Of a stretch of DNA of 64,000 nt, positions 1 through 64,000 are shown one piece after another (the stretch's first letter is position 1; every line of letters starts with the position of its first letter). The translations under genes were made by a program, and so were the position numbers. This DNA comes from Leifsonia soli. GTDB lineage: Bacteria; Actinomycetota; Actinomycetes; Actinomycetales; Microbacteriaceae. The notes under the pieces are model-generated. The model was given only the letters and a program-made list of their open reading frames with translations, was not told where the DNA came from and did not search any database. The DNA is taken from assembly GCF_013408745.1 (NCBI RefSeq), contig NZ_JACCBJ010000001.1, forward strand, positions 2,170,001-2,234,000, in the 5' to 3' direction.

Positions 1-818
1 CGGTGGAACGCGCCGCCGATACGGTGGAGAGGGAGCTCGGCCCCATCGACATCTGGGTCAATGTGGCCTTCTCCTCCGTGTTCGCTCGATTCCACGAGAT
101 CAGTCCGGAGGAGTACCGCCGGGCCACGGAGGTGAGCTACCTCGGCTACGTGTACGGGACGATGGCAGCGCTCGAACGCATGCGGCGCCGGAACAGAGGC
201 ACCATCGTCCAGGTGGGATCCGCTCTCGCCTACCGGGGGATTCCCCTGCAGACCGCCTACTGCGGCGCCAAGCACGCCATCCAGGGCTTCAACGAGTCCC
301 TCCGATGCGAGCTGCTCCACGAGAAGAGCGCGATCAGAACGACGATGGTGCAGATGCCCGCACTCAACACGACGCAGTTCACCTGGGTCTTGTCCCGCCT
401 CCCGGAGCAGGCCCAGCCGGTCCCGCCGATCTACCAGCCGGAGGTCGCCGGCCGCGCGATCGCCTGGGCCGCCGCCCACCCGCGGCGGCGCGAATACTGG
501 GTGGGAGCCAGCACCGTCGCCACCCTGCTGGGCAATGCCGTCGCCCCCGGGCTGCTCGACCGCTACCTGGCGCGCACCGGCTTCGCCTCGCAGCAGACCG
601 GCGAACCGCGGCCGGACGATCAGCCGGTCAACCTGTGGGAGCCGGCCGACCAGCAGATCGATCGCGGCTACCACGGCGAATTCGACGACCGCTCCACGCC
701 CCGGAGCCCCCAGCTCGTGGCGTCGAAACACCACTGGACCATCGCCGCGGCCGGAGCGGCAGTGCTCGTCGCCGCGACAAGCCTCGCGGTCCGTCTCGTC
801 GGAAAGGCCGCACACTGA
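1..818 (+). CDS. SDR-family oxidoreductase with C-terminal membrane anchor (5' end outside window)
   Basis: This is the C-terminal part of a short-chain dehydrogenase/reductase. The reading frame runs off the left edge, so the TGxxxGxG nucleotide-binding motif is not in view; the first complete codon is at position 3. Counting from there, the NNAG-like position reads NVAF (20-23) and the catalytic Ser/Tyr/Lys are S73, Y86 and K90 (Y-x3-K). After the Rossmann domain there is a polar linker and one hydrophobic helix (about residues 243-268), so the enzyme is probably tethered to the membrane. Its stop overlaps the next start (TGATG), which suggests a two-gene operon. The substrate cannot be inferred. 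Confidence 0.85.
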   Translation, partial: VERAADTVERELGPIDIWVNVAFSSVFARFHEISPEEYRRATEVSYLGYVYGTMAALERMRRRNRGTIVQVGSALAYRGIPLQTAYCGAKHAIQGFNESLRCELLHEKSAIRTTMVQMPALNTTQFTWVLSRLPEQAQPVPPIYQPEVAGRAIAWAAAHPRRREYWVGASTVATLLGNAVAPGLLDRYLARTGFASQQTGEPRPDDQPVNLWEPADQQIDRGYHGEFDDRSTPRSPQLVASKHHWTIAAAGAAVLVAATSLAVRLVGKAAH

Positions 819-1150
819 TGTTCCTCGAGATCCTGCGTGCGCTCTACGGGCTGCTCGAGCTGGCCGCTCCGAACGCCGTCTCGGGAGCCATCCTGGGCAG
901 CCGCCCCGACAAGCGGCTGCGTGTGGTGCTGCGTATCCTGGGCGCCCGGCACCTGGTGCAGGCAGCGCTCGCGATGAGGCGTCCCCGAGCAGCGCACCCG
1001 ATCGGCGGCGTTGTCGACCTGCTGCATTCCGCCACCATGCTGACGCTCGCCCTCCTCGACCACCGCCGGCGGCGAGCGGCGACGCTCAACGCGGCAGTCG
1101 CCGCCCTCTTCGCAGCGGGAGAACTGCGCGGGACGTCATCGCGGACCTGA
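818..1150 (+). CDS. Small hypothetical protein (110 aa) coupled to the SDR
   Basis: The ATG overlaps the TGA of the upstream SDR, so translation is probably coupled. The product is basic (many Arg) with hydrophobic stretches near residues 12-26, 65-78 and 88-98, compatible with a small membrane-associated protein. I do not recognise a family. The last 15 bases overlap the convergent GH15 gene. Start choice rests on the stop/start overlap; the frame is open further upstream only as a shadow of the SDR gene. Confidence 0.6.
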   Translation: MFLEILRALYGLLELAAPNAVSGAILGSRPDKRLRVVLRILGARHLVQAALAMRRPRAAHPIGGVVDLLHSATMLTLALLDHRRRRAATLNAAVAALFAAGELRGTSSRT

Positions 1151-2953
1151 GGCGGACTCCACCGGGATGCGCTCCTCCGTCGTCGAGGCGTCACCGGCGA
1201 GGAGCAGGAAGGCGCTGCGCACGAGCGCCAGATGGCTGAAGGCCTGCGGCATGTTGCCCAGCTGCCGGCCGGCGTGCGGGTCCCACTCCTCGCTCAGCAG
1301 CCCGACATCGTTGCGGAGGCGGAGCAGGCGCGTGAACAGGTCCTCCGCCTCGTCGCGGCGGCCGGCGCCCAGAAGAGCGTCGACCATCCAGAAGGAGCAA
1401 GCGACGAAGACCCCTTCCTCTCCGGGCAGGCCGTCATCGCTGCGTCCCGGTCGGTAGCGCAGGACGAAGCCGTCCTCGGTGAGCTCCCTCTGGATCGCGT
1501 CGATCGTGCCGACGACCCGGGGGTCGTCGCCCGGCAGGAAGCCCACCCGCGGGATCAGGAGCAGGGATGCGTCCAGCGCACTCGACCCGTAGGACTGGAC
1601 GAAGGTGTTGCGGGAGGCGTCGTACCCGTTCGCGAGGATGTCCCGTCGGATCGCCGCCCGCATCCTCTCCCAGCGGCGAACGGGCCCGTCGAGTCGGAAG
1701 CGGCGCGCCCCCTTCACCATGCGGTCGGCCGCGACCCAGGCCATCAGCTTGGAGTGGGTGAAGTGGCGGCGTTCGCCGCGCATCTCCCAGAGGCCGTTGT
1801 CGGGCTCGCGCCATACCGTCTCCAGGTGCTCCAGCAGCGCCCGCTGCAGATCCCAGGCTTCCTCCCCCGCCCCGATCGTCGCCCGGGTGAGGGCGAGCCC
1901 GTCGAGGACTTCGCCCCAGACGTCGAGCTGAAGCTGATCCGCCGCGGCATTGCCGACCCGGACAGGCTGCGATCCTCCGTAGCCGTCCAGCCACTCGAGA
2001 GTGTCCTCCGGCAGACGGCGACGGCCATCCAGTCCGTACATGATCCGCAGCTCCGCGGGATTGCCCGCGACGGCGCGCAGGAGCCAGTCCCGCCACTCCC
2101 CCGCCTCGTCGGTGTACCCGGCGGTCAGCAGCGATTGGAGGGCCAGCGTCGCGTCGCGCAGCCAGCAGAAGCGGTAGTCCCAGTTGCGCGGCCCTCCGAG
2201 CTGCTCCGGGAGCGACGTCGTCGGAGCAGCGACGATGCCTCCGGTCGGCTGATAGGTCAGCGCCTTCAAGGTGATCAGCGAACGCTGGATGGCGTCGCGG
2301 TGCGGACCGTACGCCGTGCTGCGGCCGCTCCACTCCTTCCAGAAGCGTTCCGTGTCCACGATGGCACGATCCGGATCAGCCGGGATCGGTTCGCTCTCGT
2401 GCGCGGGGAACCAGGTCAGGACGAATCGCACGCGGTCTCCCTCGGACACGGTGAACTCGGCCTCGGTGCGCATGTCCTTTCCGGTAAGCGGGACGTCGGC
2501 GTTCGCGAGCACCGCGTCCGGGCCGGCGATCGCGCGGATCCCCCTCTCGCTGTGCGTCACCCAGGGGACGACATGGCCGTAGTCGAAGCGCAGCACCAGC
2601 TCCGACCGCATCGCGACCTGACCGGCGAGCCCTTCGACGATCCGCACGACGTCGGCCGCGCGATCGCGGACGGGCATGAAGTCCGTCACCCGGACGGAGC
2701 CGTCGGGAGTATCCCATTCGGTCTCCAGGATCAGCGTGTCCTCCCGATACCGTCGACGCGTCGACCTGCTCGCGTCCGCGGGGGCGAGCAGCCAGCGTCC
2801 GGCGCTGTCGTCGCCTACGATCGCGGCGAAGCAGGCCGGCGAGTCGAAGCGCGGCAGGCACAGCCAGTCGATCGATCCGTCGATGGAGACCATCGCTGCC
2901 GTGTGAAGATCGCCGATGAGCGCATAGTCCTCGATGCGGTTGCCGTCGTCCAT
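1136..2953 (-). CDS. Glycoside hydrolase family 15 protein (glucoamylase/trehalase-like)
   Basis: A 605-residue protein of the bacterial GH15 type. Such enzymes are (alpha/alpha)6-barrels that cleave alpha-glucosidic bonds with inversion; mycobacterial members hydrolyse trehalose. It has the N-terminal beta-sandwich signature IEDYALIGDLHTAAMVS followed by GSIDWLCLPRFDSPACF, the barrel motif YRFCWLRDATLAL, and a C-terminal LLSEEWDP...NMPQAFSHLAL in which the Glu pair is where the general base lies. No signal peptide is seen, so it is probably cytoplasmic. It is divergent from the MarR gene. Trehalose versus maltooligosaccharide cannot be decided from sequence. Confidence 0.9.
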   Translation of the reverse strand: MDDGNRIEDYALIGDLHTAAMVSIDGSIDWLCLPRFDSPACFAAIVGDDSAGRWLLAPADASRSTRRRYREDTLILETEWDTPDGSVRVTDFMPVRDRAADVVRIVEGLAGQVAMRSELVLRFDYGHVVPWVTHSERGIRAIAGPDAVLANADVPLTGKDMRTEAEFTVSEGDRVRFVLTWFPAHESEPIPADPDRAIVDTERFWKEWSGRSTAYGPHRDAIQRSLITLKALTYQPTGGIVAAPTTSLPEQLGGPRNWDYRFCWLRDATLALQSLLTAGYTDEAGEWRDWLLRAVAGNPAELRIMYGLDGRRRLPEDTLEWLDGYGGSQPVRVGNAAADQLQLDVWGEVLDGLALTRATIGAGEEAWDLQRALLEHLETVWREPDNGLWEMRGERRHFTHSKLMAWVAADRMVKGARRFRLDGPVRRWERMRAAIRRDILANGYDASRNTFVQSYGSSALDASLLLIPRVGFLPGDDPRVVGTIDAIQRELTEDGFVLRYRPGRSDDGLPGEEGVFVACSFWMVDALLGAGRRDEAEDLFTRLLRLRNDVGLLSEEWDPHAGRQLGNMPQAFSHLALVRSAFLLLAGDASTTEERIPVESASGPR

Positions 2954-3044
2954 GTCACCTCATGTGTCGATGCGGATTGCTGTAGAACGGGATCGGCCGT
3001 CTCATCGCGGCGGCCCCTCCTATCCGTACACGCATGACGCTTTG

Positions 3045-3079
3045 CAACAGTTGTATTCATGCACATTTAACCGTAGACT
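3045..3079 (+). promoter_or_regulatory. Promoter of the MarR gene with overlapping CAAC-a-GTTG dyad
   Basis: A -35 TTGTAT (3051-3056), a 17-nt spacer and a -10 TAGACT (3074-3079) lie just before the ATG at 3092. A short dyad CAACAGTTG (3045-3053) overlaps the -35, a typical place for a MarR repressor to bind, so autoregulation is inferred. The intergenic region is shared with the divergent GH15 gene, which might be co-regulated. Confidence 0.5.
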
Positions 3080-3091
3080 GAGAGAATTCTC

Positions 3092-3586
3092 ATGGAAGCT
3101 CACGCCCTGGACGACGGATTCCCGCTCGACGCGACGCGGCAAGTGCTCCGCGCGTCCCGCGCCCTCCTCGGAATCGTCGCTCGATCGATGACGGACGCGC
3201 TCGACGAGGTGACACTGCCGCAGTTCCGCGTGCTCGTCGTCCTCGCCGGTTCCGGCCCCCTGCGCATCGGAGCCCTCGCTGCCCGCGTCGGCGCGCTGCC
3301 CTCGACTTTCAGCCGGACCATCGACCGCATGGTGGACGGCGGATGGGTCGAGCGGCAGCAGAGCCCGACCAGTCGCCGCGAGGTCCTCATCGGCCTCTCC
3401 ACGCAAGGGCGGACCCTGGTGGACCGTGTCAGCGAGCGCAGACGCAAGCAGATCGCCTCCATCCTCTCCACGCTGAACCCCGCAGACCAGACGAGCGTCG
3501 TGGAGGCGTTCGAGCTGTTCTCCGAAGCCGCCGGCGAGCCTGCACCCGACGATCTGCTGACACTCGCCATCGACGACCGCACCTGA
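3092..3586 (+). CDS. MarR-family transcriptional regulator
   Basis: A 164-residue winged-helix regulator. The core spans about residues 42-110: a helix (TLPQFRVLVVLAGSGPL), HTH (IGALAARVGALPSTFSRTIDRMV) and wing (WVERQQSPTSRREVLIGLS), flanked by helices that would form the dimer interface. MarR proteins usually repress their own or neighbouring genes until they bind a small ligand. The gene is divergent from the GH15 gene and followed after 24 nt by an unknown gene in the same direction, probably co-transcribed. The ATG fits a GAGAATTCTC leader. Confidence 0.85.
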   Translation: MEAHALDDGFPLDATRQVLRASRALLGIVARSMTDALDEVTLPQFRVLVVLAGSGPLRIGALAARVGALPSTFSRTIDRMVDGGWVERQQSPTSRREVLIGLSTQGRTLVDRVSERRRKQIASILSTLNPADQTSVVEAFELFSEAAGEPAPDDLLTLAIDDRT

Positions 3587-3610
3587 CCGACCCTTTCCCG
3601 GAAGCGAGCC

Positions 3611-4105
3611 ATGACCAGCGACGAAGAAGCCCTCCTCACCGACACGCAGCTGAAGGTCCAGCAGCACTTCCACAGCGTCGCCTCCGATCTGCTCGCCCGC
3701 GGGGCCGATGAGATCGAGTGGGACGAATGGGTCGCCTCGATCCGCTATTCCTCCGAAGAGACCTGGCTGCGCTGCAACGCCTTCCTCCTTGGCCACACGC
3801 TGGCGCGACTCCTGGCGGGAAGAGCCCCCTCCTCTACGACGGAGCGCGACGCCTGGGTCGAGGCGTTCGTCGCCGTCGTCGCCGCGCACGACACCGAGTC
3901 CGAGCTCGTCCTCTGGGTCTCGGCGCCCACGCAGAACCCGCGCGCCGATGCGCTGACGCGATCGACCGCCGCGCTCTGGTTGCTCACCGAAGCGCTCCGA
4001 GACTCCCGGCCGCTCAACGACGCGCGGCCGGGGCCTTTCCCCCGCGCTGTCTGGCTGGCGGCAGACGACGCCGAACCACGTGACGGCGCGTTCTTCCTGG
4101 GCTGA
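3611..4105 (+). CDS. Hypothetical protein (164 aa)
   Basis: I do not recognise this protein. It is acidic, rich in Ala, Trp and Leu, with no signal peptide and no convincing membrane helix. It is predicted mostly helical (residues 13-60 and 77-130) with repeated short Trp motifs (WDEW, ETWLR, DAW). It follows the MarR gene by 24 nt and is likely in its operon, so it may be a target or partner of that regulator. Codon use matches the neighbours and the ATG is the first in frame. Confidence 0.6.
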   Translation: MTSDEEALLTDTQLKVQQHFHSVASDLLARGADEIEWDEWVASIRYSSEETWLRCNAFLLGHTLARLLAGRAPSSTTERDAWVEAFVAVVAAHDTESELVLWVSAPTQNPRADALTRSTAALWLLTEALRDSRPLNDARPGPFPRAVWLAADDAEPRDGAFFLG

Positions 4106-4136
4106 ACGCCGCGATCTCGCCCCACGGCCTGCCATC

Positions 4137-4169
4137 CTCGGGCGGGGTGGCATCCTCCCCGCGCCCGAG
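4137..4169 (+). other. GC-rich hairpin in the leader of the CPA1 antiporter gene
   Basis: CTCGGGCGGGG (4137-4147) can pair with CCCCGCGCCCGAG (4157-4169) with a small bulge, ending 14 nt before the antiporter ATG. There is no T-run, so it may be a terminator for the upstream hypothetical gene or a leader structure affecting antiporter translation. The sequence does not settle which. Confidence 0.3.
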
Positions 4170-4183
4170 ATCGGGTTGACGGA

Positions 4184-5386
4184 ATGATTCTCGCTTTCGG
4201 TATCACCCTCGTGGCCGCTGTCCTCATCTCCGGCCTGGCGCACCGGACGGTGCTCTCGACCGCCGTGCTGTTCCTGGCGGTCGGGTTCGCACTCGGACCG
4301 GAGCTCGGCGGCATCCTGGACATCCACGCCGACGATCCGTGGATCGCCACCACGATGCAACTCGCCCTGTTCGTCGTCCTGTTCACCGATGGTCAGCGGA
4401 TCGGGGTGCGCGATCTCGTCCACGCCTGGCGACTGCCCGGACGCGCTCTCCTCCTGGGGATGCCGTTGACGTTCGCCATCTCGACCGGCCTCGGGATGGC
4501 GCTGCTGGGTCTGCCTCCTGCGCAGGCGATGCTCGTCGCGGCGGTGCTCGCACCCACGGATCCGGTATTCGCGTCCGCCATCGTCGGCCGGGAGGAGATC
4601 CCCCGTCGCGTGCGCGGGCTCCTCAGCGTGGAATCCGGGCTGAACGACGGACTCGCACTGCCGATCGTGCTCATACTGACCGCCGTGGTCGGTGGTCCGG
4701 ACGTCGACTACGGCGTTCTGGGCATCGAGCTGGTCGGCGGCGTCGGGATCGGCATCGTCATCCCGATCGCGGTCGCATTGCTCCTGCGCATCCGGTTCCT
4801 CACGACGACCCCGCTCTACGCGGCGCTGAGTCCGGTCGCGGTCGCACTGATCGTGTACGGGTCGTGCACGCTCACCGGCGCCAATCTCTACCTCGCCGCC
4901 TTCAGCGCAGGGATCACCATCGCGTCGGTGGCGCCCGAGATCCGGCGTGCGTTCGCGGAGTTCGGGGAATACGTCTCGGAGATCGTCAAGCTCTTCGCCA
5001 TCTTCGTATTCGGCGCGCTCATCGCGCCGAGCGCCCTCGCCGACGTGCCGCTGCTCGGGTACATCTTCGCCGGGCTGACGCTGCTCGTCGCGCGGCCGGT
5101 GGCCGTGGAACTCGCGCTCCTGGGGAGCGGACTGCCGTGGGAGGAGCGCCTCACGGCAGCCTGGTTCGGGCCGAAGGGATTCGCGTCCGTGCTCTACGGA
5201 TTCCTCGTCCTGGGCAGCGGCAGCCCGGACGCCGTCCATCTCTTCCATCTCGTCGTGGTCGCCATCGCGATCTCGATCATCGCCCACTCGTCCACCGACG
5301 TCCCGATCGCGCGGTACTTCGCCCGGCGGGAGAGGGCGGATGCCGTCCCGGACGCCCCGCCCCCTGCTCGTCCGGAGCCCGACTGA
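4184..5386 (+). CDS. CPA1-type cation/proton antiporter (NhaP/NHE-like)
   Basis: A 400-residue integral membrane protein with about 12 helices. It shows CPA1 hallmarks: LFVVLFTDGQ (62-71), the ion-site motif PTDPVFA (124-130, with D126) and ESGLNDG (150-156). These exchangers swap Na+ (or K+) for H+ across the plasma membrane for pH and salt homeostasis. It lacks the long cytosolic tail of eukaryotic NHEs. The Shine-Dalgarno is weak (GGGTTGACGGA) and a hairpin sits just upstream. It is followed after 75 nt by a gene for an alpha/beta-hydrolase-like protein. Confidence 0.9.
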   Translation: MILAFGITLVAAVLISGLAHRTVLSTAVLFLAVGFALGPELGGILDIHADDPWIATTMQLALFVVLFTDGQRIGVRDLVHAWRLPGRALLLGMPLTFAISTGLGMALLGLPPAQAMLVAAVLAPTDPVFASAIVGREEIPRRVRGLLSVESGLNDGLALPIVLILTAVVGGPDVDYGVLGIELVGGVGIGIVIPIAVALLLRIRFLTTTPLYAALSPVAVALIVYGSCTLTGANLYLAAFSAGITIASVAPEIRRAFAEFGEYVSEIVKLFAIFVFGALIAPSALADVPLLGYIFAGLTLLVARPVAVELALLGSGLPWEERLTAAWFGPKGFASVLYGFLVLGSGSPDAVHLFHLVVVAIAISIIAHSSTDVPIARYFARRERADAVPDAPPPARPEPD

Positions 5387-5461
5387 CGTCGGTGGTCACG
5401 ACCGATGCCGCACGCGCGGAGACGCGAGCGCCCGCGAACTCGAGGAAGAAAGGAGAGAACG

Positions 5462-6226
5462 ATGACGTATCGCACGGTGCGGTTCCCGAGCGGACGTGAG
5501 GTGGGCATGGCCGGTCTCGGCGATCCCGCAGGCGGACGACTGGCGGTGCTGCTGCACCCCACCCCTGGCGCGTCCGGGTTCGACCCGGCCCCGGAGGCGA
5601 CGGCGCGCTCCGGCATCCACCTGCTCACTTTCGAACGGCCTGGATACGGTGCATCGGAGCCGTCGGATGTCTCGGTCGCCGGCTGGGCGGACGACCTTGC
5701 CGGACACCTGCGCGAGGTGGAGGCGACGGCGCGCACGGCCGGGCGAACACGTTTTGGCCGCGTCGGTATCGTGGGTTGGCGCGAAGGCGGCGTCTACGCC
5801 GCTGTGCTCGCTGCCCGTCATCCCGACCTGGTCGATGCGCTGGTGCTGGTGGCAGCTCCGTCGCCGTCTCACGCCGCGGGCGCGTCGGAGCAGGCTCGCG
5901 GATCGCTGGCCGCCGAATCGCCCTGGCCGGAACCGGCCGGCTTCTCCGATCGCCTCCAGAGGATGCTCGACGCGGCGAAGGAGAATGGCGACGACGGGAT
6001 CACGCGAGACCGCCGCGCCTTCGAGGAGTCCATCGCACCCCCTCCGCAGAGCGACACCAGGAGCCTGATCCTGTACGGAACCGACGACGACTACGCGACC
6101 GTCCGGGATGCCCACTGGTACGCAGCGGGGTTTCCGGATGCCATCGTCGAACGGGTCGAGGGCGGTGCCGACATCATCGGACGAGAATGGGAGCGCGTCC
6201 TCAGCTTCCTAAGGCAGCCCGGCTGA
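5462..6226 (+). CDS. Alpha/beta-hydrolase-fold protein lacking the catalytic serine and histidine
   Basis: 254 residues with the alpha/beta-hydrolase layout: LHPTPGASG (31-39) at the oxyanion strand, FERPGYGASEPS (58-69), the nucleophile elbow, then LILYGTDDDY near the acid position. The elbow reads GWREGG (105-110), so Arg107 (codon CGC at 5780-5782) replaces the serine. The C-terminal loop reads VEGGADIIG where a His normally follows. Two triad members therefore seem lost, which points to a pseudoenzyme or binding protein. The ATG at 5462 is chosen because AAAGGAGAG lies directly upstream. The 3' end overlaps the convergent DUF2254 gene by 18 nt. Confidence 0.75.
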   Translation: MTYRTVRFPSGREVGMAGLGDPAGGRLAVLLHPTPGASGFDPAPEATARSGIHLLTFERPGYGASEPSDVSVAGWADDLAGHLREVEATARTAGRTRFGRVGIVGWREGGVYAAVLAARHPDLVDALVLVAAPSPSHAAGASEQARGSLAAESPWPEPAGFSDRLQRMLDAAKENGDDGITRDRRAFEESIAPPPQSDTRSLILYGTDDDYATVRDAHWYAAGFPDAIVERVEGGADIIGREWERVLSFLRQPG

Positions 6227-7564
6227 GGAACGGCCGGCGCACAGTCGGCGCACCTCGCGGACCAAAGCATCGTGTTGGTTTCGTTCCGCGGCGCCGGCAT
6301 CCTGTGCGCGCGCGACCTCGGTGATCCGTTCGAGGGAGCCGATGATCGCGTGCATGCGCTCCGGCGGGCTGGTCTGGGCGAGGTCGCGCAGGAGTTCCAG
6401 CAGGCGCGAGACGACCATCGGGTCCCCTGCGCCGTAGTGCAGAGGCTGCGCGACGGCAAGCTCCAGATAGTCGCTGAAGTCCGGGTGGAGGAACTCGGCG
6501 CGAACGATGCCATCGGCGTCGGACGCGGTGACCGTCCCGAGCCGATAGGCGCCCAGCTCGCAGAGGAGGGCCGACACGTGACCGAGCGCATGGACTGCAG
6601 TGGTCGGATCGTTGATGCCGGGCGAAAGCGCCTTGACGGCCACATCCACCAGCTGCCGGAGTCCGAACGCGACATCTTGGGTGCCCGTGCGCTCCGGCCC
6701 GATGGAGAGCGCGTGCACGAGCCCCCGACGGAGCGTCGCGAGTTCGTCGTCGGCGAGGGGGCCCGATTCGTCTTTCCAGACGGTTGCGACCGGAGTCCCC
6801 GCGACCACGAAGTCGCCCGTCGAGCGCGCCATCGCGATGAAACCGCCCGCCTCGGCGGCGAGGGCGGCGACAGCGGCGGTGTCGACGCTGAGCAGGAAGC
6901 CGGACCGGTCCGCGTCCAGCTGCACCGCGTTCGGGCCCGGCTGGAGCGGGACAGCGGGAGGGGATGCGTCCAGCGGAGCGAGGACGGACGAGGCCGTCGC
7001 GCTCGTGTCCGCCCGGACCTCCGCGAGCATCGTCTCCACCCGTATCTGCTTCGCCAAGTGGCCGAGGAAGAGGACCAGCGCCACGACGCTGGCGATCGCC
7101 AGGACGAACGAGACGGTGATCGCGATGCGCGGGACGAACGGCTCGGCGCTCTCCTGGCTCGACCGGACCGAGCGAAGCACGGTCAGCGAGAACGTGAACG
7201 TTCCCAAGAACAGGGCGAGTGTCGTCTGGACGAACAAGTCCTTGGTGAACGTGCGCAACAGCCGGGGCGAGAACTGGCTGCTGGCGAGCTGCAGGGTGAC
7301 CACCGTGAGCGAGAACGTGAGAGCGGTCACCGTCATCAGCGACGTGGCGATGGCGTCGAGCACCGTCCGGGCGGCGCTCGCGTCGCCGCCGAAGACCAGG
7401 GCGTCCAGCCAGCCGGGCAGTCGCCCGTCGACGCGCGCGTCCATCCCCGGGATCAGGAACCCGAGGACGAGTGCGACGGCGACTCCGAGCACCGGGACCG
7501 GCCACAAACGGCTGCGGACACCCTCGGCCGCCGCCCGTCCCAGCGTGCGCAGCGGGTTGTGCAT
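6209..7564 (-). CDS. DUF2254 predicted membrane protein
   Basis: 451 residues. The N-terminal third holds four hydrophobic helices (about 22-42, 66-90, 108-128, 145-168) with the family-typical stretch TALTFSLTVVTLQLASSQFS. The rest is a soluble domain with several short beta/alpha units and Asp/Glu-rich loops. DUF2254 proteins are widespread in Actinobacteria and Proteobacteria and have no proven function. It starts 67 nt after the end of kdpD in the same direction, so it could be a distal cistron of the kdp operon, although none of the sequence ties it to potassium. Confidence 0.85.
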   Translation of the reverse strand: MHNPLRTLGRAAAEGVRSRLWPVPVLGVAVALVLGFLIPGMDARVDGRLPGWLDALVFGGDASAARTVLDAIATSLMTVTALTFSLTVVTLQLASSQFSPRLLRTFTKDLFVQTTLALFLGTFTFSLTVLRSVRSSQESAEPFVPRIAITVSFVLAIASVVALVLFLGHLAKQIRVETMLAEVRADTSATASSVLAPLDASPPAVPLQPGPNAVQLDADRSGFLLSVDTAAVAALAAEAGGFIAMARSTGDFVVAGTPVATVWKDESGPLADDELATLRRGLVHALSIGPERTGTQDVAFGLRQLVDVAVKALSPGINDPTTAVHALGHVSALLCELGAYRLGTVTASDADGIVRAEFLHPDFSDYLELAVAQPLHYGAGDPMVVSRLLELLRDLAQTSPPERMHAIIGSLERITEVARAQDAGAAERNQHDALVREVRRLCAGRSSAGLP

Positions 7565-7631
7565 CGGCGAGCCCCCCTTTCCCGCCCCAGCCTAGGCCGC
7601 CCCCGCAGCGGCCGGACGATCTCCCGCCATC

Positions 7632-10139
7632 TCAACCGGGCAGGCCGAGGTCGGCGACCGGATCGACCGGGAGGGAGACCACCATCGTCAGGCCGCCGGC
7701 CGGGGTGTCCTCCGTCGCCAGCGTCCCGCCCATGCCCTCGACGAAGCCCTTGGTCAGCGCCAGGCCGAGGCCGATGCCCGCGGTGTTGTCGGTATCCCCC
7801 ATCCGCTGGAACGGATGGAAGATCTCCTCCTTGCGGTCGTCCGGCACCCCGGGGCCGTGGTCGGAGACGCGCAGCTCGATCCAGCCGGCGAAGGTGCTGG
7901 CGCTCAGGCGGGGCGGACGTCCCTCCGGCGAGTAGCGCAGCGCGTTGCTGAGGAGGTTGACGATCGCCCTGCGCAGGAGCACGGGGTCGGCGGTGACGGG
8001 CGGGAGCGAATCGGGGACGTCGATGGTGACCTCGCCCGGCTTCACCGCGAGCTCGTCGAGGACCAGTGGCAGCAGGTCCTCCAGGTCCACGGCCTGCAAC
8101 GAGACCCCGAGCACACCCGCCTGGACGCGGCTGACGTCGAGGAGGTTGGTGAGGAGGTCGCCGAGGTCGCGGAGGCTGTCCTCCGCCGTGTCGAGCAGTT
8201 CCGTCTCGTCGCGGGCCGAGAGCCGGCTCCCGGCGGACCGGAGACCCGTCACCGCGGCGGTCGCTGCGGCCAGCGGGCGGCGCAGGTCATGGCCGACGGC
8301 GGCGAGCAGGGCGGTGCGGACGCGGTCGGTGGCCTCCAGCGGTCCCACCTCGCGGGCGGCCGTGCTGAGGTCCGCGTGCTCGAGAGCTGCCTCCAGCTGC
8401 GTGACGATGACCGAGAGCAGCCGCCGGTCCGCCGCCTGGAGGTCGTCGCCGAACAGCTCCAGCGTTCCGCGCTCCCCCACCGGGACGGACGTCGGGAGGG
8501 TATCCGCCGGGATGTCGCCATCGGCGGACTGCACGGCGCCGTCGTCGGCCGTGAACCGCACGGCACGGAGTCCGAACGCCTCCCGCGTGCGCGACACCAG
8601 CGACTGAACGGCGTCCCCTCCGCGGATGACGCTTCCCGCGATGGTTACGAGAAGCTCGGATTCCGCGGCCGCCCGGGCGGCGCTGCGCGTCCGTCTGGCG
8701 GACTGGTCGACGACCACGCTCACCAGGACGGCGATGACGATGTAGAGGGCGAGCGCGATCAGGTGGGTGGGCCGGCCGATGGTGAGGGTGTTGTAGGGGG
8801 TGACGAACACGAAGTCGAGGGTCAGCCCGGACAGCACCGCGGCGAACAGCGCCGGCCAGATGCCGCCCACCAGGGCGACGACCACCACGAGGAGCTGATA
8901 GCTGAGGGCTTCGGTCGTGAGCAAGTCGTCGCTGCGGATGCGGCTGAGCGCCAGCGTCAGGGCCGGCCCGGCGATCAGGGCGAGAGCGAGTCCGGAGAGC
9001 CGCCGCCGAACGCTCAGGGCGCCGGTGCGGCGGAACCGGGGGAGGTTGCGACCGCCCGCGGCGTCGTGCGAGACGATGTGCACATCGATATCGCCGGACT
9101 CGCGGATCACGGTGGCGCCGACGCCGGAGCCGGTCAGGAACGCGGTGAGCCGGTTACGGCGCGACACCCCGATGACCAGCTGCGTCGCATTGCTCGCCTT
9201 GGCGAAGGCGACCAGAGCCTCCGGGATGTCCGTGCCGACGACCTGGTGGTAGCTTCCGCCGAGCTGTTCGACCAGCTTCCGCTGCGCGGCGAGTGCGGCT
9301 GGGTCGGTCTCGCGGAGTCCGTCCTGGCTGGCCACGTGCACGGCGAGGAGCTCGCCGCTCCCCGACCGTGCGGCCACCCGGGCGCCGCGGCGGAGCAAGG
9401 TCTCGCCCTCCGGACCGCCCGTGAGGGCGACGACGACGCGTTCCCGCGCCTCCCACTTCTCCTGGATGCCGTGCTCGGCACGGTACCGCTGGAGCGACTG
9501 GTCGACCTCATCGGCCAGCCAGACCAGCGTCAGTTCGCGCAGCGCCGTGAGGTTGCCGAGCCGGAAGTAGTTGGACAGGGCGGCGTCGATGCGGGCGGCG
9601 GGATACACCTGGCCGTCGGCGAGGCGGTCGCGCAGCGACTGCGGGGTGAGGTCGACGACCTCGATCTGATCCGCGCTGCGGACGATGGCGTCCGGGATGG
9701 TCTCGCGCTGCGGCACCCCGGTGATCTGTTCGACCACATCGTTGAGCGACTCGATGTGCTGGACGTTCACGGTGGAGATCACGTCGATCCCGGCCGCCAG
9801 GATCGCCTCGACGTCCTGCCAGCGCTTCGCGTTCGCCGAGCCCGGCGCGTTGGTGTGCGCGAGCTCGTCGACCAGGGCGATCGCCGGCCTGCGGTCGATC
9901 ACGGCGGCGAGGTCCATCTCCGTGAGGGTGATGCCGCGATGCTCGACCGCTCTGCGCGGTATCAGTTCGAGGCCGTCGACGAGTGCTGCGGTGGCCTCGC
10001 GCTCGTGCGTCTCGACGACGGCGATGACGACGTCCTTGCCGAGATCGTGGAGTCGATGCCCCTCTTCGAGCATCAGGTAGGTCTTGCCGACCCCGGGTGC
10101 TGCACCGAGCAGCACCCGGAGCCGGCCTCGAACCGCCAT
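7632..10139 (-). CDS. kdpD: Potassium-responsive sensor histidine kinase KdpD
   Basis: 835 residues with full KdpD architecture. The N-terminal KdpD domain has a Walker A motif (GAAPGVGKT, about 12-20), followed by a USP-like domain (about 245-365), four tightly spaced membrane helices (about 390-490), a GAF-like region, a HisKA domain with phospho-accepting His617 in GHDLRRP, and a C-terminal HATPase domain (NLLSNALRYS, DHGPGVPD, GIGLGLA). KdpD senses K+ limitation or turgor and phosphorylates KdpE. It lies 12 nt downstream of kdpC. Unusually, no kdpE follows: the next gene is a DUF2254 protein. Confidence 0.97.
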   Translation of the reverse strand: MAVRGRLRVLLGAAPGVGKTYLMLEEGHRLHDLGKDVVIAVVETHEREATAALVDGLELIPRRAVEHRGITLTEMDLAAVIDRRPAIALVDELAHTNAPGSANAKRWQDVEAILAAGIDVISTVNVQHIESLNDVVEQITGVPQRETIPDAIVRSADQIEVVDLTPQSLRDRLADGQVYPAARIDAALSNYFRLGNLTALRELTLVWLADEVDQSLQRYRAEHGIQEKWEARERVVVALTGGPEGETLLRRGARVAARSGSGELLAVHVASQDGLRETDPAALAAQRKLVEQLGGSYHQVVGTDIPEALVAFAKASNATQLVIGVSRRNRLTAFLTGSGVGATVIRESGDIDVHIVSHDAAGGRNLPRFRRTGALSVRRRLSGLALALIAGPALTLALSRIRSDDLLTTEALSYQLLVVVVALVGGIWPALFAAVLSGLTLDFVFVTPYNTLTIGRPTHLIALALYIVIAVLVSVVVDQSARRTRSAARAAAESELLVTIAGSVIRGGDAVQSLVSRTREAFGLRAVRFTADDGAVQSADGDIPADTLPTSVPVGERGTLELFGDDLQAADRRLLSVIVTQLEAALEHADLSTAAREVGPLEATDRVRTALLAAVGHDLRRPLAAATAAVTGLRSAGSRLSARDETELLDTAEDSLRDLGDLLTNLLDVSRVQAGVLGVSLQAVDLEDLLPLVLDELAVKPGEVTIDVPDSLPPVTADPVLLRRAIVNLLSNALRYSPEGRPPRLSASTFAGWIELRVSDHGPGVPDDRKEEIFHPFQRMGDTDNTAGIGLGLALTKGFVEGMGGTLATEDTPAGGLTMVVSLPVDPVADLGLPG

Positions 10140-10151
10140 CCGACCGTGTTC

Positions 10152-10775
10152 CTACTTGTTCCCGGCGGGGTCCATCGCGGCGAGCGCGATGTTCAGCTGC
10201 AGGACGTTGACCGTCGGCTCGCCGAGGTAGCCGAGATCGCGCTGCTGGACGTGGGCGTCCACCAGCGAGCGGACCGTGTCGGCACTGATCCCCCTGGCCG
10301 TGGCCACGGCATCCACCTGCAGGTAGGCGTAGGCGGGCGAGATGTGCGGGTCGAGTCCCGATCCGGAGGCCGTGAGCGCGTCTGCGGGGATGCGGCCCGC
10401 GTCCACGCCGTCGGTCTTCTCGATGGCCTGCTTGCGCTCCTCCACCGCCTTCAGCAGGTCGGGGTTGTCCGGCCCCAGATTGCTGCCGCTGGAGGCGCCG
10501 CCGTCGTAGCCGTCGCCGGCCGCGGACGGCCGGGACTGGAACCACTGCGGCAGGGCTTTGCCCTTCTTGTCGGTGAAGGACTGGCCGATGAGGGCCGACC
10601 CGACGACCTTGCCCTGCGACGTGACCGCGGAGCCATTGGACTGGTTCGGGAAGGCGAGCTGGCCGATCCCGGTGACGACAAGCGGGTAGGCGATCCCCAG
10701 CACGACAGTGAGGATGAGGAGGGCCCGCAGGCCCACCCAGTACTGGCGACCGGTTCCCCGTGCCGAAGCGTTCAT
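10152..10775 (-). CDS. kdpC: K+-transporting ATPase subunit C
   Basis: 207 residues with one N-terminal membrane helix (about 14-36; ALLILTVVLGIAYPLVVTGI) and a large extracytoplasmic domain, as usual for KdpC. Family motifs include FPNQSNGS, GSALIGQSF, WFQSRPSA, and LDPHISPAYAYLQV near the C terminus, followed by VNVLQLNIAL. KdpC binds KdpA and KdpB and raises the apparent ATP/K+ affinity of the complex. The gene is 22 nt after kdpB and 12 nt before kdpD, in one operon. Confidence 0.97.
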   Translation of the reverse strand: MNASARGTGRQYWVGLRALLILTVVLGIAYPLVVTGIGQLAFPNQSNGSAVTSQGKVVGSALIGQSFTDKKGKALPQWFQSRPSAAGDGYDGGASSGSNLGPDNPDLLKAVEERKQAIEKTDGVDAGRIPADALTASGSGLDPHISPAYAYLQVDAVATARGISADTVRSLVDAHVQQRDLGYLGEPTVNVLQLNIALAAMDPAGNK

Positions 10776-10797
10776 GATGAGTTCCGTTCCTGGTTTC

Positions 10798-12957
<2,160 letters not shown>

Positions 12958-12959
12958 GG

Positions 12960-14633
12960 TCAGTGAAGCCCTTCCGCCAGGGGACCCAGCGCGAGAACGG
13001 GGAAGTAGGTGAGCGCGGCGACGATGATCACGACGCCGACGACGAGGGAGACGAACAGCGGGCGGTGCGTCGGCAGGGTTCCCGACGTCGCCGGGACCCT
13101 GTCCTGCGACGCGAGCGAGCCGGCCAGCGCGAGCACGAACACGATCGGAAGGAACCGGCCGAGGAACATCGCGGTCCCCAGGGCCGCGTTGAGCCACGGC
13201 GTGTTCGCGGTGAGACCGGCGAACGCTGAACCGTTGTTGTTCCCTGCAGACGTGAACGCGTACAGGACCTCGGAGAAGCCGTGCTGCCCGGGATTCAAGA
13301 TCGAGACCTTCTCGATGTCGTCCCTGATCGCCGGGATCGCGAAGCTGAGCCCCGTCCCGACGAGCACCAGGGTCGGCGTCGTCAGGATGTAGAGGCCGGC
13401 GAGCTTGATCTCCCGTGCGCCGATCTTCTTGCCCAGGTACTCGGGGGTCCGGCCGACCATCAGCCCGGCCAGGAACACCGAGACGATCGCGACGACGAGG
13501 ATCCCGTAGAGACCGGCTCCGATACCGCCCGGCGCGACCTCACCGGTCATCATGTTGAGCATCGGCATCATCCCGCCCAGCGGCGTGTAGCTGTCGTGCA
13601 TCGAGTCGACGGCGCCGGTCGAGGTGAGGGTGCTGGTCGTCCCGAACAGCGTGGAGCCGAGGATCCCGAACCGCTGCTCCTTTCCTTCGAGCGCACCGCC
13701 GGCGGCCTGTGTGGCCGTGCCGCCGCCCTGCAGCTCGAAGAGGGTCAGCGCCACCAGCGACACGACGAAGATCGTCGCCATCGCACCGAGGATCGCGTAC
13801 CCCTGGCGGTTGTCGCCGACCATCCGGCCGAACGTACGCGGCAGCGAGAACGGGATCAGCAGCATCAGGTAGATCTCGATGAGGTTCGTCCACGCCGTCG
13901 GGTTCTCGAACGGATGGGCGGAGTTCACGTTGAAGAACCCGCCGCCGTTGTTGCCGAGGAGCTTGATGGCCTCCTGCGAGGCGACGGGGCCGCCGGGGAT
14001 GGTCGCCGTGCCGCCCGTGATGGTGCTCACGCTGGTGAAGCCGTTGAAGTTCTGGATCGCTCCGCCGACGATCAGGATGATCGCGAACACGAGCGACAGC
14101 GGCAGCAGGATGCGGAACGTGGCGCGGGTCAGGTCGACCCAGAAGTTGCCGATCGTGCCGGAGCGGTGCGCGGCGAACCCGCGCACCAGCGCGACGGCGA
14201 CGGCGATGCCGACGGCCGCCGACAGAAAGTTCTGCACCGCGAGACCGGCGATCTGCACCGTGTAGCCGAGGGTCGCCTCTGGCGTGTACGACTGCCAGTT
14301 CGTGTTGGTCACGAACGAGATCGCCGTGTTGAAGGACAGTCCCTCGGGAACGGGCGGAAGGCCGAGAGAGTACGGCAGCACCGCCTGCGCGCGCTGGAGG
14401 ACGTAGAGCAGCAGGACGCCGAGGACGGAGAACGCCAGGACGCTGCGCAGGTACACCGGCCAGTTCTGCTCCACCCGGGAGTCGACTCCGATGATCCGGT
14501 AGAAGCCGCGCTCGACGCGCAGATCCTTCCGCGACGTGAAGGTCGCGGCCATGTAGTCGCCCAGGGGACGGTAGGACAGCCCGAGCAGGAGGACGAGCGT
14601 GGCGAGCATCGCCACGAAGAGCCAGAACGTCAT
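12960..14633 (-). CDS. kdpA: K+-transporting ATPase subunit A (KdpA)
   Basis: 557 residues and about ten membrane helices, related to the KtrB/TrkH channel superfamily. The selectivity-filter repeats are visible as [27 protein letters not shown] and [12 protein letters not shown]. KdpA is the high-affinity K+ channel part of KdpFABC in the plasma membrane. It lies 2 nt after kdpF and 2 nt before kdpB. Length and motifs are standard. Confidence 0.97.
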
Positions 14634-14635
14634 CT

Positions 14636-14725
14636 CTAGAACTTCTCCGGCTTCAGGAGGGCGTACACCAGGTACGCGATCGAAGCGACGGCCAACGCCG
14701 CCGCCAGCAGGTTGAAGAAGATCAC
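14636..14725 (-). CDS. kdpF: Small K+-ATPase subunit KdpF
   Basis: A 29-residue single-helix peptide, [19 protein letters not shown] followed by YALLKPEKF. The C-terminal LLKPE-F is the KdpF signature; the peptide stabilises the KdpABC complex in the lipid. The start is GTG at 14725, which overlaps the TGA of an even smaller upstream frame (GTGA), with GGAG about 10 nt ahead. It is too short for most gene finders but is well supported by position and sequence. Confidence 0.9.
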
Positions 14726-14802
14726 AGCTTCTCCACCCCTCTGCCGACCAGGGCGACGATCGCGCCGAGCGCGATGATCCCCACGACGCAAATCAGGTCC
14801 AA
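14722..14802 (-). CDS. 26-residue hydrophobic peptide upstream of kdpF
   Basis: A tiny frame starting with TTG at 14802 (or GTG at 14805) reads [20 protein letters not shown] then RGVEKL and stops in a GTGA overlap with kdpF. GGAGAC sits 6-9 nt before the possible starts. One hydrophobic helix ends in a charged RGVEKL tail. From memory, similar 25-28 residue peptides precede kdpF in other Actinobacteria and are usually left unannotated. A role as an extra Kdp subunit, or as a leader that couples translation to kdpF, is inference. Confidence 0.65.
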
Positions 14803-14805
14803 CAC

Positions 14806-15106
14806 GGGAATGTCTCCATCCGGGTATCGGCACCTCGTCCTGACGACGAGGCGTCGGGTTCCGGCGCTCTGCCGGAACCAATCACCCATACAACGTCAGG
14901 GGAAGCGCGCGAATCCGGGTCCTAACGCGATCCATACGGGCTCGGCCGAAGTCCTAACGGCTTTCCCCCGGGCGAGCCGCGACGCGCATTCGCGAAGCGT
15001 TAGTTTCCCGGGCCGGGGCGTTGAGGTTCCGTTAGGAGCGCCCCGCGACGCGCTCGGGCGGCGTAGAACCGTCGCTTGTGATCATCTTCCGCAGTGCAGG
15101 TGCCTC
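14806..15106. promoter_or_regulatory. Divergent kdp / hypothetical-gene promoter region with four CGTTAG motifs
   Basis: This 301-nt gap separates the kdp operon (leftward) from a hypothetical gene (rightward). CGTTAG motifs occur on the minus strand at 14920-14927 and 14952-14959 (both CGTTAGGA) and on the plus strand at 14998-15003 and 15030-15037. Each pair is a direct repeat spaced 32 bp, about three helical turns, pointing toward its own gene. Weak -10 candidates lie 26-29 bp beyond the inner motif on each side: TATGGG on the minus strand (14885-14890) and TAGAAC on the plus strand (15064-15069). This is the layout of activator sites for an OmpR-family regulator such as KdpE, but identity is unproven. 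Confidence 0.5.
14833..14879 (-). other. Two tandem hairpins in the kdp mRNA leader
   Basis: Read on the minus strand, GGTTCCGGC-agagc-GCCGGAACC (14857-14879, nine perfect pairs) is followed by CCTCGTC-gtcag-GACGAGG (14833-14851, seven perfect pairs), then about 28 nt to the first start codon. There is no U-run. They are a leader structure that could influence stability or initiation. I could not match a known riboswitch class. Confidence 0.45.
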
Positions 15107-15667
15107 ATGACCCTGACCCACATCCTCCCCACCCTCCGCGCCTCCGTGCCCGACCCCTTCGGCCGCGACCTCTGGCCCGAGTTCACCACCGCATCCGTCG
15201 ACGACGTCACCGTCGCCGGCGTCTCCCTCACCTGCCTGGCCGGATGGTGCGGCACGCCCTGCGTCCACACCGCGGCGGCCGTGATCCCTGGGACCGGAGG
15301 GATGCCGTCCCCCACCGACATCGCCTCGGTCGTCGTGACCCGGGTCATCCAGGTCAACACGGCGTCCGACGGAGTGCTCGACGTCTGGATCGATGCGCGC
15401 CTCGCCGGCGCCGACATCGAGATCGGCGAACTCCGGGTGATCGGGCGCGTCTCGACCGCGGGCGACGCGCGCGCACGCATCCACCCGGCGGGGGAGGCCG
15501 CCGGACCCCGCCCGGTCGAGGCGGTGGTCTGCGATCTCCGTGCCGGAGACCTGCTCGTCCTCCCCTGCCGCGGCGCCGCCCTGCTGCGGGAGGTCGACCC
15601 CCGTCGCCGGCATCGCCCGGAGTACCAGGACACCGCCCCCTGGACGTCGGCGGTGTGCGGACGGTGA
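15107..15667 (+). CDS. Conserved hypothetical protein (186 aa) divergent from kdp
   Basis: The ATG at 15107 follows AGGTG by 5 nt; the frame is open upstream through the promoter region but without support. The protein is soluble and mostly beta. It includes a Cys-containing segment LAGWCGTPCVHT (CxxxC) followed by PGTGGMPSPTDIASVVVTRV. It resembles conserved hypotheticals of Microbacteriaceae by memory only. No signal peptide is seen. It shares the CGTTAG-motif region with kdp and may respond to the same regulator. The function is unknown. Confidence 0.65.
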   Translation: MTLTHILPTLRASVPDPFGRDLWPEFTTASVDDVTVAGVSLTCLAGWCGTPCVHTAAAVIPGTGGMPSPTDIASVVVTRVIQVNTASDGVLDVWIDARLAGADIEIGELRVIGRVSTAGDARARIHPAGEAAGPRPVEAVVCDLRAGDLLVLPCRGAALLREVDPRRRHRPEYQDTAPWTSAVCGR

Positions 15668-15690
15668 TCGCGACGCAGAACGGAGGACCG

Positions 15691-16209
15691 ATGAAGGAGA
15701 CGGTTCGGCGCCTGCTCGAAGGCCGTGCCCTGTGGGGGACCCTCGACGTCTCCCCCGCGACGCGGCGCATCTGGCAGCAGGTGCGGCTCACGGTGTACCC
15801 GCCCGGGACCACGCCCGGTCAACGTCGCCTGCTCCATCTCGGCCGCAGCTGGCCGTCCGGCGGAGCGGCCCTGTGCCTCGTCGTCCTCGTCTTCCTCGGC
15901 GACCAGGGGCCCGTGGTGAGCGTGGCGGCGGCAGCGACGATGTACCTCGCCGGCCTCGTCGTCACCGCGCGGCTCACCCGCGACCTGCGCGCACGCTGCC
16001 GCCGGATCGCGGTGGCCTCCGAGCTCGTCGCCGGCGAGGTCCGCGAGTTCGGCGATGTCCCCCTCCTCCGCGCCGCGGCCACGCGTCTCCTGGAGCTCGA
16101 AGCGCGACGCCGGTCCGGTCTGGTCGACCCCGTCCGCTACGAGGCGGAGTGGAGCGAGGTGTACGACGCGCTGCCGGCCGCGGACGTATCGTCGCTCGAA
16201 CGTCGCTGA
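15691..16209 (+). CDS. Small membrane protein, DUF6611-like (172 aa)
   Basis: The ATG at 15691 has a clear CGGAGGA ribosome site 7 nt upstream. The N terminus (LLEGRALWGTLDVSPATRRI, then VRLTVYPPGTTPGQRRLL) resembles the actinobacterial DUF6611 family from memory. Two adjacent hydrophobic helices (about 58-74 and 78-96) are followed by a basic, helical cytoplasmic tail. It begins 23 nt after the preceding hypothetical gene and is likely co-transcribed with it. No function is known. Confidence 0.6.
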   Translation: MKETVRRLLEGRALWGTLDVSPATRRIWQQVRLTVYPPGTTPGQRRLLHLGRSWPSGGAALCLVVLVFLGDQGPVVSVAAAATMYLAGLVVTARLTRDLRARCRRIAVASELVAGEVREFGDVPLLRAAATRLLELEARRRSGLVDPVRYEAEWSEVYDALPAADVSSLERR

Positions 16210-16258
16210 GGGGCGACGCCAGGGGATGACCGCGGGGACGCGGCCCGCACGCCGTTGC

Positions 16259-16264
16259 TAGCAT
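16259..16264 (+). promoter_or_regulatory. -10 box for a leaderless transcript of the CPA2 antiporter
   Basis: TAGCAT lies 7 nt before the ATG at 16272 and no Shine-Dalgarno is present. This is the standard geometry of an actinobacterial leaderless mRNA, where transcription starts at the start codon. Confidence 0.5.
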
Positions 16265-16271
16265 CGACGCC

Positions 16272-17426
16272 ATGACTCCCGCGTCGCTGGCGCTCATCGT
16301 CGCGGTCGGGCTGCTCGGCCCGCTGCTCTCCGCGCGGAACGTGTGGCACGTCCCCGTGGTGGTCGGCGAACTGGCGGGCGGAATCCTCATCGGCGACACC
16401 GGGCTGCGGCTGATCGACCCGCGCGCCCCGGACCTGCAGTTGCTGGCCAACATCGGATTCGGCCTCACGATGGTCGTCGTCGGCTCGCAGATCCCCGTGC
16501 GGGACCCGCGGCTCCGGTCGCGCACCGGAGCGCTCGGCGTTGCGGGCGCCGCGGTCGCTGGAGCAGCCTCCGCCGTGCTCGCGGTCGCCCTCGCCGGCGC
16601 GTTCGGCACCGGGCACGCCGCGGTCTACGGGATCGTCCTGGCGTCGTCCTCTGCGGCCGTCGTGCTGCCGATGCTCACCTCGCTCGGCCTCGCCATGGGG
16701 AATCTGGGCCAGCTGGTCACGCAGATCGCGGTCGCCGACGTCGTCTGCGTGATCGCCCTCCCCTTCGCCGTCGCCCCCGCGCACGCGGGCAGCGCCGCGA
16801 TCGGCGCGCTCGTCATCGCCGTCGCCTCCGTCGCGCTGGTCGCCGTGCTCACCTGGCTGGGGCGGTCCGGCCTGCGGCGGCGGGCGCACGCCTACTCGGA
16901 GCGCCGCAGGTTCGCGCTGGAGCTGCGCCTGAGCCTGCTCGTGCTGTTCGTGTTCGCGGCCATCGCCCAGCTGGCGCAGCTGTCGATCATGCTGGCCGGC
17001 TTCGCGCTGGGGCTCGTCCTCGCCGCCGTCGGCGAGCCGCACCGCCTGGCCCGGCAGCTGTTCGGGATGACGGAGGGCTTCTTCGGACCGCTGTTCTTCG
17101 TCTGGCTGGGCGCATCCCTCGACATCCGCGGGCTGGGCGGGCACCCCGCCATGGTGCTGCTCGGGCTGGCGCTCGGCGCGGGCGCGGTGATCGCGCACAG
17201 CGCCTCCCGAGCGGTCGGCCTGCCGTTGACGCAGGCGGTGGCCTCCGCCGGGCAGCTCGGCGTGCCGGTCGCCGCGGTGGCCCTCGGCGTGCAGACGGCG
17301 ACCCTCCTCCCCGGCGAGGGGCCGGCGATCCTGGTCGGCGCGCTCCTGACCGTCGCGGCGGCGGCGCTCGCGCTCGGCAGACTCGCCGGGCGCGCGTCCG
17401 CCGGAACGGTACGGGCGCCGCGCTGA
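16272..17426 (+). CDS. CPA2-type cation/proton antiporter (Kef-like membrane domain)
   Basis: 384 residues, almost entirely membrane helices (about 12), matching the Na_H_Exchanger domain of the KefB/KefC and NapA group. Recognisable pieces are NVWHVPVVVGELAGGILIGD near the N terminus, GFGLTMVVVGSQIP in helix 3, and LASSSAAVVLPMLTSLGLA in the ion-site region. There is no C-terminal TrkA-N/RCK nucleotide-binding domain, so it would not be gated like KefB/C. It probably exchanges K+ or Na+ for H+. It is the second antiporter in the window and lies near kdp, consistent with ion homeostasis. Confidence 0.85.
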   Translation: MTPASLALIVAVGLLGPLLSARNVWHVPVVVGELAGGILIGDTGLRLIDPRAPDLQLLANIGFGLTMVVVGSQIPVRDPRLRSRTGALGVAGAAVAGAASAVLAVALAGAFGTGHAAVYGIVLASSSAAVVLPMLTSLGLAMGNLGQLVTQIAVADVVCVIALPFAVAPAHAGSAAIGALVIAVASVALVAVLTWLGRSGLRRRAHAYSERRRFALELRLSLLVLFVFAAIAQLAQLSIMLAGFALGLVLAAVGEPHRLARQLFGMTEGFFGPLFFVWLGASLDIRGLGGHPAMVLLGLALGAGAVIAHSASRAVGLPLTQAVASAGQLGVPVAAVALGVQTATLLPGEGPAILVGALLTVAAAALALGRLAGRASAGTVRAPR

Positions 17427-17504
17427 CCCCGGAGGCACGCCTGCAGGACTGGGTGCCGGACTACCAGGAGAACGGCGACCATGCGCCGCCGCGCGCTCCC
17501 CCCG

Positions 17505-17510
17505 TAGCGT
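17505..17510 (+). promoter_or_regulatory. -10 box for a leaderless transcript of the SDR gene
   Basis: TAGCGT is 7 nt upstream of the ATG at 17518, with no ribosome-binding site between them. This suggests a leaderless mRNA for the SDR-hydrolase gene pair. Confidence 0.45.
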
Positions 17511-17517
17511 CACGCCC

Positions 17518-18312
17518 ATGGACCTGCATCTGACCGACAGACTCGCCGTCGTCACGGGCGCGAGCTCGGGTATCGGCCTGGCGATCACGCGGGCGTTCCT
17601 CGACGAGGGGGCGAGGGTGGTCACCGGGTCGCGCACGGTCTCCCCCGAGCTGGCGGCGCTCGTCGACACCGGCCGCGTCGACGCGGTCGTCGTCGACCTG
17701 TCCACCCCCGACGGGCCCGCCGAGCTGGTGAGGCGCGCAGAAGCCCAGGGCGGCGCGGACATCCTGGTCAACAACGTCGGTGCGCTGACGCCGCGGACGG
17801 AGGGCTTCCTGGCGGTCGGCGACGACGAGTGGATGCGGACCTTCCAGCTCAGCTTCTTCGCCGCCGTGCGCGCGATCCGCGCGGTGATCCCGGGGATGCA
17901 GGCGCGCGGCGGCGGCAATGTCGTGACCATCGGATCGGTCAACGCCTTCCTGCCGGATCCCTTCATCGTCGACTACTCCGCAGCGAAGGCCGCCGTCTGG
18001 AACCTCTCGAAGGCGCTGTCGAAGGAGTACGGGCCGGACGGCATCCGCTTCAACACCATCAGCCCCGGGCCGGTGTCCACGCCCCTGTGGCTGGGCGAGC
18101 ACGGGGTCGCCGCGACGGTCGCCGCAGCGCAGGGCACGGACTTCGAGACCGCGAAACGCGACGTGGTCGCCGCGCAGGGCGGCTTCAGCACCGGACGCTT
18201 CACCGAGCCGTCCGAGGTGGCGGACCTCGTCCTGCTGCTCTCGAGCGACCGCGCCGGCAACACCACCGGCGCCGACTTCCTGATCGACGGCGGGCTCGTG
18301 AAGACGCTCTGA
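17518..18312 (+). CDS. SDR-family NAD(P)-dependent oxidoreductase
   Basis: 264 residues, classical SDR: cofactor motif TGASSGIG (13-20), NNVG (85-88), and catalytic S140, Y153 and K157. The loop VVTGSRTV lacks a clear acidic NAD selector, and the Arg favours NADP. C-terminal motifs SPGPVSTPLW and GADFLIDGGLV are complete. The ATG follows a leaderless-type promoter. It is probably co-transcribed with the alpha/beta-hydrolase gene 37 nt downstream, as in many small-molecule detoxification pairs. The substrate is unknown. Confidence 0.9.
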   Translation: MDLHLTDRLAVVTGASSGIGLAITRAFLDEGARVVTGSRTVSPELAALVDTGRVDAVVVDLSTPDGPAELVRRAEAQGGADILVNNVGALTPRTEGFLAVGDDEWMRTFQLSFFAAVRAIRAVIPGMQARGGGNVVTIGSVNAFLPDPFIVDYSAAKAAVWNLSKALSKEYGPDGIRFNTISPGPVSTPLWLGEHGVAATVAAAQGTDFETAKRDVVAAQGGFSTGRFTEPSEVADLVLLLSSDRAGNTTGADFLIDGGLVKTL

Positions 18313-18349
18313 CCCCGCCGACCCCGAACGACGAATCGAAGGAGCCGCC

Positions 18350-19144
18350 ATGCCCGCTCAGCCCGTGATGTTCATCCACGGCCTCTGGATCCACTCGTCC
18401 GCCTGGCAGCCCTGGCAGGACCTGTTCACCGAGGCCGGATACGAGACGGTCGCCCCCGGCTGGCCGGGCGATCTCGCGACCGTCGAGGAGACCAGGGCCG
18501 ACCCGTCCGGCCTCGACGACATCGGGATCGAGGCGATCTGCCGACACTATGCCGGCCTCATCGATGCGATGCCGGTGAAGCCCGTCCTGGTCGGGCACTC
18601 CTTCGGCGGACTCATCGCGCAGGAGCTGCTGGCCAACGGATACGGCGTCGCCGCGGTCGCGATCGATCCTGCGCCGATCAAGGGCGTCAACATCCTGCCG
18701 TTCTCGCAGTTGCGCTCGGCCCTTCCGGTGCTGGGCAACCCGGCGAACAGGAAGCGCACGGTCGCCCTCACCGCCAAGCAGTTCCGCTACGCGTTCGGGA
18801 ACGCGATCCCCGAAGCCGAATCGGACGCCCTCCATGACGCGTGGACGATCCCCGGGCCGGGTCGCCCGCTGTTCGAGGATGCGACGGCGAACTTCGTGAA
18901 GGGGTCGCCCGCCACCGTCGACACCCATGTCGCCGACCGGGGACCGCTGCTCCTGATCACCGGGACGGAGGACCACACCGTTCCGCGGTCGGTGACCGCA
19001 GCGGTGGCGAAGCTCTACGCGGGCGGTCCCGCGGTCACGGACTTCCAGGAGTTCGAGGGACGCGGCCATTCCCTCACCATGGACTCCGGGTGGCGCGATG
19101 TCGCCGACGCGGCGCTCGCGTGGATGAAGGAGAAAGGCTTCTAG
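18350..19144 (+). CDS. Alpha/beta-fold hydrolase
   Basis: 264 residues with an intact hydrolase triad: oxyanion-side motif HGLWIHSSAW (10-19), nucleophile elbow GHSFGG (82-87, S84), acid in LLLITGTEDHTVP, and His in GRGHSLTMDSGW. It is most like esterase/lactonase or haloperoxidase-type hydrolases. GAAGGAGCCGCC gives a good ribosome site. Its stop codon shares the tetranucleotide CTAG (19141-19144) with the convergent regulator's stop. The SDR upstream suggests a joint redox/hydrolysis role on one compound. Confidence 0.88.
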   Translation: MPAQPVMFIHGLWIHSSAWQPWQDLFTEAGYETVAPGWPGDLATVEETRADPSGLDDIGIEAICRHYAGLIDAMPVKPVLVGHSFGGLIAQELLANGYGVAAVAIDPAPIKGVNILPFSQLRSALPVLGNPANRKRTVALTAKQFRYAFGNAIPEAESDALHDAWTIPGPGRPLFEDATANFVKGSPATVDTHVADRGPLLLITGTEDHTVPRSVTAAVAKLYAGGPAVTDFQEFEGRGHSLTMDSGWRDVADAALAWMKEKGF

Positions 19145-19968
19145 CCCGCGACGCCGGACGCGACGACCTCCAGCCGGGCGAGCGCCTCCTCGGAGGCGCT
19201 GCCGCGCTCGGCGTGGTAGACGACGATGACGGGGTGGTCGCTCCCCGCGAAGCACAGACGTTCGAAGGCGAGTTCGATGGGGCCGACCACTGGATGCGAC
19301 AGCAGGTTCACCCCGCTCGCCGCAGCCCCCACGTCGTGTCTCCCCCAGAGCTCGGCGAACCGGCTGCTCCCCTCCATCAGGCCGGCGACGAGGTCGGGCA
19401 GGCGCGGATCCAGCGGGGGCGTCGCCGCCTGCGCCCGCAGGTAGGAGACGAGCCGCACGGTCATCTCCTCCCAGTTGACGTAGAGGGCGCGCACGCGCGG
19501 GTCGAGGAACGCCGCCTCGACGAGGTTCACGCCGGGACGGAACGACGGCGACAGCGCTCCCGCCAGGGGATTGGCGCCGATCACGTCGAGGATCCGGTCG
19601 TGCACGATGGCGGGAGTCGACAGTGCGGCGATGAATGCGGCCAGGCGGTCTGCGCCCTCCGGCGTCTGCTCCGCTTCGTATCCGCGATCGGGCAGCGGCC
19701 GCACCAGCCGGTGGAGGAACTCCTCGGAGGCGGGGGCGAGCAGCAGCGCACGGGCGATGGCGGTGACCACCTGGGTCGACGGGTGACGTTCGCGACCCTG
19801 CTCCAGGCGCAGGTAGTACTCCGAGCTGATCCCGGCGAGCGCCGCGACCTCCTCCCGGCGGAGCCCGGAGACAAGGCGCCGGCGGCCGTCCTCGGGCAGG
19901 CCGACGTCCTCCGGCCGCACCGATTCGCGCCGAGCACGCAGGTAGTCGCCGAGGGCGTTGTCCGCCAT
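19141..19968 (-). CDS. XRE/MmyB-type transcriptional regulator
   Basis: 275 residues. The N terminus carries an HTH_XRE domain (LGDYLRARRESV ... LRREEVAALAGISSEYYLRLEQGRE, about 5-65), and residues 95-265 form the MmyB-like PAS-fold ligand-binding domain seen in actinobacterial regulators of adjacent SDR genes. A -10 box TAGCAT (minus strand, 19975-19980) sits 6 nt before the ATG, implying a leaderless mRNA. The convergent SDR/hydrolase pair is a plausible target, by inference from position only. Confidence 0.85.
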   Translation of the reverse strand: MADNALGDYLRARRESVRPEDVGLPEDGRRRLVSGLRREEVAALAGISSEYYLRLEQGRERHPSTQVVTAIARALLLAPASEEFLHRLVRPLPDRGYEAEQTPEGADRLAAFIAALSTPAIVHDRILDVIGANPLAGALSPSFRPGVNLVEAAFLDPRVRALYVNWEEMTVRLVSYLRAQAATPPLDPRLPDLVAGLMEGSSRFAELWGRHDVGAAASGVNLLSHPVVGPIELAFERLCFAGSDHPVIVVYHAERGSASEEALARLEVVASGVAG

Positions 19969-19997
19969 GAGTGGATGCTAGCCGTTCGCCTCCCGGA

Positions 19998-21893
19998 TCA
20001 CACCTGCGCCGGAGCACCGCCGCCGACGACGGGAGCCCTGGCCGCCCGGGGCGCCCGCGCGGCGCGCAGGGCGGCGAGGATCGTCGCGAGGTCGACGGCC
20101 TCCTGGAGGAGCGCTCCGACGATGGCCGGGATGACGCCGAAGGCGGCGATCAGCATCAGGACGACGGAGGCGGCGATGCCGAGCCAGATGCTCTGCAGTG
20201 CGATGCGGACGGTGCGGCGGGAGATCGCGACCGCGTCGACCACGCCGGCGATGTCGTCCACGAGGAGCACGACATCCGCCGATTCGCTCGCCGCCGTCGC
20301 GCCCTTCGCACCCATCGCGACGCCGACATCGGCGCGGGCGAGCACGGGGGCGTCGTTGACGCCGTCCCCCACCATGACCACGGGACGGTCGGCGATCTCG
20401 GCCACCCTGCGCACTTTGTCGGCGGGGAGGCATTCGGAGAGGTACCGGGTGATGCCGAGCGCGGCAGCGGTGTGCGCGGCCGTCTCCTCCGCATCGCCGG
20501 TGAGGAGCTCGACGTCCGTCACGCCGAGGTCGCGCAGACCGCGGAGAGTCGCCTCGGCGTCGGGGCGGGGCGGATCGGCTTCGATGATGACCCCGGCGTA
20601 GGCGTCGTCGACGGTGACGTACACGGCCAGCTCCCCCGGGCCGATCTCGGCGCGCGGGGTGTCCGGTGCGAACTCCCGCGCGAAGGCGAGCTTCCCGACC
20701 GCCACGCGGCGTCCGTCCACCTGGGCGAGCACGCCGTTGGTGGCGTGCTCCTCGGCGGAGGCCACCTCGCGGAGCGCGACGGACCGCTTCTCGGCCGCCT
20801 GCACCACCGAGGCGGCGAGGACATGCGAGGAGTACTGCTCGGCGCTCGCCGTCAGCGAGAGCAGCTCGGTCGCGTCGACTCCGGGTGCCGGCCGCACCTC
20901 GCGGAGCACGGGGCGGCCGGTCGTCAGCGTCCCGGTCTTGTCGAAGACGACGGTGCGGGCACGCGCGAGCACCTCGAACACCGACCCGGTGCGCACCAGG
21001 ATGCCGGTGTGCGCCGCCCGGCTCATGCCGCCGATGAACGCCACCGGCGCCGCGATCAGCAGCGGGCACGGCGTCGCCAGGACGAGGACCTCCGCGAACC
21101 GCACGGGATCGCCGCTCACCGCCCAGGCGACGGCGCCCAGCAGGAGCGAGAAGACGGTGAACGGCACGGCGAACCGGTCGGCCAGCCGGACCACCCGCGG
21201 CCTGCTGCTCGCCGCCTGCGCGACGAGGGCGACGATCTGCTGGTACTGACTGTCGGCGGCGACGGCCGTCGCGCGCAGCCGCACGGCCTCCGAGCCGTTG
21301 ACGCTGCCGCTGAGGACCTCGTCGCCGGGCGACCGGTCGACGGGAAGGCTCTCGCCGGTGAGCGACGACAGGTCGAACGCGGCGGCATCCAGCAGGGCCC
21401 CGTCCACCGGCACCACTTCGGCCGGCCGCACCAGCAGGATGTCGCCGATGCGGACATCGCCGATCGGCACGTCCTCCAGCCGGTCCCCCGCGAAGCGGTG
21501 CGCCGACCGCGGCTCGCGCCGCAGCAGCGCATCCAGCTCGTGCCTGGCCCGGCGGTTGGCGTAGTCCTCGAGCGCCTCCCCGCCGCTCAGCATGAGGACG
21601 ACGACGAGCGACGCCGCCACCTCCCCCACCGCCACGGTCGCCACGATCGCGACGACCGCGAGCAGGTCGACGCCGAGCCCGCCGGTGGCGAGCGTCCGCA
21701 GCATCCGGACGGTGTAGCCGACGGCCACCGCGATCGCGTACAGACCGGCGGTCCACTGCGCGGCGGTCACCGCCCCGGCGAAGAACAGCACGAGCGCGAC
21801 GACGCCCACCAGCAGCGTCAGCGTGATCACGCGGTAGCGGAGGGCCGCCCTCACCAGCCGTCCCCCGACGCGCGGGCGCTCGGGAGCGGTCAC
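19998..21893 (-). CDS. Heavy-metal-translocating P1B-type ATPase
   Basis: 631 residues without an N-terminal metal-binding (HMA) domain. It has paired N-terminal helices, the TGESLPV actuator loop, the membrane metal motif TPCPL, phosphorylated Asp318 in DKTGTLTTG, TGDAEETA and the hinge MVGDGVNDAPVLARADVG. The conserved HP dipeptide of P1B pumps is replaced by HV (SSHVLAAS). The GTG start overlaps the stop of the upstream alcohol dehydrogenase (GTGA), so the two form an operon under the paired palindromes at 23009-23049. The metal is uncertain; Zn2+/Cd2+/Co2+-type is possible. Confidence 0.9.
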   Translation of the reverse strand: MTAPERPRVGGRLVRAALRYRVITLTLLVGVVALVLFFAGAVTAAQWTAGLYAIAVAVGYTVRMLRTLATGGLGVDLLAVVAIVATVAVGEVAASLVVVLMLSGGEALEDYANRRARHELDALLRREPRSAHRFAGDRLEDVPIGDVRIGDILLVRPAEVVPVDGALLDAAAFDLSSLTGESLPVDRSPGDEVLSGSVNGSEAVRLRATAVAADSQYQQIVALVAQAASSRPRVVRLADRFAVPFTVFSLLLGAVAWAVSGDPVRFAEVLVLATPCPLLIAAPVAFIGGMSRAAHTGILVRTGSVFEVLARARTVVFDKTGTLTTGRPVLREVRPAPGVDATELLSLTASAEQYSSHVLAASVVQAAEKRSVALREVASAEEHATNGVLAQVDGRRVAVGKLAFAREFAPDTPRAEIGPGELAVYVTVDDAYAGVIIEADPPRPDAEATLRGLRDLGVTDVELLTGDAEETAAHTAAALGITRYLSECLPADKVRRVAEIADRPVVMVGDGVNDAPVLARADVGVAMGAKGATAASESADVVLLVDDIAGVVDAVAISRRTVRIALQSIWLGIAASVVLMLIAAFGVIPAIVGALLQEAVDLATILAALRAARAPRAARAPVVGGGAPAQV

Positions 21894-22954
21894 TCCCGTG
21901 CTGCTGCGCCCGCGTCGGCGGGCGATTCGACCGGGAGCCCGGAGTCGTAGACGAAGACGAGCCGCGCGGGCACCTGCCCGGCGAGCACCTCCGCGACCGC
22001 CTCGTTCACGTCGGCGATGTCACGACGGGCGGCGACGACGCGGGTGCGTCCCGCCGCGTGCAGCGCGAACACCTCGACGAGGTCCTGCCGCGTCCCGACG
22101 ATGGAGCCGATCACCGAGATGCCCTTGAGCACGGTGTCGAACACCGGGATGGTGAGGGTGCCGTCGGCCGGGAGCGAGACGAGCACGAGCCGGCCGCCGC
22201 GGTTGAGCGACTGGAAGGCCTGGTCGAACACGGTGGGCGCGACGGCGAGCACGATGGCGACATCCACGCCGCCCAGGTGCCGGATCGCCTGCACCGGGTC
22301 GACCTCGGCCGCGTTGACCGCGTGGTCCGCGCCCAGCTCGACCGCCAGCTCGAGCTTCTCCTCGGTGACGTCCACGGCAACCACCTGCGCTCCGACCAGC
22401 CGCGCGTACTGCACCGCGAGGTGGCCGAGACCGCCGATGCCGAAGACGGCGACGCGCTCGCCCGGCACCACGCGTGCGGCCTTCACCGCGGCATACGTGG
22501 TGACGCCGGCGCAGGTCAGCGGGGCGGCATCCAGCGGGGACACCCCATCGGGGACCGGGACGGCGAACCGCGCCTCGGCGATGGCGTACTCGGCGTACCC
22601 GCCGTCGACGGAGTACCCGGTGTTGTGCTGCGACTCGCACAGGTTCTCGCGTCCGTCGATGCAGTAGCGGCACTCGCCGCACGCGTATCCCAGCCACGGG
22701 AGCGCGACGCGCTGCCCGACCTCGCGCGTCGTGACGCCGTCGCCGAGGCGCTCCACGATCCCGACGCCCTCGTGCCCGGGGACGAACGGGAGGCCGGGCT
22801 GGACCGGCCAGTCGCCGTCGATGGCATGGATGTCGGTGTGACACAGTCCGCACGCCTCCAGGCGGACCAGCACCTGACCCGGGCCGGGGGTCGGAATCGG
22901 ACGGTCTTCGAGGGTGAGCGGTTCGCGGTACTGGCTCACGACGGCTGCGCGCAT
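21890..22954 (-). CDS. Zinc-dependent alcohol dehydrogenase (AdhP-like)
   Basis: 354 residues. Catalytic zinc ligands are in CGLCHTDIH and GHEGVG, and the structural-zinc cysteines in CGECRYCIDGRENLC. The NAD site follows as GIGGLGHLAVQYA. It oxidises primary alcohols or reduces aldehydes with NAD(H). The ATG at 22954 is preceded by AAAGGAG; the open frame further upstream lacks support. It is the first gene of a two-gene operon with the P1B ATPase. A DosR-like palindrome lies 55 nt upstream of the ATG. Confidence 0.92.
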   Translation of the reverse strand: MRAAVVSQYREPLTLEDRPIPTPGPGQVLVRLEACGLCHTDIHAIDGDWPVQPGLPFVPGHEGVGIVERLGDGVTTREVGQRVALPWLGYACGECRYCIDGRENLCESQHNTGYSVDGGYAEYAIAEARFAVPVPDGVSPLDAAPLTCAGVTTYAAVKAARVVPGERVAVFGIGGLGHLAVQYARLVGAQVVAVDVTEEKLELAVELGADHAVNAAEVDPVQAIRHLGGVDVAIVLAVAPTVFDQAFQSLNRGGRLVLVSLPADGTLTIPVFDTVLKGISVIGSIVGTRQDLVEVFALHAAGRTRVVAARRDIADVNEAVAEVLAGQVPARLVFVYDSGLPVESPADAGAAARE

Positions 22955-23008
22955 GGGCGGCTCCTTTCGGTATGCCGACAGTGTGCTGCGCGCCCGGCGG
23001 CGGCCGCC

Positions 23009-23049
23009 GGGCCGAAGGTCCCGCGGCCCGGTCGTGGGCCTTTGGACCC
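23009..23049. promoter_or_regulatory. Two DosR-like boxes between the AdhP-like gene and a small membrane protein gene
   Basis: GGGCCGAAGGTCCC (23009-23022) and GGGCCTTTGGACCC (23036-23049), centres 27 bp apart. The first is the exact reverse complement of a box at 31128. Each lies about 53-55 nt from the start codon it faces. They resemble the mycobacterial DosR/DevR box (core GGGAC...GTCCC). Binding by the DosR-like regulator encoded at 34922 is inferred. Confidence 0.65.
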
Positions 23050-23101
23050 TGAACGACCGGCAGCGTCCTCGCCATCCTGGGAGCGAGAGTTCGGAGGAGA
23101 C

Positions 23102-23527
23102 ATGAAACGCTGGACCCGCATCGTCCTGACCGTCCTGACGGCCGCCGTCGGCCTGAGCGCGGTCGCCGGAGGCCTCGCGCTCATCATCGGAGGAGCGACG
23201 ACGACGACCGGAGCGGGCGTCGTGCCCGACCGCGCCTACCTCGGCGGCAGCCCGTTCACCTCCTATGTCGCGCCCGGGGTCATCCTCGCGGTCATCGTCG
23301 GAGGGACGCACCTGCTCGCCTCCGTCATGGTGGGCCGGCAGTCCGACGCCGGTGCGTTCGCCGCAGCGGTCGCCGCCTTCGGTCTGCTGATCTGGATCTT
23401 CGTGCAGATGATGTTCATCCCGTTCAGCCCGCTGCAGGCGGTCTACTTCGCCGCGGGTCTCGCCGAGCTCGGGCTCGTCCTCCTCGGCCTCGGCCTGTTC
23501 GGGCAGCGCCGGCCGGTCACCCCGTGA
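23102..23527 (+). CDS. Small four-helix membrane protein (141 aa)
   Basis: The ATG at 23102 follows GGAGGAGAC. Four hydrophobic helices are visible (about 9-31, 57-78, 86-107, 113-135), with little soluble sequence between them. I do not recognise the family with certainty. The stop overlaps the next gene (GTGA), so it is translationally coupled to the beta-CASP hydrolase. A DosR-like box sits 53 nt upstream. The function is unknown. Confidence 0.75.
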   Translation: MKRWTRIVLTVLTAAVGLSAVAGGLALIIGGATTTTGAGVVPDRAYLGGSPFTSYVAPGVILAVIVGGTHLLASVMVGRQSDAGAFAAAVAAFGLLIWIFVQMMFIPFSPLQAVYFAAGLAELGLVLLGLGLFGQRRPVTP

Positions 23528-24900
23528 CCGCATCTCTGCGGTTCCTCGGCGCGACCGACACGGTCACCGGCTCCCGGTACCTGATCGAGGACGACGGCGC
23601 GCGCATCCTCGTCGACTGCGGGCTGTTCCAGGGCTACAAGCAGCTGCGGGAGCGCAACTGGCGGCCGTTCCCCGTGGAGCCGGCGAGCGTGGACGCCGTC
23701 GTGGTCACGCACGCGCACCTCGATCACACGGGCTACCTTCCGGCCCTCGTGCGGGACGGTTTCCGCGGCCGCATCCACGCGACGATGGGGACCGCGGAGC
23801 TGAGCCGCCTCGTCCTGCTCGACAGCGGGAGGCTGCTGCAGGAGCAGGCCGCCTTCGCCGACCGCCACCACACCTCCCGGCACGCGCCGCCCCGCCCGCT
23901 CTACACCGAGCAGGACGCCCTCGCCGCGCTGGAGCACGTCGAACCGCACGCGTTCGCGCAGCCGTTCGGCCTCGGAGGGATGACGTTCCGGTTCGTCCCG
24001 GCCGGGCACATCCTCGGCGCCGCCCAGGTGCTGGTGACGACCGGCGCGGGACGGCTGCACTTCACCGGCGACCTCGGCCGTGTGGACGACCCGCTGATGC
24101 GGCCGCCGTCGCCGCTGGAGGAGACGGACGTGCTCATCTCCGAATCCACCTACGGTGACCGCATCCACTCGCGGGTGGACGCGGAGGACGCCCTCGGCCG
24201 CATCGTCACGGACGTGTGCCGCGGCGGCGGCGTCGTGCTGCTGCCCGCGTTCGCCGTCGGCCGCGCAGAGACCCTGCTGCTGCACCTGAGCCGCCTGCGC
24301 GCCACCGGCCGCATCCCCGATGTGCCGATCTTCCTCAACAGCCCGATGGCGGTCGACGCCTCCGAGATCTACGCGCGCCACCCGGAGGAGCACCGGATCC
24401 CGCGCGACGAGTTCGCCGCGATGTACCGGCTGGCCACCCTCGTGCGCACGGTGGACGACTCCAAGCTGCTCAACCTCCGCGGCGGCCCCGCGATCATCAT
24501 CTCCGCCAGCGGAATGCTCGAAGGCGGCAGGATCCTGCACCACATCGACGCGTACGGCGGCGACCCGCGTAACGCGATCGTGCTCACCGGCTTCCAGGCC
24601 GGCGGAACGCGCGGTGCTGCGCTGCAGCGCGGGGAGCGGGTGCTGCGCATCCACGGCCGCGACATCCCGATCCGGGCGCGCGTGCACACCCTCGACATGC
24701 TCTCCGCGCACGCGGACGCGCAGCAGATCGTCGAGTGGATGTCGACGGCGCCGACCGCGCCGGCCGCGGTGTACCTGACCCACGGCGAGCCGGATGCCGC
24801 CGACCAGCTGCGGCTGCGCATCCGCCGCTCCCTCGGCTGGTCGGCCCGCGTGCCCGAGTTCGGCGAGACGGTCAGCGTGAGCGCGGCGACCGGGCCGTGA
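23524..24900 (+). CDS. Metallo-beta-lactamase-fold / beta-CASP hydrolase (putative RNA nuclease)
   Basis: 458 residues. The metallo-beta-lactamase core has HAHLDH (H63, H65, D67, H68), GHILGA and FTGDLGR, followed by the beta-CASP insert and a C-terminal motif LSAHADAQQI. The domain order matches the archaeal/bacterial CPSF-73/Ysh1-like family, so zinc-dependent RNA cleavage is the likely activity. It is unlike the longer RNase J. The GTG start overlaps the upstream stop. The last 29 nt overlap the convergent P-type ATPase gene. Its place in a putative dormancy regulon suggests stress-time RNA turnover (inference). Confidence 0.88.
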   Translation: MTASLRFLGATDTVTGSRYLIEDDGARILVDCGLFQGYKQLRERNWRPFPVEPASVDAVVVTHAHLDHTGYLPALVRDGFRGRIHATMGTAELSRLVLLDSGRLLQEQAAFADRHHTSRHAPPRPLYTEQDALAALEHVEPHAFAQPFGLGGMTFRFVPAGHILGAAQVLVTTGAGRLHFTGDLGRVDDPLMRPPSPLEETDVLISESTYGDRIHSRVDAEDALGRIVTDVCRGGGVVLLPAFAVGRAETLLLHLSRLRATGRIPDVPIFLNSPMAVDASEIYARHPEEHRIPRDEFAAMYRLATLVRTVDDSKLLNLRGGPAIIISASGMLEGGRILHHIDAYGGDPRNAIVLTGFQAGGTRGAALQRGERVLRIHGRDIPIRARVHTLDMLSAHADAQQIVEWMSTAPTAPAAVYLTHGEPDAADQLRLRIRRSLGWSARVPEFGETVSVSAATGP

Positions 24901-27523
24901 ACCGCGACGCCCGCCGCGCGACCCGGTGCGGGTAGGCGCGGACGCGCTGCGGCAGCTCCGGCGGGCGCGACAGCCGTGCGTAGTACCAGATCTTCGCCAC
25001 CTCGACGAGCACCAGGTAGGCGACCACCATCGCGGCGAGCGCCAGCACGAACACCGCGGGAAGCGGGGTGAAGCCCAGCACGCCGGCGAGCGGCGAGTAG
25101 GGCAGCCACGCGCCGATCGCCACGACGGCCAGCACCGAGAGCACGAGCGGACGCGACGGACGGCTGCGCAGGAACGGCACGCGCCGCGTCCGCACGGCGA
25201 ACACGATCAGCGTCTGCGTCGCGATCGACTCGATGAACCAGCCGGAGCGGAACTCGGGCGGAGCCGCGTTCAGCGCGAACAGCATCAGCGCGAAGGTGGC
25301 GAAGTCGAACAGCGAGCTGATCGGGCCGAACAGCAGCATGAAGCGACGGATCGCCGGGATGTCCCAGTGCGCGGGCGCGCGCAGCTGCTCCGCATCCACG
25401 TGGTCGGTCGGGATGGCGAGCTGGCTCGAATCGTAGAGCAGGTTGTTCAGCAGGATCTGGCCGGGCAGCATCGGCAGGAACGGCAGGACCACCGACGCGA
25501 CCGACGCGCTGAACATGTTGCCGAAGTTGCTGGAGGTGCCCATCAGCACGTACTTGATCGTGTTCGCAAAGATGCGGCGGCCCTCGGTCACCCCGTCGGC
25601 GAGCACGTCGAGGTCCTTCTCCAGCAGGAGGACGTCCGCGGCGTCCTTCGCGACGTCGACCGCCGAATCGACCGAGATGCCCACGTCCGCGCGGTGCAGG
25701 GCGAGCGCGTCGTTGACCCCGTCGCCGAGGAACCCGACGGCGCGGCCCTTCCTGCGCAGGGCCCGCACGATCCTCGCCTTCTGCTCGGGCGAGACGCGCG
25801 CGAAGATGGAGGCCGCGCGCGCCGCATCGATCAGGGCGCGGTCGTCGAGCGCATCCACCTCGTCGCCGGTGAGGGTGCCGCGCCGAGCCATGCCGAGCTG
25901 GTCGCAGACGCGCTCGGCCACGGTCGCGCTGTCGCCCGTCGCGATCTTCACCTCGACACCCAGCGCGGTGAGGCGCGCCAGGGAGGCGGCGGCGTCGGGA
26001 CGCACGGCATCGGCGAACACGAGGAAGCCGCGGATCGCGAGGCCCTCCTCTGCGGTGTCATCGAGCTGGGTGAGCCCCGGGGCGGGGCGGGAGGCGACCG
26101 CCACCACGCGCGCGCCGGTCGCGTACAGCTCCGCCAGTTCCGCGGCGACGGCGTCCCCGGGGGCGGTGCACAGCGGCAGCACCGACTCCGGCGCGCCCTT
26201 GACGACCACGATCGGCTCGGACCCGGCTGCGGCGGCGAGCGCCGTGCACCGGCGCCGCTCGTGGTCGAAGGGACGGACCGCGAGCCGCCGGTAGGCGCCC
26301 ACCGGCGCCTCCGCAGCCCCGGGCGCCCCGAGCAGGGCGGCGTCGAGCGGGGTCAGCCCGGCGGCGTCCCGACCGGATGCCCGGACGGCGACGGGATCGG
26401 CGTCGGTGGCCAGCAGGGCGAGCAGGAGGAGCTCGTCGGACGGGACGCCGCCCACCGGGACGGCACGGTCGAAGGCGATCCTCCCGGTCGTCAGCGTCCC
26501 GGTCTTGTCGGTGACGAGGAGGTCGAGGTCGCCGAGGTCCTCGATGCACACCATCCGCTTCACCAGCACCCGCCGGCGGGCGAGAGCGCGCGACCCCGCC
26601 GCGAGGCTGGTGCTCACCACCGCGGGAAGCAGCTGCGGGGTGATCCCGACGGCGATGGCGAGCGAGAACAGCAGGGACTCGATGACCGGCCGGCCGAGCA
26701 GCAGCGCAGCAACGAAGATCACCGACGAGAGGATGAGCGCGACGACGAGCAGGAACACCGAGAACCTGCCGAGCCCGCGCTGGAACTCGGTCTGCGGGTT
26801 CTGGACGCCGAGGCCGACCGCGATCCGGCCGAACTCGGTCTCCCCCGCCGTCGCCACGACGACGCCGGTGCCGCTGCCCGCGTGGACGACGGTCCCCATC
26901 AACGCGCACGACGCGAGATCCCCGATGCCCGCACCGTGCTCGACGGGCTCGACGGACTTCGCGACGGAGGCGGCCTCGCCCGTGACGATGCTCTCGTCGC
27001 ACTCCAGCCCGGACGTCTCGATCAACCGCAGGTCGGCCGGGACGACGGTGCCCACCGCCAGCGCGACGAGGTCGCCGCGGACGAGCTCCGTGACGTCCAC
27101 GCTGCGGCGCACGCCGTCGCGCACGGCGACGACCGTGTGCCGCAGCCGGTCGTGCAGCGCATCGGCTGCCCGCTCCGCGCGGAACTCGTTGACGAAGCCG
27201 AGGCCGATGCTGACCAGCAGGATGACGCCGATGATGAGCGCTTCGGCCCGCTCGCCGACAACGGCGGAGACCGCAGCGGTCGCGAAGAGGAGCACCAGGA
27301 TGGGGCTGCGCACCTGCCGCCCGAGCACCCGCCACGGGCGGGCACGGTGGCCGCGCACCGCGTTCGGGCCGAAGCGCTCCAGCCGCGACGCGGCCTCGGC
27401 GCCGCTCAGCCCGGCGGTGAACGATCCGACCGCGGCGAGCACCGCCTCGACGGACTCTGCTGCGGCTTCGCGCACCGGGCTCACGCCTGGCGGCGGAGTG
27501 ACCGCCGTGGCGGGGCGGCTCAC
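24872..27523 (-). CDS. P3-type cation-transporting ATPase (MgtA/CtpF-like)
   Basis: 883 residues with the full P-type layout: N-terminal cation-ATPase domain, TGEAASVAKS actuator loop, phosphorylated Asp339 in DKTGTLTTG, KGAPESVLPL nucleotide site, FLGDGVNDALALHRADVG hinge, and about ten membrane helices, the last six at the C terminus. The VLMGTSSNFGNMFS segment is typical of Mg2+ transporters (MgtA/MgtB). Its start overlaps the stop of the USP gene upstream (ATGA). M. tuberculosis has a similar pairing of the P-type ATPase CtpF with a USP gene in its DosR regulon. Mg2+ versus Ca2+ is undecided. Confidence 0.9.
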   Translation of the reverse strand: MSRPATAVTPPPGVSPVREAAAESVEAVLAAVGSFTAGLSGAEAASRLERFGPNAVRGHRARPWRVLGRQVRSPILVLLFATAAVSAVVGERAEALIIGVILLVSIGLGFVNEFRAERAADALHDRLRHTVVAVRDGVRRSVDVTELVRGDLVALAVGTVVPADLRLIETSGLECDESIVTGEAASVAKSVEPVEHGAGIGDLASCALMGTVVHAGSGTGVVVATAGETEFGRIAVGLGVQNPQTEFQRGLGRFSVFLLVVALILSSVIFVAALLLGRPVIESLLFSLAIAVGITPQLLPAVVSTSLAAGSRALARRRVLVKRMVCIEDLGDLDLLVTDKTGTLTTGRIAFDRAVPVGGVPSDELLLLALLATDADPVAVRASGRDAAGLTPLDAALLGAPGAAEAPVGAYRRLAVRPFDHERRRCTALAAAAGSEPIVVVKGAPESVLPLCTAPGDAVAAELAELYATGARVVAVASRPAPGLTQLDDTAEEGLAIRGFLVFADAVRPDAAASLARLTALGVEVKIATGDSATVAERVCDQLGMARRGTLTGDEVDALDDRALIDAARAASIFARVSPEQKARIVRALRRKGRAVGFLGDGVNDALALHRADVGISVDSAVDVAKDAADVLLLEKDLDVLADGVTEGRRIFANTIKYVLMGTSSNFGNMFSASVASVVLPFLPMLPGQILLNNLLYDSSQLAIPTDHVDAEQLRAPAHWDIPAIRRFMLLFGPISSLFDFATFALMLFALNAAPPEFRSGWFIESIATQTLIVFAVRTRRVPFLRSRPSRPLVLSVLAVVAIGAWLPYSPLAGVLGFTPLPAVFVLALAAMVVAYLVLVEVAKIWYYARLSRPPELPQRVRAYPHRVARRASRFTARSPRSR

Positions 27524-28458
27524 CGGCGTCCGGCGCCTTCGGCTCCGGAGCCCGACCGGCGCACGACGACGACGGGAGTCCGCACGTTGAGCAGGATGTC
27601 GTGGCCGACCGAGCCCAGCATGAGCCGCTGCATCCCGTGGCGGTCGTGCGTGCCGATCACCAGCAGGCGTGCGCCGTCGGCCTCGGCGACGAGGCCGCGG
27701 GACGGCGCCGTGTCGAGCACGTCGGTGAAGACGGTCACCCCGGGGTGCCGTTCCTTCGCCCGGTCGGCGGCCTCGGCCGCGATGCGCTCGCGGCGGTCGC
27801 CGAGCGAGATCTCCGGCACGAGGCCGGCGAGGAGCGGGTTCGCGACGTAGCCGGCGCAGGCGACCGTCAGCGGCTCGCCGAGGATCTCGGCCTCTGCCGC
27901 CGCGAACTCCACCGCGGACTCCGTCTGGAGTTCCCCGTCCACGCCGACCACCACGCCGCGTCCGCCGTCCACCCAGCCGTGCGGGACGGCCGCGACCGGG
28001 GACTCCGCCACGGCAGCGACGCGCACGGCGAGCGAGCCGGCGAAAGCACGGCGCCGGTCGGCTTCCGCCGGGGTGCCGATCACGAGCAGGTCGGCGTCGC
28101 GCGAGACCGCCGCGAGCTCCGGGCCGATGTGGCCGTAGCAGTAGCGCGTGCCCACGTCGATGTCGTCGCCGGTGTCGGCCGGTGCCGCCGCAGTCCCCGT
28201 GGAGCCCGCCGGGACCGGCCCGCGTGCCCGCACCTCGCGCGCATGGTGCAGCGCGATCGTCTTCTCGGCGTCCAGCAGCGATCTCACCGCGAGGACGAGC
28301 AGGTGGCTCGGCTCGTCGGCGCTGTCGCCCCAGGAGCGCTCGATCACGTGGACCAGCTCGAGGCGGGCTCCGTCGCGTGCGGCCCGCGCCGCCGCCCAGT
28401 CGAGGGCGGCGCGGTGATCCGGCTCCCCGTCGACAGCGACCATGATCGTGTAGGACAT
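27520..28458 (-). CDS. Tandem universal stress protein (USP 1)
   Basis: 312 residues with two Usp domains. The first (about 3-160) starts TIMVAVDGEPDHRAALDWA but has a degenerate nucleotide loop (GTPAEADRRRAFAGS). The second (about 170-305) starts VVVGVDGE and has GTHDRHGMQRLMLGS, fitting the ATP-binding G-x2-G-x9-G(S/T) class less strictly. The ATG at 28458 follows AGAGGAGAGG. Its stop overlaps the P-type ATPase start. A DosR-like box lies 82 nt upstream. USPs bind ATP and modulate growth arrest under stress; the exact partner is unknown. Confidence 0.9.
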   Translation of the reverse strand: MSYTIMVAVDGEPDHRAALDWAAARAARDGARLELVHVIERSWGDSADEPSHLLVLAVRSLLDAEKTIALHHAREVRARGPVPAGSTGTAAAPADTGDDIDVGTRYCYGHIGPELAAVSRDADLLVIGTPAEADRRRAFAGSLAVRVAAVAESPVAAVPHGWVDGGRGVVVGVDGELQTESAVEFAAAEAEILGEPLTVACAGYVANPLLAGLVPEISLGDRRERIAAEAADRAKERHPGVTVFTDVLDTAPSRGLVAEADGARLLVIGTHDRHGMQRLMLGSVGHDILLNVRTPVVVVRRSGSGAEGAGRR

Positions 28459-28539
28459 CGCGACCTCTCCTCTGCGCCCGGCCGAACCCGGGATGATGAC
28501 GACACCTCCGACGATGCCCTCACTCCGCCGGACGCCGTA

Positions 28540-28577
28540 GAGCCGAAGGTCCCGACCGGTCACGTGACTTTCGGCCC
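28540..28577. promoter_or_regulatory. Two DosR-like boxes between USP 1 and the flavodoxin gene
   Basis: GAGCCGAAGGTCCC (28540-28553) and GTGACTTTCGGCCC (28564-28577), centres 24 bp apart, in the divergent gap. They face the USP/ATPase operon (82 nt to its ATG) and the flavodoxin gene (36 nt to its ATG). Each differs from GGGACCTTCGGCCC, read in the same orientation, at one or two positions. Confidence 0.6.
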
Positions 28578-28612
28578 TGCGCAGCTGTGCGCGCCATCGT
28601 CACACTGACGGG

Positions 28613-29167
28613 ATGAACCAGACACCTCCGGTCGCTCGCGCGACCATCATCTACGAGTCCATGTTCGGCAGCACCCGCGCGGTGGCCGAGGCGATCGCCG
28701 ACGGGCTGCGCTCCGCGGCGACGGTCACCGTCCTCCCCGTGAAGGATGCGCCGGAGGCCTTCCCCGACGTCGATCTGGTCGTCGTCGGCGCACCGACGCA
28801 CGCCCACGGCCTGAGCCGGCCGGCCAGCCGCACGGAGGCCGGCGCCTGGGCCGACGATCCCGATCGTCACCTCACGCTCGAACCGGACGCCGAGGGGATC
28901 GGCGTCCGCGAGTGGCTGGACAGCTGCGGGAACGCCCCCGCCCGGTTCGCCGCCTTCGACACGCGGGCGGACATGACGGAGCTGTTCACCGGGTCGGCCG
29001 CGCACAGCATCGAGAAGAGGCTCCAGAAACTGGGGTCGCGGCGATTCGTGCAGAAGCAGAGCTTCCTGGTCGACAAGAACAGCGTGCTCGAACCGGGCCA
29101 GCTGGAGCTCGCACGCGACTGGGGCCGGACGCTCGCGACCGAGCTGCAGACCCCGGCGCTCCGCTGA
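28613..29167 (+). CDS. Flavodoxin-domain protein
   Basis: 184 residues. The FMN phosphate loop is ESMFGSTRAVAEAIADGL (15-32), followed by strand VDLVVVGAPTHAHGLSRP and a third flavin-contact region near FDTRAD. It is longer than an electron-carrier flavodoxin because of inserts around residues 70-100, as in the flavodoxin/MioC-like stress proteins of Actinobacteria. It probably carries electrons or acts as a flavin-dependent quinone reductase. A DosR-like box lies 36 nt upstream. It is convergent with USP 2 across a strong hairpin. Confidence 0.85.
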   Translation: MNQTPPVARATIIYESMFGSTRAVAEAIADGLRSAATVTVLPVKDAPEAFPDVDLVVVGAPTHAHGLSRPASRTEAGAWADDPDRHLTLEPDAEGIGVREWLDSCGNAPARFAAFDTRADMTELFTGSAAHSIEKRLQKLGSRRFVQKQSFLVDKNSVLEPGQLELARDWGRTLATELQTPALR

Positions 29168-29173
29168 GCGGAG

Positions 29174-29236
29174 CGGCACGGACACGGAACCCCTCCGGCC
29201 GTTCGGGTCGGCCGGAGGGGGTGCGTGTCCGTGCCG
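29174..29236. terminator. Bidirectional hairpin terminator between flavodoxin and USP 2
   Basis: An outer 13-bp stem (CGGCACGGACACG, 29174-29186, with 29224-29236) encloses a 12-bp inner stem (CCCCTCCGGCCG, 29190-29201, with 29209-29220) around a 7-nt loop. It sits between two convergent genes. It has no clear T-run on either strand but is long and very stable. Confidence 0.7.
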
Positions 29237-29250
29237 ATCGTTCAGCGCCC

Positions 29251-29733
29251 TCAGTGGCGGGCGGCGCCCTCTGCTCCGTGGATCACCAGGACCGGGCAGT
29301 CGGCGTGCTCCACGCACGAGCGGGAGACCGACCCGAGGAGCAGCCCGGTGAAACCGCCCAGGCCGCGGCTGCCCACGATCAGCATCTCGGCATCCTCCGA
29401 CTCGGCGATCAGCTGGCGTGCGGGCGACCCGTTGCGGATCACCTTCGAATACCACTCCGGAGTCGTCGGCCCGAAGACCTCCGCCGCCGCCTCGTCCGCG
29501 ATCGTGTGCGCATCCGCCTCCGGCGACCATCCGTCCATCACGTAGCCGGGCCACGACTGCGGGAACTCCCACACCGTCACTCCGGCCAGCGTGCACCCGA
29601 GCCGCTCGGCCATCCGCGCCCCGCGCCGGAGCGCGGAGAGCGAGGAGGCCGAGCCGTCGACGCCGACGACGATGCGGCCACCGGGGTGGATGCGGTCCTC
29701 CGACTCTGCGGCGGATTCGTTCCGATCGGACAT
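29251..29733 (-). CDS. Single-domain universal stress protein (USP 2)
   Basis: 160 residues: a variable N-terminal tail (about 18), then one Usp domain with VVGVDGSASSLSALRRGARM and the ATP-binding loop GSRGLGGFTGLLLGSV, a perfect G-x2-G-x9-GS. This is therefore an ATP-binding USP. AAAGGAAC precedes the ATG. It is the last gene of a three-gene unit (USP 3, flavin-binding protein, USP 2), starting 24 nt after the flavin protein. Confidence 0.9.
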   Translation of the reverse strand: MSDRNESAAESEDRIHPGGRIVVGVDGSASSLSALRRGARMAERLGCTLAGVTVWEFPQSWPGYVMDGWSPEADAHTIADEAAAEVFGPTTPEWYSKVIRNGSPARQLIAESEDAEMLIVGSRGLGGFTGLLLGSVSRSCVEHADCPVLVIHGAEGAARH

Positions 29734-29756
29734 GTGCGTTCCTTTCCGGGGAGGGG

Positions 29757-30176
29757 TCACCAGCGCTCGGGCTCCGCCGTGCGGCGGAAGCGCCGGCCGC
29801 TGAGAGCGGTGACGTCGATGTGGATGTAGCGGTACTTGAGCGTCGGCACCCACGGCTGCAGGGGCGCGCGATCCGCCTCGTCGATCTCGGCCTGCTGCTC
29901 GAGCTGGCGCGCGCGGCCGTGGGCGACGACGCTCCAGGCGTCGGTGTCCGTATAGCCGTCGGTCTCGAACGCGACGGCGCTGTGCACGGTCAGCTCGAGC
30001 AGCTTGGTGCCCGGTGCGGTGCGGATCAGGATGCTGTCGCCGTCGGAGTAGTAGTTGACGGGAAAGATGTCGACCTCTCCCCCGACGGTGGTGGCGAGCC
30101 GGCCGAGCACGCCCTGCTTGAGCAGTTCGCGGCATTCGGCCCTGTCCAGCTCCTGGACGGGATCATCGGACGACAT
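29757..30176 (-). CDS. Pyridoxamine 5'-phosphate oxidase-family protein (flavin/F420-type split barrel) 1
   Basis: 139 residues with the split-barrel start LDRAECRELLKQGVLGRLA, then the flavin-binding strands VDIFPVNYYSDGDSILIRT and TKLLELTVHSAVAFETDGY. Relatives include Rv-type nitroreductase-like, FMN- or F420-binding proteins of mycobacterial stress regulons; the cofactor cannot be told from sequence. GGAAGGGGAGG gives a strong ribosome site. The first 14 nt overlap the 3' end of USP 3, so both proteins are probably made together. Confidence 0.85.
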   Translation of the reverse strand: MSSDDPVQELDRAECRELLKQGVLGRLATTVGGEVDIFPVNYYSDGDSILIRTAPGTKLLELTVHSAVAFETDGYTDTDAWSVVAHGRARQLEQQAEIDEADRAPLQPWVPTLKYRYIHIDVTALSGRRFRRTAEPERW

Positions 30177-31065
30177 GGGCCTCCCCTTCCGGTTGCGGCT
30201 CCGCCGGAACCGCGGGCGGAGCGTGGACGACGATGGTCGGCGACGACACGTTGAGCAGGACGTCGTAGGCGACGGAGCCCAGACCTCCCGGCTGGGCCTC
30301 CTCGCGGCGGGAGTCGCCGACGACGAGCACCTCGGCGCTGCGGGCGATGTCGTTGAGCGCGGTCCCGGGAGGCCGCCGCACCACCCGGCTGCGGATCGTG
30401 ATCCCCGGCTGGCGGTTGCGGACGCGCTCGACGGCCGTCGCGAGCAGGCGCCGCGCATCGTCGTCGTACTGCGCCAGCTGCTCCGGTTCCGTCTCCCGGC
30501 GGGCGGCGCCGGTGGCGGACGCTCCTGCCGACCGCACCGCGATGAGCTCGCAGTGGTGGTCGCAGGCCAGGTCGGCCGCCAGGTCGAGGGCCGCGTTGCC
30601 CGCCGGGCTGTCGTCCACACCGACGACGACGCCGCGACGCAGGCGCGACTCCGTGTCCGGCACGATCGTGACCGGGCCGACAGCGAGATTCGCGAGCTGC
30701 AGGCTGCGGGAGCCGAATGCGCGGCCGTAGTGGAATCCCGTCTTGTGCGTGCCGACGACCAGCATGGTCTCCGCATCCCCGAGGGAGGCGAGGACGGTCA
30801 TCGGGCTGCCGCTCAGCAGCTCAGCGCGCAGCCCGGCCGTGCCCTCCAGCGAACGCGCGTACGCGACCTCGCCGTCGAGCAGCCGGCGGGCGCCGGCGTC
30901 GACCTCGTCGATGAGCTCGGCGCCGACGGCGCCCCACTCGTCGTCGGCGATGTGTGCGAGCGTGACCTCGGCGCCGTGCTCCCTGGCGTGGCCGATGGCC
31001 CAGCGGATCGCGGCGCGGGAAGGCAGCGAGCCGTCGACGCCGACGATGTATCTGCGGATCTGCAT
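30163..31065 (-). CDS. Tandem universal stress protein (USP 3)
   Basis: 300 residues, two Usp domains: YIVGVDGSLPSRAAIRWAIG (about 5-24) with loop GTHKTGFHYGRAFGS, and VVVGVDDSPAGNAALDLAAD with loop GDSRREEAQPGGLGS. Both loops keep the terminal GS needed to bind the ATP phosphates, though the first Gly spacing is altered. It is the first gene of the unit USP 3 / flavin protein / USP 2. A DosR-like box lies 47 nt upstream. The ATG at 31065 follows GGAGGTACC; the longer frame upstream runs into the promoter and is rejected. Confidence 0.9.
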   Translation of the reverse strand: MQIRRYIVGVDGSLPSRAAIRWAIGHAREHGAEVTLAHIADDEWGAVGAELIDEVDAGARRLLDGEVAYARSLEGTAGLRAELLSGSPMTVLASLGDAETMLVVGTHKTGFHYGRAFGSRSLQLANLAVGPVTIVPDTESRLRRGVVVGVDDSPAGNAALDLAADLACDHHCELIAVRSAGASATGAARRETEPEQLAQYDDDARRLLATAVERVRNRQPGITIRSRVVRRPPGTALNDIARSAEVLVVGDSRREEAQPGGLGSVAYDVLLNVSSPTIVVHAPPAVPAEPQPEGEAHVVR

Positions 31066-31111
31066 TCGGGTACCTCCGTTCCCACTGTCGCGCGCGGGAG
31101 AACGCGGCGAA

Positions 31112-31141
31112 GGGTCCTTGGTCCCGCGGGACCTTCGGCCC
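31112..31141. promoter_or_regulatory. Two adjacent DosR-like boxes between USP 3 and alcohol dehydrogenase 2
   Basis: GGGTCCTTGGTCCC (31112-31125) and GGGACCTTCGGCCC (31128-31141), centres 16 bp apart, the closest spacing in the window. They lie 47 nt from the USP 3 ATG and 49 nt from the dehydrogenase ATG. One pair could serve both directions. Confidence 0.65.
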
Positions 31142-31189
31142 GGAGCACTCCGCAGCGGACCGCTTGACTCGACCTCGAGGAGGCGGGCT

Positions 31190-32206
31190 ATGACGTCCAT
31201 GCGAGCGTGGCGGACCACGGGTGAGCCGGGAGGCCTGGAGGCCGTCCGCATCCCGGTGCCGGAGCCCGCGGCGGACGAGGTGCTCGTCCGGGTCGAGGTG
31301 TGCGGCATCTGCCGCACCGACCTCCACGTCGTCGACCACGAGATCCCGGTGCACCGCCCGCGTGTCGTGCCCGGGCATCAGGTCGTCGGGCGCGTCGAAA
31401 CGGTCGGGGACGACGTGCGCGGTCTGGCGCGCGGGGATCGCGTCGGGGTCGCCTGGCTGCGGCGCACCTGCGGCGAGTGCGCCTTCTGCCGCGCGGGCGC
31501 AGAGAACCTCTGCCCGCGGTCGGAGTACACCGGCTGGGATGCGGACGGCGGCTTCGCCGAGTACCTCACGGCGCCCGCGGCCTACGTCTACGCGCTTCCG
31601 CCGGACGCGGACGCGGAGACGACAGCGCCCCTCCTCTGCGCGGGCATCATCGGCTACCGCGCCCTCGAACGGGCGAACCTCGTCCCGGGCGGCACGCTCG
31701 GCATCTACGGTTTCGGGTCGAGCGGTCACGTCACCGCCCAGCTCGCGCTCGCCTCCGGAGCCCGCGTGTTCGCCCTGACCCGCGGCGAGCAGAACCGGGA
31801 GCTCGCGCGGGAGGTCGGCGCCGCCTTCGTCGGCGCGGAGGACGACGCGCCGCCGGAGCCGCTCGACGCCGCGATCGTGTTCGCCCCGGCCGGCGAGCTC
31901 GTGCCGGTCGCGCTGCGGGCGACGCGCAGCGGCGGCACGGTCGTCCTCGCCGGGATCGAGATGTCCGACATCCCGGCGCTGTCCTACGCCGATGCGCTCT
32001 TCCGGGAGCGCGACCTGCGGACGGTCACCGCCAACACCCGGGCCGACGGGATGCGGTTCCTCGCCCTCGCGGCCAACCTCCGGCTCCGCCCGCGGGTCAC
32101 CGGCATCCCGTTCGAGCAGCTGCACGATGCCATCGACCGGCTCCGCGACGGCCGCGCCCGGGGGTCGATGGTGCTGCACGTCGCAGCGGGCCAGAGCGGG
32201 TCCTGA
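31190..32206 (+). CDS. Zinc-dependent alcohol dehydrogenase 2
   Basis: 338 residues. It has CGICRTDLHVVD (catalytic zinc Cys), GHQVVG in place of GHE, structural-zinc CGECAFCRAGAENLC, then the NAD(P) motif GFGSSGHVTAQLA. The GHQ variant occurs in the actinobacterial AdhA-type subfamily. GAGGAGG precedes the ATG. It is the first gene of a unit followed after 56 nt by USP 4 and then possibly the histidine kinase/regulator pair. A DosR-like box is 49 nt upstream. The substrate is unknown. Confidence 0.88.
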   Translation: MTSMRAWRTTGEPGGLEAVRIPVPEPAADEVLVRVEVCGICRTDLHVVDHEIPVHRPRVVPGHQVVGRVETVGDDVRGLARGDRVGVAWLRRTCGECAFCRAGAENLCPRSEYTGWDADGGFAEYLTAPAAYVYALPPDADAETTAPLLCAGIIGYRALERANLVPGGTLGIYGFGSSGHVTAQLALASGARVFALTRGEQNRELAREVGAAFVGAEDDAPPEPLDAAIVFAPAGELVPVALRATRSGGTVVLAGIEMSDIPALSYADALFRERDLRTVTANTRADGMRFLALAANLRLRPRVTGIPFEQLHDAIDRLRDGRARGSMVLHVAAGQSGS

Positions 32207-32262
32207 CATACGGAGCTCCCGGCACGCGGAGCTCCTGGCGCACACAGAAAGAAGGACAACGG

Positions 32263-33132
32263 ATGCTGAAACGGATCGTCGTCTGCTGGAACGGCTCGGT
32301 GGCCTCGGAGGCCGCGCTCGCCTGGGCGCTCCGGCTGTCCCGCGACACCGGGCTCCACATCGAGGTCTTCGATGTCGTCGAGCGCGCGCTCTTCGTCGGC
32401 GACGACGGCGCGCTCGAACGCGCCACCGCGCAGGAGGAACAGCGTCTCGCCCTGCGGCTGGAAGAGCTGGCGGCCGATCATCCCGGCGCGGTGACGGCGA
32501 GCGCGCTGCTCGTCGGCGATGCGCTCGAGGTGCTGTCCGAGCAGACCACACCCGCGGCGCTGGTCGTCGTCGGCACCGCGCACCGGGTCGGACCGCGCGT
32601 CCGCTACGGCTGGTCGCTCGGCGCGCGGCTCGCGACGCAGGCCGCTGGACCGGTCGCGATCGTCCCGGTCGAGGATCCCGCGGTGGCACGGCAGCGGTCC
32701 GGCATCGTGGTGGGCGTCGACGGCTCCGCCGTTGCGTCGCGCGCGCTGGAGTTCGCGGCCGAGCAGGCCGTGACCCTCCATCAGCCGCTGCGTGTCGTGC
32801 ACTGCTGGCAGGAGCCGCTGGCGCAGGAGCCGCTGATCGTGCCGGAGGACGATTTCGTCGACTCGCTGGAGGAGGCGCACCGCCAGCTTCTCGACGCGCT
32901 CGTCCGCCAGGCCAGGGAGGCGCATCCCGCTCTCACGGCGGAGCCGGTGCTCCTCCGCCGCACGCCCGTCGCCGGCCTCCGGCTCGAGTCGGAGCACGCG
33001 TTCCTGCTCGTCGTCGGCAGCCGCCGCCTCAGCGGGTGGTCGCGCACCTGGCTGGGATCCGTGTCGCACGGGCTCGTGCTCGACCTGGTCGCTCCGACCA
33101 TCCTGGTCGGTCCGGAGAGCGGAGACGACTGA
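32263..33132 (+). CDS. Tandem universal stress protein (USP 4), upstream of the DosS/DosR-like pair
   Basis: 289 residues, two Usp domains. The first starts RIVVCWNGSVASEAALAWAL, where WNGS replaces the usual VDGS, and its loop GTAHRVGPRVRYGWS is atypical. The second starts VVGVDGSAVASRALEFAAEQ with loop GSRRLSGWSRTWLGSV, a good ATP-binding match. GAAGGAC precedes the ATG. It lies just upstream of the kinase/regulator genes, echoing M. tuberculosis, where the USP gene Rv3134c precedes devR-devS. Confidence 0.9.
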   Translation: MLKRIVVCWNGSVASEAALAWALRLSRDTGLHIEVFDVVERALFVGDDGALERATAQEEQRLALRLEELAADHPGAVTASALLVGDALEVLSEQTTPAALVVVGTAHRVGPRVRYGWSLGARLATQAAGPVAIVPVEDPAVARQRSGIVVGVDGSAVASRALEFAAEQAVTLHQPLRVVHCWQEPLAQEPLIVPEDDFVDSLEEAHRQLLDALVRQAREAHPALTAEPVLLRRTPVAGLRLESEHAFLLVVGSRRLSGWSRTWLGSVSHGLVLDLVAPTILVGPESGDD

Positions 33133-33156
33133 CCCCGAGGCTGCTCACGCCGGGGA

Positions 33157-33185
33157 TGTGACCGGCACCGTCCGCTGGCTAGACT
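33157..33185 (+). promoter_or_regulatory. Promoter of the histidine kinase/response regulator pair
   Basis: TGTGAC (33157-33162), a 17-nt spacer and TAGACT (33180-33185), about 57 nt before the kinase ATG. No DosR-like box is close by, so the pair seems to have a basal promoter in addition to possible read-through from the dehydrogenase/USP 4 unit. Confidence 0.45.
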
Positions 33186-33242
33186 CGCGAGGGAGGCGTC
33201 GCCGCGCGTCTCCCGGGATGCCTCCGAAAGCGGGTGAGAGTC

Positions 33243-34925
33243 ATGGCGGGCGACGACCCCATTACGTTCCCCGACGCGCCGCGCGCCGAGCTCGACAGCG
33301 CGCTCGCCCAGCTCGTGGACCAGGCGTCGAAGGTGCTGCAGACCCAGGGGCGGCTGCGCGCGCTCGTGCGCGCGAATCGCGCGGTGGTCTCGCATCTGGA
33401 GCTGCCGACCGTGCTGCGGACCATCGTCGAGGCCGCCGTCGACCTCGTCGGCGCCCGCTACGGGGCGCTCGGCGTGATCGCGGAGGGCGGCGGCCTGGAG
33501 CAGTTCATCCACGTCGGGATGACGCCGGAGGACGTCGACCGCATCGGCCACCTCCCCGAAGGGCACGGGCTGCTCGGGGCGCTCATCGACGACCCGCGGC
33601 CCATCCGGCTCGCTGCCATCGCGGACGACTCCCGCTCGGCCGGCTTCCCGAACGGGCACCCGCCGATGACGGCGTTCCTCGGCGTCCCCATCACGGTGCG
33701 CGACACGGTCTACGGCAACCTCTACCTGACCGAGCCGGAGTCCGGCGAATTCACCGAGGACGACGAGCAGCTCGTCAAGGCGCTCGCGGCGAACGCCGGG
33801 TTCGCCATCGACAACGCGCGCCTGTACGCGGAGTCGCGCTCCCGCCAGGCGTGGGCGGCCGCGACGGCGGAGCTGACGGCGTCGATCCTGGGCGGCGAGT
33901 CGGCCGAGACGTTCACCGAGCTGGTCGACCGGGCGAGCCCCCTCCTCGGCGCACGGGCCACTGTCGTCCTCCAGCAGGAGACGGACTCCCTCCCGCACAT
34001 CGTGGCGGCAGGCGAGGACGACCGGTCGCTCGCCGAAGCCGTGGCGGAGGCGGAGCAGGTGCGCAGCGCGCTCGAGGGGATGCAGCCGACGCGACTCGTC
34101 GGTCTTCCGGCCGGTGCGCCCGACGGGGCTCCGGACGCCGGCCCCATCCTCGTCGCACCGTTCGCCCTCCTGGACGGCCGCACGGCCGCACTGGTGGCGA
34201 TCCGCGACGCCGGCGCCCCCGGCTTCAGCCCCTTCGAGCTGGAGCGCGCCACCGCCTTCGCCCGCCAGGCCGAGCTCGCGCTGGAGCTGGCCGCCGGCCG
34301 TGCGGACCGCCAGCGCGCCCTGCTGCTGGAGGAGCGCGCACGCATCGCCCGCGACCTCCACGACCACGTCATCCAGCAGCTGTTCGGCGCGGGCATCGAG
34401 CTGCAGAGCGTCGAATCCATCCTGGGGCCAGGGGCCGTCTCCGACCGGATCGACGGAGCGGTCACCTCCATCGATCAGGCCATCGCCGAGATCCGGACGG
34501 CGATCTTCGCCCTCTCGCACCACAACGGCTCCAGCGGCAGCCTCCGGCACCGCCTGCTCGACATCGTCCACGAGGTCGGCGGCGGGCTCCCCGTCCCGGC
34601 GACCGTCTCCTTCGGCGGACCGGTGGATGTCGTGTCCGAGCCGCAGCTGGCGGACGACATCGCGGCGTTCGTGCGCGAGGGCCTGACGAACGTGGTGCGT
34701 CATGCGGGCGCCGAGACGGCATCCGTCACCGTTACGGCATCGGCCGACGCGATCACGATCGCCGTCGCCGACGACGGGAGGGGCCTGGGCGACACGACCC
34801 GGCGGAGCGGCCTGCACAACCTGGCGGAGCGGGCGCGCCTGCGCGGCGGCGAGCTCCACATCGAATCCAGCGAACGCGGGACGCTGCTCCGGCTGCGCCT
34901 GCCCGTCCCGGAAGGAGCCCGATGA
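33243..34925 (+). CDS. GAF-domain sensor histidine kinase, DosS/DevS-like
   Basis: 560 residues. GAF-A (about 55-195) contains GARYGALGV and GFPNGHPPMTAFLGVP. In M. tuberculosis DosS the haem-ligand histidine lies in the matching GFPxxHPPM context (from memory), here His139. GAF-B spans about 215-350. A HisKA_3 box ERARIARDLHDHVIQQLFG carries phospho-acceptor His373, and the ATPase has N-box EGLTNVVRHA, DDGRGL and GLHNLAERA. It has no membrane helix, so it is cytosolic and probably a redox/O2/NO sensor. The stop overlaps the regulator's ATG (ATGA). Haem binding is inference. Confidence 0.9.
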   Translation: MAGDDPITFPDAPRAELDSALAQLVDQASKVLQTQGRLRALVRANRAVVSHLELPTVLRTIVEAAVDLVGARYGALGVIAEGGGLEQFIHVGMTPEDVDRIGHLPEGHGLLGALIDDPRPIRLAAIADDSRSAGFPNGHPPMTAFLGVPITVRDTVYGNLYLTEPESGEFTEDDEQLVKALAANAGFAIDNARLYAESRSRQAWAAATAELTASILGGESAETFTELVDRASPLLGARATVVLQQETDSLPHIVAAGEDDRSLAEAVAEAEQVRSALEGMQPTRLVGLPAGAPDGAPDAGPILVAPFALLDGRTAALVAIRDAGAPGFSPFELERATAFARQAELALELAAGRADRQRALLLEERARIARDLHDHVIQQLFGAGIELQSVESILGPGAVSDRIDGAVTSIDQAIAEIRTAIFALSHHNGSSGSLRHRLLDIVHEVGGGLPVPATVSFGGPVDVVSEPQLADDIAAFVREGLTNVVRHAGAETASVTVTASADAITIAVADDGRGLGDTTRRSGLHNLAERARLRGGELHIESSERGTLLRLRLPVPEGAR

Positions 34926-35569
34926 CCGCGACGCCGATCCGCGTCTTCCTCGCCGACGACCACGAGATCGTGCGTCGCGGCCTCGCGGCGCTCATCGACG
35001 CGCAGGAGGACCTGGAGGTGGTCGGGGAGGCGGCGACGGCCGCGCAGGCGCGCTCCCGCATCCTCGCCGTCCGGCCCGACGTCGCGGTGCTCGACGTCCG
35101 CCTCCCGGACGGGAGCGGCATCGACGTCTGCCGGCGGGTCAAGCAGGACGACCCGGCCATCCGCTGCCTCATGCTCACCGCGTACGACGACGAGGACGCC
35201 CTGCGCGCCGCATTGATCGCGGGAGCCGACGGGTACGTCATCAAGGACATCCGCGGCAGCTCCCTGCTCGACGACATCCGCGCCGCCGCCCGCGGCAAGA
35301 AGCTCATCGACCCGCGCATCGCCTCCCGGGTGGCGTCCCAGTTGCGCGAGCCCGCCGACGACCCGCGGTTCGCCTCCCTCGGCCTCCGCGAGCGACAGGT
35401 GCTCGCGCTCATCGCCGACGGCTTCACGAACCGGCAGATCGGCGAGCGGCTGGGCCTCGCCGAGAAGACGGTGAAGAACTACGTGAGCTCGCTGCTGGCG
35501 AAGCTGGGCCTCGAACGGCGGACCCAGGCCGCCGTCCTCCAGCTGGAGCACCGCCGGTCAGATCACTGA
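34922..35569 (+). CDS. NarL/LuxR-family response regulator, DosR/DevR-like
   Basis: 215 residues. The receiver domain has acidic D12/D13, phospho-acceptor D58 ([14 protein letters not shown]), T86 and K108. A C-terminal LuxR HTH (about 150-205) has recognition region [18 protein letters not shown] followed by ERRTQAAV. This is nearly identical, from memory, to M. tuberculosis DosR (...[22 protein letters not shown]), so a similar DNA target is expected. It is coupled to the kinase gene by ATGA. The 3' end overlaps the convergent SDR gene by 12 nt. It is the likely reader of the palindromes listed across 23-44 kb. Confidence 0.93.
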   Translation: [215 protein letters not shown]

Positions 35570-36313
35570 CCAGCCGTTGTCGCTCGGCAGGACGGCGCCG
35601 TTGACGTTCGCGGAGTCGTCGCTCAGCAGCCAGGCGATGGCCGCGGCGAGCTCGTCCGCGGTCGCCGGCTGCGGCACGTTGGTCTGCATGTAGGGCGCCA
35701 TCCGCTCGCCCGCGAAGGCGGAGCGGAACTCTGCCTGGATGTTGGTGATCGTGGCTCCCGGCGCGACGGCGTTGCAGCGGACCCCCTTCCCCGCGTAGAA
35801 GAAGGCCGTGCTGCGGGTCAGGCCGATGACCGCGTGCTTCGAGGCGGTGTACGCGGCTCCCGCCGCCGACCCGCGGAGGCCGGCCTCCGAGGAGACGTTG
35901 ACGATCGTCCCGGCGCCGCGCTCGACCATCGCGGGGAGGACCGCTCGCGTCAACCGCATGACGGCCGTGAGGTTGACCCGGAGGACCCGGTCCCAGACCT
36001 CGTCCTCGACCTCGGCCGGCGGGAGGAAGTCGTCCATGATCCCGGCGATGTTCGCCAGCGAGGTGACCGCTCCGTCCGCGGCCTGGACGACCCGGCCGAC
36101 GACGCTCTCGTCGGACACGTCGCCGGCCACGGCGATCAGCCGCTCCGTGGCCGCCTCCTCCGCGAGGGCGCTCAGCCGCGACTCGCTGATGTCCGTCCCG
36201 ATCACCGTTGCGCCCTCGGCCAGCAGCCGAAGGGCCGTCGCCCGTCCGATCCCGGAGCCTGCGCCCGTGACGATCACCCTGGCCCCGTCGAAACGTCCGT
36301 CATCGATGCGCAT
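35558..36313 (-). CDS. SDR-family oxidoreductase
   Basis: 251 residues, classical SDR: TGAGSGIG (16-23) followed by the acidic selector in GTDISESRL, which favours NAD+; NIAG at the NNAG position; a VSS...YTASK catalytic Ser/Tyr/Lys; and a C-terminal VLPSDNGWSVI. Relatives include coniferyl- and 3-alpha-hydroxysteroid-type dehydrogenases. The substrate is unknown. A DosR-like box is 81 nt upstream. It is convergent with the DosR-like gene. Confidence 0.88.
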   Translation of the reverse strand: MRIDDGRFDGARVIVTGAGSGIGRATALRLLAEGATVIGTDISESRLSALAEEAATERLIAVAGDVSDESVVGRVVQAADGAVTSLANIAGIMDDFLPPAEVEDEVWDRVLRVNLTAVMRLTRAVLPAMVERGAGTIVNVSSEAGLRGSAAGAAYTASKHAVIGLTRSTAFFYAGKGVRCNAVAPGATITNIQAEFRSAFAGERMAPYMQTNVPQPATADELAAAIAWLLSDDSANVNGAVLPSDNGWSVI

Positions 36314-36393
36314 GGCGCCTTCCTCTCGTTGCGGCGAGCCCTGGACGGCTCGGCCTCCGGCGACAGGCTAGGGGCCGGCCGCGATCGTCGCCC

Positions 36394-36441
36394 GGGTCGA
36401 AGGTCCCGAGCGTGCGGCCGTGCCGGCGGGACCTTCGACTC
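36394..36441. promoter_or_regulatory. Two DosR-like boxes between an SDR gene and the BON-domain gene
   Basis: GGGTCGAAGGTCCC (36394-36407) and GGGACCTTCGACTC (36428-36441), centres 34 bp apart and inverted relative to each other. The BON gene ATG is 37 nt from the second box, and the SDR ATG 81 nt from the first. Confidence 0.6.
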
Positions 36442-36477
36442 AGCCGCGGCCGCCCGCGCGGGGTCACGCTGGAGGGC

Positions 36478-37197
36478 ATGGACACTGCATCGGAATCCCC
36501 GGCCCGGCCGGCGAAGGACCACGCCCGGCGTTTCGACGACCTCACGGTCCGCCAAGCGGTGGAGGCCGAGCTCGCCTGGGCTCCGGATGTGGACAGCGCG
36601 GCCATCGGCGTGGCCGTCGACGGCGGGGTCGTCACCCTCACCGGGGACGTGGGCTCGCTGCACGAGCGGATCGCCGCCGTGGAGGCCGCCGAGCGCGTCG
36701 CCGGCGTGCGCACCGTCGCCGACGAGCTGCGGCTGGTCTCCGGCGACGGCGAACCGCACGGGCACCGGCTCGCCCAGGCCGTCGACGCGATCCTCGCCTG
36801 GACCGCCGGGGTCCCGCACCAGGGCATCCGGGCGGAGGTGAACGGCCATCGCGTCGTCCTGCTCGGCACCGTCGACTGGGACCACGAGCGCGTCGCCGCC
36901 AAGAAGGCCGTGCAGCGCATCCACGGCGTGCACGAGGTCGAGAGCAGGATCGAGCTGACCCGCCGACCTGATGGCGAGGCGGTCGAGGAGCAGATCCGCA
37001 ACGCCATCACCCGCAACGCCGTGGTCGACGCCCGGCGCATCCACGTCACCGTGGACGGCTCGGAGGTCACGCTCACCGGGCATGTCGGATCGTGGGCAGA
37101 ACGGACGCAGGCCGTCCGCACCGCGTGGTCGTCGCCGCACGTGTCGGCGGTGCGCGACCGGCTGGTCGTCGACACCTCGTCGACCGAGATCGGCTGA
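36478..37197 (+). CDS. Triple BON-domain protein
   Basis: 239 residues made of three BON (OsmY/nodulation) modules at about 22-85, 92-155 and 165-235. Each has the pattern hydrophobic-G-x-V-T-L-x-G-x-V (VDGGVVTLTGDVGS, VNGHRVVLLGTVD, VDGSEVTLTGHVGS). BON domains bind phospholipid or act in osmotic and envelope stress. There is no signal peptide here, so it is cytoplasmic or peripheral. GGAGG lies 2-3 nt before the ATG. A stable hairpin follows. A DosR-like box is 37 nt upstream. Confidence 0.88.
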   Translation: MDTASESPARPAKDHARRFDDLTVRQAVEAELAWAPDVDSAAIGVAVDGGVVTLTGDVGSLHERIAAVEAAERVAGVRTVADELRLVSGDGEPHGHRLAQAVDAILAWTAGVPHQGIRAEVNGHRVVLLGTVDWDHERVAAKKAVQRIHGVHEVESRIELTRRPDGEAVEEQIRNAITRNAVVDARRIHVTVDGSEVTLTGHVGSWAERTQAVRTAWSSPHVSAVRDRLVVDTSSTEIG

Positions 37198-37219
37198 GGC
37201 CGGTCCACGCGGACCGGCC
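37198..37219. terminator. Hairpin after the BON-domain gene
   Basis: GGCCGGTCC-acgc-GGACCGGCC, nine perfect pairs with a 4-nt loop, beginning right after the BON stop and facing the convergent USP 5. It lacks a T-run. Confidence 0.6.
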
Positions 37220-37229
37220 GGCCGACTCC

Positions 37230-37277
37230 GATCAGGCATTCCCCAGATCAGGCACGCCTCAGATCAGGCATTCCGGG
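37230..37277. repeat. Three tandem 16-bp repeats at the USP 5 3' end
   Basis: Units at 37230-37245, 37246-37261 and 37262-37277 share GATCAGGCA(T/C)(T/G)CC. The third unit encodes the last residues of USP 5 (PECLI); its stop codon is 37259-37261, at the unit 2/3 border. The copies in front look like duplications of the gene's 3' end. Confidence 0.7.
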
Positions 37278-38116
37278 GCGACCACGATCGTGGGCGTCTC
37301 GATGTGGAGGATCATCGTGTGGCTCACGGACCCCAGCAGGAAGCGGTCGACACCGCGGGCCTGCTGGGTGCCCAGCACGAGCAGCGAGGCCGACCGTGCG
37401 GGCTCTGCCAGCGCGTAGTAGACCTGATCGCGCACGAGCGACGACGAGATCGTGAGATCGGGGTTCGCGCTGCGGAGGCTGTCGACGACCGAGTCCAGCA
37501 TCCGCCTGTGCTCCTCCTCCAGCTCGCCGAGGAAGGGCCCCTCCATCCGCATGTCCGAGACGGCGATCAGCGGGTCGAGCCAGCCGTGCGCCACGACGAG
37601 CTCGTGCCCGAGCCTCCGCGCCTCGCGTGCGGCGTAGCGGGCCGCCTTCAACGACACCTCCGAGCCGTCGATTCCGACGACGACCCTCGAGCGGGCCTCG
37701 TCCGGCAGAGCCGGGATGATCGCGACGGCCCCGCGCGCGGTCGCCGCCAGACGCGCCCCGAGCGACCAGTGGTAGCGCGACCGCGGACCGCGGCGCACAC
37801 CGGTGCCCACGACGACGAGGTTGTCGGGCCGCGAGAAGCTGCGCAGCTCATCCACGCGGTCGCCCGCCATGATGTGGGTGTTCACCCGCAGCCCGGGGTG
37901 CTCGTCGGAGAGACGCTGCGCCTGCCGATCCGCGGCCTCGTGCCGCGCCGCCACCATCTGCGGGGTGATCACCTGGCCGGGAACCGGCAGGCCGGCGTCC
38001 TCGACATCGACGAGGATGATCCCGTCGTCCAGCTGCTCGGCCCGGCGGACCGCCCACTCCAGGGCGACGTCGGCCTCGAGCGAACCATCCCAGCCGACGA
38101 TCGTATTGGTGCTCAT
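37259..38116 (-). CDS. Tandem universal stress protein (USP 5)
   Basis: 285 residues, two Usp domains: TIVGWDGSLEADVALEWAVR with loop GTGVRRGPRSRYHWS, and VVGIDGSEVSLKAARYAARE with loop GTQQARGVDRFLLGS (G-x2...GS, ATP-type). The N-terminal W in GWDGS is unusual. CAGAGGAGTCACG gives the ribosome site for the ATG at 38116. It is the last gene of a leftward unit: flavin protein 2, USP 7, USP 6, USP 5. Its 3' end carries a tandem repeat. Confidence 0.9.
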   Translation of the reverse strand: MSTNTIVGWDGSLEADVALEWAVRRAEQLDDGIILVDVEDAGLPVPGQVITPQMVAARHEAADRQAQRLSDEHPGLRVNTHIMAGDRVDELRSFSRPDNLVVVGTGVRRGPRSRYHWSLGARLAATARGAVAIIPALPDEARSRVVVGIDGSEVSLKAARYAAREARRLGHELVVAHGWLDPLIAVSDMRMEGPFLGELEEEHRRMLDSVVDSLRSANPDLTISSSLVRDQVYYALAEPARSASLLVLGTQQARGVDRFLLGSVSHTMILHIETPTIVVAPECLI

Positions 38117-38144
38117 CGTGACTCCTCTGTTCCGCGCGTCCGCC

Positions 38145-38606
38145 TCACCGGCGGTGCGCATCCCCACTGTCCGGACGGACGACGAGCACCGGGCACGGCG
38201 CCTGCGTCGCGCAGTACAGGCTCACCGAGCCGAGGAACGGCGAGGCGAGACCGCTCAGGCCGCGGCTGCCGATCACCAGCATCGCGGCGTCCCTGGCGGC
38301 TTCGACGAGCACGGTGCCCGCGTGGCCCGCCTGGGCGCGGAGGTGGACCCAGTCCGGGACCGTCTGCCCGAACTCCGCCGTGACCAGCTCCTGGAGCGTC
38401 GTGTACGCCACCACTTTCGGCGACTGCTCCGGCGCAGGGAAGTAGGCGTCGTACATGGAGGTCGAATGCTGCCAGGCCATGACGACCTCGAGCCGGGTCT
38501 CGAGCGCCCGCGCCAGGGTCGCCGCCTCGTGCAGTGCGCGCTTCGACTCGTCCGATCCGTCCACACCGCAGACGATCGGCGGCGACACGCTCGAGTGCGT
38601 CTCCAT
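38145..38606 (-). CDS. Single-domain universal stress protein (USP 6)
   Basis: 153 residues, one Usp domain: VCGVDGSDESKRALHEAATL near the N terminus and the ATP-binding loop GSRGLSGLASPFLGSV (perfect G-x2-G-x9-GS). It is close in layout to USP 2. GGAGGGGAG precedes the ATG. It lies 25 nt after USP 7 and 28 nt before USP 5 in one operon. Confidence 0.9.
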   Translation of the reverse strand: METHSSVSPPIVCGVDGSDESKRALHEAATLARALETRLEVVMAWQHSTSMYDAYFPAPEQSPKVVAYTTLQELVTAEFGQTVPDWVHLRAQAGHAGTVLVEAARDAAMLVIGSRGLSGLASPFLGSVSLYCATQAPCPVLVVRPDSGDAHRR

Positions 38607-38631
38607 GGTTCTCCCCTCCGTCGTCGTCGGT

Positions 38632-39534
38632 TCAGATCATGTCGTCGTCCGTGCCGGGGACCACGTACCGGTACTCGGCCGGTGTGACGATGACCGGGCA
38701 GGGCAGGTTCAGCAGAACGTCATGGCTGATCGACCCGAGTATCGAAGCGGCCACCGCGCCACGACCGCGGGTGCCGACGACGAGCAGCGCGGCATCCCGC
38801 GCCTGGTCGACGAGCGCGGAGGCGGGGTTCCGGCGCACCACGACCGGGCGGATGCGCGCCTCGCGGGCGATCGGGACGTCGGCGACGGCGTCGGGAATGA
38901 CGCGGGCCTCCGCCGCCTCGAACTCCGGGTCCGCCTTCCTGCCCTCGTCGATGGCCCGCTGGAACGACTCGGGGACGTCCCAGGCATGCACCGCCACCAC
39001 GTCCGCGTCCAGCCAGCTCGCCTCCTCGACCGCGAGGGCGAGCGCGGAGCGTGCGAACGAGGATCGATCGACGCCGACCACCACGACGTTGCGCTCGACG
39101 GGTCGCGTGTCCAGAGGGCCCGGGTCCGGGACGACCGCGACGGCACCGTGCGCCTTGGCCGCCAGCCGGAGCGGCAGCGAGCCGATCCGCGGTCCGGTTC
39201 CGTCGGTGCGCCGGTCGGTGCCGACGACGAGCAATGCGGCATCCCGTGCGGCGCGGATCAGTGCGCCGGACGGCGGTCCGTCCACCCAGCGGGCGCTGAC
39301 CGGGACACCCGGGGCGCGGCTGCCGGCGTGGTTCTCCGCCTCGCGGAGCCCCGACTCGACGGTCTCCGACAGGTCGGTGTGCGGCCCGAACACGGCCGCT
39401 CCCAGCCGGGTGTCGAGCGCCGTCACGATCTCCAGCGTCCCGCCGCGCTGCTCCACGCGGTCGAGCGCCCAGTCCAGCGCACGCCAGGCGGCCGTCGTCC
39501 CGTCGAACCCGACGACGGTCCTCCCGTCGCTCAT
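38632..39534 (-). CDS. Tandem universal stress protein (USP 7)
   Basis: 300 residues. Domain 1 has TVVGFDGTTAAWRALDWALD with loop GTDRRTDGTGPRIGS. Domain 2 has VVVVGVDRSSFARSALALA with loop GTRGRGAVAASILGSI, a good ATP-binding match. An acidic C-terminal tail (PGTDDDMI) follows. Its ATG overlaps the stop of the flavin-binding protein 2 gene (ATGA), repeating the USP/flavin-protein pairing seen at 30163-30176 but in the opposite gene order. Confidence 0.9.
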   Translation of the reverse strand: MSDGRTVVGFDGTTAAWRALDWALDRVEQRGGTLEIVTALDTRLGAAVFGPHTDLSETVESGLREAENHAGSRAPGVPVSARWVDGPPSGALIRAARDAALLVVGTDRRTDGTGPRIGSLPLRLAAKAHGAVAVVPDPGPLDTRPVERNVVVVGVDRSSFARSALALAVEEASWLDADVVAVHAWDVPESFQRAIDEGRKADPEFEAAEARVIPDAVADVPIAREARIRPVVVRRNPASALVDQARDAALLVVGTRGRGAVAASILGSISHDVLLNLPCPVIVTPAEYRYVVPGTDDDMI

Positions 39535-40022
39535 CGCCGGCCCTCCGCACGGCCGGTGACCGTGTGCAGGCGCAGCCGGAAGACCGCTGCGGCGGCGTTC
39601 GGGCGTCCGAGTTCCGCTTCCGCTTCGGCCAGGCGCGGGATGTCGAGCGTCCGCACCATGCCCATCTCGGCTCCGGGATGCTCGCTGCCCGACGCCTGCG
39701 CCGGCGGACGCAGCCGAGCGAGGAGCACATCCAGCCCCTCCCTGGCCTCGGCTCCGAGCAGCTGCTCGAACGTGCCCCAGGCGATCACGCTCCGCCATTC
39801 GTCGAGAGAGACCACGTCGTCGACCTCGAAGCACACCTCGGGGTGGCTCCGCAGCGCGTCGAGCTTGCGGCCCTGCGCGCTGTGCGCGTAGATGTCGCCG
39901 TCGCGATAGGCGTACGCGATCGGCACCACGTAGGGGACCTCACCGTCCGTCAGGCCCAGACGGCCGACCGGCTGACTCGCCAGCACGTCGTCGATCTCAT
40001 CGCGGCTCAGTTCCACAGGCAT
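39531..40022 (-). CDS. Pyridoxamine 5'-phosphate oxidase-family protein 2
   Basis: 163 residues. The split-barrel start is LSRDEIDDVLASQPVGRLGL, followed by VPYVVPIAYAYRDGDIYAHS and KLDALRSHPEVCFEVDDV. These are the standard flavin-binding strands and the HS motif of this family. A longer C-terminal region (about 110-163) follows. It is first in the unit with USP 7, USP 6 and USP 5. A DosR-like box is 60 nt upstream. FMN or F420 binding cannot be separated. Confidence 0.85.
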   Translation of the reverse strand: MPVELSRDEIDDVLASQPVGRLGLTDGEVPYVVPIAYAYRDGDIYAHSAQGRKLDALRSHPEVCFEVDDVVSLDEWRSVIAWGTFEQLLGAEAREGLDVLLARLRPPAQASGSEHPGAEMGMVRTLDIPRLAEAEAELGRPNAAAAVFRLRLHTVTGRAEGRR

Positions 40023-40081
40023 CGGGGGCTCCTCACATCCGTCGGTCCCCCGAGCGTCCCGCGCCGAGGCGGCCCCGCGCC

Positions 40082-40095
40082 AGGACCTTCGACCC
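40082..40095. promoter_or_regulatory. DosR-like box between flavin protein 2 and the DUF5652 gene
   Basis: AGGACCTTCGACCC, one mismatch from the consensus GGGACCTTCGRCCC, in a divergent gap. It is 60 nt from the flavin-protein ATG and 36 nt from the DUF5652 ATG. Only one copy is evident here. Confidence 0.55.
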
Positions 40096-40130
40096 TTCAC
40101 GGCCGGAGGCGGGGCGGCTTGAGTGGCCGC

Positions 40131-40436
40131 ATGAAGACCAAGCAGCAGAAGACGACGTGGATCAGCGGCCGCGATGTCCCGCCGGGACGCGCCGCGGCAT
40201 TCGGCGCGATCGTGGCGTGGAGCCTCGCCTGGAAGGGCGTGTCGCTCTGGCGCGCCGCACGGAACCAGAGCAAGCCCTGGTTCGTCACCCTGCTCCTCAC
40301 GAACACTCTGGGCGTCCTCGACGCGGTGTACCTGTTCGGCATCGACCGCCGGCACCGCACCGACGACCGGGTGGAGCAGGCGATCCTCGCCGCGACGGGC
40401 GAACCGCCGCAGCGCGGCCACACCCCCGAGACCTGA
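40131..40436 (+). CDS. DUF5652-like small membrane protein (101 aa)
   Basis: 101 residues. The core AWSLAWKGVSLWRAARNQSK then WFVTLLLTNTLGVLDAVYLF matches the two-helix DUF5652 pattern. The N terminus is basic and the tail charged. There is a GGAGG 20 nt upstream but nothing strong at the usual spacing. It is probably the first gene of a rightward unit with the bactofilin-like protein (68 nt later). The function is unknown. Confidence 0.75.
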   Translation: MKTKQQKTTWISGRDVPPGRAAAFGAIVAWSLAWKGVSLWRAARNQSKPWFVTLLLTNTLGVLDAVYLFGIDRRHRTDDRVEQAILAATGEPPQRGHTPET

Positions 40437-40504
40437 GGGACGGCGACGTGATCGACAGCACGGCGCCAGGGACACGACACATGACGGACAGGGGAGGTCC
40501 TGAG

Positions 40505-41767
40505 ATGAACGCACGGTCGCACCGCCGCCGGCTCGCCGTGGTGACGGCGATCGCCGGGATCCTGATGCTCGGCATCGGGGGCGCAGCCGCCTATCCGGCC
40601 GCGACGGCCGCAGCGGGCGGGGACACCGGCCCGCACTTCTACACCGGCACGGCCATCGACGTCTCCGGTTCCGTCGACGGCGATGTGTACGCCGCAGGCC
40701 AGAGCGTGAACATCAGCGGCGACGTCACCGGGGATGTCATCGCCGCCGCCCAGACGATCACCGTCAGCGGAACCGTGGACGGCAACATCCGGCTGGCCGG
40801 GCAAGACGTCACCATCTCCGGCGACGTCATGCGCAGCGGCACCATCTTCGCCTCCAGCATCGTGGTCTCGGACGGCGGGTCGGTCCGCAACGACATCGTC
40901 GCGGCCGCCGCCACCATCACCGTCGCGGGAGATGTCGGACGGGACATGGAGGTCAGCGTCTCGCGGCTCACCATCGACGGATCGGTCGGCGGTGATGTGA
41001 CCTACTCCAGCGACACCACCGCACAGATCGCGAGCGGAGCGGTCGCCGGAACGGTGCACCACATCCGGCCGCAGCGGGCGTCGACGGTCGAGATCTCGCC
41101 GTGGGCGGTGGCCTTCGGCTGGCTCCTCGGCCTGCTGTACGCCCTCGTCGCCCTCAGCCTCATCACCGTCGCCGCGGGACTGCTCATCCCGCGCTGGCTG
41201 GAGCGGGTGACCGATCAGCTCATCCCGTCGCCCTGGCGCGCCCTGCTCGTCGGCTTCATCGCGGCGATCGTCGTTCCCTTCGCCCTGCTCTTCCTGCTGG
41301 TGACGATCGTGGGGGCGCCCCTCGCCCTCGCGGGCATCCTGGTCTGGACGGTGCTGACGCTCGCGACGTTCCTGTTCAGCGCCCACTATCTCGGGCGGCT
41401 CGTCCTCCGAGGCCGGCACCACCCGGTCCTGACCTCGTTCGTCGGCGGGCTGATCCTGATCGTCGGGCTCCAGATCCCGTGGCTCAACATCCTGGTCTGG
41501 CTGGCGATGGTGTTCTTCGGCCTGGGTGCCCAGCTGCTCGAGTTCCGCCGGCAGCGACCGTGGAACACGACGAACCGGCCGGTGGCAGCAGCGCCGTCCC
41601 CGGCACCGTATCCGGCGGCCCCGGCCGCACCAGCAGCGGCGCCGGCCGCACCTGCAGCAGCGCCGGCCGCACCCGCAGCAGCGCCCCCGGCCGGGGCGCC
41701 GGTGGAGCCGCCCGTCGTCCCGACGACCGGCGAGCCCCCGCAGGGCGGCAGCACCCCGACGACATGA
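40505..41767 (+). CDS. Membrane protein with bactofilin-like polymer-forming domain
   Basis: 420 residues. An N-terminal signal/anchor (about 11-32) is followed by a right-handed beta-helix of 6-8-residue repeats (IDVSGSVDGDVYAAGQSVNI; ISGDVTGDVIAAAQTITVSG), as in bactofilin/polymer-forming proteins (about 40-170). Four to five membrane helices follow (about 200-340), and a Pro/Ala-rich tail closes the protein. The ATG at 40505 is chosen because GGGGAGG lies 8 nt upstream; an ATG at 40481 is possible. The stop overlaps the next ATG (ATGA). It may assemble outside the membrane as a surface scaffold (inference). Confidence 0.85.
   Translation: MNARSHRRRLAVVTAIAGILMLGIGGAAAYPAATAAAGGDTGPHFYTGTAIDVSGSVDGDVYAAGQSVNISGDVTGDVIAAAQTITVSGTVDGNIRLAGQDVTISGDVMRSGTIFASSIVVSDGGSVRNDIVAAAATITVAGDVGRDMEVSVSRLTIDGSVGGDVTYSSDTTAQIASGAVAGTVHHIRPQRASTVEISPWAVAFGWLLGLLYALVALSLITVAAGLLIPRWLERVTDQLIPSPWRALLVGFIAAIVVPFALLFLLVTIVGAPLALAGILVWTVLTLATFLFSAHYLGRLVLRGRHHPVLTSFVGGLILIVGLQIPWLNILVWLAMVFFGLGAQLLEFRRQRPWNTTNRPVAAAPSPAPYPAAPAAPAAAPAAPAAAPAAPAAAPPAGAPVEPPVVPTTGEPPQGGSTPTT
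41620..41682 (+). repeat. Three 21-bp in-frame repeats in the Pro/Ala tail
   Basis: Units at 41620-41640, 41641-41661 and 41662-41682 with pattern GCCGGCCGCACC(T/C)GCAGCAGC. They encode a repeating Ala/Pro heptapeptide in the C-terminal tail. The unit number may vary between strains. Confidence 0.7.
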
Positions 41768-42441
41768 GCGGAACGCCGAGGCGGGCGTTCATCGTCCGCT
41801 GGATCGCTGCGGTCACCGTCGGCGAGACGGCCGGGTTCGCCGTCGCCGCGACGGTCGCCGTCGGGGTGACCGTCGCGGGAATGGCCCTCCCCACCTGGGT
41901 CGCCTACGCGATCGTCGTCGCCGGAGGAGCGGCCGAGGGCGCGATCCTCGGGGTCGCCCAGCAGTGGGCGGCGGGCAGAGCGCAGGTCGGCCCGGCCTGG
42001 GTCGCGGCCACGAGCGGCGGGGCCGCCCTCGCCTGGGCCATCGGGATGCTGCCGAGCACCCTCGGCGTCGACCTCCGCACTCCCGTGGGGATCGGCGCGG
42101 CGGTCGTCGGCGGCGCGGTGCTCCTCGGATCCATCCCGACGGCCCAGTGGATGGCGCTCCGCCGGCGCGGCACGGTGCGGTGGATCCCGATCACGATGGG
42201 CGCGTGGGCGGTGGCGATCCTGTGGACCGCCGCGCCATCGCCGATCATCGACGAGCACACGCCCGTGCCGCTCATCGTGGTGGCGTACCTGGTCGCCGGG
42301 CTGCTGATGGCCGTGACGATCGCGGGGCTGACCGCGCCGACGGCCGCGTCGCTGTTCGTGGCGGACCCGGCACCGCGGGAGGACTTTGGGCCCGCCCGGG
42401 CGACGCGCGGAACCCTACGCTCGCATCCAGAGAGAACATGA
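41764..42441 (+). CDS. Multi-helix membrane protein (225 aa), unknown
   Basis: 225 residues, nearly all hydrophobic, with about six helices (GETAGFAVAATVAVGVTVAG; TWVAYAIVVAGGAAEGAILG; LAWAIGMLPST and so on). No family is recognised. It is coupled to the bactofilin-like protein by an ATGA overlap, so the two products may form a complex. A possible DosR-like motif lies inside its 3' end, upstream of the DUF805 gene. Confidence 0.75.
   Translation: MSGTPRRAFIVRWIAAVTVGETAGFAVAATVAVGVTVAGMALPTWVAYAIVVAGGAAEGAILGVAQQWAAGRAQVGPAWVAATSGGAALAWAIGMLPSTLGVDLRTPVGIGAAVVGGAVLLGSIPTAQWMALRRRGTVRWIPITMGAWAVAILWTAAPSPIIDEHTPVPLIVVAYLVAGLLMAVTIAGLTAPTAASLFVADPAPREDFGPARATRGTLRSHPERT
42380..42393. promoter_or_regulatory. 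Possible DosR-like box inside a coding region
   Basis: AGGACTTTGGGCCC lies inside the 3' end of the preceding gene, about 80 nt before the DUF805 start. It matches the consensus less well and may be chance codon sequence. Confidence 0.3.
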
Positions 42442-42472
42442 GCACGAGAGGGCATGAGAAGGGATGGGCACC

Positions 42473-42850
42473 ATGTCGTTCTTCGAGGCGATCGCGACCG
42501 CGTTCAAGAAGTATGCGACGTTCACCGGCACGGCGGGACGACCCGAGTTCTGGTGGTTCGCGCTGTTCGTCTACCTCGGCGCCGCCGCGCTCAACGCACT
42601 GAATCTCATCACGCCGCAGGGCACCATCTACCTCGGCAGCAGCCTCTCCGCCGTCTTCGGCCTGGCCGTGCTCCTGCCGTACCTGGCGGTGACCGTCCGC
42701 CGGCTGCGCGACACCGGGCGCTCGTGGGCCAACCTGTTCTGGCTGCTGCTCCCCATCGCCGGGCTGATCGTGCTGATCGTGCTCCTGGCCCAGCCGGGGA
42801 CCTCGGCGCAGGCGCAGGGGCGGCTGCCCGACAACACCGTCCGCGCCTGA
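42473..42850 (+). CDS. DUF805 membrane protein 1
   Basis: 125 residues from the ATG at 42473 (MSFFEA, the usual family start); an in-frame ATG at 42464 adds three residues. The hallmark is FKKYATFTGTAGRPEFWWFA followed by three membrane helices (about 25-45, 55-75, 82-102) and a short RLRDTGRSWANLFW motif between helices. DUF805 proteins are inner-membrane proteins of unknown role, often in pairs. A second copy follows 28 nt later. Confidence 0.88.
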   Translation: MSFFEAIATAFKKYATFTGTAGRPEFWWFALFVYLGAAALNALNLITPQGTIYLGSSLSAVFGLAVLLPYLAVTVRRLRDTGRSWANLFWLLLPIAGLIVLIVLLAQPGTSAQAQGRLPDNTVRA

Positions 42851-42878
42851 GCGGCGCCGCAGCACGCAGGAGTCCGAC

Positions 42879-43397
42879 ATGACCGGATCCGGGCCGTGGA
42901 CGCCGCCGGCCGTCCCCCTCTGGGCGCCTTACTACGGCGCGCCGTTCACGGAGGCCGTCGCGCGCTATTGGAGGAAGTACGCGCGGTTCGACGGCCGGGC
43001 GAGCCGGAGCGAGTACTGGTGGTGGGCGCTGGCCGACGCGATCATTGTCGTCGTCCTCGTCGCGACCGTTCTGCTCGGCAGCCTGGTCGGATCGACCATC
43101 GACGAGGACGGCAGCTTCACCCCGGGACCGGGGATCGCGATCGGCATCCTCCTGCTCGTCGGCTGGCGGTTCGCGACGCTGATCCCGGGCCTCGCCCTCG
43201 GAGCCCGCCGGCTCCACGACGCCGACCTCAGCGGACTGCTCCTGCTTCTGCTCCTCATCCCGAGCCTCGGCGGCATCGCCGTCTTCGTGATGACGCTTCT
43301 TCCGCCCAACCCGCGCGGCGCCCGCTTCGACCGCCCGGACGGCGGAGCACCGCCTCGCCGTGGGTCGCCGCCGAGGCCGGCCGCCCGAGCGCGTGAC
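42879..43397 (+). CDS. DUF805 membrane protein 2 (3' end uncertain)
   Basis: The family part is residues 1-150: an extended N terminus, then WRKYARFDGRASRSEYWWWA, three helices and GARRLHDADLSGLLLLL. The in-frame reading stays open to 43751 (290 residues), running antisense across the small protein gene at 43398-43598. That extra 120-140 residue tail is polar, Arg/Pro/Asp-rich, and looks like shadow sequence. Either the original stop was lost, a small frameshift occurred (another frame stops at 43396), or the tail is real. The end given here is approximate. Confidence 0.6.
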
Positions 43398-43598
43398 TCA
43401 CGCGCCGAGCAGGACCAGGACGTGATAGACGACGTAGACCGGCCAGACGATCGCCTGGAGCAGCCCGAGCACGACGCCCCAGAAGGAGCCGTCCGACACG
43501 GAGATGAAGTAGATGGCCGCGCCGATGTAGGCCAGCAGGAAGAAGAACCCCCAGGGTCCGTCCCGCACGATGGTCCTCGCGTTCGTCCCGTCACCCAT
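43398..43598 (-). CDS. Small two-helix membrane protein (66 aa)
   Basis: 66 residues: a polar N terminus (MGDGTNARTIVRDGP), then WGFFFLLAYIGAAIYFISVS and VLGLLQAIVWPVYVVYHVLV. This 'GFF...IGAA.YF...VWP..VYHVLVLLG' pattern is common in Actinobacteria (from memory) and marks a real gene. It is antisense to the tail of the DUF805 reading frame. The ATG at 43598 is preceded by CGGGAGAGC. A DosR-like box lies 70 nt upstream. Confidence 0.85.
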   Translation of the reverse strand: MGDGTNARTIVRDGPWGFFFLLAYIGAAIYFISVSDGSFWGVVLGLLQAIVWPVYVVYHVLVLLGA

Positions 43599-43667
43599 GG
43601 CGCTCTCCCGTCTCACTGTTCGTCTCGTCGTGGCCACATCCTCGCGGCGGGCGGCGGCCCCGGTGAA

Positions 43668-43681
43668 GGGACTTTCGCCCC
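43668..43681. promoter_or_regulatory. DosR-like box upstream of the small membrane protein gene
   Basis: GGGACTTTCGCCCC, two mismatches from GGGACCTTCGRCCC, in the gap between the small membrane protein (70 nt to its ATG) and the MFS gene (107 nt to its ATG). It is nearer to the former and is the last clear box in the window. Confidence 0.55.
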
Positions 43682-43787
43682 TCGGCCGTCACCCGGTCCG
43701 CTCGACCGCGGCGGAACCGTGGGGTGTCGCAGCGACGGGCGCGCGGGCTAGCATGCGGCCACCGGGAGGGGCGCGGGAGGTGCGGCG

Positions 43788-45419
43788 ATGGCGGAACGCT
43801 GGGGTGCGGTGACGGTGCTGGGGGCGGCGCAGTTCGTCATGGTGCTCGACAGCACGGTCATGAACGTGTCGATCTCGACCGTCGTCGCCGACCTCCACAC
43901 GACCATCGCGGCCATGCAGTCGGCGATCACGTTCTACACGCTGACGATGGCCGCGTTCATGCTGCTCGGCGCGAAGCTCGGGGATGTCTGGGGTCGCAAA
44001 CGCGCACTCGTCATCGGGTCGATCGTCTACGCCATCGGGTCGCTGACGACCGCGCTCAGCCCGAACATCGTCGTGCTCTTCCTCGGCTGGTCCGTCGTCG
44101 AAGGGCTCGGCGCCGTGCTGGTCATCCCGGCCATCGCCGCGCTGATCGCCGACAACTACCAGGGCCACGCGCGCGTGACCGCGTTCGCCGTCATCGGGGC
44201 GTCGTCGGGAGCGGCGGTCGCCGCGGGCCCGCTCATCGGCGGGTTCCTGACCACGTATGCGAGCTGGCGCTACGTCTTCGCCGGCGAGGTCCTCATCATG
44301 GCGGTCGTGTTGCTGTTCAGCTTCCTGGTCGGCGACCACGGCACGCGCTCGCGCACCCGGATCGACGCGCTCTCGGTCCTGCTCTCCGCCGCCGGCCTCG
44401 TTCTCATCGTGTACGCGCTGCTGCAGACCAAGAGCTGGGGATGGATCCTCGCCGGGGCGGGGGCGCCCTTCACCGTGCTCGGGCTGTCGCCCGTCCCCTA
44501 CCTCGTGGCGGCCGGCTGCGTCCTGCTCTGGCTCTTCTTCGTCCGGCAGCGACGGCTCGTGGCGCAGGGCCGGCCACCGCTGCTCGACGTGTCGCTCCTG
44601 CGCATCTCGCAGCTGCGCGCGGGCGTCGGGAGCCTGGCGATCCAGTACACGGTGACGGCCGGGCTGTTCTTCATCGTCCCGATCTATCTGCAGCTGACCC
44701 TGGGACTGGATGCGCTCGAGACCGGCATCCGTGTGTTCCCGCTCTCCATCTCACTCGTGCTCTTCTCGGTCCTCGGCACCATGCTGTCGAAGCGGTTCTC
44801 GCCCCGCCTGATCGCGCGCATCGGCCAGCTGACCCTGGTGGTGGCCAGCCTCGTCCTGCTCGGCTCGGTGGACATCCAGCTCAACAACTGGCTGTTCGCC
44901 ACCGGGATGTTCGTGGCCGGGGCGGCGCTCGGCCTCCTGGCCTCGCAGCTCGGCAACGTCACGATGTCGGCGGTCGGGCCGACGCAGCTGAGCGAGGCGG
45001 GCGGCGTCCAGGGCGTCTTCCAGAACCTCGGCTCGTCGCTCGGAACGGCGCTGATCGGCTCGGTGATGATCGCGTCGCTCTCGAGCGTCTTCGCCGGAGC
45101 CGTGGCAGAGAGCACGCTGCCCGCCGAGGTGAAGAGCGCGGTGCAGGTGCGCACCGAGCACGGCATCACCCCGGTGGCCGTCGCCGACGTCCCGAAGATC
45201 GCGACCGACGCGGGCGTGAGCGGCGACGACGCGACCACGCTCGCGGGGCTGTACGAGACGTCGCAGCTGCGGTCGCTCGAACTGTCGTTCGGGGCGCTCG
45301 CCCTGGTGTCGTGCGGCGCGCTATTCTTCTCGCGCAACCTGCCGAGGGACGTGGTGGGCGGCTCCGCCGAGCCCGTGCCGTCTCGGCCGCAGCGGCGGCG
45401 GTCGGCCCGCCGGGCCTGA
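43788..45419 (+). CDS. MFS transporter, DHA2 drug:H+ antiporter family (14 TMS)
   Basis: 543 residues, about 14 membrane helices. Motif A-like GAKLGDVWGRKRAL lies between TM2 and TM3, the DHA2 motif LDSTVMNVSISTVVADL is in TM1, and a central LAAGGPLIGGF-type segment is seen as AAGPLIGGFLTTYASWRYVF. DHA2 proteins (QacA/EmrB) export toxic compounds using the proton gradient. It is a single gene at the right border of the stress island, convergent with the sulfatase. The substrate is unknown. Confidence 0.92.
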   Translation: MAERWGAVTVLGAAQFVMVLDSTVMNVSISTVVADLHTTIAAMQSAITFYTLTMAAFMLLGAKLGDVWGRKRALVIGSIVYAIGSLTTALSPNIVVLFLGWSVVEGLGAVLVIPAIAALIADNYQGHARVTAFAVIGASSGAAVAAGPLIGGFLTTYASWRYVFAGEVLIMAVVLLFSFLVGDHGTRSRTRIDALSVLLSAAGLVLIVYALLQTKSWGWILAGAGAPFTVLGLSPVPYLVAAGCVLLWLFFVRQRRLVAQGRPPLLDVSLLRISQLRAGVGSLAIQYTVTAGLFFIVPIYLQLTLGLDALETGIRVFPLSISLVLFSVLGTMLSKRFSPRLIARIGQLTLVVASLVLLGSVDIQLNNWLFATGMFVAGAALGLLASQLGNVTMSAVGPTQLSEAGGVQGVFQNLGSSLGTALIGSVMIASLSSVFAGAVAESTLPAEVKSAVQVRTEHGITPVAVADVPKIATDAGVSGDDATTLAGLYETSQLRSLELSFGALALVSCGALFFSRNLPRDVVGGSAEPVPSRPQRRRSARRA

Positions 45420-45452
45420 GCGAGCCGACGCGCCCGACGCGCCCGACGACGT

Positions 45453-47324
45453 CTACGGCAGCACGATGGAGAAGTCCGGATCGCCGCGCTGCAGCACGGC
45501 CGTCAGCTGCTGCAGCACACCGGCGTCACCCTCCAGCACCAGGCTCGGCGGCGCCGGATCGCCGCCGAGCAGCGCGAGGAAGTCCGGCTTGGTGATCGTC
45601 ACGCGGAGCGGTGCGTCACCCGCGCTCCGCCGTTCGACATGGATGAGCACGCCGTTCGTCAGGGTCAGGTGGAAGGTGCGGCCCAGGTCGCTGAACACGA
45701 CATCCAGCGCCAGGTCCAGATCCCACGCGCGCGGGCCGTCGACGGTGATGGCGATCGAGTCGAAGATCTGCTCCGGCGTCAGCTCGGCGAGCACGGCCGG
45801 AGCGTTGGCGGCGGTCGGGGTGCCGAAGTTCCCGTCGCGGAGCTCGGTGGCGCCCGAGAGGAAGAAGTTGCGCCAGGTGGCGTTCTCCGAACCGTAGGCG
45901 AGCTGCTCCAGGGTGTCGGCGTAGAGGGCCTTCGCCGGCGCGCTGCCCGGATCCGCGAACACCGCGTGGTCGAGCAGGGTGGCCGCCCAGCGGAAGTCCC
46001 CGTCGTCGTACGCCGTCTGCGCCAGCGCGACCACCCGGTCCACGCCGCCGAGCGCCGAGACGTATCGCGCGGCGAGGGCCTCCGGGGGATGCGGCCAGAG
46101 CCGTGCGGGATTCCCGTCGAACCAGCCGAGGTAGCGCTGGGCGATCGCCTTGACGTTGTGCGAGACCGAGCCGTAGTAGCCGCGCGTGCTCCACTCGCGC
46201 TCCAGCGCGGGCGGCAGGGTCAGATCCTCCGCGATCTCCGCGCCGGTGAATCCCCGGTTCAGCAGTCGAAGGGTCTGGTCGTGGAGGTAGCCGTACAGGT
46301 CGCGCTGGACGCGGAGGAAGGCGACCAGCTCGTCCCGCCCCCACGTCGGCCAGTGGTGCGAGGTGAACAGGATGTCGGCGCGGTCGCCGTACCGTTCGAT
46401 CGCCTCGGTGAGGTACTGCGACCAGACGTGCGGGTCGCGCACGAGCGCACCGCGCAGCGTCAGCAGGTTGTGGAGGTTGTGGGTCGCGTTCTCCGCCATG
46501 CACAGCGCGTTGTAGCGCGGGACGAAGAAGTGCATCTCCGCCGGCGCCTCGGTGTTCGGCGCCAGCTGGAACTCGAACTCCACCCCGTCGAAGGTGAGCG
46601 TCTCGCCGGTCGCTGCCACGTCGACCGTGGGGACGAGCAGGGTCGTCTCGCCGGTCGAGAGCGTCAGACCGAGCCCGGCGCCGACCTGGCCGGACGGGCC
46701 GCGGTCGAGCGCGGCTCCGTACATGTAGCCGGCCCTCCGCGCCATCGCCGTGCCCGCGAACACGTTCTCCGAGATGGCGTGCTCCATGAACCCGGCCGGA
46801 GCGACGATCTCGACCCGGCCCTCGCTCACGTCCTCCGCACCGACGATGCCGAGCACCCCGCCGAAGTGGTCGAGGTGGCTGTGGGTGAAGATCACTGCGA
46901 CGATCGGCCGGTCGCCGCGGTGCCGGCGGTACAGCCCCAGAGCGGCGGCTCCGGTCTCCTTCGTGAGCAGCGGGTCGACGACGATGACGCCGGAGTCTCC
47001 CTCGATGAACGACATCACCGACAGGTCGAGACCCCGCACCTGGTACAGGCCCTCCGTCACCTCGAACAGCCCGTTCTTCAGGACGAGCCGGCCCTGCCGC
47101 CACAGGCTGGGATGCACCGTGAGCGGCGCATCCCCGTCGAGGAAGCCGAACGTGGAGGTGTCCCAGACCACCCGGCCGGACTCGTCGCGGATGGCCGGGT
47201 GGTCCAGGGTGCCGAGGAAGCCGCGATCGGCTGCCGCGAAATCCGCATCGTCGGAGAACGGCAGCGTCGCGCTCGCGGCGCGGTGGGCCTCCCGGATGCT
47301 CGGTGCCGGTTCGTTCTGCTGCAT
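45453..47324 (-). CDS. Alkyl/aryl sulfatase (SdsA1-type, MBL fold)
   Basis: 623 residues. The N-terminal metallo-beta-lactamase domain has di-zinc motif THSHLDH (H148, H150, D152, H153), then MAENATHNLHNLLTLRG. The dimerisation domain spans about 380-500 (including SGATELRDG), and a C-terminal SCP2-like lipid-binding domain (about 500-623) matches SdsA1. These enzymes hydrolyse alkyl sulfates such as SDS. No signal peptide is obvious. GGGGAGCACC precedes the ATG at 47324. The FUSC transporter gene lies directly upstream, same strand. Confidence 0.92.
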   Translation of the reverse strand: MQQNEPAPSIREAHRAASATLPFSDDADFAAADRGFLGTLDHPAIRDESGRVVWDTSTFGFLDGDAPLTVHPSLWRQGRLVLKNGLFEVTEGLYQVRGLDLSVMSFIEGDSGVIVVDPLLTKETGAAALGLYRRHRGDRPIVAVIFTHSHLDHFGGVLGIVGAEDVSEGRVEIVAPAGFMEHAISENVFAGTAMARRAGYMYGAALDRGPSGQVGAGLGLTLSTGETTLLVPTVDVAATGETLTFDGVEFEFQLAPNTEAPAEMHFFVPRYNALCMAENATHNLHNLLTLRGALVRDPHVWSQYLTEAIERYGDRADILFTSHHWPTWGRDELVAFLRVQRDLYGYLHDQTLRLLNRGFTGAEIAEDLTLPPALEREWSTRGYYGSVSHNVKAIAQRYLGWFDGNPARLWPHPPEALAARYVSALGGVDRVVALAQTAYDDGDFRWAATLLDHAVFADPGSAPAKALYADTLEQLAYGSENATWRNFFLSGATELRDGNFGTPTAANAPAVLAELTPEQIFDSIAITVDGPRAWDLDLALDVVFSDLGRTFHLTLTNGVLIHVERRSAGDAPLRVTITKPDFLALLGGDPAPPSLVLEGDAGVLQQLTAVLQRGDPDFSIVLP

Positions 47325-47383
47325 GGTGCTCCCCTCGTGGCGATGATGACGTGCAGATCATCCAGCGCGGCGGGAGTGCGCGG

Positions 47384-49777
47384 CTAGCCCCCTCGTCCGG
47401 CCTCCGCGGGCAGCTGCGCGGGCGTTGCGCCCGGCGGGACGATCGCCCGTTCGAGGCGGCGGACGACCTCGAGGTAGTCGGCGGTCCAGATGATGCGGAC
47501 GGCCGTCGCGGCTCCGGTCGGCGAGTGGTCGAGCTCGCCCAGCACTGCGGAGGCGAGCGACCGGTCGGAGTGGGGATCCCACGGTGCCGGCGCCGGCAGG
47601 TCGTCGCGGGCGGTCAATGCGGTGGCGAGGGCGCGATACCAGTCCTCCAGGCGGTCCACCTGCCCGTCGAGGGTCGCGTGCGCTGCGGCGGCGCCGGGAA
47701 CGGGATCGAGCGTGCGCGGGGTGCCGTCGGCATCCGGCTGTGCGCTGGCGTCAGCCGGGGCACTCGCGTCGGCCGGTGCACTCGGGTCGGCCGGTCCCTC
47801 GCCCTCCGCCGGGTCGGCCGCCTGGCCGCGCCACAGCTCCAGGATCGCGTCGGCCGCGAGACGGATGCCCGCGACGCCCGAGACCGTCGCCGTCACCTCC
47901 GCGAGCGGGCGCGACTTCGCTCCCCGTTCCGTCAGATAGGTGCGGAAGGCGTCGTCCAGCCGACGGGATGCCGCCGCCGCGCGCAGCGACGCCTGCCGGG
48001 GCTCGGCACTCCGCGGGGTCGCGGGGTCGCAGCGCGCCAGCCCGAACTCGACCGCGGCCCGCAGGTAGGCGATGCCGGTCAGGTAGGCGTCTCCGACGGC
48101 CGAGCGGAGCGACGCCGAGGCGCCGCGGGGCCAGAACAGGGCGCCGACGACGAGGCTGACGGCACAGCCGAGGGCGACATCCTCGATCCGGATGAGGCCG
48201 ACGGTCCACCCGGTCGGCGCCATGACGTTGAACAGCAGGACGAGGACGACGGTGAACGCCGCCTGTCCTGCCGCGAAGGAGATGGTGGCCGGCGCGATGC
48301 CCGCGATCAGGATCGCGACGGGGAGCACCAGCCAGAGCGCCACCGGGTTGCCGCCGATGACGAACAGGGCCGCCGCGCCGACGATCACGCCGACGACCGT
48401 GCCGAGCACGCCGCGCAGGGCGGTCTGCCCGGTGTTCAGCGCGCTGGAGCGGAGAACGGACAGGGTGCCGAGCACCACCCAGAACGAGTGCTGCACGCCG
48501 GTCGCCTTGGCGAGCAGGACGGCGAGGCCGAGACCGATCGCACCGCGGATGCTGTTCCGCAGCCACACCGAGTTCCAGCCGACGAACCCGGTCGCCCGTT
48601 CGGTCGCTGCCGCGAGCGGGCCGCTCAGATCGCCGGGCTGGCGGCCCATCATCCGCTGCCACCAGGTTCGTCGCTCCGCCCGCGCCGTCAGGACGATGTT
48701 GCCCGCCACGGTCTCGACGGCGTAGGCGAGCTCCTGGGCGCGGAACCCCGGGTCCAGGGCCGCCACGAACCGCTCGGCCTGCGCGTCGGAGACCGCTCCC
48801 CCCGGCACAGGCGAGACGGCAAGCGTCGCCTGCTCGACGGCGACGCGTTCGGCGGCGAGGCGATCGAGCGCCGCCTCCAGGGCTGCGGGATCGGCGGCGT
48901 GCTGGGCGAGCACGATGGCGCCCTCCTCGAGCACATCCGCGGCCGCCGCTCCGAGCCGCGACGCCGCCGCCCGTGCCGGGCCGATCGCCTCCCCGTCGAG
49001 CGCTGCGGTGCGATGGCGGACCATCTGGCCGATCACCGCATTCAGCCAGTTCAGCTCGTCGACCAGGCGGACGACCGTGCGCGCCGGCGCGCTCAGCCCG
49101 GTCGGACGGTAGGGCGTTGCGAGGAAGACCTGCTGCAGCGCGCCGACCGCGGCGTCCCCTGCCGCCGCCGTGCGCTCGCGCAGAGCGGCGATGTCCGCGG
49201 CGTCCCCCATCGCCGGGAGCTCGGCGCGGATGCGGGCGGCGAGGGCGCGGGACGCCTCGACCGCCGGACGGCGGAGCGGCTCGCGGGCCGGCGCCGGCCA
49301 GAGCAGGGTGATCGCGACGAGGGCGACGACCGCGGCGATGCCCCAGCCGAGCAGCCGCGGGCCGATGTCGGCCACCGTGCCGGGCACGGAGACGGGGAGG
49401 ACGAAGGCGAGGAGCAGGGAGGTTCCGGCCGAGGCGATGACCGAGCTCACCGATCCCGCGAACAGCACCACCAGCGCGAGGACCGCCATGGCGACAGCGG
49501 ACAGCCACACCGGCGACGACGCGAGCGTGCCCAGGCTCACCAGGATCGCGCCGGTCACGGCGAGCGCGGCGTGCGCCTGGACGCGTTCGCGCAACGGGCC
49601 GCCGAAGTCGACGAAGAGCAGCATGGCGAAGGCGCCGAACGCACCGAACAGGGCGACCTCGGGGTTGCCGATCACACGGCTCCCGAGCAGGAACAGCAGC
49701 GGCACGACGATGGCCGCGCGCGCCGCTCGACGCAGCGCGCTCAACCCCGGATCGTGTCGTCGGAGCCAGGACGTCAC
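47384..49777 (-). CDS. FUSC-family (aromatic acid exporter-like) membrane protein
   Basis: About 797 residues with two six-helix membrane blocks (about 20-150 and 400-560), each followed by a long helical cytoplasmic region. The second block contains LRNSIRGAIGLGLAVLLAKA and the FUSC-like GTLSVLRSSALNTGQTALRG. A low-complexity Asp/Ala/Pro stretch sits near residues 650-690. Relatives export aromatic acids or other organic anions. A strong AGGAGG lies 4 or 10 nt before two GTG codons (49783, 49777); I use 49777. It precedes the sulfatase gene by 59 nt. Confidence 0.85.
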   Translation of the reverse strand: MTSWLRRHDPGLSALRRAARAAIVVPLLFLLGSRVIGNPEVALFGAFGAFAMLLFVDFGGPLRERVQAHAALAVTGAILVSLGTLASSPVWLSAVAMAVLALVVLFAGSVSSVIASAGTSLLLAFVLPVSVPGTVADIGPRLLGWGIAAVVALVAITLLWPAPAREPLRRPAVEASRALAARIRAELPAMGDAADIAALRERTAAAGDAAVGALQQVFLATPYRPTGLSAPARTVVRLVDELNWLNAVIGQMVRHRTAALDGEAIGPARAAASRLGAAAADVLEEGAIVLAQHAADPAALEAALDRLAAERVAVEQATLAVSPVPGGAVSDAQAERFVAALDPGFRAQELAYAVETVAGNIVLTARAERRTWWQRMMGRQPGDLSGPLAAATERATGFVGWNSVWLRNSIRGAIGLGLAVLLAKATGVQHSFWVVLGTLSVLRSSALNTGQTALRGVLGTVVGVIVGAAALFVIGGNPVALWLVLPVAILIAGIAPATISFAAGQAAFTVVLVLLFNVMAPTGWTVGLIRIEDVALGCAVSLVVGALFWPRGASASLRSAVGDAYLTGIAYLRAAVEFGLARCDPATPRSAEPRQASLRAAAASRRLDDAFRTYLTERGAKSRPLAEVTATVSGVAGIRLAADAILELWRGQAADPAEGEGPADPSAPADASAPADASAQPDADGTPRTLDPVPGAAAAHATLDGQVDRLEDWYRALATALTARDDLPAPAPWDPHSDRSLASAVLGELDHSPTGAATAVRIIWTADYLEVVRRLERAIVPPGATPAQLPAEAGRGG

Positions 49778-49820
49778 CCGCACGCGGCCTCCTCCCTCGG
49801 CCACACCCTACCCGCGCCGC

Positions 49821-49892
49821 CCACCGTCGAGTCCGCGAACTTTGCACGCCCGCGCGGCGCGTCGCGTGCAAAATTCGCGGACTCGACGGTGG
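49821..49892. repeat. Very long inverted repeat (29-bp arms)
   Basis: Arms 49821-49849 and 49864-49892 are perfect complements except for one position, around a 14-nt loop. They begin CCACCGTCGAGTCCGCGAA and end TTTGCACGC. It lies just past the 3' end of the META lipoprotein gene and upstream of the FUSC gene. It could act as a terminator for the lipoprotein mRNA or be a palindromic repeat element. No other copy was noticed in the window. Confidence 0.75.
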
Positions 49893-49915
49893 GGGGATGG
49901 GGGGATGGGGGCGGG
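49891..49915 (+). other. G-quadruplex-prone G tract
   Basis: Four G runs of 6, 6, 5 and 3 bases separated by AT, AT and C, directly next to the long inverted repeat and immediately beyond the lipoprotein stop codon. Loops of 1-2 nt favour a parallel quadruplex on the plus strand. On the lipoprotein mRNA this is a C-rich segment before the hairpin. Confidence 0.5.
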
Positions 49916-50254
49916 TCAGGTGTCGCCGTCGGAGCGCGCGCTCGCGGCCTTCGACAGCCACGGATCGATGTCGGGGCAGGACTTCTGCGTCGCAGCGAGG
50001 GGGCCGAAGGTGATCGACCCCTTCGACTCGCTCCACGTGCCCGTTAGCGTGTTGCAGCCGTCGTCGCCGCTCAACTGGCCGCCGTCCCTCAGCTCGAGGC
50101 GGGTGCCGGACGGATGGTCGGACGTCCAGGTGCCGGTGTAGTCGGACGGGCTCGACGGGGCGCACCCGGCGAGCACGGCGGCGGTCAGCAGGAGCGCCGA
50201 GACGCCCGCGATGGCGCGTCCGGCGGCGGGTCGAGGAGGATGCACTGCGTTCAC
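49916..50254 (-). CDS. META-domain lipoprotein
   Basis: 112 residues. A lipoprotein signal peptide has lipobox LAGC (Cys31 lipidated). The mature part begins with a Ser/Pro-rich spacer, then a short META/HslJ-like domain: YTGTWTSDHPSG, LSGDDGCNTLTGTW and ITFGPLAATQKSCPD, with two conserved Cys. These proteins are envelope-anchored and of uncertain role (HslJ is heat-inducible in E. coli). The start at 50254 has weak ribosome-site support. Confidence 0.85.
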   Translation of the reverse strand: MNAVHPPRPAAGRAIAGVSALLLTAAVLAGCAPSSPSDYTGTWTSDHPSGTRLELRDGGQLSGDDGCNTLTGTWSESKGSITFGPLAATQKSCPDIDPWLSKAASARSDGDT

Positions 50255-50308
50255 GGCCGCAGTATGGGCTCGGCCGGCGTCACCCGGCTAGGCAGTACCG
50301 CCGAGGCG

Positions 50309-50731
50309 TCAGGAGGCGAGGGCGACCTGGCGGAACCGGATGACCGACGAGTCGGCTCCGCGGTCCGCCCGGTCGTACGCGGCGCGGATCGGGTTCACCG
50401 TGCGCCCGTTCGGGAGCACCACGGCGAGCCCGGCGTCCTCGCGGACTCCCCGGCGCGGCGCGGCGGTACTCCACCGGCCGCCGTCGGTGCGGACCAGGAT
50501 CTCGCCGATCAGGCAGCCCAGGCTCTGCAGCGTGAACTCGTCGCCCACGAACCCGTCGTCGGTGCGGAGATCGGTGAACAGCCGCTCGACGTAGACCAGG
50601 TCTTCCGGGACGTACGTGACGGTGTGGCCGTAGATGTCACGGATGCCGCCCGCCATCGCCCCCGCGAGCAACGAGCCGACGGCGGGGTCGGGCCGCCGCC
50701 GGCGCGTCGCTTCACGAGGGAACCGGAACAT
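50309..50731 (-). CDS. Hypothetical protein (140 aa)
   Basis: From the ATG at 50731 (MFRFPREATRR) the protein has 140 residues; a GTG at 50758 would add nine. An Arg-rich start is followed by GSLLAGAMAGGIRDIYGH and acidic/hydrophobic segments VTYVPEDLVYVERLFTDLRT and FTLQSLGCLIGEILV. It looks soluble. The family is not recognised. It sits between the lipoprotein and a small hydrophobic protein, and nothing about its role can be said. Confidence 0.6.
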   Translation of the reverse strand: MFRFPREATRRRRPDPAVGSLLAGAMAGGIRDIYGHTVTYVPEDLVYVERLFTDLRTDDGFVGDEFTLQSLGCLIGEILVRTDGGRWSTAAPRRGVREDAGLAVVLPNGRTVNPIRAAYDRADRGADSSVIRFRQVALAS

Positions 50732-50897
50732 GCCGCCAACGGTAGACCTCCGCTCCACGGCGTTGCGCGCCCCAATACGAGTGGCCCGTGTTCGTGGGGC
50801 GCGGTCTGATGCGCCGACTCATGCCACAGGCCGGCTCCCGCCGCAAGGCCCGCGGCTCGTCATTGACGGGACGGCCGGACGGGAGTCAGATGTGGGC

Positions 50898-51056
50898 ATG
50901 ATAGCTCTCATCATCATCCTGCTCGTGGTCTGGGCGATCCTCGCCATCCTCGGGTTCGCCATCAAGGGCCTCATCTGGCTGGCGATCCTCGGACTCGTCC
51001 TCTTCGTGATCACCGCCATCATCGGATGGATCCGGCGAGGTGCGAGCCGAACCTGA
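50898..51056 (+). CDS. Small hydrophobic membrane protein (52 aa)
   Basis: 52 residues, two hydrophobic helices (IALIIILLVVWAILAILGF; LIWLAILGLVLFVITAIIGW) with an Arg-rich tail RRGASRT. Similar 50-60-residue proteins are common in Actinobacteria and unnamed. The ATG at 50898 is used; a GTG six nt upstream is possible. A strong hairpin terminator follows. Small enough to be missed, but base composition and helices argue that it is real. Confidence 0.75.
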   Translation: MIALIIILLVVWAILAILGFAIKGLIWLAILGLVLFVITAIIGWIRRGASRT

Positions 51057-51074
51057 TCCCGGCCCCCGACCGCG

Positions 51075-51112
51075 AAGCGGCGGCCGTGTCCCTCCGGGCA
51101 CGGCCGCCGCTT
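51075..51112 (+). terminator. Hairpin terminator after the small membrane protein gene
   Basis: AAGCGGCGGCCGTG (51075-51088) pairs perfectly with CACGGCCGCCGCTT (51099-51112) around a 10-nt loop, followed by TCCGTCTC. It separates the small membrane protein gene from the aldo/keto reductase gene. Confidence 0.75.
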
Positions 51113-51224
51113 CCGTCTCACCCGAGGGCGCCGGGGGCGCAGGGCCGATCGAGCAGCGCCACCGATGGATCCGATCCGTCCGGGATGTTGGACAGCACCG
51201 GCCCGCGTCGGCGACCCTGGACGC

Positions 51225-52262
51225 ATGGCCTACGTTGCGAACCCCTCCCGCTATGACGACATGATCTACCGCCGCACCGGACGCAGCGGGCTCGACCTGC
51301 CCGCCCTCTCGCTCGGGCTCTGGCACAACTTCGGAGACGACCGGCCCTTCGAGACCCAGCGCGCCATCGTCCGCCGCGCCTTCGACCTCGGCATCACGCA
51401 CTTCGACCTGGCGAACAACTACGGACCGCCCTACGGCGCGGCCGAGATCAACTTCGGCCGCATCCTCGCCGAAGACCTCCGGCCGTACCGCGACGAGATC
51501 GTCGTGTCGAGCAAGGCCGGCTGGGACATGTGGCCCGGCCCGTACGGCCAGGGCGGCGGCAGCCGGAAGTACGTCCTGGCGAGCCTCGACCAGTCGCTGC
51601 AGCGCCTCGGCCTCGACTACGTCGACATCTTCTACTCGCACCGGCCCGACCCCTCCACCCCTCTGGAGGAGACCATGCAGGCGCTCGACACGGCCGTCCG
51701 CTCGGGCAAGGCGCTCTACGTCGGCATCTCGTCCTACGGACCGGACGAGACCCGCCGCGCTGCCGAGATCCTGCGCGACCTCGGGACGCCGCTGCTCATC
51801 CACCAGCCGTCGTACTCGATGCTGAACCGCTGGATCGAGACCGAGGGCCTGCTCGACACGGTCGAAGACCTCGGCGTCGGCGTCATCGGATTCACCGCAC
51901 TGGCGCAGGGGATGCTGACCGGCAAATACCTCGACGGCGTCCCGGAGGGGTCGCGCGCGAGCGCAGGGACCTCGTTCGACGCCGACTGGCTCACCGACGA
52001 GGCGGTCGCGCGCTTGCGGGCGCTCAACGCCATCGCGGAGCGACGCGGGCAGACCCTCGCGCAGCTCGCGCTGGCCTGGGCGCTGCGCGACGAGCGCGTG
52101 ACGTCGCTGGTCATCGGCGCCAGCCGCGTCGAGCAGCTGGAGCAGAACGTCGCGGCCCTCGACAACCTCGAGTTCACGCCGGAGGAGCTCGCGGAGATCG
52201 ACGAGCACGCCACCGACACCGGCGTCGATCTGTGGGCGGGCGCGCGCCGCGGCGAGGTCTGA
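51225..52262 (+). CDS. Aldo/keto reductase (YghZ/L-glyceraldehyde-3-phosphate-reductase-like)
   Basis: 345 residues from the ATG at 51225. TIM-barrel AKR with the catalytic tetrad: D and Y in HFDLANNYGPP, K in SSKAGWDMWPG, H in YSHRPD. YGPPYGAAEINFGRIL and KAGWDMWPGPYGQGG are hallmarks of the YghZ/AKR14 group, which reduces L-glyceraldehyde 3-phosphate and methylglyoxal with NADPH; the cofactor site GASRVEQLEQN is near the C terminus. A single gene after a terminator. GGACGC precedes the ATG. Confidence 0.92.
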   Translation: MAYVANPSRYDDMIYRRTGRSGLDLPALSLGLWHNFGDDRPFETQRAIVRRAFDLGITHFDLANNYGPPYGAAEINFGRILAEDLRPYRDEIVVSSKAGWDMWPGPYGQGGGSRKYVLASLDQSLQRLGLDYVDIFYSHRPDPSTPLEETMQALDTAVRSGKALYVGISSYGPDETRRAAEILRDLGTPLLIHQPSYSMLNRWIETEGLLDTVEDLGVGVIGFTALAQGMLTGKYLDGVPEGSRASAGTSFDADWLTDEAVARLRALNAIAERRGQTLAQLALAWALRDERVTSLVIGASRVEQLEQNVAALDNLEFTPEELAEIDEHATDTGVDLWAGARRGEV

Positions 52263-52565
52263 GCGGCGACGCGACTACCACCGCTTCGCGCGGTCGTCAT
52301 CCCCTGCCCGTCGGCGTCAGGGCGGCCTAGCGTCGGCCGCGAGCACGCTGGATGTGACGACGGCGCCCCCGTGGCGCCCGAGTGTTCCCGGCGTGTGTGG
52401 GGCGGACCCCGGGCGCCCGGCGTGAGCTGCTGGAACGCCCGGGGTCCGGTGACCCCGCTCGGCCGGGCGGTGCCGCTTTGAGTTTCCGAAGTGCTCGCCC
52501 GGGGTTCGCCCAGCGTTGTCTGATTGGCTGGGCGTGTACTCACCCGGCGATCAGAAGCTGTGTCC
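52263..52565. other. 303-nt intergenic region with a 12-bp inverted repeat
   Basis: No gene or RNA is recognised. It contains a perfect inverted repeat GGACCCCGGGCG (52404-52415) with CGCCCGGGGTCC (52436-52447), and an AT-containing stretch near 52515-52545 (TTGTCT ... TACTCA) that may hold the promoter of the glycosyltransferase gene. The rest is GC-rich without further signal. Confidence 0.45.
52404..52447. repeat. Perfect 12-bp inverted repeat
   Basis: Arms GGACCCCGGGCG and CGCCCGGGGTCC flank a 20-nt spacer, about 120 nt before the GT-C gene. It could be an operator, or a terminator of the aldo/keto reductase gene. Confidence 0.5.
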
Positions 52566-54137
52566 ATGACTGTCCTCGTCGAACCGGATCTCCGTGCCGG
52601 CCGGCCGCTGCGCGCGGTGCGGCCGTGGACGATCGCGGTCGCCGCCGGGCTCGTCGCGACCATCCTCTGCGCCGCGTTCAGCTGGGTGCCGTCCCTCTGG
52701 GGCGACGAGGCGGCGACCCTGCTCTCGGCGAAGCGGCCGCTCGGCAGCCTGTTCGGGATGCTCCTGCACGTCGACGCGGTGCACGGCGTCTACTACCTGT
52801 TCATGCACGGCTGGATCCGGCTGGCGGGCGAGAGCGCCTTCGCGCTCCGGCTGCCGAGCGCGCTCGCGGTCGGCGCCGCGGTCGCGGCGGTCACGCTGCT
52901 CGCCGGCCGTCGCGGCGGAGCACGGGCTGCGCTGGTCGCCGGCGTCGTCGCCTGCGTTCTCCCCCGGCTGACGTACGCCGGGGAGGAAGCGCGCTCGTAT
53001 GCGTTCACGGCGGCCGCCGCCGCGTGGCTCACGCTCCTGCTGGTGTGGCTGATCGACGGGGGCGGCCGCCGGCTCGCGCCGGGGGCGCGGCGCGTCGCCT
53101 GGCTGCTGTACGGGGCCGGAACGGCGCTCGCGGCCTACCTCTTCCTGTACTCGCTGACGCTGCTCGTCGCCCACGCCGCCATCCTGCTGTTCTCCCGGGC
53201 GCCCCGGGCGACACTGCGCCGGTGGGCCGTCTCCGCCGGCGCTGCGGTGCTCTCCGTCGCGCCGCTTGCGGTCCTCGCCTACCTCGAGCGCGGTCAGATC
53301 GCCTACCTCAGCAGCGCCCCGGAGGAGGCATCCACCTGGTACTTCTTCCTCTGGTTCGGGATGCCGTGGGTAGCCGTCCTCGCGTGGCCGCTGATCGGTG
53401 TGGCCCTCTGGCCCGCCTGGCGCACCTGGCGGCTCCGCGCATCCGGCGCTGCTCCGCCGATGCCGCCGGGCCCCCGCGCGGTCTCGACCCGGCTCGTCGG
53501 CGCCGCCTGGCTGTTCCTGCCGACCGGCGCGATGCTGCTGGTGAACCTGGTGCAGCCGATGTACACCGGCCGCTACTCGACCTTCGCCGCGCCCGCGGCG
53601 GCTCTGCTGGTGGCCGAGGGCATCCTGGTGCTCGGCCGGACGCTCGGGGGCGACGTGCGGCGAACGGTCGCGGTGACGGCCGCTGCCACGATCGCGTTCG
53701 CCGCCGCGTGTGCGCCGGTGTACGCGCTGCAGCGCGGTCCGTACGCCAAGAACGACAGCGACTGGGCGGAGGTCAGCGCGGCGATGGCCGCCAACGCCGG
53801 GCGCGGCGACGCCGTGGTGTTCGACGAGTCGGCCAAGCCGTCGCAGCGCCCCCGGCTGGCGATGCGCACCTACCCGGACGGCTTCCGCGGGCTGAAGGAT
53901 GTGACCATCCACGTGCCGTACAGCCGCAACACCTGGTGGGCGGACCGCGCATACTCGGTCGACCAGGCGGCGCAACGCGGCCGGTTCGACGGCGTCGAGC
54001 GGGTGTGGCTGATCGAGCTGGACGTCGATGGCGCGGAGGACACCTGGGGCCTGGGCGAGCTCCAGTCGCTCGGCTTCGCCGAGACCGGGCGCCGGATCGA
54101 GACGCACCGGAGCGCGATCATCGAGCTGACCCGCTGA
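52566..54137 (+). CDS. GT-C-fold glycosyltransferase (GT39/ArnT-like)
   Basis: 523 residues with about ten membrane helices. The first extracytoplasmic loop carries WGDEAATLLSAKRPL, and the D-E pair is typical of GT-C enzymes that use polyprenyl-phosphate sugars. Later motifs are PSALAVGAAVAAVTLLAG and a soluble C-terminal domain (about 400-523) outside the membrane. It would transfer a sugar to lipid, protein or a cell-wall glycan. It stands alone, convergent with the SRAP gene, about 1.2 kb before the polysaccharide locus. The ATG at 52566 lacks a strong ribosome site. Confidence 0.8.
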   Translation: MTVLVEPDLRAGRPLRAVRPWTIAVAAGLVATILCAAFSWVPSLWGDEAATLLSAKRPLGSLFGMLLHVDAVHGVYYLFMHGWIRLAGESAFALRLPSALAVGAAVAAVTLLAGRRGGARAALVAGVVACVLPRLTYAGEEARSYAFTAAAAAWLTLLLVWLIDGGGRRLAPGARRVAWLLYGAGTALAAYLFLYSLTLLVAHAAILLFSRAPRATLRRWAVSAGAAVLSVAPLAVLAYLERGQIAYLSSAPEEASTWYFFLWFGMPWVAVLAWPLIGVALWPAWRTWRLRASGAAPPMPPGPRAVSTRLVGAAWLFLPTGAMLLVNLVQPMYTGRYSTFAAPAAALLVAEGILVLGRTLGGDVRRTVAVTAAATIAFAAACAPVYALQRGPYAKNDSDWAEVSAAMAANAGRGDAVVFDESAKPSQRPRLAMRTYPDGFRGLKDVTIHVPYSRNTWWADRAYSVDQAAQRGRFDGVERVWLIELDVDGAEDTWGLGELQSLGFAETGRRIETHRSAIIELTR

Positions 54138-54206
54138 GTCGCTTCGCGGCTCGACCGGGGGCAGCTTGCGCCGGAGGGCCAGTTCGCGCCGGATGGTCGA
54201 TCGCCG

Positions 54207-54926
54207 TCAGGCCGCGTCCACCGGCCGGATGAGCTGGGGGCCGTCGTCGGAGGTCTTGAAGGGAGCAACCTGGTCGAAGCGCAGAGTCTCGGCCTCGGCG
54301 ACGCCCGCGCGGACCGCCTCGTCGACGAGCGCCTGGTCTCCGACGATCGACGGGTCGATCCAGTGCTGCCACATCTCCTCGGGCAGGATGACGGGGTTGC
54401 GGTCGTGGATGTCGGCGAGCGTCTGCACGGCGTCCGACGTCAGGATGGTCGCCGTCAGCACCCAGCGGTCGGGGTCGTCGTCGGCTTTGCTGTGGTCGCG
54501 CCACCACGAGTACAGCCCGGCGAACCCCATCAGCCGGCCCTCGGGGTAGCGGATGAAGAACGGCGTCTTACTGCCCTTCGGTCCCTGCCACTCGTAGTAG
54601 CCCCGCGCCAGGACGATCGCGCGGTGCGATTGCACGGGCTTCTTCCAGGTCGACTTCTCGGCGATCTCCTCCGCCCGGGCGTTGAAGGTCGGGAACTTCA
54701 GCTTGAGCGTGTCCGACCATGAGGGCACCAGCGACCAGTGCGCGCGCTCGAACCGCAGCTCCCGGGTCTTCGGGGAATCGATGAGCACCGGGATGTCGTC
54801 GGTCGGCGCGATGTTGTAGTCCGCCTCCCAGTTCGCCGTCCACTCCTCTGGCCGGCGCCCCGTCGCCTCGACGAACTCGGTGATCTCGGCGTTGACTCTG
54901 TCGTCCATCGCGAACCTGCCGCACAT
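54207..54926 (-). CDS. SRAP-domain protein (YedK/HMCES-like)
   Basis: 239 residues beginning MCGRF, with the catalytic Cys2 exposed after Met removal. Other active-site pieces are NIAPTDDIPV, the Asn of FNARAE, the Glu of GYYEW, and the His of IHDRNPVILP. YedK/HMCES protects abasic sites in single-stranded DNA through a thiazolidine link with Cys2 and is linked to the SOS response. No LexA box was recognised in the upstream gap. The gene is divergent from the polysaccharide operon. Confidence 0.93.
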   Translation of the reverse strand: MCGRFAMDDRVNAEITEFVEATGRRPEEWTANWEADYNIAPTDDIPVLIDSPKTRELRFERAHWSLVPSWSDTLKLKFPTFNARAEEIAEKSTWKKPVQSHRAIVLARGYYEWQGPKGSKTPFFIRYPEGRLMGFAGLYSWWRDHSKADDDPDRWVLTATILTSDAVQTLADIHDRNPVILPEEMWQHWIDPSIVGDQALVDEAVRAGVAEAETLRFDQVAPFKTSDDGPQLIRPVDAA

Positions 54927-55333
54927 GCCGCCAGCATAGGCGCGACGACCGACAGACGCCCCCCGGGAGGATGTTCGCGGACTGAAGTTGAGGAATTTTC
55001 ACCCCCAAAAGCGGGTGACGCGAAGCTGGGAAAACGATGTATTCTCACTTTTGTGGATAGGTGAGGAACAGTCACTTAACGGTAGCCGAACTCCGATCGT
55101 CCACACCACCCGAAGATGCACCAACCCGACCCGCAGGTGACAAACGTGTACCCGATTTCGCCACGCCGAGCGCTTCCCGCACTCAACCCCATCCGAACGG
55201 GGAGCGCTCGGCGCGCGCGATTCCACGACCGTCACCCCCTGAGCGGAGTCGGCGGCGGTGAAGCCGTTCGAGACCACGGTTTCCCCCCAGCCGCCGTCGG
55301 CTCCCCGGTGGGCCGCCTCGTGGGGGCGCAGGC
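54927..55333. promoter_or_regulatory. Long leader of the polysaccharide operon with a 13-bp hairpin
   Basis: This 407-nt gap between the SRAP gene and the sugar transferase is more AT-rich than its surroundings from about 54980 to 55090 (for example GGGAAAACGATGTATTCTC), the likeliest promoter zone. Downstream lies a hairpin: CCGAGCGCTTCCC (55166-55178) with GGGGAGCGCTCGG (55199-55211), 12 pairs plus one G-U. It may work as an attenuator or mRNA leader. No protein-coding frame is supported. Confidence 0.45.
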
Positions 55334-56851
55334 ATGACTGTCATCCGCCCGCGCCTCCACGCCCCGGTCGCCCCGACCGCGCTGCATGGACTGAGCACCG
55401 AGCGCACCTGGGCCCGCCTCTACCGGTACCGCCTGCTCGCGACCGACACGGCCATCATCCTCGCCGCGACGATCGGCGCGGTCTTCGTGCGCTTCGGCTT
55501 CGACGACGCGGCGGCCCCGGCGGCGGTGTTCCACATCGACTACCTGTACCTGTCGCTGATCATCGCGACGACCTGGCTGTTCACGCTGTCCGTCTACCAC
55601 ACGCGGGATGCGCGCGTCGTCGGCCTCGGCGTCTCGGAGTACCGCCGCGTCGTCTCGGCGACCGCGACGACCTTCGGCCTGCTGGCCATCCTCTTCCTCG
55701 TCGCCAAGGTCGACATCGCGCGCGGCTACTTCGTCGTCGCGCTGCCCGCCGGGCTCGCCGGCGTCCTCTTCTCGCGCTGGCTGTGGCGCCACTGGCTCAT
55801 CCGGCAGCGCATCTTCGACCACTACCTCTCGCGCGCCCTGGTCGTCGGGCGCTTCGACGACGTCGACTACGTCGTCCGTCAGATCCACCAGAAGTCGGGA
55901 GCGGCCTACAACGTCGTGGGTGCCGCTCTCGACACAGGAAAGCGCAAGGGGGCGAAGAAGGACGCAGAGATGCGGCGCCGGATCGCCGGCCCCGAGCGCG
56001 AGGTACCGATCGTCTCCGACCTGTCGGGGGTCGCAGACGCTGCGGCGCGGCTGGGCGCGGACACGGTGATCGTGGCCGGCCGCGCCCTCAGCAGCGGGGA
56101 CTTCGTCCGCAAGCTGGCGTGGAAGCTGGAGGGCACGGCGACCGAGCTGGTGCTCGCCTCGCCGCTCACCGATGTCGCGGGTCCGCGCATCCACTTCCGC
56201 CCCGTCGAGGGGCTACCGCTCATCCACGTGGAGATCCCGCAGTTCGAGGGCGGCAAGCACGTGCTCAAGCGCGCCTTCGACTTCTTCGTCTCCGGGATCG
56301 CGCTGCTGCTGCTCTCCCCCCTCTTCCTGGCGATCGCCGTGCTGGTGAAGCTCGACGACAACGGTCCGGTCGTGTTCGCGCAGGAGCGCGTCGGCCGCAA
56401 CGGCGAGCGCTTCACGATGTACAAGTTCCGGTCCATGGTCGTCGATGCGGAGGCGCGCCTCGCCGCCCTGCAGGAGAAGAACGACGGCAACGGCCTGCTG
56501 TTCAAGCTGAAGCACGACCCCCGGGTGACCCGCGTCGGCCACTACCTGCGCAAGTTCTCGCTCGACGAGCTCCCGCAGCTGGTCAACGTCTTCCTCGGCG
56601 ACATGAGCCTGGTGGGCCCACGTCCGCCGCTGCCCTCCGAAGTCGAGGGCTACGAGAACCACGTCCACCGCCGCCTCTACATCAAGCCGGGACTCACCGG
56701 GATGTGGCAGGTGAACGGTCGATCCGATCTCTCCTGGGAGGAGAGCGTCCGTCTGGACCTCTACTACGTGGAGAACTGGTCGCTGACCGGCGACCTCGTC
56801 ATCATGTGGCGCACCGTGAAGGTGCTCACACATCCCGTCGGAGCGTACTGA
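55334..56851 (+). CDS. Polyprenyl-phosphate sugar-phosphotransferase (WbaP/CpsE-like)
   Basis: 505 residues: an N-terminal membrane block with about four helices, a Rossmann-like central domain (about 165-290), and a C-terminal bacterial sugar transferase domain (about 310-505) with VFAQERVGRNGERFTMYKFR, DELPQLVNVFLGDMSLVGPR and PGLTGMWQVNGRSDL. It adds the first sugar-1-phosphate to undecaprenyl phosphate, starting repeat-unit synthesis of an exopolysaccharide. Its stop overlaps an ATG of the next cistron region (TGATG at 56849). It is the first gene of the locus. Confidence 0.95.
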   Translation: MTVIRPRLHAPVAPTALHGLSTERTWARLYRYRLLATDTAIILAATIGAVFVRFGFDDAAAPAAVFHIDYLYLSLIIATTWLFTLSVYHTRDARVVGLGVSEYRRVVSATATTFGLLAILFLVAKVDIARGYFVVALPAGLAGVLFSRWLWRHWLIRQRIFDHYLSRALVVGRFDDVDYVVRQIHQKSGAAYNVVGAALDTGKRKGAKKDAEMRRRIAGPEREVPIVSDLSGVADAAARLGADTVIVAGRALSSGDFVRKLAWKLEGTATELVLASPLTDVAGPRIHFRPVEGLPLIHVEIPQFEGGKHVLKRAFDFFVSGIALLLLSPLFLAIAVLVKLDDNGPVVFAQERVGRNGERFTMYKFRSMVVDAEARLAALQEKNDGNGLLFKLKHDPRVTRVGHYLRKFSLDELPQLVNVFLGDMSLVGPRPPLPSEVEGYENHVHRRLYIKPGLTGMWQVNGRSDLSWEESVRLDLYYVENWSLTGDLVIMWRTVKVLTHPVGAY

Positions 56852-56910
56852 TGCGCCCCGATGCCCAACCTCCTCGCTCCCTCCCCCGACCGAAAGACAC
56901 CGAGGTTGTC

Positions 56911-59900
56911 ATGAGCACAACACACCGCCCACGCTCTCGCTCACTGGGCATCCTGACCGCCGTCCTCACGGCGATCGGCCTGGTCTTCGGCGGCCTCGCC
57001 ATCGCGCAGCCCGCCGCAGCGGACACGGCGCCGCCCGACCCGACGAACCCGGCGACGCCGGTCACGGTCAGCGATGACGTGCTCCCGGCGCCGCAGATCA
57101 ACGGCGTCGTGTGGGCGCAGACGGTCGTGGGCAACACGGTGTACGTCGCGGGCAAGTTCACCACCGCCCGTCCGGCAGGGTCGCCGGCCGGGACGAACGA
57201 GGTGGCACGCAACAACATCCTCGCCTACGACATCACCACCGGCGCGCTGCTCCCGTTCGCGCCGAACCTGAACGCGCAGGCGCTGGGCATCACCGCATCG
57301 CCCGACGGCAGCCGCATCTACGTGGTGGGCGACTTCACGTCCATCGACGGCAAGGGCTACTACCGCCTGGCCGCGTTCTCGACCGCGACGAACACGATCA
57401 TCAGCTCGTTCCGCCCGATCATGGAGTCGCAGACGCGCGCCGTCGCGGCATCCAACACGGTCGTCTACACCGGCGGCGACGCCTCCACGATCAACGGCGT
57501 CGCCCGCGCGTACGTCGGAGCGGTCAGCGCCGCCGACGGCTCGACCCTCAACTGGCAGGCCAACGCCGACGCCCCGGTGGATGCGCTGACGCTGACCAAG
57601 GACGGCTCCAAGCTCATCGTCGGCGGCCGCTTCCAGAACATCGGTGGCGTCGCGAACTACGGCCTCGCCGCGGTGGACGCCAGCACGGCCGCCATCCTCC
57701 CCTTCGCCGCGAACCAGACGGTCCGCAACGCGGGCACGCAGGCCAGCATCACAGCCCTCTACGCCACCAGCGACCGCATCTACGGCTCCGGCTACGTCTT
57801 CGGCCAGGGCGGCAACCTCGAGGGCAGCTTCTCTGCCGACCCGGACACCGGGTCGATCAACTGGGTCGAGGACTGCCACGGCGACACGTACTCCATCTAC
57901 CCGCAGGGCGACAACGGACCGCTGTACGTCGCCGGCCACCCGCACTACTGCGGCAACATCGGCGGCTTCCCGCAGACCAGCCCGCAGTGGACGTTCTACA
58001 ACTCGATCGCGTTCAGCAAGGCCGCGACCGGCACGATCACGGCCGACCCGTACGGCTACTACAACTGGGCAGGCACGCCGTCCCCGTCGCTGCTCGACTG
58101 GTTCCCGAAGTGGACCGTCGGCACCTTCACCGGGCAGAGCCAGGCCACCTGGAGCGTCTCGGGCAACAGCAAGTACGTCGTCTACGGCGGCGAGTTCCCG
58201 ACCGTGAACGGCATCGCGCAGCAGGGTCTCGCCCGTTTCGCCGTCCCGTCGGCCGCACCGAACAAGGTCGGCCCGCAGGGCATCCCGCTCACGCCGACGG
58301 CCGCCTCGTTCAACGCCGGCCAGGTGCGCGTCAGCTTCGCCGCCACCTACGACATGGACAACGGCTACCTGACGTACAAGGTCTACCGCGACGCGGGGAC
58401 GACGCCCGTCTACCAGACGACCGTGCGCTCGAACTTCTACACGCGACCGCTGATCGGCTTCACGGACACCGGCCTCACCCCCGGCAGCCATCCGATCTAC
58501 CACGTCAGGGTCTACGACCCGTTCGGCAACACCACATCGCGTGACACGAACGCCGTGACCGTCGCGGCCACCAGCTCCGGCGGACCCTACGCCGACGCGG
58601 TGACCCAGGCCGGGGCGTCCGCCTACTGGCCGATGGACGAGGCGGGCGGCACGACCGCCCTCGACCACATCGGGTACACCGACCTCACGGAGACCGGCGT
58701 GACCCAGGGAGCGGCCGGGCCGATCTCGGGCGTCACCGCGGCGACCTTCGACGGCAGCACCGGGTTCGCCGTCACGCCGACCGCGATCGCCGGACCGGAC
58801 ACGTTCACCGTCTCGGCCTGGTTCCGCACCACCAGCACCAGGGGCGGCAAGATCATCGGCTTCGGCAACGCGAACACCGGCACATCCGGGAGCTACGACC
58901 GGCACGTCTACATGGACAACTCCGGCCGCATCATCTACGGCGTGTACACCGGCGCGACGCAGACGCTGAGCTCGGGCACCGGCTACAACGACGGTCAGTG
59001 GCACCAGGTCACCGCGTCGCTCGGCGCGAACGGCATGCGCCTGTACCTGGACGGCCGTCCCGCCGGCGCTCGCACCGACGTCACCGCCGGCCAGGCCTAC
59101 ACGGGCTACTGGCGGATCGGCGGAGACAGCCTGAGCGGCTGGCCGAACCAGCCGGCGAGCAACTTCTTCGGCGGTGACATCGGACAGGTGTCGCTCTTCC
59201 CGACCGTGCTCGACAAGACCACCGTCACCAACCAGTACATCGCCTCCGGCCGGCCGTCGCCGCTGACGCCCGCCCCCGCGGACGCCTACGGCCAGGCCGT
59301 CTACAACGCATCGCCGGACATCTTCTGGCGGCTCGAGGAGACCAGCGGCAGCACCGCCGCCGGCTCCGACCCGTACGGCACCACCGGCGCATACTCCGGA
59401 ACCGCGACGACGAAGAACCAGACCGGCGTGCTGCCCGGCACCACCGACAAGGCGGTGAAGTTCAACACGAACAACTCCGGCTCGACCGGCGGTCTCGTCA
59501 CCAGCAACACGCAGATCAGCAACCCCACCACCTACACCGAGGAGATCTGGTTCAAGACCAGCACCACCAAGGGCGGGAAGCTGATCGGGTTCGGAGACGC
59601 CAAGACCGGACTGTCGAGCAACTACGACCGACACGTCTACATGCAGAACGACGGACGGATCGTGTTCGGCACCTGGACCGGGCAGGCGAACACCATCACC
59701 TCCCCCACTCCGCTGAACAACAACCAGTGGCACCAGGCGGTCGCCTCGCAGGGCGCCGACGGCATGAAGCTGTACGTCGACGGCCAGCTCGTCGGCACCA
59801 ACCCGCAGACGGGCGCGCAGGCCTACAACGGCTACTGGCGCATCGGCGGCGACAACACCTGGGGTTCCGCCGGCCCGTACTTCAACGGGACGCTGGACGA

Positions 59901-61632
59901 GGCCGCGGTCTACGGCTCGGTCCTCTCGGATCAGGATGTGGCCAACCACTACAGCCTGGCCACGACGGGCACCCTCCCGAACCAGACGCCGGTCGCCTCG
60001 TTCACCCAGAGCACCTCGGTGCTGACGGTGAACGTGGATGCGTCGGCGTCGTCCGACCCGGACGGCACCATCGCCTCCTACGCCTGGGACTTCGGAGACG
60101 GCTCGACCGGCACGGGAGCGACCGCGTCGCACACCTACAACGGCACCGGCGTCTACGCCGTGACGCTCACGGTGACGGACAACCAGGGCGCGACGAACGC
60201 GACGACGCAGAACGTGGGCGTCACCGCACCGCCGCCGAACCAGCCCCCGGTGGCCGCGTTCACCTCGAACGCGACCTTCCTGGACGCCTCGTTCGACGCA
60301 TCCGGATCGTCCGACCCGGACGGCACCATCGCCTCCTACGCGTGGGACTTCGGAGACGGAGCGACGGGGACCGGCGCGACCGCGACCCACAGCTACGCCG
60401 CCGCGGGCACCTTCACGGTGAAGCTGACGGTGACGGACGACAAGGGAACGCCGACGAGCGTCCTGCACGACATCACCGTGCAGGCTCCGCCGCCGAACCA
60501 GCCGCCCGCGGCCGCGTTCACCTCGTCGGTGACCAACCTGTCGGCAGCGTTCGACGGTTCGGGCTCGACCGACGCGGACGGCACCATCGCCTCCTACGCC
60601 TGGGACTTCGGAGACGGAGCGACCGGCACCGGCGCGACCACAACCCACGCCTACGCCGCGGCCGGCACGTTCACCGTGACGCTGACCGTGACGGACGACA
60701 AGGGCGCGACCGACCAGGTCCAGCACCAGGTCACCACGACCGTCCCGCCGAACCAGCTGCCGACCGCCTCCTTCACGGCGACGGTCAGCAACCTGCAGGT
60801 CGCGGTCAACGGCAGCGCATCGGCCGACCCGGACGGCACCATCGCCTCGTACGCCTGGGCGTACGGTGACGGCGCCACCGGGAGCGGAGCCAGCGACGGC
60901 CACACCTACGCGGCCGCCGGGACCTACACGATCACGCTCACGGTGACGGACAACCGGGGAGGGACCGCCACGGCCACCAAGACCGTGACGGCCACCGCAC
61001 CGGCACCCAACGCGATCGCTCAGGACGGCTTCGAGCGGACGACGGCCAACGGCTGGGGCACCGCCGACATCGGCGGCGCGTGGACCCTCTCGGGCGGCGC
61101 GACCAGCTTCAACACCGCCAACGGTGTCGGCCAGCAGGTCGCAGGGGCCGGGCTCACCAAGACGGCGACCCTGAACTCGGTCACCTCGACCCGGTCGGAT
61201 GTCACGGTCACCATCTCCGCCGACAAGGCGGCGACCGGCGGCGGCATCTACTACTCCGCGATCGGCCGCATGGTCGGATCGGCGGACTACGAGGGCCGCG
61301 TCTGGGTGAAGTCGGGAGGCGCGGTGCAGCTCCAGCTGCTGCAGGGCTCCACCACCCTCCAGGCCGCCAACATCTCCGGGCTGACCGCTCTCGCGGGCGA
61401 CCAGCTCAAGGTGCGGGTCCAGGTGTTCGGCACATCGCCGACCACCATCCGCGCCAAGGTGTGGTCCGCGACCGGCACGGAACCCGCGAACTGGATGCTC
61501 AGCGCCACCGACACGACCGCCGCCCTCCAGGTGGCCGGCACGACCGGGCTGCGCACCTACATCTCGGGCACCGCGAGCGACATCCCCGTCACCACCCGGT
61601 TCGACAACTTCGCGGTGGTTCCGGTCCCGTGA
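56911..61632 (+). CDS. Large secreted LamG/PKD multidomain surface protein
   Basis: 1573 residues from the ATG at 56911. A signal peptide (about 1-37, ending PAAA-D) is followed by a beta-propeller-like region (about 50-460; repeats such as VVGDFTSIDGKGYYRLAAF and VGGRFQNIGGVANYGLAAVD, as in delta-60 proteins), a fibronectin-like segment, two LamG/concanavalin-type domains (about 560-780 and 790-1020), four PKD domains (about 1026-1363) and a C-terminal beta domain (about 1370-1573). There is no LPxTG anchor. It is likely secreted and binds glycans. It sits inside a polysaccharide operon; its last codons overlap the GTG of the GT4 gene. Confidence 0.88.
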   Translation: MSTTHRPRSRSLGILTAVLTAIGLVFGGLAIAQPAAADTAPPDPTNPATPVTVSDDVLPAPQINGVVWAQTVVGNTVYVAGKFTTARPAGSPAGTNEVARNNILAYDITTGALLPFAPNLNAQALGITASPDGSRIYVVGDFTSIDGKGYYRLAAFSTATNTIISSFRPIMESQTRAVAASNTVVYTGGDASTINGVARAYVGAVSAADGSTLNWQANADAPVDALTLTKDGSKLIVGGRFQNIGGVANYGLAAVDASTAAILPFAANQTVRNAGTQASITALYATSDRIYGSGYVFGQGGNLEGSFSADPDTGSINWVEDCHGDTYSIYPQGDNGPLYVAGHPHYCGNIGGFPQTSPQWTFYNSIAFSKAATGTITADPYGYYNWAGTPSPSLLDWFPKWTVGTFTGQSQATWSVSGNSKYVVYGGEFPTVNGIAQQGLARFAVPSAAPNKVGPQGIPLTPTAASFNAGQVRVSFAATYDMDNGYLTYKVYRDAGTTPVYQTTVRSNFYTRPLIGFTDTGLTPGSHPIYHVRVYDPFGNTTSRDTNAVTVAATSSGGPYADAVTQAGASAYWPMDEAGGTTALDHIGYTDLTETGVTQGAAGPISGVTAATFDGSTGFAVTPTAIAGPDTFTVSAWFRTTSTRGGKIIGFGNANTGTSGSYDRHVYMDNSGRIIYGVYTGATQTLSSGTGYNDGQWHQVTASLGANGMRLYLDGRPAGARTDVTAGQAYTGYWRIGGDSLSGWPNQPASNFFGGDIGQVSLFPTVLDKTTVTNQYIASGRPSPLTPAPADAYGQAVYNASPDIFWRLEETSGSTAAGSDPYGTTGAYSGTATTKNQTGVLPGTTDKAVKFNTNNSGSTGGLVTSNTQISNPTTYTEEIWFKTSTTKGGKLIGFGDAKTGLSSNYDRHVYMQNDGRIVFGTWTGQANTITSPTPLNNNQWHQAVASQGADGMKLYVDGQLVGTNPQTGAQAYNGYWRIGGDNTWGSAGPYFNGTLDEAAVYGSVLSDQDVANHYSLATTGTLPNQTPVASFTQSTSVLTVNVDASASSDPDGTIASYAWDFGDGSTGTGATASHTYNGTGVYAVTLTVTDNQGATNATTQNVGVTAPPPNQPPVAAFTSNATFLDASFDASGSSDPDGTIASYAWDFGDGATGTGATATHSYAAAGTFTVKLTVTDDKGTPTSVLHDITVQAPPPNQPPAAAFTSSVTNLSAAFDGSGSTDADGTIASYAWDFGDGATGTGATTTHAYAAAGTFTVTLTVTDDKGATDQVQHQVTTTVPPNQLPTASFTATVSNLQVAVNGSASADPDGTIASYAWAYGDGATGSGASDGHTYAAAGTYTITLTVTDNRGGTATATKTVTATAPAPNAIAQDGFERTTANGWGTADIGGAWTLSGGATSFNTANGVGQQVAGAGLTKTATLNSVTSTRSDVTVTISADKAATGGGIYYSAIGRMVGSADYEGRVWVKSGGAVQLQLLQGSTTLQAANISGLTALAGDQLKVRVQVFGTSPTTIRAKVWSATGTEPANWMLSATDTTAALQVAGTTGLRTYISGTASDIPVTTRFDNFAVVPVP
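60061..60872 (+). repeat. Four PKD-encoding DNA repeats, period 258/255 bp
   Basis: The run GACGGCACCATCGCCTC begins at 60061, 60319, 60577 and 60832. The core around GGACTTCGGAGACGG is near identical in the first three, less so in the fourth, which suggests recent duplication within the gene. Confidence 0.75.
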
Positions 61633-62786
61633 GCGGAGCGGGCAGAGCTCGCCGCACCATCCTCGTGGCGCACCCCGGTTCGGAGCTGTACGGCTCCGAC
61701 CGGGTGCTCCTCGAGTCCGTGAGCGGGCTGGTCGACGACGGCTGGGACGTCATCGTGGCGATCCCTGGGGACGGCCCCCTCGTCACCGAGCTGCGACGGC
61801 GGGGCGCGCGGGTGGAGCTGTGCGCCTCGCCCGTCCTCCGCAAGAGTGTCCTCCGGCCCCGCGGCTTCCTTCGGTTCGCCGCCACCACGGCCCGCGGCAT
61901 CCGGGCCGGCTCGGCTCTGCTGCGCCGTGAGCGGCCGGCGGCCGTCTATGTGAACACGGTGACCATCCCGCTGTGGATCGGGCTCGCCCGGCTGGCCCGC
62001 GTGCCGGTCGTCGCGCACGTCCACGAGGGCGAGGCCACCGCGTCCCGTCTCGTGAAGCGCGTGCTCTCGGCTCCCCTGCTGCTGGCGGAGAGCGTCATCG
62101 CGAACAGCCGTTTCAGTGTCGGCGTGCTCGAGAGCGCATTTCCGGCCCTCGGCCGCCGCACCCACATCGTGTACAACGCCGTTCCGGGCCCGGAGACCCG
62201 CAGCCCGGCGCGTCCGGAGCTCGACGGCGACCTTCGGGTGACCTACATCGGCCGGCTCTCGCCGCGCAAGGGCGTCGACGTCGCCATCGACGCGATCGCC
62301 GAACTCGACGCCCGCGGGATCCCCGCCCGGCTCGATCTCGTCGGCGCCGTCTTCCCCGGCTACGAGTGGTACGAACGCGACCTGCGCGACAAGGTCGAGG
62401 CGAAGCGCCTGCAGTCGCGCGTCTCCTTCCGGGGCTTCCAGCCCTCCGTCTGGGACTTCCTGAGCACCGGCGACGTCGTCCTGGTGCCGTCGGTCGCCGA
62501 CGAGCCGTTCGGCAACACGGCCGTCGAGGGCATCCTCAGCGGCCGGCCGGTCATCGCCAGCGCCACCAGCGGGCTGCTGGAGGCCACGGACGGCTACCGC
62601 ACCACGGTCACCGTCGAGCCGGGCGACGCGACCTCCCTGGCCGATGCGCTCGAGCGCACCATCGCGGAGTGGGACGCTGCGGCGCCGCTCCTCGACGACG
62701 ACGCCGAGACCGCGCGGCGCAAGCACAGCCCGGAGTCGTACCGCCGGCGCATCGCGGAGCTCGTCCGGGCCGTCGCGCGGCGCTGA
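61629..62786 (+). CDS. GT4-family glycosyltransferase
   Basis: 385 residues. GT-B fold: N-terminal HPGSELYGSDRVLLE substrate loop; C-terminal donor-binding TYIGRLSPRKGVDVAIDAI and the E-x7-E motif in DEPFGNTAVEGILSGRPVIA. It would add a sugar from a nucleotide donor to the growing lipid-linked repeat unit in the cytoplasm. The GTG start overlaps the stop of the LamG/PKD gene (GTGA), so the two are translated together. The sugar specificity is unknown. Confidence 0.92.
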   Translation: MSGAGRARRTILVAHPGSELYGSDRVLLESVSGLVDDGWDVIVAIPGDGPLVTELRRRGARVELCASPVLRKSVLRPRGFLRFAATTARGIRAGSALLRRERPAAVYVNTVTIPLWIGLARLARVPVVAHVHEGEATASRLVKRVLSAPLLLAESVIANSRFSVGVLESAFPALGRRTHIVYNAVPGPETRSPARPELDGDLRVTYIGRLSPRKGVDVAIDAIAELDARGIPARLDLVGAVFPGYEWYERDLRDKVEAKRLQSRVSFRGFQPSVWDFLSTGDVVLVPSVADEPFGNTAVEGILSGRPVIASATSGLLEATDGYRTTVTVEPGDATSLADALERTIAEWDAAAPLLDDDAETARRKHSPESYRRRIAELVRAVARR

Positions 62787-62813
62787 CGGTTCAGCCGCCG
62801 CGCCGGTCCCGGC

Positions 62814-64000
62814 TCAGCGGCGTCCTGCGGCGAGCTCATCCCGCGACGCATCCCGCTGCGGCACGCGCGCGGGAAGCCCGAGGACGAGCGGACGGCTGGC
62901 GTCCGGCGCGAGCTGCGTCGTCGCCGCGAGGCCCGCGACGAACCAGACGAAGATCGAGTACTGAGTGATCAGGGCGACCGTCGCGAAGGCCGGGATCTGC
63001 GCGACGAGCGCGATCGTCGCTGGCGACGCCTTCCCGCGGAGGACCAGCAGGATGCCGAAGGCGAGCGCGACCGCGATCGCGATGAGCACGATGATCCCGT
63101 TCGTCAGCCCCGTCAGGATGAGCTGGCTGTCGATCGACCGGAAGTTGCCGAAGTAGAGGGAGCCGGCCGAGTTCTTCTGCGCGGAGCCCGCCACGCCCAC
63201 CAGGTTCATCGTCCCGAACAGGGAGACGAGATCGCCGCGGTAGTCGGCGCTATTGGACGCCTCCGACCCCGCGTCGTCGAACACGGCGGAGACCAGGGGG
63301 AAGACAACGGCGGAGGCCAGGACGACGGCCGTCGTGATGGCGATGCGCGCGCGGCGCGAGATCGCATCCCGCATGAAGAGGACGGAGAGGGCGACGCCGA
63401 GCAGGGCGCAGATCATCCCGATCCGGCTGAACGTGAAGACGGTGGCGACGAGCATGGTGAGCACCATCAGACCGCGCAGCCACAGGCGGAACGGTGCTGC
63501 CAGCGTGATCGGGACGGCCATGGCGAGGCTCGCGCCCAGAGCGATGCTGTGCCCGAACGCGCCCTCCGCCCGCGGCACGCCCCCGCGCTCCTGGATGGTT
63601 CCCCAGATCGAGTAGAGCGAGTTGCCCGACTTGATCAGCACGAAGGGGTTCCAGTGCGTCACCCCTTCGACGATCGCGAGGACGGCGACGATGGTGAAGC
63701 ACACCGCGATGGCGCCGTGGACCCACGCCGGGTCGACGCGGAGCGGTGCGATGCGGCCGACCACGTAGCCCGCGACGAAGTACGTGACGACGATGATCGC
63801 GGCGCCGAGGGCGATGCCCGCGTTCCCCGCCAGGATGGACGTGAGCGCCGCCACCACGACGAGGGTCATCAGCGCGTCCATCCAGCTGAGCCGGAACCGG
63901 CGTACCGGGAGCAGCGCCGCGACGACCAGGAGCGCCGCCGCCGTGGCGGGCGGCAGGTAGTAGTTGCCGTTGAAGCCGATGCCGAAGCCCAGCCAGATCG
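62814..64000 (-). CDS. O-antigen ligase/polymerase-like membrane protein (5' end outside window)
   Basis: A hydrophobic protein with at least ten helices; the reading frame stays open to the right edge (upstream residues include FGIGFNGNYYLPP), so the N terminus is missing. The long loop (about residues 85-120 of the visible part, FVLIKSGNSLYSIWGTIQER with EGAFGHSIALGAS) matches the periplasmic loop of O-antigen ligase/Wzy-type proteins. It is convergent with the GT4 gene. It may polymerise or ligate the polysaccharide made by this locus; ligase versus polymerase is undecided. Confidence 0.85.
   Translation of the reverse strand, partial: IWLGFGIGFNGNYYLPPATAAALLVVAALLPVRRFRLSWMDALMTLVVVAALTSILAGNAGIALGAAIIVVTYFVAGYVVGRIAPLRVDPAWVHGAIAVCFTIVAVLAIVEGVTHWNPFVLIKSGNSLYSIWGTIQERGGVPRAEGAFGHSIALGASLAMAVPITLAAPFRLWLRGLMVLTMLVATVFTFSRIGMICALLGVALSVLFMRDAISRRARIAITTAVVLASAVVFPLVSAVFDDAGSEASNSADYRGDLVSLFGTMNLVGVAGSAQKNSAGSLYFGNFRSIDSQLILTGLTNGIIVLIAIAVALAFGILLVLRGKASPATIALVAQIPAFATVALITQYSIFVWFVAGLAATTQLAPDASRPLVLGLPARVPQRDASRDELAAGRR

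Follow-up and report, generated by a model that had tools for sequence, protein, structure and literature searches.

The block at positions 19998-43681 of the window (the whole stretch of 64,000 nucleotides of Leifsonia soli DNA that was analysed) is judged, with a probability of about 0.92, to form the core of a two-component regulon of the DosR type (DosRST / OsdKR), in an actinobacterium of the Leifsonia group. The evidence comes from protein families, heme ligands, box sequences, spacing to the -10 element, co-occurrence and conservation, and indicates that the kinase/regulator pair very probably switches on its neighbouring genes. This is an additional well-supported example of an already known kind of system, a relative of the oxygen-sensing dormancy control of mycobacteria and Streptomyces. 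DosR is most familiar from latent tuberculosis, and a counterpart has been described in Streptomyces (PMC5069765); a compact version is now found in another actinobacterial family, Microbacteriaceae (as taken from the record titles). The DosR-type interpretation in an earlier note on this DNA is supported by our sequence comparisons.

The two-component pair lies at the end of a collinear plus-strand run of ADH, USP, kinase and regulator genes behind the box at 31128, with no box immediately upstream of the pair itself.

33234..34925 (+): DosS/DosT/OsdK-type sensor kinase, GAF-GAF-HisKA_3-HATPase (Pfam; GAF-A solved-structure matches)
34922..35569 (+): DosR/DevR/OsdR-type response regulator (NarL-type); best solved match DevR 3c3w, 3.1e-63

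The kinase has both GAF domains, HisKA_3 and HATPase, and its GAF-A is DosS/DosT-like, the best solved matches being DosT 2vzw (4.6e-44) and DevS. Alignment to the DosT/DevS GAF-A places a heme His and distal Tyr in the Leifsonia domain; we take these, in role and numbering, to be the proximal heme ligand and the distal residue. The His with a Tyr at +22 is found in 16/16 genus kinases, 15 by pattern and G004 by eye, the latter having HPA in place of HPP at the His. In the regulator, the recognition-helix stretch EKTVKNYVSSLLAKLG is one residue apart from EKTVKNYVSRLLAKLG of DevR. The kinase/regulator pair and the DosR-type recognition helix pointed out in the earlier note are borne out by these best matches. 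No NCBIfam DosR/DosS equivalog was among the matches listed, the nearest being MadR/MadS, below cut-off.

All ten near-palindromes reported previously are present where they had been placed, and an eleventh was added. Their divergent layout was upheld with our own gene models.

23009..23022 (-): DosR-type box GGGACCTTCGGCCC, proximal to ADH gene; -10 CACACT at 22980-22985
23036..23049 (+): DosR-type box GGGCCTTTGGACCC; -10 CATCCT at 23073-23078
28540..28553 (-): DosR-type box GGGACCTTCGGCTC; -10 CATCGT at 28511-28516
28564..28577 (+): DosR-type box GTGACTTTCGGCCC; -10 CACACT at 28601-28606, predicted transcription start at the flavodoxin ATG
31112..31125 (no strand assigned): weak DosR-type box GGGTCCTTGGTCCC; -10 GACAGT at 31084-31089, minus strand; conserved in part in the sister alignment
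31128..31141 (+): DosR-type box GGGACCTTCGGCCC before the ADH-USP-kinase-regulator run; TTGACT at 31164-31169
36394..36407 (-): DosR-type box GGGACCTTCGACCC; -10 TAGCCT at 36365-36370
36428..36441 (+): DosR-type box GGGACCTTCGACTC; -10 CACGCT at 36465-36470, BON gene start predicted leaderless
40082..40095 (+): single DosR-type box AGGACCTTCGACCC; -10-like hexamers on both sides, GACGCT 40053-40058 and TTGAGT 40119-40124, apparently a two-way promoter
42380..42393 (+): eleventh box AGGACTTTGGGCCC, absent from the earlier list; 17.0 bits, -10 TACGCT at 42416-42421
43668..43681 (+): box GGGACTTTCGCCCC, flanked by a 66-aa gene (-) and an MFS transporter gene (+); -10 absent at the usual spacing

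The last of these is indeed a box, but it is the weakest member, because the -10 element of the other sites is absent at the usual spacing on both sides.

Are the boxes simply chance GC-rich palindromes picked by eye? Two counts are in keeping with this. The loose consensus (up to 3 mismatches) shows no excess in the window, with 41 matches against 33.4 expected and 15 of 100 shuffles reaching 41, and the whole genome gave 18 matches with up to 1 mismatch, equal to the 18 of a reversed control pattern. Their placement is nevertheless unusual, since 8 of the 18 fall within 20.7 kb of the 3.917-Mb genome. With a matrix built from the ten own sites, leaving the site at 42380 outside the training, 11 places scored at least 14 bits inside 19998-43700, none in the remaining window and two adjoining 20-kb stretches, and one in 220 kb of control stretches from the same genome. 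On leaving out one training site at a time, nine of the ten still scored at least 12.8, while 31112 dropped to 8.6. Chance is contradicted by this clustering, by the fixed -10 spacing, by conservation in sisters and by co-occurrence with the kinase, and we give it a negligible chance of being correct.

The boxes lie 35-114 nt from start codons, a range that is not a test because only distances of 35-130 nt were retained by the script. A -10 hexamer stands 22-23 nt past the box, at one fixed spacing, in 16/20 of the genome's own promoter directions. The pattern xANNNT with its A at 24/25 past the proximal box occurs in 15/19 directions, and also in the twentieth (2551599), against at most 3 of 19 at offsets not touching 24/25. 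At position 25 it is found in 68/186 directions in the genus (median over all offsets 3) and in 26/93 in other genera (median 2). That spacing is absent from the four own in-gene sites with up to 1 mismatch (0/8 sides) and from the lone match of the kinase-less genome G010; in G022, also kinase-less, the only match falls within a gene. The combined pattern Box-N22/23-NANNNT has six places in the genome, all promoters assigned in this analysis, and none in the reversed control. Such spacing puts the box over the -35 region, as at mycobacterial DevR promoters, and gives an inexpensive way to find targets and discard chance matches.

The remaining genes of the block are as follows.

19998..21893 (-): heavy-metal (Cd-family) P-type ATPase, closing the run behind box 23009; TIGR01525/TIGR01512 above cut-off, Pfam E1-E2_ATPase
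21890..22954 (-): zinc alcohol dehydrogenase, first gene behind box 23009; Pfam ADH_N/ADH_zinc_N
23102..23527 (+): small 141-aa protein, membrane protein by eye; no Pfam match, conserved in that it is present in sister islands
23524..24900 (+): metallo-beta-lactamase/beta-CASP/RMMBL nuclease; Pfam Beta-Casp, RMMBL
24872..27523 (-): P-type ATPase, Mg-translocating type, second gene behind box 28540; TIGR01524 708.5 bits, cut-off 610.75
27520..28458 (-): tandem universal stress protein; Pfam Usp, 2 stretches
28613..29167 (+): flavodoxin-domain protein; Pfam Flavodoxin_1/5
29251..29733 (-): single-domain universal stress protein; Pfam Usp
29757..30176 (-): PNPOx-like flavin protein; Pfam Pyridox_ox_2
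30163..31065 (-): tandem universal stress protein, first gene behind box 31112; Pfam Usp, 2 stretches
31190..32206 (+): zinc-binding alcohol dehydrogenase family protein; TIGR02822 434.9 bits, cut-off 283.5
32263..33132 (+): tandem universal stress protein; Pfam Usp, 2 stretches
35558..36313 (-): short-chain dehydrogenase; Pfam adh_short
36478..37197 (+): BON-domain protein, three BON stretches; Pfam BON
37259..38116 (-): tandem universal stress protein; Pfam Usp
38145..38606 (-): single universal stress protein; Pfam Usp
38632..39534 (-): tandem universal stress protein; Pfam Usp
39531..40022 (-): PNPOx-like flavin protein, first gene behind box 40082; Pfam Pyridox_ox_2, start codon uncertain (40016 or 40022)
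40131..40436 (+): DUF5652 protein, predicted leaderless; Pfam DUF5652
40505..41767 (+): bactofilin-domain protein; Pfam Bactofilin
42464..42850 (+): DUF805 protein behind box 42380; Pfam DUF805
43788..45419 (+): MFS transporter, doubtful member; Pfam MFS_1

The block holds 12 of the genome's 16 USP-domain matches. The proposal that the regulon is gathered in one place holds only in part: the core is in the block, but six more box sites, sharing its promoter geometry, are found at 1.29, 2.55 and 2.74 Mb. These lead to Hsp20, BON, WS/DGAT, HAD-GH65, DUF1918 and DUF2202 genes, which would be further targets. The suggested correspondence of gene classes with the mycobacterial DosR regulon holds, with USPs in the block and, behind boxes outside it, Hsp20 for hspX, WS/DGAT for tgs1 and HAD-GH65 for otsB1 of M. 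tuberculosis, all matched by class. Hsp20 genes are found in 25/28 same-genus genomes, regardless of the presence of the kinase, which speaks against the regulon reading.

From these features we infer the signal, phosphotransfer, binding, activation, autoregulation, operon membership and physiology. The heme GAF kinase would sense oxygen loss or the binding of NO/CO and phosphorylate the regulator, whose phosphorylated dimer would bind the 14-bp near-palindrome, which covers the -35 region with the -10 hexamer about 22-23 nt further on, and recruit RNA polymerase. Divergent runs would be driven by two back-to-back boxes, or by one box read both ways. Hypoxia or NO would then induce the genes of the block, comprising universal stress proteins, dehydrogenases, flavin proteins, metal-pump ATPases, the beta-CASP nuclease and BON/DUF proteins, and the regulators themselves would be driven through box 31128 as part of the ADH-USP-kinase-regulator run. 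The regulator and boxes might instead serve unchanged under a natural signal other than oxygen or NO, such as the general stress or growth-phase control argued for OsdR. OsdR affects stress and development genes in S. coelicolor (PMC5069765), and the USP-rich content would suit general stress; however, the GAF-A pocket His and Tyr are kept in every genus kinase. At the position that is Gly in DosT and Glu in DevS (2w3d, 4ynr) the Leifsonia kinase has Gly, like DosT, and the same ALGV stretch is common to 14/16 genus kinases, the pattern being unmatched in G015 and G024. We regard another signal as possible, if on the unlikely side.

The gathering of targets around the regulator pair is not new and has already been described for OsdKR (SCO0203/SCO0204) of S. 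coelicolor, where eight predicted sites control 20/22 genes of SCO0198-SCO0219 (PMC5069765). In both organisms the pair lies within a USP-rich chromosomal region (PMC5069765), and USP, zinc dehydrogenase and PNPOx targets are common to the two. OsdR Table 1 lists the 14-mer GGGACCTTCGGCCC, which S. coelicolor carries at SCO0167, SCO0216 and SCO5979 (PMC5069765). They differ in that the osdR-osdK operon of S. coelicolor is served by a site of its own, whereas the Leifsonia pair ends an ADH-USP-kinase-regulator run, and in that the nitrate reductase, PPDK and nitroreductase targets of S. coelicolor have no counterpart among the 30 Leifsonia proteins scanned. Likeness to DosR/DosS/DosT (DevR/DevS) of M. 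tuberculosis extends, by sequence, to the regulator and heme-GAF kinase, to the target classes USP, hspX, tgs1, otsB1 and cation ATPase (ctpF in the M. tuberculosis list), to a box in the palindrome family TTSGGGACTWWAGTCCCSAA (PMC2275270) and to a proximal box over -35 (PMC3029386). In contrast, the regulon members of M. tuberculosis are scattered across many Rv loci, the Leifsonia box is CCTTCGG-type, and M. tuberculosis has two kinases where the Leifsonia genome has a single one at E<=1e-60. At DosR-type loci of other Actinomycetota (L022-L100) the regulator is 58-71% identical to that of Leifsonia.

The boxes might serve another NarL-type response regulator, the DosRS pair being a mere neighbour. 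A search of the genome with the regulator lists 61 first-look candidates, and binding of the boxes by the regulator is predicted from sequence. Against this, the recognition helix matches DosR, the box matches published OsdR sites, and box content follows the kinase/regulator across 28 same-genus genomes, making another regulator very improbable. The strict motif GGGACYTTCGNCCC has 61 matches in the 16 genomes with the kinase and 2 in the 12 without, compared with 16 and 12 for its reversed control; the motif co-varies with the kinase, among relatives that are not independent lineages. Two kinase genomes, G004 and G013, have no strict match, although a looser matrix picks up 3 and 4 sites in their scanned stretches. 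Kinase-bearing sister genomes have 20 strict matches outside islands, 3 of them inside genes. In 15 sister islands a box of at least 12.5 bits, by the matrix trained on own sites, is present in 46/50 divergent gaps between recognised genes, against 0/31 own-genome control gaps; the own genome, counted apart, has a box in 6/6. Across 80 loci of other Actinomycetota (L021 included) there are 118 matrix matches against 13 with the reversed matrix, and at least one match of at least 14 bits in 52/80; the permuted-matrix control is noisy there (mean 24, largest 161 against the 118 observed).

Is the block a horizontally mobile stress island and not a vertically inherited regulon? Its patchy distribution in the genus takes 10 changes on the RpoB tree, of which well-supported branches force at least 8; its neighbours differ from genome to genome, and its GC is 0.731 against 0.692 in controls. 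There is no tRNA in the window and no integrase among the 30 proteins scanned. Distances for the kinase and for RpoB are, however, partly concordant (Mantel r 0.39, p 0.017), and one absence is a verified deletion scar. G019 and G021 have nearly identical RpoB, and G019 retains the left junction of the G021 island (566 bases, 96%, with the end of the heavy-metal ATPase gene in it) and its right flank (4.65 kb, 91%), while about 2.8 kb stands where G021 has about 17.1 kb of island. We consider mobility unlikely. Since the island is present in some species and missing from close sisters, these form natural comparison pairs for the role of DosR outside infection.

A DosR-type core regulon also invites a tentative joint proposal, to which we give a little less than an even chance: that the 14-bp palindrome, 22-23 nt and xANNNT form a fixed promoter grammar common to Actinomycetota, and that the Leifsonia core is a dispensable dormancy module lost as a block including its regulator, with box-bearing targets such as Hsp20 moving in and out. 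With such a grammar, DNA sequence by itself would be enough to read the DosR-type regulon of any species; and, if the proposal is true, the ancestral role of DosR outside infection could be tested in sister species with and without it.

The genome of Leifsonia soli is a single contig of 3,917,147 bases, the window being 2170001-2234000. The earlier note had described ten copies of a 14-bp near-palindromic box in the block at window 19998-43681, and all ten are present there. A matrix made from them identified an eleventh box at 42380, with a score of 17.0 bits. At a threshold of ≥14 bits there are 11 matches in the 23.7-kb block, compared with one in 220 kb of control stretches of the same genome, and none in the remainder of the window together with two flanking 20-kb stretches. 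Since the matrix was trained on ten of the eleven boxes in the block, the leave-one-out scores matter; nine of the ten boxes score ≥12.8, and the box at 31112 only 8.6.

Plain counting of the consensus gave a different answer. With ≤3 mismatches in the window, or ≤1 mismatch in the whole genome, there was no excess over control; with ≤2 mismatches the whole genome gave at least 219 matches against at least 163 for the reversed pattern. Tests of placement, spacing and co-occurrence followed, and the null counts stand against the claim.

By gene models and Pfam/NCBIfam matches, the block encodes seven USP proteins (with 12 of the 16 USP-domain matches of the whole genome), two zinc dehydrogenases, two PNPOx-like proteins, a flavodoxin, an SDR, heavy-metal and Mg-type P-type ATPases, a beta-CASP nuclease, a BON protein, DUF5652, a bactofilin-domain protein and DUF805 proteins. 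With the assignments listed here, nearly every gene run is reached by a box, as had been proposed, with operon membership judged from strand and spacing.

Boxes of the block (start, window coordinates) with the genes assigned to them, and the regulatory pair
23009: ADH and heavy-metal ATPase
23036: 141-aa protein and beta-CASP
28540: USP and Mg-type ATPase
28564: flavodoxin
31112: USP, PNPOx, USP
31128: ADH, USP, kinase, regulator
33234-34925, + strand: DosS/DosT/OsdK-type kinase
34922-35569, + strand: DosR/DevR/OsdR-type regulator
36394: SDR
36428: BON
40082: one way PNPOx and three USPs, other way DUF5652
42380: DUF805

An Rfam search of the window gave no match. The region at window 9072-9443 and 10798-14633 has a further USP domain, within an 839-aa frame that is perhaps KdpD, and genes labelled by eye as KdpB- and KdpA-like nearby; there is no box in this region.

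The nearest solved structure to the regulator is that of DevR (3c3w, 3.1e-63). The recognition helix of the regulator had been described as DosR-type, and this stretch differs from that of DosR at one residue. The closest relative in a scan of the genome collection is from Leifsonia sp. 71-9 (84% identical). The kinase has the domain order GAF-GAF-HisKA_3-HATPase, and its GAF-A domain aligns best with DosT and DevS. All 16 kinases of the genus keep in GAF-A a His before PPM and a Tyr 22 residues on, which we take to be the heme proximal His149 and distal Tyr171 of DosS; the G004 kinase has HPA in place of HPP. One GAF-A position is Glu in DevS (2w3d, 4ynr) and Gly in DosT. DosT-like oxygen sensing would be expected here, because this kinase has Gly.

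OsdKR of S. coelicolor provides a DosR orthologue with sites clustered around the gene, where binding of OsdR is enhanced by phosphorylation; the predicted sites include GGGACCTTCGGCCC, the same 14-mer as here (PMC5069765). The type of system and its clustering around the regulator pair are already known. We found no account of a DosR-type system in this family in the open-licence literature searched, and on sequence grounds the block is a new, well-supported DosR-type example. What is added here is a fixed spacing between box and −10 element, targets outside the block, and a patchy, block-wise presence within one genus.

Besides the box, alignments of sister genomes, judged by eye, preserve a Shine-Dalgarno-like stretch and a further short block. 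The last, downstream of the box, is the predicted −10 element. With the flanks lined up at the edge of the box, the signal peaks 25, 28 and 29 positions beyond it. The sequence xANNNT, with its A at 24 or 25, is found in 15 of 19 promoter directions of this genome, and two more have TTGANT; both directions of box 43668 lack either at the usual spacing. At offsets not touching position 24/25, xANNNT occurs at most 3 times (mean 0.57). A twentieth direction, from the off-block box 2551599, carries xANNNT at the same spacing. The same signal is seen across the genus (68 of 186; median over all offsets 3) and in other genera (26 of 93; median 2). The combined pattern box-N22/23-NANNNT occurs at six places in the genome, all at assigned promoters, compared with none for the reversed control. 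The box would thereby lie at about −36 to −49, covering the −35 region; a box overlapping −35 has been reported for DevR targets (PMC3029386). Predicted starts fall on the ATG of the flavodoxin, BON and DUF5652 genes, so that these transcripts may be leaderless.

The regulon had been thought to be gathered in one place. Its clustering in the block stands, but boxes with a −10 element also lie elsewhere in the genome. Ten off-block sites have ≤1 mismatch. Six precede genes and have a −10 element; the four within genes (1085896, 1964607, 2478622 and 3517953) have it on none of their eight sides.

Off-block boxes that precede genes (genome coordinates)
1290828 (locus L001 8470-10335): between WS/DGAT and GyrI-like genes, −10 both ways
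1292101: before BON gene, with −10
1292760: before Hsp20 gene, with −10
2551599 (GGGACGTTCGGCCC; locus L006 5599-6243): 58 nt before DUF2202 gene, TAGCGT at the usual spacing
2740775: before HAD-GH65 protein, with −10
2743973: before DUF1918 protein, with −10

The box at 1290828 would be a second two-way promoter with a single box. The tgs1 product is a WS/DGAT, and otsB1 of M. tuberculosis has a HAD-GH65 make-up. The DosR list of M. tuberculosis includes hspX, tgs1 (triacylglycerol synthase) and otsB1 (PMC4090907, Table 3). Hsp20 genes are found in 25 of the 28 genus genomes, and the gene is therefore independent of the kinase; this genome has two, with a box near only the one at 1292281. The island itself contains an Hsp20 relative, with boxes, in three sister genomes (G006, G014 and G023). 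In G024 there is a site 34 nt in front of a gene that, judged by eye from its first residues, is related to the WS/DGAT gene. An unnamed 'STTVAVATYASR' protein is a recurrent sister target, with no Pfam match for the one scanned. A protein starting MST..TTVAVATY.SR is seen behind off-island boxes in G006, G014, G015 and G024 (loci L185, L187, L190 and L201), and a 49-aa protein that by eye resembles a membrane protein (LGWG..IQLGN...LPFP.ARRRR), behind sister-genome boxes (L188 3084-3230, L191 and L197); one of each was scanned, without a Pfam match.

Island maps of the 15 kinase-bearing sisters were built from two adjoining stretches in 13 cases and from a single stretch in the other two (G012, locus L021; G004, 19 kb). 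Gene content and order are mostly common, G003 and G004 being the most divergent. Allowing 60 nt leeway each side, a box of ≥12.5 bits is present in 52 of the 56 gaps that separate divergent recognised genes (46 of 50 without our own genome), compared with 0 of 31 in 13 other stretches of the own genome. The four gaps lacking one are in G023 (an overlapping gene call), G012, G013 and the SDR0/XRE pair of G024, which is outside the island. In 80 relative loci there are 118 matches of ≥14 bits against 13 with the reversed matrix. The latter replaced a control with permuted matrices, whose scatter was too great (mean 24, sd 21, with 161 as the largest value against 118 observed). Fourteen of the 118 sites are intergenic where 3.5% of the DNA is called so, an unreliable count because the gene caller, a simple one, assigns too much coding sequence in genomes of other organisms. 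In this genome it also failed to find the correct start of the DUF2202 gene that follows 2551599.

The motif follows the kinase across the genus. The kinase is present in 16 of 28 genomes, own included (E ≤ 1e-60), and the regulator in those 16 and G027 (E ≤ 1e-50). The beta-CASP gene occurs in 12 genomes, each of them one of the 16. A stringent form of the motif gave 61 matches in the 16 kinase genomes and 2 in the 12 without (Mann-Whitney p = 4.8e-5; 6.8e-5 with the own genome left out), compared with 16 and 12 for the reversed control. G004 and G013 have the kinase and no strict match. Off the island in sisters with the kinase, 17 of 20 strict matches are called intergenic and 3 in-gene. 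Both matches in kinase-less genomes were rejected as promoter sites, not being promoter-like; that in G010 is followed by no modelled gene start and lacks a −10 at the usual distance, and that in G022 is within a gene. In G027 the DosR-type regulator (C1:2320638-2321267) is accompanied neither by a DosS-type kinase (E ≤ 1e-60) nor by strict matches; it may be an orphan or belong to a system in decay. In G015 (C30:228153-229512) the beta-CASP gene is split in two pieces, with one internal stop.

On an RpoB tree the distribution of the kinase takes 10 changes to explain, and well-supported branches force no fewer than 8 of them; the RpoB frames were chosen by mutual similarity, and their lengths agree with open frames. 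Shuffled labels were as good as the real ones in 407 of 500 cases, and the kinase is therefore not clustered on the tree. A patchiness due mainly to horizontal transfer would fit kinase and RpoB distances that agree only in part, but this reading is set back by a deletion scar in G019 (L182 12005-19999: heavy-metal ATPase gene end, 908-aa gene, MFS-sulfatase-FUSC flank). G019 and G021 are near-identical in RpoB. On the left the similarity of their DNA runs into the last part of the heavy-metal ATPase gene (566 bases, 96%), and on the right it begins again with the MFS flank (4.65 kb, 91%). Between these, G019 has about 2.8 kb, holding the 908-aa gene, in place of about 17.1 kb of island. The island has been lost from G019 as a block. 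Further left the two genomes match in part only, and at the scar the alkyl-sulfatase gene is in two open pieces.
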